From: Planctomycetes bacterium GWC2_45_44
GTDB lineage: Bacteria; Planctomycetota; Phycisphaerae; Sedimentisphaerales; UBA12454
Direction of reading: 5' to 3'
Assembly: GCA_001824555.1 (NCBI GenBank)
Contig: MHXU01000008.1
Span: 7,485 to 40,619, forward strand
Length of the DNA stretch: 33,135 bases
Shown: piece after piece, positions 1-33,135 of the stretch
Layout of the letters: every line of letters starts with the position of its first letter
Position numbering within the stretch: position 1 is the first letter of the stretch
Notes under the pieces: model-generated
Databases searched by the model: none
What the model was told of the DNA's origin: nothing
What the model saw: only the letters and a program-made list of their open reading frames with translations
Translations under genes and position numbers: made by a program

Positions 1-264
1 GATTTTCTATGGTACACAAGTCAGGGGATTAAAATCAATTATCGGTTTCTTGCATCTGCTCTTAAACAGCAAGGGCTATGGAAGGGACTGGATATCGATG
101 TCAATCTGGACTGGTGCATGGCCGAACTTGAAAAAGCCATCAAGTCGCTTGACTGAAAAACTACAACAGAAGATGTCCGAAGATTTGTGAGAGTTGCCGA
201 GCTGCCTTCGCTGAATCTGTGGAGCAAAGAGTTATTCCTTGCTCAGCTTGAAAAACTGAGGTGA
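1..264 (+). pseudogene. AbiEii/AbiGii-type nucleotidyltransferase, C-terminal part, in-frame TGA
   Basis: The frame is open from the left edge and starts DFLWYTSQGIKINYRFLASA. It meets TGA at 154-156 and stays open in the same frame to TGA at 262-264, with the tail EDVRRFVRVAELPSLNLWSK followed by LFLAQLEKLR. Both halves read like the C-terminus of AbiEii-type nucleotidyltransferases, the toxin half of type IV toxin-antitoxin or abortive-infection pairs: a YDFLWY-like segment, then a DVR-F segment, then a terminal W-S-K-E. Family recognition is by eye and the catalytic N-terminus lies outside the window. The conserved-looking tail beyond TGA suggests a nonsense mutation or sequencing error in a recently active gene. 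A shortened but functional protein ending at 156 cannot be excluded. Confidence 0.6.
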
Positions 265-590
265 AAATTGTTTACATCGCACCACAGTTCAAACTTCATC
301 AGGTTGAAAGAACAGCCAACTATTACACTGTGTGATCGTTTTAGCGGAATGTTGCAAAATCACTAAATTATTTCACGCCAACCCCATTTGGGGCGTGGGT
401 GTTAACCAGAGAGAGCGAATAATCAGAGAGTCCGAGAGTTTGGCGGGTGAGTGATTTCGGGTTAACAGGTCGAGAGTATCGGGGGTGTTAGAGCTTTGCA
501 GAAATTTAGCAACTTTGCGTGTAAGTTATTCCATAACAAGCGATTATAACGATAGTTAGGCGAGTTTCAGAAAGCCGCAATTCTGCGCAT
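265..590. other. Intergenic region, no gene seen
   Basis: No convincing coding frame on either strand. An imperfect hairpin (CACGCC at 374-379 against GGCGTG at 392-397) lies downstream of the nucleotidyltransferase remnant and might end its transcript, but no T-run follows. The stretch 400-490 is rich in GAGAG words and has two GTTAAC words (in ggtgttaacc and gggttaacag). Nothing further can be supported. Confidence 0.4.
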
Positions 591-623
591 AAAAAAAGCC
601 GCCAATCTTTCAAAAGGCAGCTT
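591..623 (-). terminator. Rho-independent terminator of the tRNA-Asn locus
   Basis: On the minus strand AAGCTGCC (623-616) pairs with GGCGGCTT (603-596), with one G-U pair and a 12-nt loop. It is followed by seven T residues (597-591). It begins 3 nt after the tRNA 3' end, as expected for a natural tRNA transcription unit. Confidence 0.75.
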
Positions 624-625
624 AG

Positions 626-672
626 CTCCCCGAGTAGGATTTGAACCTACGACCTAGCGGTTAACAGCCGCT
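626..672 (-). tRNA. tRNA-Asn (GTT) 3' half only; probable attachment-site copy
   Basis: On the minus strand the sequence gives an anticodon arm AGCGG-CTGTTAA-CCGCT (672-656, anticodon GTT), variable loop AGGTC, T arm GTAGG-TTCAAAT-CCTAC (650-634), the 3' acceptor strand TCGGGGA (633-627) and a G discriminator (626), all fitting tRNA-Asn. Upstream there is no matching 5' acceptor strand (TCCCCGA) and no D arm; the sequence there is unrelated. This is the form left at the far end of an element that recombined into the 3' half of a tRNA gene: the fragment keeps the host-side 3' end and terminator, and the element lies on its 5' side, here the higher coordinates. CCA is not encoded. Confidence 0.8.
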
Positions 673-736
673 AAAGCCCAAAAATCGCTCAAAACCGTAA
701 ACCCTTTGGCTACATTGGGCTATGAATTGAAGATAA

Positions 737-791
737 TTGCAAGTGGTTTTGCAAGTATTGCACCCCATTGCACCGGATTGCATTTATTGCG
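737..791. repeat. Helically phased TTGCA array, candidate integrase arm-type sites
   Basis: TTGCA begins at 737, 749, 758, 768 and 778, with a TTGCG variant at 787, so the intervals are 12, 9, 10, 10 and 9 bp. All copies point the same way and lie on nearly the same face of the helix. The array sits about 65 bp inside the truncated tRNA-Asn. Short direct repeats near a tRNA attachment core are typical arm-binding sites of tyrosine recombinases; that role is inferred. The rest of 673-891 holds no recognisable gene. Confidence 0.5.
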
Positions 792-891
792 AGTAACTAC
801 GCGCGCAGGATAGAGTATTCTACTTCTGGACAAGCAAGTCCAGATAATGTCGTAATTGTACAATGTGTAAGTGATATTTTCATACTTAAAT

Positions 892-915
892 ACCCAAAAA
901 CACTACTGTCCGGTT
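892..915. repeat. Left target duplication and left inverted repeat of the insertion sequence
   Basis: ACCCAAAAA at 892-900 is the target duplication. CACTACTGTCCGGTT at 901-915 is the left terminal inverted repeat. The transposase stop codon overlaps the inner end of this repeat (914-916). Confidence 0.9.
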
Positions 916-2228
916 ATAAGTCGAATAAAGACAATTGTTTATAGTTTTGAAAATTTTTGTTTTTCATAGGAATCTCCGTAAGTATTTGCTGTAGTGAGAC
1001 TTGCTCGAAAATGGAAACGCTGATAATTTGCAGGATTTCGGCCAAACTGTGCTGAAGTTTCAGTTCTTTCTTGATGATGGCAATCAGGACATAGACGCTG
1101 ACCGCAATCCATATTTGCGTCTTGACGGCGTTTTCTGAGGTGCCGAAAAACGCTTTGATGTGCAGATTTTGTTTGAGCCATTTGAAGAAAAGCTCTATCT
1201 GCCATCGGCACTTGTAAAGTTTGGCAATTATGATCGCATTGAGCGTAAAGTTGTTGGTCAAAAAAACAAAGCGTTTGTTGATGTCTTTGTCGTAGTAACT
1301 GATTCGGCGCAGCGACGCTGGATAGTCTTTTGAAGTTTGTAGTCCTCGCAGCATAATGGTCTGATCGCTGCGAAGACCGGTGGATTTGTCCACCGTGAGA
1401 TAGCTGATGCGTGTATAATCGAGATTGGTCTTGGCACGTGTCACAAAGAAGGCCATGCTCTTTGTAAAAGTGTAGAGTCGTGCAAAGTCGATGTAGCCGC
1501 GATCCATAATATAGAACGCTCCCGCTTCGATAGGCAGTTCGTCTATAAAGTTCACATCGTGAACAGAACCGCCGGTAATGCGGATAAAACAGGGTATAGA
1601 GCCTTTTAAGTCCATCAGCGTATGCACCTTGACGGCGCTTTTGTGTTTGCGAAACTGTGCCCATGGGAATAACGTCAGACACAAGTCGATGGTTGTTGAG
1701 TCGAGTGCGTAGGTGGTATTTTTGAGATCGATGCCAAAGCTGTCGTCGCGATATAATGTTCGTGCCCTGGCAATGAGTAACTGTGCGAAGTCGGCATATA
1801 TCTGCCACGGACGTTTTTCGTTGGCATCGGCCAGCGTGCTCTTGGCGATGTTGCCGCGGAAACCCGCATGGTACAGTTTTGGCTTCATCGCACGCAGGCA
1901 GATTTCGATGTCGCGAAGTGATTCTTTGAACAGCAGTTGTGCGAAAGCCATGCACAGGAATTGATCGAAACACGAAAATGTCCGCAGGCGGTAGTTGCCG
2001 CGATAGCGACGGACACATTGATTGAATTGGTGTTTGGGAAAGAAGTCCATGATTTGCGAGAAAATTATTCGGTCGGTATTCATCAGCCAGCCCTTTATGT
2101 GCGAAGGTGCACCTAATAAGGCCGTTGGTTATAGCCGACTTGGAATCGAAAACAATCATTTTCTCTCGCAACCTTTTATATTTACTATAGTTATGCTAAA
2201 ATAAATTTAGCTCAACCGGACAGTAGTG
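901..2228 (-). mobile_element. Complete IS4-family insertion sequence, 1,328 bp
   Basis: The element is bounded by perfect 15-bp inverted repeats (901-915 and 2214-2228) and flanked by an identical 9-bp direct duplication ACCCAAAAA (892-900 and 2229-2237). It contains one full-length transposase gene on the minus strand. Undamaged ends, an exact target duplication and an intact reading frame point to recent insertion and probable mobility. It landed between the phased TTGCA array and the promoters of the AAA ATPase gene and disrupts no visible gene. Confidence 0.93.
914..2083 (-). CDS. IS4-family DDE transposase
   Basis: This 389-aa protein is the only gene of the insertion sequence and catalyses its cut-and-paste movement. 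The RNase H-like DDE core is visible: first Asp in ALDSTTID (about residue 128), second Asp in IMDRGY (about 194), and Glu in the IS4 signature Y-x2-R-x3-E-x6-K, here YKCRWQIELFFKWLK (about residues 290-304). The N-terminal region matches the helical part common in this transposase group. The length is normal for an intact IS4-family enzyme, and the start lies about 130 bp inside the right inverted repeat. No frameshift or internal stop is seen. Long open frames overlapping it in other registers have no family features and are treated as shadows. Confidence 0.95.
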   Translation of the reverse strand: MNTDRIIFSQIMDFFPKHQFNQCVRRYRGNYRLRTFSCFDQFLCMAFAQLLFKESLRDIEICLRAMKPKLYHAGFRGNIAKSTLADANEKRPWQIYADFAQLLIARARTLYRDDSFGIDLKNTTYALDSTTIDLCLTLFPWAQFRKHKSAVKVHTLMDLKGSIPCFIRITGGSVHDVNFIDELPIEAGAFYIMDRGYIDFARLYTFTKSMAFFVTRAKTNLDYTRISYLTVDKSTGLRSDQTIMLRGLQTSKDYPASLRRISYYDKDINKRFVFLTNNFTLNAIIIAKLYKCRWQIELFFKWLKQNLHIKAFFGTSENAVKTQIWIAVSVYVLIAIIKKELKLQHSLAEILQIISVSIFEQVSLQQILTEIPMKNKNFQNYKQLSLFDL

Positions 2229-2237
2229 ACCCAAAAA
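2214..2237. repeat. Right inverted repeat and right target duplication of the insertion sequence
   Basis: AACCGGACAGTAGTG at 2214-2228 is the exact reverse complement of 901-915. ACCCAAAAA at 2229-2237 repeats 892-900. Confidence 0.9.
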
Positions 2238-2268
2238 GGTAAATTTCATCGTAATACCCTTATGATGA

Positions 2269-2296
2269 TTGACTTTATACTATAATTTCTTAATAT
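2269..2296 (+). promoter_or_regulatory. Tandem sigma-70-type promoter 1 for the AAA ATPase gene
   Basis: TTGACT (2269-2274), 16-bp spacer, TAATAT (2291-2296). The surrounding ATTGACTTTATACT (2268-2281) recurs 33 bp downstream as part of promoter 2. Confidence 0.55.
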
Positions 2297-2301
2297 TATC
2301 A

Positions 2302-2330
2302 TTGACTTTATACTTTTTAATAGATATAAT
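2302..2330 (+). promoter_or_regulatory. Tandem sigma-70-type promoter 2 for the AAA ATPase gene
   Basis: TTGACT (2302-2307), 17-bp spacer, and a consensus TATAAT (2325-2330). The start codon at 2376 lies 46 bp downstream. It is the better match of the pair. Confidence 0.7.
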
Positions 2331-2375
2331 TCTGTTGTTATTTGATTAAATACCATCTATTTAAAGGCACCGCCT

Positions 2376-3680
2376 ATGAAGAGATCCGCTGAAAAACAAG
2401 TTATGGAATGGAAAAATTCCTCAAGACGTAAACCTTTGATTATCCGCGGGGCACGACAAGTAGGAAAAACTTGGCTGGTTGAGAATTTTTTGGCTAACCA
2501 GTTTGATGGCTTTGTCAAAATCGATTTGGAAAAGCGACGTGATATTCACACGTATTTCGAAGGAAATCTCGATCCTAAGATAATCCTGAACTATCTGGAA
2601 TTAGAAGTAGGCCGAATTATTCCTGGCAAAACGCTCTTATTTTTTGATGAGATACAAGCCTGTCCAAGAGCAATAATGGCATTACGATATTTTTACGAGC
2701 AGATGCCGGAACTTCATGTTCTGGCAGCAGGGTCTCTGCTGGAGTTTGCATTTGGGGACATATCTATTCCTGTCGGGCGGGTACAATATTTACACATGTA
2801 TCCGATGACGTTTCATGAGTATCTGCTTGCAATGAATAAAGAACAAATGGCAGAGTATATACTCAAGTCACCTGTTGATGTTGACTATGCCATTCAAAAA
2901 ATGATCCTCAATGAATTGAGAAGTTACTTCTTTGTCGGCGGGATGCCTGAATGTGTAAAAACGTATTGCAATTCTCACTCAATGGTAGAAGTCTTTGGTG
3001 TGCAATCGGAAATCCTTGATTCATATCGTCAAGACTTTTCTAAATACAAACCTCACATCGATACAACATGTCTGGATGCTGTTTTTTTGGGAGTAGCCAA
3101 AGGTATAGGTGAACAGTTGAAATACACCCATCTCAATGATGGTCATTCTGGTCAAATGAATCGCAAGGCATTTGATATGTTGGCAAAAGCCAAAGTAATT
3201 CACAAAATTCCATCATGTAACCCTTCTGGCCTACCGCTAGGCGCAACTGCCAATCAAAAGAAATTCAAAGCTACGATGCTGGATATTGGTTTGTTGCAAC
3301 GACTTTGTCAGGTACCTGTCGAGTTGGAATTAAAACAGGAAAATCTTCTTTCAATGTATCGCGGCAAACTTGCGGAACAATTTGTAGGTCAAGAGCTTTT
3401 GGCGTGGCATGGTCAGGAACTGTTTTATTGGGCACGAGAAGCCAGAAGCAGCAATGCTGAGGTGGACTATCTTACGGTTCGAGATGGTACTATTTATCCT
3501 GTAGAAGTAAAATCAGGCACTGGGGGAAGCTTGAAAAGCCTTCATTTGATGCTGGAAAAATATCCAAATTGCCCCAATGGCCTAGTACTCTACAGCGGCA
3601 CATATAAAGAACTATCTGATCAGAAATTAATTCTTATGCCTCTGTATTGTACCGCTACTATCGGTAATGGGAATGGATAA
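2376..3680 (+). CDS. AAA-family ATPase with C-terminal DUF4143 domain
   Basis: This 434-aa protein belongs to the widespread, poorly understood ATPase family that pairs an N-terminal AAA_14-type P-loop with DUF4143. Walker A is GARQVGKT (residues 25-32) and Walker B is LLFFDE (87-92). A GSLLEFAF segment (about 118-125) fits the usual sensor region. The C-terminal part has a nuclease-like signature, EVD (362-364) followed by PVEVKSG (375-381), a D-x(n)-ExK layout as in PD-(D/E)xK folds. The length is normal for the family. It is cytosolic by sequence, with no signal peptide or membrane segment. It reads alone on the plus strand behind two tandem promoters, next to the IS and the presumed element boundary. 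Family members are often found among mobile or defence-related accessory genes, but no specific role can be given here. Confidence 0.9.
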   Translation: MKRSAEKQVMEWKNSSRRKPLIIRGARQVGKTWLVENFLANQFDGFVKIDLEKRRDIHTYFEGNLDPKIILNYLELEVGRIIPGKTLLFFDEIQACPRAIMALRYFYEQMPELHVLAAGSLLEFAFGDISIPVGRVQYLHMYPMTFHEYLLAMNKEQMAEYILKSPVDVDYAIQKMILNELRSYFFVGGMPECVKTYCNSHSMVEVFGVQSEILDSYRQDFSKYKPHIDTTCLDAVFLGVAKGIGEQLKYTHLNDGHSGQMNRKAFDMLAKAKVIHKIPSCNPSGLPLGATANQKKFKATMLDIGLLQRLCQVPVELELKQENLLSMYRGKLAEQFVGQELLAWHGQELFYWAREARSSNAEVDYLTVRDGTIYPVEVKSGTGGSLKSLHLMLEKYPNCPNGLVLYSGTYKELSDQKLILMPLYCTATIGNGNG

Positions 3681-3953
3681 AATATTCTTCCAGATATTAC
3701 CTTGACCGGCAATAAATATAGCTGGTATTCACAGGATTTCAAGTTCTTTTTATTTTGGGCATTCCCGTTTCAAAGCACCACTGAGAAACAGGCGATCTCT
3801 GAGTACGCCAGCTTTGCGATGGTTCCACACACATCTTGCCAGGACACGAACACCTTTACAACAGTAACTTTGGCTTACTCATAAATGACCGGCTCTCTTT
3901 GAACACGCCAGCCTTCGCTGGTCGCACTACTTGGCCGGAATATTACGCATATT
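3681..3953. other. Convergent intergenic region with a degenerate ~100-bp repeat
   Basis: This lies between the converging ATPase and amidohydrolase genes. An approximately 33-bp segment at 3791-3823 recurs imperfectly at 3891-3922; the shared core is ACGCCAGC followed by TT, CG and TGGT. The second copy can form a small hairpin (CCAGC-CTTC-GCTGG) that might serve as a terminator, without a clear T-run. No gene is recognised. Confidence 0.35.
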
Positions 3954-5489
3954 TTATGTTTTTCTTACCAGATCAATTTTTGCACAAGACATGGTATCAG
4001 CCACATATTTCACCGTAGGCATTGCTCTGAGGGGATATTCTGAACCAAAAACAAAATGATTTCTTCCAAATTTTCTTAAGACATTTATTAAAGAACCTGC
4101 AACATCTGTAAGTCTACTTATTTCACAATATATCATTGAATCAGATCGTTTATTAGTTAACAGAGCATCAATTCCAGTTTCATGGAGTGCTTGAAAATAA
4201 TACGTGTTCAATGGAGCATTGGCAGCAAACCAATTTAACTCACTAATACTAACCTGTCGGATTGGAATCGGATACATATAAAATCTATTATCACCCAAAT
4301 CACAATTAATCCAGACAGGAAACTTATCTTTTGCACAAGATTCAAAAAAGTCTCGGCAGTTCGTATCCTGCAAACTCCAACGGTGAAAGTAAGGTGAAAC
4401 CAATACCCCCGCGAAATCCTGCTTTGCCTGGTCGAGCAATGGCCGCCAATCCCCAAGTGGATCAATAGTTGCCAGAGGTTTTATTTGAGAAGAACCAGCC
4501 ACTTCGGTAATAAATTTATTATTTTTATCTGCTAAATCATCGTTATGCAACGTTTCGGCATTCGCAACAAAGGCTGTATATTTATTGCGAATAAGTTCAC
4601 ACTCAAGCTCCTCAATACTTACCCCTGTTCCCAAGAATGTAAACTTGCCTGCAAAGCAGAAATGATCGACCACCTCACTCATAAATTGCATTGTTTTAGA
4701 ATTGTAATTAGTAATTTGCTGAGAAGCTGCTGAATTTCCATTCAGCCCAAAAACTCTGCAAGAATTTTTATAGAGCAATAATTCTCTCTGTGAATCTGTA
4801 ATATTAGAAAATATTATTTTAGCTAGTTGCGAACTCTGTTCGCGTCCATACATATCGCTGCCAAAAAGAACATGCTCGTCTCCAAGTTCGCGTACGATCG
4901 TCTCAACCATTGTCCGTTGTGGGAAAGAGCCAGAGATGTCCACATAGACATTATCAAGATTTGCAAGTTGTTTGATACCTATTTGCCAATTGCCTCCAGC
5001 ATGTGCTGCTATAATGGTAGTTTGAGGAATTTTTTTGGCAAGTGACGCGACTTCCAGTGTATTGATTTCACCTTTAAATAAATCAACCTGACGATTGAAT
5101 GAATGAATTAACACAGGTATTTTCAGTTTGCCAGCACACTCCAGAATCGGCCAGACACCTTCAATACTGCCATCAGATGATTTAATTGAAATCCAAAGCT
5201 TAATTCCTATCGCCCCCTTATTCAGGCATAACTGCAATTCTTTCGGCCAGTTTGCGTTCTGAGGATTGATATACGCCAGCCATCGAACAAGTCCCCTGGA
5301 ATACTGTGCAAATTCAAATGCAAGGTCGTTTGCCTTTCGAACCACTTCCTTGCTGGGATATTGTGGCCAATCCGTAACCCCAAGAGCAGAAGCAATAGCA
5401 ATCGAAACATTATTTGTTCTGCAAGTATGAATAAACTTCGGCCAATCACTTTTATTAAGCGGCACATGAGTATGCATGTCGATAATCAT
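3954..5489 (-). CDS. Two-domain amidohydrolase (Amidohydro_2), second barrel degenerate
   Basis: This 511-aa protein has two tandem Amidohydro_2 TIM barrels, where family members normally have one. The first (residues 1 to about 255) keeps the metal-site pattern: H6-x-H8 in MIIDMHTHV, H129 in IPVLIHS, H163 in IIAAHAGG and D212 in FGSDMYGRE. The second (about 260-511) keeps the overall order and the late FGSEYP (481-486, Glu in place of Asp) but lacks the HxH and the barrel histidines, so it is probably not catalytic. Members of this family are lactonases, decarboxylases and related hydrolases; a sugar-lactonase role fits the neighbouring dehydrogenases and the dehydratase-like enzyme. A good ribosome site (CGGAG) precedes the ATG. 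It is the last gene of the minus-strand cluster. The substrate cannot be read from the sequence. Confidence 0.85.
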   Translation of the reverse strand: MIIDMHTHVPLNKSDWPKFIHTCRTNNVSIAIASALGVTDWPQYPSKEVVRKANDLAFEFAQYSRGLVRWLAYINPQNANWPKELQLCLNKGAIGIKLWISIKSSDGSIEGVWPILECAGKLKIPVLIHSFNRQVDLFKGEINTLEVASLAKKIPQTTIIAAHAGGNWQIGIKQLANLDNVYVDISGSFPQRTMVETIVRELGDEHVLFGSDMYGREQSSQLAKIIFSNITDSQRELLLYKNSCRVFGLNGNSAASQQITNYNSKTMQFMSEVVDHFCFAGKFTFLGTGVSIEELECELIRNKYTAFVANAETLHNDDLADKNNKFITEVAGSSQIKPLATIDPLGDWRPLLDQAKQDFAGVLVSPYFHRWSLQDTNCRDFFESCAKDKFPVWINCDLGDNRFYMYPIPIRQVSISELNWFAANAPLNTYYFQALHETGIDALLTNKRSDSMIYCEISRLTDVAGSLINVLRKFGRNHFVFGSEYPLRAMPTVKYVADTMSCAKIDLVRKT

Positions 5490-5557
5490 TTATTCTCCGA
5501 ATTTTCTAAAATTTTGAATTATACAAATTAAACAGCATACATAAATTTATTTCATGC

Positions 5558-5683
5558 TCATTTGGCGGCATTTGCATCGCATGCCTCATCTGAACGAAAA
5601 CCAGAATTATAGACGCAAGTATATTTTGCCCGACCAAGTTTATTCATAACTTCAGTAAACTCTTCAGGGTGAGAGTACCAATA
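5558..5683 (-). pseudogene. Unidentified 41-codon gene remnant
   Basis: Between the enolase-superfamily gene and the two-domain amidohydrolase, a minus-strand frame preceded by a stop reads YWYSHPEEFTEVMNKL, then RAKYTCVYNSGFRSDEACDA, and ends at TGA (5558-5560). The composition looks like real protein (HPEEF, SGFRSDEACDA) but no start codon or ribosome site fits. It is most likely the C-terminal tail of a deleted gene. The family is not recognised. Confidence 0.35.
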
Positions 5684-5711
5684 TCAACAGCTCCTATTCA
5701 AATCATAATAA

Positions 5712-7007
5712 CTACTTTCCAATCCCAATTAACTCTTTATAATATTTGCTATGCAAAAATATTCCACCGCTTTGGCTGTAGAAATCCTGATTCAAGTTGA
5801 ATATCCCATCTTTGGCTTCTATCCAGTCCGCTCCGGACATTGAATGATTATTTTTCATCTGCTGCCAGTTTTTATAATTCTGATAGCCATTGGATTCCAA
5901 TACCCCTATCTTCATGCCCGGTAATGCAGGTAATCGGGCGGCAACATTTTTGTTCCAATCGACCAAAATAGGATTGACCGTCAAATCAGCGCAAAAGCAT
6001 GGAATATTTTTCTCATGGGCAAGTCTGGCTATCTTCAAACTCATACTCATTGTCTTGGCTATCGGTTTTAATGCTATCGCGGTGTAACCCTGCTGGATTC
6101 TAACTAAGGCATCTTTATCTGAATGGGTGCTTTCATCGGCGGCAACTCTAACTGGAATATCAGAAACATCCTCCTGAAATTCTTCCGGGAAAGGCTCTTC
6201 CATGAGGATTATCCTGTCGAGTGCACCTAATTTTTTAGCATAGTCAATAAATCTCATCAATCTGTCTTTGCTGTCATATCTGCCATTGGCATCAAAATAA
6301 TATGGAACTTTTCCATTGTTTATATATGGAGTCTCAATATTTTTTACTGCTTCATGAATTTCTTTTAGTCTGTTTTTGTCCCAATCAAGCATCTTGTCAA
6401 GATTGCCATCTTTGTCAGGGTCCGAGCCTATTTTTATCTTTAAAAAGAAATAGCCCTGCTTTACCACCTCGACAATTTTATCCAATGGTACGTTATAGCT
6501 CATCAAAGGTATGTTGGCCAGTTTATCATGTTTGCAGTTAAGGGCAGGTTTAATATCAGTGGGAAGCATATCATCAAAATTAGTAATGCCTTTAGCTTTG
6601 CAGTAAATAACCCAGGCGGCATTATCAACTGCGACAAGGCTGTTAAGGGCAAATGTAAGTCTCAGATGCGGATTATTCGTTATCTTTTTGCCATATTCAT
6701 AAACATCGGGCAGGATTTTTTCAAGTAAATCAAACGGTGTATCCCATTCTATCTCTTTTACTCTTTCAAGGGCATAAGATGTCGCTAAAAACATCATGCC
6801 ATTGCCCGCTGATTCGCTGTTTGATGTAAAGACTTGTGAGTCTGACCATAATGTGCTTTGCGTACCAAGGCCTGTGCCTTCATTGCCCTTGCCATCTCCA
6901 AGCAAAACTACAGACTGCCATAGTTCAGATAGATAGCCCCCTTTGAAGCCCAAGGGGGCTATTAGTGGCTCGCGTTCAAAATTGCAGTTTGTCTTTACTA
7001 TTCTCAT
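5712..7007 (-). CDS. Enolase-superfamily enzyme (mandelate racemase/muconate lactonizing type)
   Basis: The chosen start is the ATG at 7007 (431 aa). An in-frame TTG at 7049 would add 14 residues that come from the decayed Gfo/Idh gene just upstream. Motifs, numbered from the longer form: K204-x-K206 in FLKIKIG, metal ligands D253 (YFDANG), E285 (MEEPF) and D305/E306 (AADES), and a candidate general base/acid K328 (IALKP). The KxK plus late Lys arrangement resembles the MLE/dipeptide-epimerase branch more than the His-containing mandelate racemase branch. Enzymes of this superfamily abstract a proton alpha to a carboxylate, giving dehydration, racemisation or cycloisomerisation. Next to a DHDPS-family aldolase and Amidohydro_2 proteins, an acid-sugar dehydratase or epimerase is plausible. 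The length is typical. Confidence 0.85.
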   Translation of the reverse strand: MRIVKTNCNFEREPLIAPLGFKGGYLSELWQSVVLLGDGKGNEGTGLGTQSTLWSDSQVFTSNSESAGNGMMFLATSYALERVKEIEWDTPFDLLEKILPDVYEYGKKITNNPHLRLTFALNSLVAVDNAAWVIYCKAKGITNFDDMLPTDIKPALNCKHDKLANIPLMSYNVPLDKIVEVVKQGYFFLKIKIGSDPDKDGNLDKMLDWDKNRLKEIHEAVKNIETPYINNGKVPYYFDANGRYDSKDRLMRFIDYAKKLGALDRIILMEEPFPEEFQEDVSDIPVRVAADESTHSDKDALVRIQQGYTAIALKPIAKTMSMSLKIARLAHEKNIPCFCADLTVNPILVDWNKNVAARLPALPGMKIGVLESNGYQNYKNWQQMKNNHSMSGADWIEAKDGIFNLNQDFYSQSGGIFLHSKYYKELIGIGK

Positions 7008-7011
7008 GGTT

Positions 7012-7393
7012 CTAATCGTTGAAGAATTTCTTAGCTTCAGTTCAATCAAGTGGCAATGATATCAGCTTTTTAAATTTCGCAGACATCTTCGCTGCCCAGC
7101 CAAGCTATAATCCGGGAATTTACAAATCTAAGCGGTGATTTGATTTTATTTTTTACACATTCAATAAAATGTCCAACAGCGGAGCCGGTCTGATGTTCAA
7201 CAACGTTGCCGCTGTCCGGTGTTGTTGTATCCTGTGGCCAGGCCAAATCACCTGAGTTTGATTTATCCAAAGGTCTTATCCATTTGCCATTTGTTGTCTT
7301 ATTTCGCATCATCGCGTTCAGTGAGCCTTTTGAGCTGAGCTGAACCGAACCCATCCAGCCGACACCAACAAAACCTACTTTAAGTTCGTACAT
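7012..7393 (-). pseudogene. Gfo/Idh/MocA oxidoreductase, internally deleted and frameshifted
   Basis: The frame starts at ATG 7393 with a normal dinucleotide-binding head (KVGFVGVGWMGSVQL), then jumps after about 20 residues to a C-terminal segment (GNVVEHQTGSAVGHFIECV, KSPL), so roughly 200 or more residues are missing. The frame stops at TAA 7070-7072. Shifting by one base recovers the tail KKLISLPLD, a TGA (7042-7044) where the related tail at 14276-14380 has Trp, then TEAKKFFND and TAG at 7012-7014. Internal deletion, frameshift and nonsense codon together mark a dead gene. Its debris ends 4 bp before the chosen start of the enolase-superfamily gene. Confidence 0.75.
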
Positions 7394-7437
7394 AATAAAC
7401 TTTGACAAAAATATAAGCTAATTTGAAATTACTAAGG

Positions 7438-7671
7438 TTACATCACTATTGTTGTTTTTATCTTTTTTTGAGATTCATTAAATTTATTGACCATATTTTC
7501 TGCCTGAAACATTGAGACCCCCTATCCATTTTTGGAAATCTTAATAATCTCATTTCGAACCGCTTCAGACTTTTCCATCAATGAATAGAGCGGCCACAAT
7601 GAACCTGTTCCCCAGCCATAAAAACTATAGTCGTCTTCGGTATATAGATATACATGCGCGTCAACTGTCAT
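7438..7671 (-). pseudogene. Small ORF overlapping the aminotransferase stop, broken by TAG
   Basis: The ATG (7671-7669) overlaps the TGA of the class III aminotransferase gene (ATGA arrangement). The frame reads MTVDAHVYLYTEDDYSFYG, then GSLWPLYSLMEKSEAVRNEI, for 49 codons to TAG (7522-7524). It continues in frame for 27 more codons (GVSMFQAENMVNKFNESQKK) to TAA at 7438. The family is not recognised. The coupled start suggests it was translated after the aminotransferase; the internal stop suggests decay. It could also be a functional 49-residue peptide. Confidence 0.35.
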
Positions 7672-8918
7672 GGGTTATTACCGGAAGTTGCCATTTCCTT
7701 GATTGCACATTCCATTCTTTCAAGTGCCTCCGCAATGTCATTTTCTTTATGAGCATAATTTACATATGAAACATTATACAATGACACTCCATACTTGTAG
7801 CAGGCGCAAAAAAATAACTTCGCAAGACTATTACTTGCAAATTCTATCAGTGGACATACTTCAAATCCTTTAACTTGTGCGCCAATGCCATACCTGCCAA
7901 ATAAGGCATTAACTTCAGGCCATATTTTTTTTCCTGTTTTCCACAGATTTTCGATAACCTTATTGTCCTGATAATACCGTATACACACCTTTGCAGCCGC
8001 TAAAGATAAAGTTTCGCCACCAAAAGTAGAGGAAATACCTAATCCTTCAGCTGAATCAAGAAGCTCTGCCCTCCCCGTGTAAACCGATAGCGGCATACCG
8101 TTTGAAATTCCTTTTGCAAATACAGCCATATCCGGCATAAAATTGAAATATTCATGCGCACCGCCTATGGCAAGTCTGAAGCCGGTAACAATTTCATCCA
8201 TTATCATTAGTGCTCCATACTGTTGTGTAAGCCTGCGCATTGCCGGTAAGAAATGCAATCCTTCGGACATGTTCGAATAATCGCAGGCAATTACAACGGC
8301 TGCTATTTTATCTCCAATTTTACGAAACACATTCTCCCATACATCTTCCTTGCCCCATGGCATCATATGATGAAGCGCTGCAAGAGAAGCTGGCACTCCT
8401 TTGGTGGGGTTGCTATTTATCAAACCAGATGGCCTAAAACCTTCATCGCTAAGGCTATTAAGCCACCCATTATAACCACACTGCAAAATAACATCCCTAT
8501 TGGTTGCATTTCTAGCAATTTTAATACAGGCAGCAATTGCTTCGCCTCCGGTTTTTAAAAAACGAACACGCTGCGCACATGGAACAACATTCACCAGCAT
8601 TTCTGCAACTTCACCCTCAAGAGGATGTGGATGGCCAAACACAACACCATTTTGCAACTGCATTTTTATGGCCTCATCAATTTCAGGCACACCGTATCCA
8701 AGCGTCACAGGCCCAAGCCCATTACGAAAATCGATATATTCATTGCCGTCTGCATCCCATACACGACATCCCTTTCCCTTTACAATGCTTGCCGGTTCAA
8801 CTCCGGTAAACAAAGGTATTTTCGAGTTAGTGGAACTGCCACTTGCCAGATATTGTCTGCTTCTAAGGTAACTATCCCATGCTTTTTTATCACTCATTGG
8901 AAGATTCCATAATTTCAT
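7668..8918 (-). CDS. Class III PLP aminotransferase, glutamate-1-semialdehyde-aminomutase-like
   Basis: This 416-aa fold-type I PLP enzyme has VKGKGCRVWDADGNEYIDF (about 46-64) as the typical head of class III aminotransferases, TGGEA (123-127) for phosphate binding, MDEIVTGFR with D241 for the pyridine nitrogen, and FAKGISNGMP with K269 as the Schiff-base lysine. The pattern is closest to the HemL-like group, but a catabolic cluster makes haem synthesis unlikely. Amine transfer or an aminomutase step on a sugar- or amino-acid-derived aldehyde or ketone is more plausible. It starts 21 bp after the GH123-like gene. An internal ATG at residue 8 is an alternative start. No key residue is missing. 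Confidence 0.88.
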   Translation of the reverse strand: MKLWNLPMSDKKAWDSYLRSRQYLASGSSTNSKIPLFTGVEPASIVKGKGCRVWDADGNEYIDFRNGLGPVTLGYGVPEIDEAIKMQLQNGVVFGHPHPLEGEVAEMLVNVVPCAQRVRFLKTGGEAIAACIKIARNATNRDVILQCGYNGWLNSLSDEGFRPSGLINSNPTKGVPASLAALHHMMPWGKEDVWENVFRKIGDKIAAVVIACDYSNMSEGLHFLPAMRRLTQQYGALMIMDEIVTGFRLAIGGAHEYFNFMPDMAVFAKGISNGMPLSVYTGRAELLDSAEGLGISSTFGGETLSLAAAKVCIRYYQDNKVIENLWKTGKKIWPEVNALFGRYGIGAQVKGFEVCPLIEFASNSLAKLFFCACYKYGVSLYNVSYVNYAHKENDIAEALERMECAIKEMATSGNNP

Positions 8919-8939
8919 CTAAATGCTGTCCAGGTATCT

Positions 8940-11795
8940 TCACTCCCTGCGGCATCTTTTCCTGGCTAATATATCATCGGCCTTAACGAGCATTTCTGCA
9001 GTCATTTGCCTGAACTGATAAAAATCCATTGCAGTCAATTTCAATGGCAGACTGCGAGCGCCTCCCACAAATTTTTCAGGAGGAACATCGAGCAGATTTT
9101 TTGCTTGTATCATAAATTTTTTATCTTGTGAACTGAACGTGTCAAAGCCTATCTTTTCGGCCTGCTTTACACGTTTCTCAAGCATTTCAAGATATCTGAC
9201 ATCATCTCTGCCTTCACGAAAAGCCTCATACTGCCATGTCAAAACCGGGCCACTTTCCCCCCTGTAAGCATAATGCATCGGCCGATAATGGAAATCGCCT
9301 TCCCAATCATCCCAGTCTCCCAATGCATTGTAGGCATATGGATAACTTCCGGTGTATCCACCATACCATATCATCAGTCCACTTAATAACCTGTCTGGCA
9401 TCGTATTTTCCAATGGGTGCCAATAAAACCATGCTTCATCATAAGGTAATTTACGACGTTGCTCACTTATTACACCACTCGGCATATCCAGTACAGGCAA
9501 ATCCAGATTGCCTAATTCTTTTGCACCTTGCAAGTCAATGGCGACAGCCGTTTTCATATTGCCCTCATGCGTCCATTGGTTCATTATACGGCACATACGC
9601 ATAGCCTTGCCCGTACTATCGTAGCCCGGTTCGTCCCAAGTATAAAAGTAGAAGTCGATGCCCGTTTCCGCTGCAATCTTTGACAGCTCTTTACAAAACT
9701 TTATCAGATTGGCTTTATGCTGTGACTCTGAAACCAATTGCTCTTCAGAAATCCTACACAATAAATCTAAAGGCTGGGTGTACCAATTGTTGCCCCAGTA
9801 TACAGTTTTGCCTGTCAATCCATATTTCTTACGCAACTCCAATGCCTTTCTTATCACAGTAAAATCATAGCTAATTACAAAGCCGTCTTTCATCCGGGCA
9901 TCGGCTCCTTCTAAAATGGGCATCGAAGTGAACCCATGATCTGCGGCAACACGCAAATCCTCTTGATAGCAGGCATCATTGTTAGGATCTTTACCATTGC
10001 TATACCTGCCTAAATAATACATCGTAGAGGTAAATTTGCTTGGCTCAATTGACAAAGGCAGCACTTTTATTTCAACTGGAATGCGCGCAAGTGCAACGTC
10101 CCCGGACATTGCCTCTGCATAACCACGATACAAGCCTGGCTTCTGTTCCTTTGGAATGTATGCCGTCAACCAAAACTGACGGCTCTGGAAACGACTAATG
10201 TGCACCGACTTGAGATATGGGCTGTCTGCAATACTATGGACAATATTTCGCTGGATGTTGTGGTCTGAATCAATTATTGAATCATTTTTTAACAATAATT
10301 CGCCCGTCCATACCACATTTCCGGCTTTATCTACTTCCGACTCTGTGCCGGCCTGATACCAATATTTCAATACTCGTATGTCAATATTGCTGCAATCCAA
10401 CACATCACCGGCATCAGACAAAAGATTGTTAATCTTTAAAATCACATCGTGTCCGGCATCCAACATTAGAACATTAACGCAGCCCGGCTCATATTCACCT
10501 CGCATTGCTGTGATGCTGACTTTTCCACCAATATCGCAGGGATTAGGAATATAATCATAGTCAGTACTTGTAAACGGCGGCAAAGAGAACCACATCGCTG
10601 TTTTAGATTGCCATTGGCAATCGAGACCGATAAGCCATTCGACAATTCTGCATTCATGCAACAATTTTTCTATGGAGCGTTTTTCGCTGTTACAATCAAG
10701 AACCTTAAGCTGCCCCTGCCATGTGTTTTTGATGCCATCAAGAAGCGCAGGTGTTTTTTGCTTGCTCAACTTATTAACTAATTTCTCTGCATTTGCAAGC
10801 ATTATAACCCTGATGTCGTATTTCCCTGTACTCATACGCTCACTGCGATATAGCACCTTGGCAGGCTTGGCTGTAGAAAACAACTCAATCTGACCTAAAA
10901 CGAGATTTTCTGACAAAGGAAACCGCTCTGTAAATTGAGTGGGTTTGTCAGCTTTAATATGTGAAATTGCATCCCTGACCATTTCTTTATTATCAAACCA
11001 ATTGTAGCGTATTTTATAATTACCTGACACCGCCGCTTGAATGATAAAGTTTAGTTCATTCTCTGGCGGCAGGTCATAAGCAGTCTTAGGATTTTGCTTG
11101 AGAGACGAATGTATGCTTTGCAGCAATCTTTGCTTGAGAAAAATTACCTCTCCAAATCTTTCACGGTCAGTAAATGAATTAGTCCCCGACCACGAGGAAA
11201 TGTTTGATGCACCAACTCTGTTTCTACAGATGTTCATCCGCCACACAGTGCCATCATTGGGGTATTGCTCGCCAAGTGTTTTGAAGGGAATTGCCATTTC
11301 AACCGTCCAACAGTCTTCCCCTGATTTTGCCGCTGATTGCCAATTGCCGTTCCACTGCGCAGGGATGTCTATATCACGACATTCTTCAGTCGTCCCTTTT
11401 GAATTGATACAAAACTGGAAATATACTTCCGCCCCGGGTGTAGCAGCAATAAAAAACTCTAAATCATCATCCTGCCATATCCCACTGTCATGCTCTGTTT
11501 TATTGGTGACTATTTTGTCCATAAAGGGCTCATCAAGGCGAATCCCAAGATAGAGATTATTCGAATCATACCCCAGCATCACAGTGGTCTGTACAGGATT
11601 AATCGTATATGAACCGTTAACAAATGCTCCTATGGAGGGCAATTGAGTCCAGCATTGCTCATCGAGAATACCATCTATCTTTGGAGTCTGTATAACTGGC
11701 TGACAGGGATATCGTGGCATCTGAAATTCCCCAAAACACAAACCAGCCAGAATAAGTATGAGCAACAAGACCGCAAAGCGTTTTTCTTGAAACAC
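8940..11795 (-). CDS. Secreted glycoside hydrolase-like protein (CBM9-like N-terminus, GH123/DUF4091 C-terminus)
   Basis: This 951-aa protein starts at GTG with AGAAAGG upstream. The signal peptide is MFQEKRFAVLLLILILAGLCF. Residues about 30-230 resemble the CBM9-like domain of surface glycan-active proteins (PKIDGILDEQCW, NNLYLGIRLDEP, DDDLEFFI). The C-terminal half resembles GH123/DUF4091: a barrel from about residue 585, TWDEPG with the adjacent pair D721-E722, and the closing DWDDWEGDFHYRP and REGRDDVRYLEMLE segments. GH123 enzymes use a neighbouring Asp-Glu pair in substrate-assisted cleavage of N-acetylhexosamines, so release of an amino sugar is a reasonable inference, not shown. It probably acts outside the cytoplasm and feeds the symporter. 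Confidence 0.8.
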   Translation of the reverse strand: MFQEKRFAVLLLILILAGLCFGEFQMPRYPCQPVIQTPKIDGILDEQCWTQLPSIGAFVNGSYTINPVQTTVMLGYDSNNLYLGIRLDEPFMDKIVTNKTEHDSGIWQDDDLEFFIAATPGAEVYFQFCINSKGTTEECRDIDIPAQWNGNWQSAAKSGEDCWTVEMAIPFKTLGEQYPNDGTVWRMNICRNRVGASNISSWSGTNSFTDRERFGEVIFLKQRLLQSIHSSLKQNPKTAYDLPPENELNFIIQAAVSGNYKIRYNWFDNKEMVRDAISHIKADKPTQFTERFPLSENLVLGQIELFSTAKPAKVLYRSERMSTGKYDIRVIMLANAEKLVNKLSKQKTPALLDGIKNTWQGQLKVLDCNSEKRSIEKLLHECRIVEWLIGLDCQWQSKTAMWFSLPPFTSTDYDYIPNPCDIGGKVSITAMRGEYEPGCVNVLMLDAGHDVILKINNLLSDAGDVLDCSNIDIRVLKYWYQAGTESEVDKAGNVVWTGELLLKNDSIIDSDHNIQRNIVHSIADSPYLKSVHISRFQSRQFWLTAYIPKEQKPGLYRGYAEAMSGDVALARIPVEIKVLPLSIEPSKFTSTMYYLGRYSNGKDPNNDACYQEDLRVAADHGFTSMPILEGADARMKDGFVISYDFTVIRKALELRKKYGLTGKTVYWGNNWYTQPLDLLCRISEEQLVSESQHKANLIKFCKELSKIAAETGIDFYFYTWDEPGYDSTGKAMRMCRIMNQWTHEGNMKTAVAIDLQGAKELGNLDLPVLDMPSGVISEQRRKLPYDEAWFYWHPLENTMPDRLLSGLMIWYGGYTGSYPYAYNALGDWDDWEGDFHYRPMHYAYRGESGPVLTWQYEAFREGRDDVRYLEMLEKRVKQAEKIGFDTFSSQDKKFMIQAKNLLDVPPEKFVGGARSLPLKLTAMDFYQFRQMTAEMLVKADDILARKRCRRE

Positions 11796-12034
11796 GTAAA
11801 ACCTTTCTATAAAATTACAGATAAGTTTTTAAAATCAAAACCACATCCCATATAAATCGAAGACTGGTATTCCTTTCAGTCCACTGACTTACGCAGCTAT
11901 TTCGGCCGCCTCGAACATCCGGCATGGCTGGCCATTATGCGAACCAACATAAATCAGCGTTTACTCTGGCCAAATTAGTCAAAACTATTTTATCAACCAA
12001 TCACACCCACCTTTTAAGGTATACGGCACGTAGC
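11796..12034. other. Intergenic gap inside the cluster
   Basis: 239 bp separate the DHDPS-family gene and the GH123-like gene, the largest apparently gene-free gap in the metabolic block. Minus-strand frames here are short and show no family motif. An internal promoter for the GH123-like gene could lie here, but no convincing box pair was found. Confidence 0.35.
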
Positions 12035-13141
12035 TTATGCGGACGGCAAACAAATAGAATAATTATCAAACCATCGCGGCAGATTTTCCTTCACAAATGC
12101 CTCGTCAGTCAAATGGGGATACATGCTGCAAATTCTGTCAATTTCCTCTTTCTGGCCAAATGATAAAGTCTCACGAGGATTAAGACACCAGTTTCCCTCG
12201 AAAAGCCCTTGTCTTCGCAAAACCTCATGGATACCGGGAATACAACCACTAAAATCGTTGGCCACATCAAAAATCGCCGCATTTGCTTCAGTTATTTGCG
12301 CGGCAAGTGTAAGCATTTCAGGTGTGATAGCACTCTTATTTTCATGTATTTTATGTATTTCTGTTAATAATTCGACCGTTTTTTTTGTCCATACCGCCCA
12401 GTGTCCCAGCAAGCCACCTACTATACGAATTTCTTTTGAGACAAACGCTGTGCCGATTTTATAGGTTGTCAAAAGATCAACAACAATGTTGTCGTCGTTG
12501 CCGGTATAAAGAGCAATTTCTTTCTCACGGCCACATTCACATACTGCACGTATAACATCAAGAGTATAATATCGATTAAAAGGAGCTATTTTGATAGCAA
12601 TGACATTCTCAATCTCAACAAACTTTCTCCAAAAACTCAATGGCAGTCTTCCGCCCCCGACAGCCGGTTGAAGGTAAAATCCGATAATAGGAATAATCTC
12701 TGCGATCTGCCGACAGTGGTCGATGACTATGTTGTCATCTTTTTCGTCCACAAATGATGACAAACTCAACAGACCTGCGTGATATCCATTCTTCCACGCA
12801 AACTCGGCCTCCTTTTTCGCCTGAGCAGTTTTGCCACAAACTCCTGCTATTTTAAATATTTGATCGATACCCCTGCTTTGGCAATAATTGTCCACCACGT
12901 TTGAAGCAAACTCGAGTACAGGTTCGAATAATCCAACATTGCGATCTCTGATTTCAAACTGTGTCGAGTGAACACCAACCGCAACCCCGCCAACGCCGGC
13001 ATCAATATAATATCGTAAAATTGCTCTCTGGTGCAGCTGGTCAAATGTGCGATGTGAATTCAGCGATAAAGGGACGGCTGGGATAACAATCCCCTTACGG
13101 ATTTTTTTTAAAAGTTCTGGCGGAAGTTCATTCAACTTCAT
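12035..13141 (-). CDS. Dihydrodipicolinate synthase/KDG-aldolase-family class I aldolase
   Basis: This 368-aa protein is longer than a standard DapA (about 290-300 aa) because of a C-terminal extension. The DHDPS-family core is clear: VIPAVPLSL near the start, GGVAVGVHSTQF (51-62) where DapA has the GTTGE loop, IIGFYLQP with Y156 as the proton-relay tyrosine, and VIAIKIAPFNR with K184 as the Schiff-base lysine. The family makes or cleaves C-C bonds with pyruvate or an analogue; in catabolic clusters it typically splits 2-keto-3-deoxy acids. Beside an enolase-superfamily enzyme and lactonase-like hydrolases, that role is the best guess. It follows the SDR gene by 18 bp, suggesting co-transcription. 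GVHS in place of GTTG hints at a substrate unlike that of DapA. Confidence 0.82.
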   Translation of the reverse strand: MKLNELPPELLKKIRKGIVIPAVPLSLNSHRTFDQLHQRAILRYYIDAGVGGVAVGVHSTQFEIRDRNVGLFEPVLEFASNVVDNYCQSRGIDQIFKIAGVCGKTAQAKKEAEFAWKNGYHAGLLSLSSFVDEKDDNIVIDHCRQIAEIIPIIGFYLQPAVGGGRLPLSFWRKFVEIENVIAIKIAPFNRYYTLDVIRAVCECGREKEIALYTGNDDNIVVDLLTTYKIGTAFVSKEIRIVGGLLGHWAVWTKKTVELLTEIHKIHENKSAITPEMLTLAAQITEANAAIFDVANDFSGCIPGIHEVLRRQGLFEGNWCLNPRETLSFGQKEEIDRICSMYPHLTDEAFVKENLPRWFDNYSICLPSA

Positions 13142-13159
13142 GGAAACATCTTTCTCACA

Positions 13160-14191
13160 TCAATACTGGCCGTTCTGCGTTTCAAAATGAGTTGGCTTAT
13201 CTATATTTTCGCCGCCATTTTTGATCCAGTGCGATATCCAGCGGATCATAGTTCCAAGAGGAACTGTCGGATTTCCAAAAAGCGAATTTGCTTTTGCGGC
13301 ATTATTAAGATAGCCTTTGCCATTTTCCGTGCCGACAAAGACAGGCGTTTTGCCAAAAATTCTGCCAAACTCGCTCGCCGCCCAACGCACAGACACTGTC
13401 TCTGGCCCGGTGATATTAAGTATAGACGATGGACTGCTTGCATATACAAGGCTTTGTATCACCTGATTGCAGACATCACCCTGCCAAATGCCATTTATGT
13501 ATCCAGTGGTAATATCAATCGGTTCTGAATTGAAGACTTTCATGGCAATATCAACCAGCACACCATAACGAAGTTCAACCGCATAATTCAGGCGTATCTG
13601 CACGACTCTTTCACCTTTCTCGGCAGCATAGTAGTCAAACATTCTTTCTCTGCCAAGGCAGCTTTGAGCATATTCGCCAACCGGATTGGCCGTATCCGTT
13701 TCAACTGACCCACCACTTCCCAATTGCACCACGGGATAGACACAGCCGGTTGAAAACACGGCTATTCGACTGGCAGTAAATACACTGGCAACATTATGCG
13801 GCACCATGACATTGGCAGCCCATGTTATCCATTCAGTACCGGTAGAGCCAAACTTGCGGCCAGCCATGTAAATTATATTTTCAACTTTTGGCAGAGTTTT
13901 TACCGCATCAATATCAAGCATGTCGCATACGAGCGTCTTAATACCTTGCTTTTCCAATTCTGGCATGGGCATTATATCGACAGCGAACACCTGCTTTTCA
14001 ATTTTAGCAGCTTCCATCGCCCGCTTGACCATCCGCGCCATTGTTGGACCAACCTTGCCGCCGGTGCCAAGTATCATTATGTCGCCATTATAGCCTGCCA
14101 CCGATTCTACCGTCGCATCAGATGGCCTACTAAGAACTTCTTCTATCTGCTGTACTGAGGTAATGTATTTAGGAAACATAAACATCTTCAT
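13160..14191 (-). CDS. NAD-dependent epimerase/dehydratase (extended SDR), catalytic Lys replaced
   Basis: A Rossmann head GTGGKVGP (residues 51-58 of the longest form) and VFSTGCVYP place this in the extended SDR family of nucleotide-sugar or uronate enzymes. The catalytic YxxxK should lie at YAQSC (Y183, C187): Tyr is kept but Lys is Cys, followed by a normal LGRERMF helix. The rest of the fold, including LNITGPETVSVR near the C-terminus, looks intact. A TTG at 14218 would add nine residues; the ATG at 14191 is preferred, though its ribosome site is weak. Possible roles are a sugar or uronate dehydrogenase or epimerase in the pathway. It ends 18 bp before the aldolase gene. Confidence 0.8.
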   Translation of the reverse strand: MKMFMFPKYITSVQQIEEVLSRPSDATVESVAGYNGDIMILGTGGKVGPTMARMVKRAMEAAKIEKQVFAVDIMPMPELEKQGIKTLVCDMLDIDAVKTLPKVENIIYMAGRKFGSTGTEWITWAANVMVPHNVASVFTASRIAVFSTGCVYPVVQLGSGGSVETDTANPVGEYAQSCLGRERMFDYYAAEKGERVVQIRLNYAVELRYGVLVDIAMKVFNSEPIDITTGYINGIWQGDVCNQVIQSLVYASSPSSILNITGPETVSVRWAASEFGRIFGKTPVFVGTENGKGYLNNAAKANSLFGNPTVPLGTMIRWISHWIKNGGENIDKPTHFETQNGQY

Positions 14192-14275
14192 ATCAGCAAT
14201 AGACACCCTTAAAAACAAAGAGAGCTATTAATGACTCATGTTAAAAATTACATTTGTTTTAGCAAGACTCATGGA

Positions 14276-14380
14276 CTATTCTTTGAAAAACTTCCTGGCT
14301 TCATTCCAATCCAACGGCAATGATACCGACTGTTTTAACGAAGCAACCATTTGCGCCACCCAGTCGAGTTCAATCTGCCA
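14276..14380 (-). pseudogene. Orphan C-terminal tail, probably of a Gfo/Idh/MocA oxidoreductase
   Basis: A minus-strand frame of 34 codons between the MttB-like and SDR genes reads WQIELDWVAQMV, then SVSLPLDWNEARKFFKE, then TAG at 14276-14278. It aligns with the tail of the broken Gfo/Idh gene at 7012-7393 (ISLPLD-TEAKKFFND), with Trp where that copy has TGA. No start codon or N-terminal domain is nearby. It is the leftover of a second related gene or of a duplication followed by deletion. The Gfo/Idh assignment rests on that alignment. Confidence 0.6.
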
Positions 14381-14394
14381 GACAAATACAAATT

Positions 14395-15813
14395 TTAAAA
14401 TTTTGAGACTATTTTTTGCAGTTCTGATTTAATTTTATTGTCAATCAATTTAGGTTTAGCCGCCTTATACTGTCGCACTTTCTCTCGTGCGAGCTGATAT
14501 GTATCTTTACTACCATGAGCATCCCAACTCGCTTTCGGTCCGCGAACAGCAAGACGAGGAAGCAGATATTCATCTGAATACAACATTTTCATCGTGTGAT
14601 CGGTAGTTAAATAGGTTTGCCCATGCGGCCCGATTTCCTTGATAAGGCTACCGCCAATCGTGTCATCGTTAACAGTGATACCGGCAGCGATACGTTTGGC
14701 CATCAATGAGATTTCTTCGTCAATAAGCAATTGTTCGTGGCTGCACGTCATACCTGTCGCAAACATACCACAGTTAACGATAAGGTCATGTCCGGCACCA
14801 ACAGCACAGAATTGACTAAGGGTCTTTTCGCAGGCGTTTTGCTCATCGTGAGCGTGGTTATCGGAATTCGGCGCAGTCGTATGGGATGGAATTTTATAGA
14901 ATCGTGCAAGTTGAGCTGCGGCAATACGACAAAGAGTCGTTTCCGCTGAACCAACCAACGCAGCGCCGCTTCGCATATCCGTAGTCGTCCATGAATTGGC
15001 ATACATAACTTTTGCGCCTGGGCATAAAAGCTGTATCATGATAAGACCCGACAGGCATTCGACATTATTCATCGTCAAAAGCCCGGCAAGCGTGTAAGGA
15101 GCTGATATACCGGCGTTAGGTTCGGGCAGTATCGCTATTGGCACTCCAGTATCCACGGTATCCATAATCGCATCAACGACATTCCCTTCCCAGAACAGAG
15201 GACTTGTGGGTGAAAGCTGTGTGATGCCATATACCTGATTTTTCAGATCGCCCCTGAATGCCGCTCTAAGCATCTCAATGCAAGCCTTATTGACTTTTGC
15301 ACTGTCGGTTGAAAAATAAATTGGTTTCGCAGAGTTCTCGATGACGGCCTGAACACCATAAAGCAGTGAAGCATGTGGATCAGGCACATCCTGTGGCATT
15401 ACGGGAATACCTATCATATCAATACCATCAAGATCATCGCATATCCGAGCAAACAATTCCACATCGGCAACCATGGAGTTGCGGGTTTGCCCCGTTTCAG
15501 AATCGAACCAAAAAACGGCATTGTGGCCGGCAGCTATCTTTGGAACACCGTCGCCAAGCACAAAAGCAGGCTTGCCATTTTGATCAAATACTTCAAATTG
15601 ACAGGGAATGCTTGCCAAAGCACTTTCTATGCAGGCCTTCGAGAACCTGACTATTTGCTTTTCAGCATCAACGACAAGCCCTTTCTGTCTTAAAAAATCA
15701 AGCATACGCTTGTTAAGAACTTTTATTCCACAATTCGTGAGAATATCAATGGATACATTATGAATATCACTAATTTCAGATTCAGACAAGACCTTAAACT
15801 TCGACAATTTCAT
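14395..15813 (-). CDS. MttB-family (trimethylamine methyltransferase-like) corrinoid methyltransferase, non-pyrrolysine
   Basis: This 472-aa protein has the MttB/COG5598 layout: an N-terminal helical segment (SEISDIHNVSIDIL...CGIKV) and a TIM barrel with AAGHNAVFW, GITQLSPTSPL and ILPEPNAGISAPYT. It reads through without an amber codon, so it belongs to the large non-pyrrolysine branch. Characterised members move a methyl group from quaternary amines such as glycine betaine, proline betaine or carnitine to a corrinoid protein. No corrinoid-binding protein or activating enzyme gene is in the window, so the acceptor is elsewhere or the reaction differs. GAAGGG precedes the ATG. It sits 70 bp downstream of the Gfo/Idh gene among sugar-type enzymes, which is unusual company. 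The cellular site is the cytosol. Confidence 0.85.
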   Translation of the reverse strand: MKLSKFKVLSESEISDIHNVSIDILTNCGIKVLNKRMLDFLRQKGLVVDAEKQIVRFSKACIESALASIPCQFEVFDQNGKPAFVLGDGVPKIAAGHNAVFWFDSETGQTRNSMVADVELFARICDDLDGIDMIGIPVMPQDVPDPHASLLYGVQAVIENSAKPIYFSTDSAKVNKACIEMLRAAFRGDLKNQVYGITQLSPTSPLFWEGNVVDAIMDTVDTGVPIAILPEPNAGISAPYTLAGLLTMNNVECLSGLIMIQLLCPGAKVMYANSWTTTDMRSGAALVGSAETTLCRIAAAQLARFYKIPSHTTAPNSDNHAHDEQNACEKTLSQFCAVGAGHDLIVNCGMFATGMTCSHEQLLIDEEISLMAKRIAAGITVNDDTIGGSLIKEIGPHGQTYLTTDHTMKMLYSDEYLLPRLAVRGPKASWDAHGSKDTYQLAREKVRQYKAAKPKLIDNKIKSELQKIVSKF

Positions 15814-15883
15814 TTTAATCTACCCTTCAATTTACATAGACAGGGAATTCCCATGCCCTTAAGAACAATTCATAGATTTATAA

Positions 15884-16903
15884 TCACAATTTTGAAGAGT
15901 TATAAATTCTCATAATCAATTCGACCGCTTTTCTGCCTTCTCTGCCATCCAAATTAAATTTTTTTTCGGAATCAAGGGATTCTAAAAATGCCCTAAAATT
16001 ACGCGCATGGTTAGTATGAGCTATTGCGGCAGGGTCTGAAAAACCTCCCTGCCCCTGCGTACGGCTAAATGTCTCACAAATAGCTTCATCTTCCGGCTGC
16101 TCATCAATAAACTGCCAAACAGGAACGCTGTCTTCAAGATAAACAACCGTTCCTTTTGTCCCTGATATCTCAAATCTCTTGAACTGGCCGGGCCAGGAAG
16201 ATGTTGCGCCATAGATAATTCCTAATGCGCCATTTGTAAATTTTAAGCAGGCAACTGCTGTATCTTCCGTCTCAATATCATGGCCTAAAGTCGCAGTAAA
16301 TGACTTTACCGACTCTACCGGCGGCATCAAGTCACAAAGCATATCAATCATATGAATAGATTGATTCATCAATGCCCCGCCTCCATCAAGTTTCCAGGTA
16401 CCCCGCCAATTACCCTTATAATACTCATCACTTCGCCACCAGGGAACATAAACCCCAGCATAAGTAATTTTCCCAAATCTGCCTTTTTCAATTGCCTCTC
16501 TAAGCGGTTCCATGGCATCAGTAAAACGATTTTGAAAAATACAACCTAATTGAGTTCCTGCCTTTTCGTGAGCCTCTATCATAGCATCGATGCGATCCAA
16601 TGTAACTTCCAAGGGCTTTTCACAAATGACATGCTTTCCGGCTTTAGCCGCTGCAATAACAGGCTCCGCATGCAGGCCGCTGGGAGTAGCAATTGTTATC
16701 ACATCTATTTCTTTATCGCTGCAAAGTTTCTGATATAAACCATAAGATTTACATTTGTACTTAGCCGACATTTCATCAGCACGGACTTTATTTATATCGC
16801 AAACCGCAATCAATTTGGCATTGTCTATATCAGCAATGGCTTTTGCATGAAAATCAGCAATCATACCTGCGCCAATTATGCCAAAATTCCATATCTTCAT
16901 CAT
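15884..16903 (-). CDS. Gfo/Idh/MocA-family NAD(P)-dependent oxidoreductase
   Basis: This intact 339-aa protein of normal family length has a Rossmann fold GIIGAGMIADFHA (8-20), the family EKP motif (E95-K96-P97 in VICEKPLEVT) and GGGALMNQSIHMIDML with the His expected at the active site. Members oxidise or epimerise sugars, inositols and sugar acids, or open glycosides through a keto intermediate. Its start overlaps the stop of the isomerase-like gene upstream by 4 bp (ATGA), so the two are translationally coupled and probably act in sequence, as Gfo/Idh plus AP-endonuclease-2-type partners often do in inositol and rare-sugar pathways. It is the only intact Gfo/Idh gene among three related loci in the window. 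Confidence 0.92.
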   Translation of the reverse strand: MMKIWNFGIIGAGMIADFHAKAIADIDNAKLIAVCDINKVRADEMSAKYKCKSYGLYQKLCSDKEIDVITIATPSGLHAEPVIAAAKAGKHVICEKPLEVTLDRIDAMIEAHEKAGTQLGCIFQNRFTDAMEPLREAIEKGRFGKITYAGVYVPWWRSDEYYKGNWRGTWKLDGGGALMNQSIHMIDMLCDLMPPVESVKSFTATLGHDIETEDTAVACLKFTNGALGIIYGATSSWPGQFKRFEISGTKGTVVYLEDSVPVWQFIDEQPEDEAICETFSRTQGQGGFSDPAAIAHTNHARNFRAFLESLDSEKKFNLDGREGRKAVELIMRIYNSSKL

Positions 16904-17796
16904 TTTGCCCTTGAGACTTCTTTCTTTATATCGTTTATTATACTCCCCAATCTTCTGCCATATTCAATATAACTGTTGAACATAACATCTTCATTGTCAT
17001 TGTTTAACTTCTCATGAAAGACAGTCGCAATATGAGGCTCAATTGATATACCACCCGCATAACCTTTAAGAATCAAATCCTTTAGTATTCTTTTTATATC
17101 ACCATGCCCATCACCAGGCCAGCAATAAACAGCTTTTTGAGCATTAGTATCCCATTTGCCATCTTTGATATGAATATAAGCGATGGATTCTTTTATATTA
17201 GAATAAAATTCCCAACTTGATTGTTTGGGATATGGTTTTTGTCTGGAATAATCCTCTGACAAAATCGGATTACCGGTATCAAACACAAGCCTTAATCCAG
17301 GCACATTCTCCAGCAATCTCAAGGTGTGTTTATAAGACATCCCTCCATAGTTCTGACAGTTCTCGTGAACAGGTATAATCCCGGCATCATCAAACATTTT
17401 TTTTATTTCCCGAAGCCTTCTGAATCTCTCCTGCTCCATCTGCTCATCCGAACCTTTGTCTTTTAAAATTGCATAACTCATAATACGAATCATCTTCGTG
17501 TTGAGTTTATGCGTTTTAGGAATTGCCCTTTTGACATCAGAGATGGTAATATCAAAGTCGTCAGTTATCTGCTTTGACCAGTTAGCAATAGTTGAGCCGA
17601 TACAATTAATTTTTATATCAGCAGAATTTAATTTCTCTAATATCTGTTCAAACTTCTCATCAGGCAAATCAACTATATTTACACAGTCAATACTGCGGGC
17701 CTCAATATGATGCCAGCCTAATTGCTTGGTCGCCTTTATTTGACCATCAACACCTCTGGCCGCTTCATCTGCAAATCCCGTTAAGTACATAACCAA
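16900..17796 (-). CDS. Sugar phosphate isomerase/epimerase-like TIM barrel (AP endonuclease 2 family)
   Basis: This 298-aa protein has the metal-site pattern of the xylose isomerase-like TIM barrel family: a Glu/His region in VHENCQNYGG, VFDTGNP, AYIHIKDGKWD and SIEPHI near the C-terminus. It starts MVMYLTGFADEA, the usual head of planctomycete members. Relatives isomerise or epimerise sugars and keto-sugars, or dehydrate keto-inositol. Four-base overlap with the Gfo/Idh gene supports a coupled pair acting on a common intermediate. The start is the first ATG; a second ATG two codons later is equally possible. No signal peptide. Confidence 0.88.
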   Translation of the reverse strand: MVMYLTGFADEAARGVDGQIKATKQLGWHHIEARSIDCVNIVDLPDEKFEQILEKLNSADIKINCIGSTIANWSKQITDDFDITISDVKRAIPKTHKLNTKMIRIMSYAILKDKGSDEQMEQERFRRLREIKKMFDDAGIIPVHENCQNYGGMSYKHTLRLLENVPGLRLVFDTGNPILSEDYSRQKPYPKQSSWEFYSNIKESIAYIHIKDGKWDTNAQKAVYCWPGDGHGDIKRILKDLILKGYAGGISIEPHIATVFHEKLNNDNEDVMFNSYIEYGRRLGSIINDIKKEVSRAK

Positions 17797-17852
17797 ATGC
17801 GCCTTTGTTACAAAATCACATTACTTCAAAAAAAGTTTTATCACTGGCATTT

Positions 17853-19799
17853 TTATATCTGAACATCTCCTTGTTTCCCCGGCTTTTTAACCCATCCGTC
17901 ATCTGAAACATCAACTCTTGTACCACCAAGAATTCTAAACATCTCTATTAAATTTTTAAAACCACCTATGGCAAGCCAAACCGCTACAATGACCGCAAAT
18001 CCGAACATCGAAAATATCCAGATGTGCCAGAATTTCAGCCAGATGCTATCCGAGATGCCAAAGAAAAAATTCCACATTACTCCTGCAATAAAAACAAGTG
18101 TCCAGAACACCATCCAGATGAGCATTATAGCATAAAACATTTTATCCGATTTGGTAAATTCTTTGGTAATAAATTTCGTCCAGATATTTGTAAAATATTT
18201 TTTTAACGTTCCATCTTTATCAACCTGCTGTTCAGCATCCTTGTGTAAAAGACTATTCAAATCAAATTTACATCCAGACAACAAAGAAACTATAATGTAT
18301 ATAGCGATAGAAGAAACCATTGCAATGAAAAATATTTCCTGGCCCGTTAAACAAAAATCAGGTGAAATTTGTTTTACGATAATGCCTCCAACGCCAATCA
18401 CCGCACCATTTACCATAGCCAGATATGCCGCCAGTGTAGTTCCCCTGCTCCAGTAGAGGCCACCAATAATCGCTGAACCTGCTCCACCAAGAAATATAGC
18501 GCCTGTTACTGCAAAAAACATTAGAATATATTGAGCATTGCAAAATATCAGACTAAAGAAAAAACCAAATATAGCCACGCCCGTTATAGATAAACGAAGT
18601 GCCAGCATGTGCTGCTTGGGCGTAAAGGGAGTTTTTCGAAAAGGCATTATCACATCCTGCACAAAAATACTTCCCCATGAATGCAAATAAGTTTCATTAG
18701 TGCCGATGAGCGCACCGAGCATAACCGCACAAAACACGCCTATCAAACCGGTTGGCAAAATAATCCTCAAGGCAATCGGAACAAGCGCTTCCTCACGCAC
18801 CATATTTGTTGGATCAGAACTTATGCCATTTAACGAACCAATTACTTTCTCAGCCTGTCCAAAATAATTATGATGATGCATAAGAACATAAACGCATATC
18901 GGAGCAAATGTAAGAACTATAAGCAAGACATAACTGCGCAATTGCTGAATCACACCGCCCATTTTTGCCTCATGAGCAGATTTGGCAGAACACGCGTATC
19001 CACTTGACCCCTGCCAGGCCATACATGTATAAAACTGACCAAATATCACTATAAGAAAAAAACCAAGATTAAACTCTCCCTCATTGCCTATATTAAAAGG
19101 ATTTACCTTTGATTCAGCAATAGGAGCGGCTAAAAGCGTCTCAGAAATATCCGACCATTTAAAATAGACTATAAGAAAAAAAAAGATTGCAATCCCGGCA
19201 AAATTAAAAAATGTACCCTGCAAAAAATCTGAAACAATTATAGAAATCTGACCGCCAACAAACGCGAAAAATAACGCAACTACAAGAAGGACTGCCATCA
19301 AAACCGCATAAGTTGACATTTCAATGCCAGCAAATTCAAATCGCATCGGAAGGTTACAATAATATATAAAAAACCTTGTACTGACTGCGGGAAATATGCC
19401 AAAATTTATTATCCCGGATAAAAAACCAAGTATGCCTGCAAAAAGCCTGAAATTTCTGCTATACCTCTTCTCAAAAAACTCAGCCAGCGTCATTGCTCGT
19501 GTCTGTCTGTAACGATAGGCAACCCAACCAGACATAGTTATTATAAGGCCGGCCGGGAGAGACATCAATTCCCACCATTTGGCAGTAAAGCCCGTCCTGT
19601 AATACAGTTGAAACATTGCTATAATCGCTATCGCACCAAGCGAAGAACTACCTCCAGCTACAGCTAAAATGTATCGGCTGGCACAACGTTCCGCGGCTAA
19701 AAAACCGGCAACGCTTTTTACATATTTTCTGGTATAAAGAACAGATCCAATCAAAAATGCAATAAATGCAAAAACAATACCCCAGTCAATCAATTGCAT
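17853..19799 (-). CDS. Sodium:solute symporter (SSS/SLC5 family)
   Basis: This 648-aa polytopic membrane protein has many hydrophobic segments along its length. Family features are an early ...VAGFLAAERCASRYILAVA region, SSLGAIA in the first helical unit, YRQTRAMTLAEFFEKRY, and the AAYLAMVNGAVIGVG region in the later helices. SSS proteins co-transport a sugar, amino acid, vitamin or sialic acid with sodium. As the only transporter in the cluster it most likely imports the product of the secreted hydrolases. It is longer than a minimal SSS protein (about 500 aa) because of a C-terminal helical extension, common in planctomycete members. GGAG precedes the ATG. The substrate cannot be inferred from sequence alone. 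Confidence 0.92.
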   Translation of the reverse strand: MQLIDWGIVFAFIAFLIGSVLYTRKYVKSVAGFLAAERCASRYILAVAGGSSSLGAIAIIAMFQLYYRTGFTAKWWELMSLPAGLIITMSGWVAYRYRQTRAMTLAEFFEKRYSRNFRLFAGILGFLSGIINFGIFPAVSTRFFIYYCNLPMRFEFAGIEMSTYAVLMAVLLVVALFFAFVGGQISIIVSDFLQGTFFNFAGIAIFFFLIVYFKWSDISETLLAAPIAESKVNPFNIGNEGEFNLGFFLIVIFGQFYTCMAWQGSSGYACSAKSAHEAKMGGVIQQLRSYVLLIVLTFAPICVYVLMHHHNYFGQAEKVIGSLNGISSDPTNMVREEALVPIALRIILPTGLIGVFCAVMLGALIGTNETYLHSWGSIFVQDVIMPFRKTPFTPKQHMLALRLSITGVAIFGFFFSLIFCNAQYILMFFAVTGAIFLGGAGSAIIGGLYWSRGTTLAAYLAMVNGAVIGVGGIIVKQISPDFCLTGQEIFFIAMVSSIAIYIIVSLLSGCKFDLNSLLHKDAEQQVDKDGTLKKYFTNIWTKFITKEFTKSDKMFYAIMLIWMVFWTLVFIAGVMWNFFFGISDSIWLKFWHIWIFSMFGFAVIVAVWLAIGGFKNLIEMFRILGGTRVDVSDDGWVKKPGKQGDVQI

Positions 19800-19885
19800 A
19801 TTATCTACTCCAATACAAATCTACAAACACCGTGGTCAAAAAAATAAGCAATACAGTCTAATATCAAATAACGCTCACGTCTTTT

Positions 19886-21160
19886 TTAAGCAACGAGAAA
19901 AGCGTTTTCCACTTTCTTGATTGAGGCCAGAATTTTCTCGACCTCTTTTTGGCCATAACGTTCGTTAATCCATACATTGAAGTGTGTTTCTGTTACAGAA
20001 ACGGCATTCTTCAAGTCATACTTAGGCTTCTTTTCTCCTTTGTATAGCGGGCAACTCCAGGGGAATCCCTGGGTACCAAATGCAGATTGATTTTCAAACC
20101 AGGGTTTTTCGCACTGTATGTGACGATAGGTGGGAGAAACAAGAGGACCTTCTGCGCTTATAGCATCACAGAATGTCTCCTTACTAACTCTTATCACATT
20201 CAAATCAAGTTTAAGATTCAGAAACCAGTAAGAAGATTTGGAGTCAGGTACCTGCCAAACGAAACTTACCGCTTTACAATCCTTTAGGCCTGCTTTTATT
20301 GCATCGCCAACCAACCTGCGATTTTTAAGAATGCCGGGCAATTTTTTAAGCTGAGCAATTCCAATAGCCGCAGAAAGTTCATTTGAATTACAGTTGATAC
20401 CTGCTACAACATTTTTAGTCTCACCGGCAATATTAAAAGGCTTGCCCCTATCTGCAAACCTTCTTGCACGCCAGTGCAAATTTTCATTTTTTGTATAAAC
20501 AACACCGCCCTGACCTCCTGTACAATGATGCTTTCCGCTCATAGTTGAAAAAGCGGCAATATCTCCAAACCTGCCAACAAGTTCACCTCTATAAACAGCT
20601 CCATGCGCCTGTGCACAATCCTCAATTACATACAGTTCATGCTTACGAGCAAGCTCCATCACCGGACACATATCTACTGGATCGCCTGCAATATGCGCAA
20701 CTATTATTGCCCGTGTTCTCTCTGTGATTAAACGTTCTATTTGCTCAGCAGAAGTATTATAGGTTCGTGGGTCCGAATCGGCAAAAACAGGAATAAGCCC
20801 CATCATAACAACAGGCATTACACCGCCTGCATCAGTAATAGGCGGTACGACTACCTCAGAAAAAGGCTCTATTTGCAAACCGCCAAGTGCACAATATATC
20901 GCATTTGTGCCCGAATTGACACCATCAGCAAAACCACCACCCATAAAGTTCACAAAATCCTGCTCATACTGTGCCTCATACTTTTCACCGTAATCAAAGG
21001 CATTACCAGTTTCGATAGCTTCATCAAAAACCTTTATGGCCATAAATTTTTCTTCTTCACCAATCAAGCCTCTTTGTGGCAACGGTTCACTACAAACCGG
21101 TGTACCTCCATCAATAGCAAGTTTTTCAACAACTTTACGATTTACTACAGAACTATTCAT
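19886..21160 (-). CDS. DegT/DnrJ/EryC1/StrS-family PLP aminotransferase
   Basis: This 424-aa protein has the sugar-aminotransferase fold with VNSGTNAIYCALGGL (81-95), VIEDCAQAHGA with D181, and FSTMSGKHHCTGGQGG with K210 as the PLP lysine, followed by AGINCNSNELSAAIGIAQL. Biosynthetic members put an amino group on nucleotide-linked keto-sugars. Many planctomycete homologues sit in catabolic clusters like this one, where the role may be the reverse or act on a free amino sugar or keto-inositol. AAGGAA precedes the ATG. It lies between the secreted lipoprotein and the symporter genes, so it is probably one of the first intracellular steps. Confidence 0.9.
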   Translation of the reverse strand: MNSSVVNRKVVEKLAIDGGTPVCSEPLPQRGLIGEEEKFMAIKVFDEAIETGNAFDYGEKYEAQYEQDFVNFMGGGFADGVNSGTNAIYCALGGLQIEPFSEVVVPPITDAGGVMPVVMMGLIPVFADSDPRTYNTSAEQIERLITERTRAIIVAHIAGDPVDMCPVMELARKHELYVIEDCAQAHGAVYRGELVGRFGDIAAFSTMSGKHHCTGGQGGVVYTKNENLHWRARRFADRGKPFNIAGETKNVVAGINCNSNELSAAIGIAQLKKLPGILKNRRLVGDAIKAGLKDCKAVSFVWQVPDSKSSYWFLNLKLDLNVIRVSKETFCDAISAEGPLVSPTYRHIQCEKPWFENQSAFGTQGFPWSCPLYKGEKKPKYDLKNAVSVTETHFNVWINERYGQKEVEKILASIKKVENAFLVA

Positions 21161-21257
21161 AACTATATTCCTTTTCCACTCATAACTTCAATTAATACAT
21201 TAATTTTTTGAATAATTTCGATAATACAAAAGCATTCTCACTTATACACGCCAAGCG

Positions 21258-24035
21258 TCATTCAACCTGTGATAAAATTCGTATAAAGTTAACTGCGACC
21301 CATGGAGGATAGCCTTGAGGTCCAGTACCTATATTTGATATCGCTATTACGTTTTTGCCCTTGACGAGCAACTCCTCATTAAACTTAATTCTTTTTACCA
21401 ACCAGCTTTGATCTGGAAAATCACTTGCTCCTTCAAAAACAACACTGCCATTAACCATAATTTTGATTGAAGCTTTGGTAGCATCCCCGTCATCTTTTGC
21501 TCCTAATTCAAGTACAGGATTATTAAATTGTTTATCCATATTAAAAGAAAATTCTAATTCCGAAAAATTACTTCCCTTACCATAAATAACCTTCGTCGTT
21601 TCATTCTCCATCTTTGCTACATCATACCCCCCCTTACAATCGTTAGAATCCACAAATATTGTTATACTATTGGGATCATATTTTCCCGCCAGAGGTTTTA
21701 TTATGTCGTAAATCAATTCTTTCGGCGCAGGTATTGAATCCGAAATTTTACCCAAATATTTCCTGATTGAGACTGAATCCCCCTGATTAAAATACAGGAT
21801 GCTATATCTATAAAACTTTTCCAGCTTGACAAGAGTACAGCCTTGCCGCTCCGTATAAGGTAACGAGACAACAGTATCAAAATCGGGTGAAATCAAAAAC
21901 ACATCTTTGATATCATTAGCTTCCACTGATATTGTTATCGCCTTGTCCTGCTTGTTGAGCATTGACATTACATCAGGAAATTCCAGACACCGAGTCATCG
22001 GGACTTTACCATCGGTCAAATATGCTCCTGTTAAATTCGCCAAGTGAACCTGTATGCCTTTTATACCACCAAGATGGTGATTGTACGCCTCGGCAACTAC
22101 ACCTTTGGGTAAATAGCTTAATTGTACTGGCAATCTCTTAGTGTTGGACAATATTGTATCACACAATAGCTTGCCGTATTCAGGCTTGCGCTCATCTTTC
22201 CAGTATTGCCCAGGAACTATCTTTGGGGCGCCATAATAACTAAAGAAATAATTCAGTTCAGGATAGCCGGCAAAATAAATCACCTTTCCCTTGCCATAGT
22301 TCCGCACAAGGAAACCAGGATATTCTTTGCCACTTGCCAAAACCATCCTGCCGGCCACTGTGACATCGGAAGCGATATTCTTAAGCTGGACAAATGATTG
22401 TTTGTGTTCCAATTCCTTCCCATCACCCAAAACCAGCTTACTTGGTTCTTTTGTCAAGTCTTGATAACTAAAGCCGAAAATTTCACTTAAGCCAAAATCT
22501 GATCGTTTTTTGCCTGTCTGGTCATATAGCGATGTCGAAGAAGAAGCAATTAGAGTGCCGCCATTCTGAACAAAATCTTTGGCTGTTTGCACTGCTTTAT
22601 CAGACATAGACCCTGTGTTGAATAAAAGCAAGGTGTCTATCTTATCATTTAAAGATTTTTCCTGCATATCGCTTTCGAGAATGACTTTATAAGGCAAATG
22701 CCCATCTGTCATAGCATAACATACTCCGGCAAAACTTTGAGACCAACTGATGCTGCTTGTGGTTTCCGGATTTCTGTCACGCGTATCCAATGAAAACAAT
22801 ATACCTATATTAGCAGCGTTTTTAAGATTTGAACAAATTTTTGCAAATTTATTTTCCCAGGAAATCAGCGGCGCTCTTACTTTTTCATTTCCGCCGTCTC
22901 GCCACCAGACACTTGACCCCTGACTCATCATAACAAACCAGTTTAGAACAGTATCAGAATTTGTCTGATTGTAAAATAATGTCCACATTCCCGAATTATT
23001 TCCTTCGGCTACTGCTCTCAGATATTTCATTTCGAAGATTATCTGAGGCCAATAATAAAGATACTGGAAATCCGGCGGCTGGCATTCATATCCAACATTG
23101 TCTGCAAAAGCAGGAAAATCATCTATTACAAGACCCGTTGCATAATAACACCAAATCGCTGAATTACTGGAAACATAATGCGTAACAATGCCATCAGGGT
23201 TGTATTTCTTCAGCAACGTCCTGACTTTTTTCATATTTTCCATAACTTTGGCTCTTCTCCATTCAAGCCATGCTGCGTAAGATGGACTATCAGCAAAATG
23301 ATAAATCCAACCGTCAGAATTTTCAGGAATATCGAAGCCCGTGTCAGCTTTAAACTTCTCACGGCATGATTTACAACCACATGTTGTAGGACCCCAGAAT
23401 TGTATTTCATCCTGCATTATTCCATCCGGCCTGACCTCTTTAATATACGTCTCAAGTCTGTCCAGATAGGCTTTCATAAAATCATCGTTATTAATACAGG
23501 CGGAAACTGTGCCATACCCGTTAACTCGCGGTTTATTTGTTGCCAAGTCTATCATCGTCCAATCTGGATGCTTTTCAAGCAATTGCTGGCTTATCATCGT
23601 GCTTGTGAGATGGACATAAAATTTCATTCCATATTTATGGCACGCATCGACCAACTTTTTGGTACTATCTATATTCTCTGGAAAAGGCAAGAACTTTAAT
23701 GCGTTAGGTACAGGCTCTTCAATACTATCTCTGAATAAGTATCGACTCCCTTCAGACAGAATTACACTAAAACCCTGATCATAATAATGTTTTATCTTCT
23801 CATCGGCCTGCTGTAGTGTCAATGAACCATATTCACAATCTGTCATAACCATAAAATTTTTAGCATCTACCGCGTTTTCTGATTTATTTTCAAAATCATA
23901 GGCTGGATAACTGAACAATTGCTTGCGCGTTTGGTAATGCACGCTGTTTGCATCGCTCTGCTGGGCATTTGTAATAGTTGAGCAGCCAACCAATACGACA
24001 AAAGTTAAACTAAAAATTTTCAAAGCAATTTTCAC
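21258..24035 (-). CDS. Lipoprotein glycoside hydrolase-like protein (beta-galactosidase-like barrel plus trimerisation-type domain)
   Basis: This 925-aa protein starts at GTG (GGAG upstream). The signal peptide ends in a lipobox LVGC with C18, so it is probably membrane-anchored. Residues about 60-400 look like a GH-A-type TIM barrel: VRPDGIMQDEIQFWGP carries D209-E210, followed by a Cys-rich turn TTCGCKSC typical of barrels related to GH42. Residues about 400-550 resemble the glutamine-amidotransferase-like domain of GH42 beta-galactosidases (NIGILFSLDTRD, LLLFNTGSMSD, FVQNGGTLIASSS). The last 100 or so residues look like a beta-sandwich (LELGAKDDGDATKASIKIMV). It probably trims a glycan at the cell surface. 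No exact GH family is claimed. Confidence 0.75.
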   Translation of the reverse strand: MKIALKIFSLTFVVLVGCSTITNAQQSDANSVHYQTRKQLFSYPAYDFENKSENAVDAKNFMVMTDCEYGSLTLQQADEKIKHYYDQGFSVILSEGSRYLFRDSIEEPVPNALKFLPFPENIDSTKKLVDACHKYGMKFYVHLTSTMISQQLLEKHPDWTMIDLATNKPRVNGYGTVSACINNDDFMKAYLDRLETYIKEVRPDGIMQDEIQFWGPTTCGCKSCREKFKADTGFDIPENSDGWIYHFADSPSYAAWLEWRRAKVMENMKKVRTLLKKYNPDGIVTHYVSSNSAIWCYYATGLVIDDFPAFADNVGYECQPPDFQYLYYWPQIIFEMKYLRAVAEGNNSGMWTLFYNQTNSDTVLNWFVMMSQGSSVWWRDGGNEKVRAPLISWENKFAKICSNLKNAANIGILFSLDTRDRNPETTSSISWSQSFAGVCYAMTDGHLPYKVILESDMQEKSLNDKIDTLLLFNTGSMSDKAVQTAKDFVQNGGTLIASSSTSLYDQTGKKRSDFGLSEIFGFSYQDLTKEPSKLVLGDGKELEHKQSFVQLKNIASDVTVAGRMVLASGKEYPGFLVRNYGKGKVIYFAGYPELNYFFSYYGAPKIVPGQYWKDERKPEYGKLLCDTILSNTKRLPVQLSYLPKGVVAEAYNHHLGGIKGIQVHLANLTGAYLTDGKVPMTRCLEFPDVMSMLNKQDKAITISVEANDIKDVFLISPDFDTVVSLPYTERQGCTLVKLEKFYRYSILYFNQGDSVSIRKYLGKISDSIPAPKELIYDIIKPLAGKYDPNSITIFVDSNDCKGGYDVAKMENETTKVIYGKGSNFSELEFSFNMDKQFNNPVLELGAKDDGDATKASIKIMVNGSVVFEGASDFPDQSWLVKRIKFNEELLVKGKNVIAISNIGTGPQGYPPWVAVNFIRILSQVE

Positions 24036-24096
24036 GATAATATCTCCATAAAATACCTAAAAATTCAAACGTAATAAGAAGCGACCATGTTTATCG

Positions 24097-25002
24097 TCAG
24101 ATGTGAAGCTTCAGCAGCCGGATACAATTTTGGCCTGTTATCTTATCAAACATATCGACCGTTATCTTTTCTTCATCTCTAAGTTGTCTCAGCCATTCCA
24201 AATGCTGCATGTCATTGGTAATTACACAGTAATCCTGCCCAAAAACAAGACGATCCTGAAACTCATCAAGAAACTCGTAAGTAAAAGATAAATCTCTTGT
24301 CATGCTCTCATATCCGCTGCCGGCAGAAAGGTCACACCACAAATTGGGATACTTTCTCATAAGCTCTACTATACGGCCTCCCGGCTCAACTGGCCCTTCT
24401 AATGTGCCGTCATAGATGGTCTTTCCTGCAAGTTTGCAGTTACCGCTTATATGAGACCAGAAAGTAGCCCCATGGCCAAGTATAACCAGCTCAGGAAATT
24501 TTTTGAGTACCGTTTCCATTCTTGGCAACCCAATATCATCAAGAACGCCATAATCATGCACCGGAGGTACGGTCATATGAATAAGTATGGGAAAACCAAC
24601 TTTTTGACAAGCCTCGCAAAAGACCAGCATCCTCGGATCATCCCAATATATCCTGCTCGCAAACTCACCCACACCTTTAAAACCAAGTTCTTTATACTGT
24701 TCTAAATGGAAAACAAATTCGGATACTACTGTTTCCCCGACATTCGCTTTCATTCTTGGGTCCATATTACAAAATGGTATAAATCTGCCCGGATATTTCT
24801 CACAAATATGTAGAATTTCACCTGAACTTTGAGGCTCCCATGGAACTTCGGGAGCACAAAGAGGCAAAATTACAGCCTTGTCAATTCCCTTTAAATCCAT
24901 GATTTCTATCTGTTGTTCTGCAGATAGCGGCACTGAAGGAGACCCGCGATACGAACGTATTTTAGGCCACGCATAAACATGAGCATGCATGTCTATTATC
25001 AT
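24097..25002 (-). CDS. Amidohydrolase (Amidohydro_2), single domain
   Basis: This 301-aa protein, of normal family length, has H6-x-H8 in MIIDMHAHV, H142 in ILIHMTVPP, H177 in LGHGATFW and D257 in VFGQDY (usually GSDYP). These form the metal and acid positions of the barrel. The family includes lactonases of uronic acid and 6-deoxy-sugar pathways, 2-pyrone-4,6-dicarboxylate lactonase and decarboxylases. A lactonase following a sugar dehydrogenase is the role most consistent with the cluster. AAGGA precedes the ATG and the gene follows the isomerase-like gene by 18 bp. It shares its first residues (MIIDMH) with the two-domain protein at the far end of the cluster, so the two may be ancient duplicates. 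Confidence 0.88.
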   Translation of the reverse strand: MIIDMHAHVYAWPKIRSYRGSPSVPLSAEQQIEIMDLKGIDKAVILPLCAPEVPWEPQSSGEILHICEKYPGRFIPFCNMDPRMKANVGETVVSEFVFHLEQYKELGFKGVGEFASRIYWDDPRMLVFCEACQKVGFPILIHMTVPPVHDYGVLDDIGLPRMETVLKKFPELVILGHGATFWSHISGNCKLAGKTIYDGTLEGPVEPGGRIVELMRKYPNLWCDLSAGSGYESMTRDLSFTYEFLDEFQDRLVFGQDYCVITNDMQHLEWLRQLRDEEKITVDMFDKITGQNCIRLLKLHI

Positions 25003-25020
25003 AAATTATTCCTTGAGTAA

Positions 25021-25884
25021 TCAATCATTAAAAGTTGAAAACGGCGATTGAGGTCCTGACGGCGACTCTTTTTCACACTGCTTTAAAAAATCAAGTCCAT
25101 CTTTGAGCATTTTTTCAGGCTCAGGCTTAAAAAATTCCTCCATTGAAATCCAGCCATTAAAATTACACACTTTAGCCGCAAACATCATCTCTGCCCAGTC
25201 AACATATCCTGAATCAAGTAAACTAATTTCATATGACCAGCCAGCCCTGACAGGGCCATCTTTTCTGATTAAACCCGTCCAAACATGGCGAAGATTCTTA
25301 GCATGAATACTTGCAAGATATGAACCCATAATTTCAATTGCCAATCGAGGCCTGATAAAGCCCTCCACAACACCATTGCCTGGATCATACAAAAGCCCGA
25401 CATGATTCGGGTCAAGTCCATCAAGAAGCATCTTGCCTATCACTGGAGATGCACAGAGACCACCCATATGTGTTTCTATAACATATTTTATTCCATATTC
25501 ACTGCCAAGTTCGACAAGTTTGTCAAGACCATTTCTGCATATAGCAAAAAGCTCGTTAAAACTTTGTTTTTGATGCAAAGATTCATCATAGTTAAATGCA
25601 ACCCATGGAGCTGTAACACGCAAATAACCAGCCCCTGTTCCGGCGACGGCTTCACTATAACTTCGCATAAGGTTTTCTTTCCAAAGATGCCCCGCGTTCA
25701 GAAAACCAGCAATCTTAAGACCATAATCAGATGAAGCCTTGACCATATCTTTAGCAGCCTGCTTATAATCTTTTTCAGGCAAGCCCCATTCAATACCATC
25801 AAATCCTAATTTACCAGCCATCCGAACAATATCTATGGTAGAAAATTGCTCCATCAAACAATTGGTATTTATAGCATATTTCAC
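25021..25884 (-). CDS. Sugar phosphate isomerase/epimerase-like TIM barrel, second copy
   Basis: This 287-aa protein has the same fold class as the gene at 16900-17796 but is clearly divergent. Metal-site segments are VIETHMGG, LLYDPGNG, SIHAKNLRHV and ISMEEF. A strong ribosome site (AGGAG, then TAATTTGTGAA before the ATG) marks the start. It is the first cytoplasmic gene of the metabolic block and is followed after 18 bp by the amidohydrolase. Relatives interconvert ketoses and aldoses or epimerise keto-sugars. Confidence 0.88.
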   Translation of the reverse strand: MKYAINTNCLMEQFSTIDIVRMAGKLGFDGIEWGLPEKDYKQAAKDMVKASSDYGLKIAGFLNAGHLWKENLMRSYSEAVAGTGAGYLRVTAPWVAFNYDESLHQKQSFNELFAICRNGLDKLVELGSEYGIKYVIETHMGGLCASPVIGKMLLDGLDPNHVGLLYDPGNGVVEGFIRPRLAIEIMGSYLASIHAKNLRHVWTGLIRKDGPVRAGWSYEISLLDSGYVDWAEMMFAAKVCNFNGWISMEEFFKPEPEKMLKDGLDFLKQCEKESPSGPQSPFSTFND

Positions 25885-25942
25885 AAATTACTCCTAAAAA
25901 GATAAAATTAAAAAACTATGCAAACTGCTGCCCGCACAAAAC

Positions 25943-28900
25943 TCACCAGCAGCCTGCAAAATCTGAAAAAATTTCGAAACCAACATTTGTTGGCTTGGAT
26001 ACGGAAGAAGAAGCTCCTGACCAAATACAATCAATTCCATTCAACCAGCAATCAGCCATCACTTTCAAATCTTTCAGGTTAACTTCGTTGTTACTGTCAA
26101 AATCATAGACATCACAGCCGGCTTTAATCTTTTCAGCTATAACCAAACCATTGACAGGAACAGTTATATCAATCCTGCCGTCTAAATCAAAATAGGTTAT
26201 TGTATTAACAAGGTTTCCCAGAGAATCAAAAACATAATTCTTAAGCAAAAGCCCCTTTTCTCCCCAGAAATACTCACCAGATTTTGTAGTTATTATTCTC
26301 TCTTCGCCATTAATTACCCCCTGTCCAATACTCTTGATTGTAATCGGATATAATTTACAAACAAAATTTTCCGGCCTGTCAAATAAAATGTTCACCGTAT
26401 ACATCGGGGAATACACACACCCACGCTCTACCGCAGCCTTGACCGCCTCAAAAACACCCTGCTTGGTCACATAGTCTCCATAATTTCCTAACACCAGCGG
26501 GACATGAGATAAATGCGCATACCCAAATGCCCCGATTCCATTGCCACCTTCAACAAAACGGAGTATGGGCAAATTATTGATTGATCTTAATGCCGCTGGT
26601 GTATTTGCAAGGAGAAATCCGTTTCTGGAAGAAACTTCTGCAAATATACCGGCTTGCGCTGTCTCTGTAGCATAAGCACAATCCGTCTTTTGTCTCACAA
26701 CATTGCCTGAACTATCCAGATCAACCGAAAACCCATCCCATCTGCTGTAGTCGTATCTGCTGTACTGTCTTGTTAAGGAAACCCAGCTAAATTCATCGCA
26801 ATAAATTCCATCACTATCATATTCATCCATACTTTTTTGAATACTACTTATAAGGTCATTATAGTACGCCGAACCTTGTCTGGGTAAGTAATAATACACT
26901 TCCCAATCCAAGTCCGCATAGTTCCACAGCCAGCTAACAGTGTAATTCCTGCTTTCAAAAACTGTACCGTCAGACCTTAAGATAGCATCATTGAACCAAG
27001 GCCATTGATTATGCGCCGGTTTATAGGCAACCTCCATAGAAGGATGCATCATCTGAATAACTTTCACATTAGGACAAGCAGCGTGTATTTGACCTACTTC
27101 CCACCCATACCGATACCAACTCGCAAAACGATGTGCAAAAGTAAGATAAGCATCAACATCCAAAGTCGGGCAAAGTCCAGGAGTCGTAGCCGCGCCTCCA
27201 GGAAGCTTTGGATAGGTGCCTGTTCGCACAACTTCGGCATCCTGATGCAATCTAATCCATGGAGCATGCGCGACATATACAGGCCCCAACTGATTAAGAG
27301 CTCCGGCAACCCTTTGTGCATAAGTAGCGCCGCTGACCTCTGTAAAATCAATGAACATCGGCCTGTCTATGCATACACCATTGGCCCCCCATCTATCTCT
27401 CACGTCATTTATGAACGACCAATAACCACCACCATCACTAACAACGCTAATTCGAGTTTCAGTGGTTAAAGAAGCTCCCGGGCTCAAGGCAATATCCTGC
27501 GCATATATTTCTGATAGCCCGCCAAATCCGGTTACTCGCATAAGCAAACGTAACTTGTCGCTTTCAGCGGTAATACCCATACCATTTCCCGGATGGCCTG
27601 GGGAACTAACAAAAACCGTTGGATTAAAAGCACACGAAGTAGTCGCATCAATATCAGGGTTTCCACCTATTAAAAAATCTGCCTGTTCATTTTTAATAAA
27701 AAATTTATGCCTAAATGGCAACCCGCTCAAAGAGGATGATATGTTCGTCCACGTATCCTGCCACACCAACCCATCGGAAGATAAAGTCAACTCCCGAGAA
27801 AGCGTAAATTTCGGCCAATTGGCATTCATAATAAATTTATTGCTCCCAGACTGGCTAAAACTTACCGTAACTGGTGTCGAAAGAGTGTCATCTGCTATAA
27901 GCTCTGAATTCGCATTTTCACCCATATTGATAGCAGTCTCTATGAGTAATTCATCTCCATCGGCATCTTTTAAACTAAAACCGCCCTTTGTCGATTGTGA
28001 AAGAGTAACTCCATTAACAACCAAACTGCCGGCTATATCGCCATTTCTAACAGGGGCACGGTTTACTTCAGATACAATCAAGGATTTGTCAATCCAGCCG
28101 ATTTCACACTGTTCAATATGCAGCACATAATCCAACGAATGGATATTATAAAATCTTATTATATTGCCATCGACACCTCTTGTCATATCGGATATATCGA
28201 GCATAAACCACGATCCAAAACCACCCGTGATCATACTATCAGCAACGTTTGCGCTCGGAGCATACAACGCATTAATTTCATCGCCGTTAAAAACTGGATA
28301 ATAATCACTTTCACCTGCAAGGGTAAATGTAGGACTTCTGCCAATGAGCCTTTCGCCTCCTGTCCCGGTTGTTCGTGTCAAAAACGTGTCATTGACACTA
28401 ACCTTCATTGCCTGGGAGAGACCTGCCGGAGCAGAATAATACCAGTAGCCTCTAAATCTTAAAACTATGGCTTTACCAGAAGTTTCGGGCAAACCGGGAA
28501 GTAGAATCTCAAAATTATTCCCCCGAGTTATCTGGCCAACATTAACAGGGATTGCATTTTCAAGTGGTTCTTGAAAGATTATCGTCGCCGGTTCAGAAAT
28601 CTGCTCTATGTTTACTTTCAAAGCTACCCAGTCTGGTCTTAGGCTGTAGCCATCATGGTTAAGGCCACTGCAGGCAAAGGATATCGTGTCGCCGGCAGCA
28701 AGTGTCACGGTAATAGAAGGGGTCAAAAGGGTTGTAGTATCCGTTACAGAGCTATAGTAAAGAGCCGCACCGGGGTTGCCGGTATTCGCGCCAACCAGAT
28801 TCTTCTGGATATAAACAGGAGTCGGCGTCTGACTAACTACAGCGGGATCTGCAGCGCCTCTAAAGGTGGCATCTATCTGATATGTACCGGCTTGGGGCGC

Positions 28901-29242
28901 TGTCCATTGCATAACGGCGTGCCAGACGGCATTCGAATTCAGAGCTATCTCGTCAGCAGCCGACTTAAGTCCCCATGCCCCATCGTATTGGCCAACGTAC
29001 ATCATAATACTTGTGTAACCTGTGTGCATCCACCAGCCGCCGCCTTTATCGCTAAGGGGACCTTCCCATCCTGGATTCCCCGGCTCCAGTGATGTGTACT
29101 TCCAGGCTCCGTTGGGGTTCGTGCCACTCACATAATCATTATATAAATTCCATACCTGACCGGTACCAATGGATACCTGAAGTGCAATTATGGAAAATAT
29201 TATAAATAAAACTTTCACCGTACCACAAGCCTTACTTTGCAT
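25943..29242 (-). CDS. Secreted multidomain glycosidase-like protein with shuffled module and dockerin-like tail
   Basis: The chosen start is ATG 29242, with GGGG just upstream, giving 1,099 aa; the frame extends upstream to 29374 but only this start exposes the signal peptide (KVLFIIFSIIALQVS). Order: signal; roughly 190-aa module (WNLYNDYV to VNIEQI); a short SEPATI segment matching the PEP motif of the edge protein; beta-rich region (about 210-600); a barrel-like region with DGIYCDEFSW (about residue 815) as a candidate acidic pair; tail DVYDFDSNNEVNLKDL plus KVMADCWL like half a dockerin. The barrel suggests a retaining glycosidase but no GH family is recognised. The start overlaps the pseudopilin stop by 11 bp, implying translational coupling. 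It is likely exported and attached to a surface complex. Confidence 0.75.
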   Translation of the reverse strand: MQSKACGTVKVLFIIFSIIALQVSIGTGQVWNLYNDYVSGTNPNGAWKYTSLEPGNPGWEGPLSDKGGGWWMHTGYTSIMMYVGQYDGAWGLKSAADEIALNSNAVWHAVMQWTAPQAGTYQIDATFRGAADPAVVSQTPTPVYIQKNLVGANTGNPGAALYYSSVTDTTTLLTPSITVTLAAGDTISFACSGLNHDGYSLRPDWVALKVNIEQISEPATIIFQEPLENAIPVNVGQITRGNNFEILLPGLPETSGKAIVLRFRGYWYYSAPAGLSQAMKVSVNDTFLTRTTGTGGERLIGRSPTFTLAGESDYYPVFNGDEINALYAPSANVADSMITGGFGSWFMLDISDMTRGVDGNIIRFYNIHSLDYVLHIEQCEIGWIDKSLIVSEVNRAPVRNGDIAGSLVVNGVTLSQSTKGGFSLKDADGDELLIETAINMGENANSELIADDTLSTPVTVSFSQSGSNKFIMNANWPKFTLSRELTLSSDGLVWQDTWTNISSSLSGLPFRHKFFIKNEQADFLIGGNPDIDATTSCAFNPTVFVSSPGHPGNGMGITAESDKLRLLMRVTGFGGLSEIYAQDIALSPGASLTTETRISVVSDGGGYWSFINDVRDRWGANGVCIDRPMFIDFTEVSGATYAQRVAGALNQLGPVYVAHAPWIRLHQDAEVVRTGTYPKLPGGAATTPGLCPTLDVDAYLTFAHRFASWYRYGWEVGQIHAACPNVKVIQMMHPSMEVAYKPAHNQWPWFNDAILRSDGTVFESRNYTVSWLWNYADLDWEVYYYLPRQGSAYYNDLISSIQKSMDEYDSDGIYCDEFSWVSLTRQYSRYDYSRWDGFSVDLDSSGNVVRQKTDCAYATETAQAGIFAEVSSRNGFLLANTPAALRSINNLPILRFVEGGNGIGAFGYAHLSHVPLVLGNYGDYVTKQGVFEAVKAAVERGCVYSPMYTVNILFDRPENFVCKLYPITIKSIGQGVINGEERIITTKSGEYFWGEKGLLLKNYVFDSLGNLVNTITYFDLDGRIDITVPVNGLVIAEKIKAGCDVYDFDSNNEVNLKDLKVMADCWLNGIDCIWSGASSSVSKPTNVGFEIFSDFAGCW
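28583..29152 (-). repeat. Shuffled ~190-residue extracellular module, copy in the glycosidase-like protein
   Basis: The module runs from WNLYNDYVSG to VNIEQI. Its last 98 bp (28583-28680) match the right edge of the window (33038-33135) at 92 of 98 positions by eye. It is also clearly related at DNA level to two tandem copies in the 876-aa protein. Confidence 0.85.
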
Positions 29243-30110
29243 ATGGTCCCCACTTATATTCATTTGGTGCAGGTAAACGCGTCGCTCCATTATTACTATA
29301 ACGATGCAACCATTGCAGATAATTCCAGGCAGTATTCTTATCTCTCGTACCGCAACTGGTTGCGTGACCATCAAGAAAATACATATTTACTTCCTTGCGG
29401 TGTCTTTTAAAATTGAACCATTCGCCACCATAACATAATGGACCGTAATGACGGTCGGGGTTATTCGGACTGTACACCGGGTCTATATTCATATACCAGA
29501 AATCGGAGTCAAAAAAAATCGGGACATCCGCCGGAGCTACACCACGCCCGGAATAATATACTGGTTTCCAATTATTTTCCATGGGCCCTTGTGGGTAAGC
29601 GGTCGGAACCCAATCGCCTTTTTGTGGGTAAGAAAATCCCAGATGTATCCGGTCCGCTGAAGTTGCCATACTATAGCTTTTGTACTTGGCCTTGTCGGCA
29701 GGACATTTTTCCACATCCATTATCCCGTCCGGTGCAGGTATCGGGGTGCCATCTTCTTTGTAAAACTTACGGCCCGCCCCACTATAATAGTAAGGCCTTA
29801 ACGCTTTTATAAGTTGCGGCACAACACCACCTTCTACTATATCTAACGCATAAAAAGGCGACTTGCTATCTCCTCTGTACACGTCATTTGGAAATCTGTT
29901 ATATTCAGCGATATAGGCCTGCAGGGCGATACCAATTTGCCTCATATTGGACCGGCACACCACTTTCTGCGCTTGAGCTCTGGCCGTTTGCAAACTTGGC
30001 ATAAGTATTGCCAGCAACAACGCGATAATCGAGATAACCACGAGCAGCTCTACTAAAGTAAATGCTCGTTTGCCTCTATTTTTTAGACTATTGTAAAATA
30101 TCATACTCAT
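29232..30110 (-). CDS. Type II secretion pseudopilin-like protein (prepilin-type N-terminus, FLDGHA tail)
   Basis: This 292-aa protein has the class III prepilin cleavage site before F in RAFTLVELLVVISIIALLLA (about residues 14-33), Glu at position +5 of the mature protein, and one hydrophobic helix. CRSNMRQIGIALQAYIAEY follows, then a globular region ending in MYFLDGHATSCGT, the DG motif of the planctomycete/lentisphaeral prepilin-like family. Such proteins are abundant in these phyla, and most are of unknown job; some may belong to a surface or secretion apparatus. AGGAG precedes the ATG. The stop overlaps the start of the glycosidase-like gene by 11 bp. A strong terminator separates it from the gene upstream, so it may begin its own transcript. 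Confidence 0.93.
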   Translation of the reverse strand: MSMIFYNSLKNRGKRAFTLVELLVVISIIALLLAILMPSLQTARAQAQKVVCRSNMRQIGIALQAYIAEYNRFPNDVYRGDSKSPFYALDIVEGGVVPQLIKALRPYYYSGAGRKFYKEDGTPIPAPDGIMDVEKCPADKAKYKSYSMATSADRIHLGFSYPQKGDWVPTAYPQGPMENNWKPVYYSGRGVAPADVPIFFDSDFWYMNIDPVYSPNNPDRHYGPLCYGGEWFNFKRHRKEVNMYFLDGHATSCGTRDKNTAWNYLQWLHRYSNNGATRLPAPNEYKWGPYAK

Positions 30111-30142
30111 TTGACACTCCTATTTTTATTCAACTATCGCCG

Positions 30143-30187
30143 AAAAATAAGTTTCTGGCTGCAACTGAATTCCTGCAGCCAGAAACT
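30143..30187 (-). terminator. Rho-independent terminator after the 876-aa protein gene
   Basis: A perfect 14-bp stem (AGTTTCTGGCTGCA at 30150-30163 with its complement at 30174-30187) and a 10-nt loop are followed on the minus strand by a T-rich tract (30150-30143). It lies 18 bp after the stop at 30205. Confidence 0.9.
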
Positions 30188-30204
30188 CTTCTACTATCTA
30201 AATT

Positions 30205-32832
30205 TTACTCTAAAAGCCAGCTATCAACTATAAACTTGAGATCGTCAAAATCAACGTAACAGTCAAGATTCAGGTCCCCATTAAAGAAACCCCAATAGCC
30301 GCACTCATCGGTATTTAGCCACAGACTCGCTTCTGTCCACGCCAACTCACAACCAATGCCTGTGGGATCCGAACATTTCTGCCAGTTAAACGCCAACGCA
30401 GCAAAATCATCAAAGTTCACGCCATTGCCACCGCTTATATTGGGACTAAGCGGGGAATATGAATAATTCAGCAGCAATGCCGGCCCGCCACCTATACCTG
30501 GACCCGGACCTGCCGCTGTTTCTTCCATAGTGAAGATTCTTAACCACCATGGATCCGACAAGCCAGTTGGGTTCGGCTTCACCGCAAAAGACAGATAACC
30601 ATCCAGCCTGTTAGGGTCATTACCTGTTTCATAGGCAATCACAGCACTCCTGGCATACTCTGTTACATTATGCCATATTCCCTGATAGTTGCCGGGATAA
30701 AATTCGGGATCTCCGATTTGCGCACCAGGTATCGGGTGGTTGCTGCCTGTAACCTGGGACGAAACCCAGAAATCATCCAGTTTGTGAAAGGTTAAACCGA
30801 TAGGTGCGCCACAACCTACTACCTGCGTTCTTAGAACAGCGTAATGTATGAATATATCTTTCCCGGCAGGCACTATCAATTGCGGCAGATAAAACTTCAT
30901 ATACATCTCACCCTGCACTACATTCTCGCCCGGCCATACCGCATCGCATGTCCCGATAAAAATCGCTCTTTCCGTGTCCCAATATGTTGTTGAACCCGGA
31001 TATGAACCGGTATCCTCAATACCTTGTATCTCAATCCACTCGGATTCTATCTTATCTACATAAGTATAGGACAAGATTAGTCTGGGAGCATGCAGAGAAT
31101 CTTCTCTTGTGAAGACACGGTATAAATTACCATTGGGTTGAGAACTCAAAGCTTTGAGACCGACACTTAGATACTCCTGGCCGGAACTCGCCACGGATTG
31201 AGCATAACCCAATATGTCCACAACAAAACGTGTACTATCACCGGGATACGACCACTTCATCGTTTCTAACGCTCCCATCGCTGGGTGATTGTTCCCGGAC
31301 AGTGTATTTTCCGACCACTGGTTACCCAATGCGAATAAGCCGCTGTCAAAACCAACAAAAGGACTGGATTTTGTTTTCGTCCAAAAAGCTACCCTCGCGG
31401 AAGTAATCCGAATCTGTTTACCTGCGGGAGCCTCTATAAAATCAGGAACGTGAAACTTGAAATAACTTTCAGTTTGAGCAAAAGAACCCGTGGAATACTG
31501 AAAACTTCCAACTGGTATATTGCTGTCGCTGCCCTTGTCGGATATCGATGTACCGGTAAATACACAAGTATCTTCACATGAAGGAACAGTTACATAACCG
31601 CAATTAGGATCAGGCGTACCGATTATATTCGCAGTCAACGCTACCCAGTCATTTCTTATCAGGTCGCTATAACCTTCATGGGTATAGCCATTGCAGGTAA
31701 AAGATATTGATTCACCTTCGGTAAGATGTACACTACGAGTGTATGCTAGGGGGGTTACTGTATCTACCACAGTGCCATTAAAAAGAGTAACATTAGGGTC
31801 ACTGGTATTGAATACACAGTTCACCATATTTTTCACAACATAAACATTAACAGGCGCCTGACTGATTAAAGCAGTATCTACAGAACCCACATAAGACCCT
31901 GATATCTCAAAATTACCGGTAAAAGGAGCCGTCCATTTTATAGCAGTGTACCAGGCGGGGTTTGAATTTATAGCTATCTCGCCATCAGCCATATCAAGTC
32001 CATATCCTCCACTATATTCGCCAACGTGCATAAGGCATTGTGAGTAGACTGAATGCCACCACCAGCCTGGACCGCCTTTGTAGCTGAATGAGCCTTCCCA
32101 TCCGGACGGTTCATAGCTGGTATATTTCCATTCACCGTTAGGGTTCACGACAGCATAATCATCCACCAGATTCCAGGTAAATTGATCCGGAACCTGTTCT
32201 ATGTTTGCAGTCAAAGCTACCCAGTCCGATCTTAGGAGTTCGCTATAGCCTTCGTGATTAATGCCGCCACAGGCAAAAGATATCGTGTCGCCTGCATCAA
32301 GTGTTACAATAATAGAATCAGGTGCCAAAGGGGTTGTAGTATCCGTTACAGTACCGTAGTAAAGAGCATCGCCGGGGGTGCCGGTATTCGCGCCCACCAG
32401 ATTCTTCTGGATGTAAACAGGAGTCGGTGTCTGACTAATTACGCTGGTATCTACAGAACCTATAAAAGTAGCGTCTATCTTATATGTACCGGCCTGGGGC
32501 GCTGTCCATTGCAGAACAGTGTGCCAGGCGGCATTTGAATTTATACCTACCTCGCCGGCAGCCATATCAAGCCCATACCCTCCATTGTATGCGCCAACAT
32601 GCATCATGCATTGTGTGTAAGATTGGTCCCACCACCAGCCCGGGCCGCCTTTGTAGCCAAAAGGACCATCTTCATATCCCGGGTTCCCCGCTTCCAGAGA
32701 TGTGTACTCCCAGGCACCGTTGGGGTTCGTACCACTCACATAATCATTATACAAATTCCAACTGTCGCCTACAGTCGCGCTTGCAAAACCAGCAAACAAC
32801 AATACCAACAGTAAACTTAATTTTATCTTCAT
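30205..32832 (-). CDS. Secreted adhesin-like protein: two shuffled modules, two DNRLRE-like domains, dockerin-like tail
   Basis: The ATG at 32832 (876 aa, preceded by GAGGG) is preferred over a TTG at 32847. The signal peptide is MKIKLSLLLVLLFAGFASA. Domains: two tandem copies of the roughly 190-aa module (nt 32760-32190 and 32180-31610); two beta-rich domains resembling DNRLRE/CBM96-type repeats (ESYFKFHVPDF, GNQWSENTLSGNNHPAMG; second copy MYMKFYLPQL, DDFWVSSQVTGSNHPIPG); then NGVNFDDFAALAFNW and GDLNLDCYVDFDDLKFIVDS, two Ca-loop-like segments as in a type I dockerin. No catalytic motif is seen, so binding or scaffolding of glycans on the cell surface is the likely role. It ends at a strong terminator. 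Confidence 0.8.
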   Translation of the reverse strand: MKIKLSLLLVLLFAGFASATVGDSWNLYNDYVSGTNPNGAWEYTSLEAGNPGYEDGPFGYKGGPGWWWDQSYTQCMMHVGAYNGGYGLDMAAGEVGINSNAAWHTVLQWTAPQAGTYKIDATFIGSVDTSVISQTPTPVYIQKNLVGANTGTPGDALYYGTVTDTTTPLAPDSIIVTLDAGDTISFACGGINHEGYSELLRSDWVALTANIEQVPDQFTWNLVDDYAVVNPNGEWKYTSYEPSGWEGSFSYKGGPGWWWHSVYSQCLMHVGEYSGGYGLDMADGEIAINSNPAWYTAIKWTAPFTGNFEISGSYVGSVDTALISQAPVNVYVVKNMVNCVFNTSDPNVTLFNGTVVDTVTPLAYTRSVHLTEGESISFTCNGYTHEGYSDLIRNDWVALTANIIGTPDPNCGYVTVPSCEDTCVFTGTSISDKGSDSNIPVGSFQYSTGSFAQTESYFKFHVPDFIEAPAGKQIRITSARVAFWTKTKSSPFVGFDSGLFALGNQWSENTLSGNNHPAMGALETMKWSYPGDSTRFVVDILGYAQSVASSGQEYLSVGLKALSSQPNGNLYRVFTREDSLHAPRLILSYTYVDKIESEWIEIQGIEDTGSYPGSTTYWDTERAIFIGTCDAVWPGENVVQGEMYMKFYLPQLIVPAGKDIFIHYAVLRTQVVGCGAPIGLTFHKLDDFWVSSQVTGSNHPIPGAQIGDPEFYPGNYQGIWHNVTEYARSAVIAYETGNDPNRLDGYLSFAVKPNPTGLSDPWWLRIFTMEETAAGPGPGIGGGPALLLNYSYSPLSPNISGGNGVNFDDFAALAFNWQKCSDPTGIGCELAWTEASLWLNTDECGYWGFFNGDLNLDCYVDFDDLKFIVDSWLLE
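31610..32760 (-). repeat. Two tandem copies of the shuffled extracellular module
   Basis: Both copies share NPNG, then GGPGWWW, then CLMHVG or CMMHVG, INSN-AW, W-TAP, VYI/VYV-KN and the closing (N)HEGYS and DWVALTANI. The first copy is closer in DNA to the module at 28583-29152 than the second is. Confidence 0.85.
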
Positions 32833-32897
32833 TTTAAGCCCTCTCAAAAGCCTATTGATTTTTAAATAACAATAATGTATAAAACTGCTGTGTTATG

Positions 32898-32916
32898 GGT
32901 GAGTACTATACTCACC
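32898..32916. promoter_or_regulatory. Perfect palindrome between the 876-aa gene and the PEP-CTERM gene
   Basis: GGTGAGTA-CTA-TACTCACC has 8-bp arms and a 3-nt centre. It lies 66 bp upstream of the ATG at 32832. It may be a repressor operator or an RNA hairpin; no family match is claimed. Confidence 0.45.
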
Positions 32917-32955
32917 GTGTCTCCGGTGTCCTTTTCTAAGGACACCGGAAGACAC
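32917..32955. terminator. Long hairpin downstream of the PEP-CTERM gene
   Basis: TCCGGTGTCCTT (32922-32933) pairs perfectly with AAGGACACCGGA (32938-32949) across a TTCT loop. The stem extends outward by GTGTC/(A)GACAC with a one-base bulge. It lies 32 bp after the stop of the edge gene. No T-run follows on either strand, so termination is likely but not certain. Confidence 0.5.
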
Positions 32956-32986
32956 AAAAGAGTATTCTTGTCTTGTTACCAACTTC

Positions 32987-33135
32987 CTATTTACTTCTTT
33001 TCCTTAGAAAAGCCAGGCCGACTAAGCTTAAAACCATTGTTGCCGGTTCAGGAATCTGCTCTATGTTTGCTTTCAAAGCTACCCAGTCTGGTCTTAGGCT
33101 ATAGCCATCGTGGTTAAGGCCACTGCAGGCAAAGG
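32987..33135 (-). CDS. PEP-CTERM-anchored secreted protein, C-terminal end only
   Basis: The last 49 residues of a gene that runs off the right edge. It ends the shared module (FACSGLNHDGYSLRPDWVAL, KANIEQI), then has PEPAT, a hydrophobic stretch MVLSLVGLAFL and a basic end RKRSK. This is the PEP-CTERM sorting signal, which exosortase processes during export to the cell surface. TAG at 32987-32989 ends it. The body of the protein is unknown, but since it carries the module it is probably a surface partner of the two dockerin-tailed proteins downstream. Confidence 0.85.
   Translation of the reverse strand, partial: FACSGLNHDGYSLRPDWVALKANIEQIPEPATMVLSLVGLAFLRKRSK

Follow-up and report, generated by a model that had tools for sequence, protein, structure and literature searches.

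Does the run of minus-strand ORFs at positions 3954-25884 of the stretch analyzed here (33,135 nucleotides from Planctomycetes bacterium GWC2_45_44, hereafter the window) encode a single oxidative pathway for a sugar, or does it combine several gene sets, each conserved independently? The gaps between these ORFs are mostly short, the longer ones measuring 176-259 nt, and throughout 14395-25884 the genes are tightly spaced or overlapping. All of the large ORFs are intact and codirectional, other than a remnant at 7070-7408, and past 25884 the minus-strand run goes on with ORFs for surface-type proteins (25943-32847). A transposase is located at 914-2083, and an ORF at C8:2609-4147 was judged by its sequence to be serine-recombinase-like. 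No phage-like genes were detected among the ORFs tested with Pfam, and a phage origin of the locus was rejected on these grounds.

The region is a genuine gene cluster for the breakdown of a sugar-like compound. A previous sequence-only reading had described one minus-strand block for carbohydrate-type catabolism that includes PLP enzymes and an MttB homologue, and Pfam matches supported this description, with the named families largely as listed. The inventory requires amendment, since it had missed the Gfo/Idh remnant at 7070-7408, and the ORF at 3954-5489 proved to be a two-domain fusion. The reported absence of a kinase is true of the window, where none of the ORFs compared with family profiles matched a kinase family, but not of the genome, in which PfkB-family matches are distributed over nine contigs. 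All of the window genes described below are encoded on the minus strand.

Two probably secreted proteins, both with signal-like N-termini, would release a small sugar-like compound, judging from their families. The first (8940-11795) carries a CBM9_1 module (45.9 bits) and a GH123-like region, of which only the former is firm; the GH123_N_2 match reached 19.9 bits versus a Pfam cut-off of 27, such that the earlier claim of secreted GH123-like and GH42-like hydrolases stands for the N-termini and is weakened for the GH123 assignment. The second (21258-24035) combines a GHL6 domain (42.8 bits) with a GH42 trimerisation domain, GH42M scoring exactly at its cut-off of 25.8 bits. The released compound may then be imported by the sodium:solute symporter (SSS) at 17853-19799 (Pfam SSF, 42.9 bits), relatives of which (43-54%) occur near related clusters on contig C42 of the source genome and on contig C6 of genome G011.

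The putative core consists of a Gfo/Idh/MocA dehydrogenase (15884-16903; Pfam GFO_IDH_MocA), two AP_endonuc_2 (xylose-isomerase-like) barrels, APE2a (16900-17796) and APE2b (25021-25884), a DegT/DnrJ/EryC1/StrS PLP enzyme (19886-21160; Pfam, 229 bits) and an Amidohydro_2 enzyme, AMH (24097-25002), which is the partner of DegT elsewhere. The genes for Gfo and APE2a share an overlap of 4 nt. The solved relatives of DegT are sugar aminotransferases, including scyllo-inositol transaminase, and its PLP lysine is aligned with theirs. DegT adjoins Amidohydro_2 in about ten loci, several of which carry a Gfo/Idh protein with an SH motif; the same SH-motif subfamily was also found near the EPIM-DHDPS genes described below. 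The core recurs elsewhere: contig C8 of G011 contains the consecutive run APE2-DegT-AMH-APE2-GFO, in which GFO is a 62% relative of that of the window and the barrel preceding DegT-AMH is a 27% relative of APE2b. The DegT, Gfo/Idh and AP_endonuc_2 partners are compatible with a keto- or amino-sugar route, and the substrate is probably a keto or amino sugar. Judging from the families, the predicted chemistry would include an oxidation, a PLP-dependent transamination or elimination, an isomerisation, and a hydrolysis or decarboxylation.

This combination of Gfo/Idh, DegT and AP_endonuc_2 proteins resembles inositol- or aminocyclitol-type gene sets (IolG, inosose aminotransferases). Among the NCBIfam models, IolG scores highest for the window Gfo, and the DegT relatives include an inositol enzyme, as noted above. 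However, the scores are far below the curated cut-offs (for IolG, 145 versus 355 bits), and the window differs in its Amidohydro_2 partner and in its catabolic context with secreted hydrolases.

The enolase-superfamily (MR_MLE) protein (5712-7049), recognized by Pfam MR_MLE_C, its orthologues, alignment and an AlphaFold model, had been taken for an acid-sugar dehydratase, and its active site argues otherwise. Its residues comprise a KxK motif (204/206), D253, E284, D305 and K328; K204, K206 and K328 are invariant in seven homologues and are also aligned to a solved MR/MLE protein. The KxK motif on strand 2, the strand-6 lysine and the metal ligands form the set of the muconate-lactonizing subgroup, common to dipeptide epimerases and unlike that of acid-sugar dehydratases. 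The latter (mandelate racemase, glucarate, mannonate and galactarate subgroups) employ a strand-7 His as general base in a His-Asp dyad, and neither alignment nor structure model revealed a conserved mandelate-racemase-type His after strand 6. The protein is nevertheless very distant from any solved protein (profile search, E about 0.003; fold comparison, 14-18% identity), and a single-sequence search of solved structures gave no match. The AlphaFold model (pLDDT 77) has an enolase fold and matched dipeptide epimerases and talarate dehydratases in Foldseek with similar scores; rows from plasmid records were omitted in the alignments for structure modelling. Orthologues occur on C42 of the source genome (82%) and on C6 of G011 (81%), and in both places an intact Gfo gene adjoins them. 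The window copy of this pair is broken: DNA and protein alignment with intact Gfo/Idh paralogues on C42 and C89 of the source genome showed that the pseudogene at 7070-7408 has suffered an internal deletion of ~740 nt.

The supposed KDG-type aldolase is a DHDPS-fold Schiff-base enzyme (12035-13141; Pfam DHDPS), encoded next to an extended-SDR-like protein, EPIM (13160-14218; Pfam Epimerase/SDR). Its Schiff-base Lys184 (strand 6) is invariant in 51 relatives and aligns with the DHDPS/NAL lysine, the catalytic Tyr156 is conserved in at least 90% of relatives, and the structure model (pLDDT 92) has the NAL/DHDPS fold. The GxTGE-type motif of this family binds the keto-acid carboxylate. At this position the relatives carry VH(S/T)TQF, which contradicts the proposed aldolase role, and the substrate is probably not a simple keto acid of the pyruvate type. 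Compared with N-acetylneuraminate lyase and DHDPS, which share the fold, Lys and Tyr, the protein is also longer (368 versus about 300 aa) and has a dedicated SDR partner gene. EPIM itself departs from the classical extended-SDR YxxxK pair: Tyr183 is invariant, whereas the Lys position is mostly Cys and never Lys in 38 relatives. Its solved-structure matches are GalE-like and were obtained by profile search, a single-sequence search of solved structures having given no match.

AMH and the fusion protein at 3954-5489 had both been regarded as lactonase-type amidohydrolases. In AMH, residues H6, H8, H142, H177 and D257 are invariant across seven relatives, and the nearest solved proteins, with weak E-values, are an uncharacterised amidohydrolase and LigW/resorcylate decarboxylases. 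The fusion at 3954-5489 contains two Amidohydro_2 domains (Pfam on the first half, profile matches for both halves), with the HxH metal motif kept in the first domain and lost in the second. In profile searches its halves correspond to AMHa (E 2e-54) and AMHb (E 3.5e-18), which in other genomes are two distinct genes neighboring GSAM, a glutamate-1-semialdehyde-aminomutase-like PLP enzyme (7668-8918; Pfam Aminotran_3). The NCBIfam GSAM models score 224 bits, below their cut-offs, and the solved relatives are GSAMs. GSAM orthologues (53-63%) were found in G011, G088, G098 and G116, and AMHa and AMHb accompany GSAM in G011, G088 and G116.

The MttB-superfamily protein (14395-15813) contains a full-length MTTB domain (Pfam, 271.5 bits; profile positions 28-493 of 500), scores 367.6 bits against TIGR02369 (cut-off 525) and has orthologues of 66-69% in four genomes. 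Its frame of 472 aa has no internal stop, and alignment to a solved MttB placed Asn at the pyrrolysine site; pyrrolysine was thus rejected, the TAG noticed earlier being outside the gene. In its full-length domain, its non-pyrrolysine site and its 31-34% identity over the family, it resembles MtgB-type members of the superfamily. In contrast to these, its neighbors are DegT and AP_endonuc_2 genes, and no histidine-ligated corrinoid protein (DxHxxG) was found in the source assembly, which is 93% complete. The sole B12-binding_2 protein of the genome lacks DxHxxG, and the other B12-binding matches were read as radical-SAM-type. Nothing relevant on MttB in planctomycetes was found in the literature covered, which included few subscription journals.

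The distribution of these genes in other genomes bears directly on the question. Four sets recur separately, namely EPIM-DHDPS, DegT-Amidohydro_2, GSAM-AMHa-AMHb and Gfo-MR_MLE, the last being the one broken in this copy, and the complete gene set of 3954-25884 was not seen together at any locus inspected. EPIM adjoins DHDPS in 105 of the 117 loci listed (Planctomycetota, Bacteroidota, Bacillota and others), an adjacency beyond chance, and the pair is a separately travelling module. The co-occurrence expected of one pathway is lacking, since the same 117 DHDPS loci include MR_MLE in three cases, MttB in one and a GSAM match in five, each of these five at only 23-27% identity. We therefore favor a mosaic locus for sugar or amino-sugar use. 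This reading was drawn from loci among the matches listed, in source genomes that are often fragmentary, and we give about an even chance to its full form, a carbohydrate-type mosaic that combines a number of gene sets conserved independently of one another, one in broken form, as opposed to a single linear oxidative pathway.

The proposal that the locus encodes one non-phosphorylative route of the Entner-Doudoroff-like kind, acting on an amino or methylated sugar, now appears very improbable, although the substrate as such may still be an amino or methylated sugar. Both checks that the earlier reading had named against itself, on co-occurrence in relatives and on the active site of the enolase member, went mostly against the proposed route. 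The right superfamilies are present: the window shares enolase-superfamily, DHDPS/NAL-family, Gfo/Idh or SDR, and Amidohydro_2 members with the non-phosphorylative aldopentose and deoxyhexose routes reviewed in PMC9795676. The window lacks a kinase gene, MR_MLE occurs near EPIM-DHDPS in three other genomes, a gene annotated as mandelate racemase is next to EPIM in Nitratireductor, and the talarate dehydratases among the Foldseek matches would also agree with it. Nevertheless, the MLE-type residues of MR_MLE, the replaced keto-acid motif of DHDPS, the weak AMH matches to enzymes other than lactonases, the PfkB kinases elsewhere in the genome and the failure of the modules to co-occur all set the window apart from these routes. 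The MLE-type residues would also fit catabolism of a betaine or hydroxy-amino acid. In such a route MttB would demethylate a quaternary or N-methyl amine, MR_MLE would act as an epimerase on an amino acid or betaine, and the product would be deaminated or dehydrated by the DHDPS-family protein. HpbD, a 4-hydroxyproline-betaine epimerase of the MLE subgroup, serves here as a lead for the role of MR_MLE, and the non-pyrrolysine MttB, the serine dehydratases and M20 deacylases encoded in the neighborhood of EPIM-DHDPS and a Bacteroidia contig carrying EPIM-DHDPS-GNAT-MttB point in the same direction. Against it, MttB is near EPIM-DHDPS in only one of the 117 other loci listed, the corrinoid partner was not found in the assembly, and the locus is dominated by sugar-type hydrolases, Gfo/Idh and DegT; we consider this explanation improbable.

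Unlikely, too, is a chance or decaying genomic island, in which mobile elements assembled genes of little functional unity. The transposase and the serine-recombinase-like ORF, the deletion remnant, the separate occurrence of the modules elsewhere and the near absence of DHDPS among relatives of the source organism's family are in its favor, and are countered by the intact, codirectional state of the other large ORFs, their tight spacing over 14395-25884 and the active-site residues retained in DHDPS and EPIM.

Within the mosaic locus, the cross-phylum EPIM-DHDPS module is of more interest than the proposed pathway. Its neighborhoods differ widely between loci, which may reflect regulation or shared transport instead of one pathway; frequent neighbors are an Nramp transporter, an L-serine dehydratase and an M20 deacylase. 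The serine/threonine dehydratase and M20 deacylase neighbors suggest an N-acylated hydroxy-amino acid or amino-sugar acid as substrate, and the pair probably performs an SDR-type step and a Schiff-base lyase or dehydratase step. We tentatively raise the possibility, which we regard as doubtful, that the pair represents a catabolic module of two enzymes, so far undescribed and present in many bacterial phyla: EPIM, an SDR fold devoid of its catalytic lysine, would prepare the substrate, and a lyase of DHDPS fold, equipped with a new anion site, would then cleave or dehydrate it, the product passing to serine/threonine dehydratases and, in the window, the module being coupled to the DegT/Gfo/MttB sugar-amine core. 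No relatives were found in the viral contigs searched with EPIM, and no description of the module was found in the literature, again with few subscription journals covered.

Clusters of such composition are readily annotated as "non-phosphorylative sugar pathways", and the defining residues of several of the enzymes argue against this label, which calls for caution in automatic annotation. MttB-superfamily genes that lack a recognisable corrinoid partner likewise raise the question of their role. As for EPIM-DHDPS, its strong conservation, its presence in culturable genera (Paenibacillus, Pedobacter and Larkinella) and the absence of a role in the literature found make its function directly testable in these bacteria.

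Content of the locus was determined by ORF calling and Pfam/NCBIfam scans, in a source assembly of 2.93 Mb (180 contigs, 93% complete) where the window occupies positions 7485-40619 of contig C8 and reaches the contig end on its right side. The families that the sequence-only reading had listed for the minus strand at 3954-25884 are present, and the intergenic gaps are for the most part short. Two genes differ from that list: 7070-7408 is a broken Gfo/Idh gene, and 3954-5489 is a fusion of two domains. The protein taken for a GH123-like hydrolase scored under the GH123 cut-off, whereas CBM9_1 is a firm domain of it. No kinase family was found among the window ORFs tested, as had been claimed, but PfkB-family matches occur on nine contigs of the genome, and the term non-phosphorylative can therefore not be inferred from the locus.

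Surface-type proteins on the same strand extend past the cluster, up to 32847; the minus-strand stretch 25943-32847 holds, besides genes for a DUF1559/pseudopilin protein and a CBM96 protein, a large ORF that has no match in Pfam and ends in a dockerin-like region. The DUF1559/pseudopilin and dockerin-like features suggest a planctomycete, probably of the Phycisphaerae. Since 25943-29374 overlaps 29232-30110, it probably begins downstream of its annotated start. Flanking the left side are a DDE transposase (914-2083, minus strand; DDE_Tnp_1 and DUF4372 in Pfam) and, beyond the window, a serine-recombinase-like ORF (contig positions 2609-4147; locus L053), as fits a region that is mobile or has been rearranged. 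An AAA_14/DUF4143 ATPase gene (2376-3680, plus strand) adjoins the cluster; a similar-looking ATPase, judged by its sequence, lies at L199:104-1474 beside an MR_MLE copy on contig C42 of the source genome.

The recurrence of three gene sets was observed; what it means biochemically is inferred. The enolase-superfamily protein MR_MLE (5712-7049) has copies on source contig C42 (82% identity) and in genome G011 (C6, 81%), both preceded by an intact Gfo/Idh gene, of which the window retains the ends, with ∼740 nt missing. Near the intact pair on C42 (L199) are transketolase-like halves and two URO-D-family proteins (5892-6941 and 8747-9814), one of which matches MtaA/CmuA-type methyltransferase models with a score under the cut-off. 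In G011, G088 and G116, relatives (53-63%) of the PLP enzyme GSAM (7668-8918) are accompanied by a pair of small Amidohydro_2 genes, AMHa and AMHb; in the window these are fused (profile E 2e-54 and 3.5e-18), and the fusion is separated from GSAM by MR_MLE and the Gfo remnant. Relatives of DegT (19886-21160) adjoin an Amidohydro_2 gene (AMH, 24097-25002, in the window) in at least ∼10 loci; because these were chosen by a DegT or AMH match, the numbers carry a selection bias. Several of them (C89 and C42 of the source, C6 and C25 of G011) continue with an SH-motif Gfo/Idh, whose subfamily is also the one found near the EPIM-DHDPS pair described below. On contig C8 of G011, an AP_endonuc_2 barrel gene, DegT, AMH, a second barrel gene and GFO (62%) stand in direct succession; in the window, barrels of this family lie at 16900-17796 and 25021-25884 and GFO at 15884-16903.

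MttB (14395-15813) is full length and of the non-Pyl type, with Asn at the Pyl site. Close orthologues (66-69%) occur in four genomes, all four with DegT relatives (26-28% identity) nearby. In G027 and G133 the gene directly upstream of MttB is AP_endonuc_2-like, and G027 and G220 have an XRE-cupin regulator near it. The sole B12-binding_2 protein of the source genome (L271; C60:6590-7300, B12-binding_2/B12-binding) lacks the His-ligand motif, and the remaining B12-binding matches read as radical-SAM-type proteins. G027, G029 and G133 carry strong B12-binding_2 proteins (∼220 aa) on other contigs. In a source assembly that is 93% complete, the absence of a His-ligated corrinoid partner for MttB is only suggestive.

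Active sites were read from sequence and predicted structure. MR_MLE retains the KxK motif, three metal ligands and the strand-6 Lys in all seven homologues, in which no conserved His follows that Lys. These residues agree with a dipeptide-epimerase-like site, but the similarity is distant: a profile search of solved structures gave weak best matches to MR/MLE-family proteins, including one putative dipeptide epimerase, and a fold search gave mixed results. AMH has its metal ligands, with an uncharacterised amidohydrolase and decarboxylases as weak nearest matches. In the extended-SDR-like EPIM (13160-14218, minus strand), Tyr183 is kept and the lysine of YxxxK is substituted, mostly by Cys. 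The DHDPS protein (12035-13141, minus strand) is predicted to adopt the NAL/DHDPS fold (pLDDT 92). Lys184 does not vary among 51 relatives and Tyr156 hardly does; what the Lys and the Tyr do in this family has been described (PMC9795676). VH(S/T)TQF stands where NAL/DHDPS proteins have GxTGE. A non-aldolase reaction is plausible, because a dehydratase of the family likewise has its substrate-binding motif replaced (PMC9795676).

The DHDPS-like protein had a single marginal match among 12 other genomes of its family, and matches in 39 of 248 genomes of the class (source included), mostly at 49-59% identity. Further relatives occur in Paenibacillus, Pedobacter, Larkinella, Latescibacteria and Omnitrophota, and on alphaproteobacterial and actinobacterial plasmid records. 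EPIM is also present in at least 105 of 117 DHDPS loci, a lower bound because some loci are small contigs, and in clustered loci with both ORFs it lies nearly always directly upstream on the same strand. Recurrent neighbours, clustered from mechanical ORF calls in limited genome samples that include several fragmentary MAGs, comprise an Nramp transporter (27 loci), the SH-motif Gfo/Idh (17), M20 deacylases (15 and 5), iron-sulfur L-serine dehydratase subunits (11 and 9), a GNAT-like protein (8, from weak NCBIfam matches) and a putative PLP threonine-dehydratase-like protein (5, assigned by reading the sequence). A D-serine ammonia-lyase is close to the pair in Nitratireductor, and Gfo/Idh and sugar-isomerase-type genes are near it in Aquisphaera, Glaciihabitans, Mesobacillus and Nitratireductor. 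One Bacteroidia contig, a single case, carries EPIM-DHDPS-GNAT-MttB (29% identity). In Larkinella and Adhaeribacter (L111:7709-12423, L132:7679-17889), EPIM and DHDPS stand in a row behind putative SusC/SusD-like genes, called on their length and sequence, and an Nramp-type transporter; an MR_MLE relative comes directly next in the former and a few genes further in the latter.

The proposal of one pathway across 3954-25884 is largely contradicted by relatives, in which most of these genes do not occur together, and the evidence argues against a scheme with an acid-sugar dehydratase and a KDG-type aldolase. It supports a mosaic locus for the use of a sugar-type compound, in which the EPIM-DHDPS module is the part worth attention.
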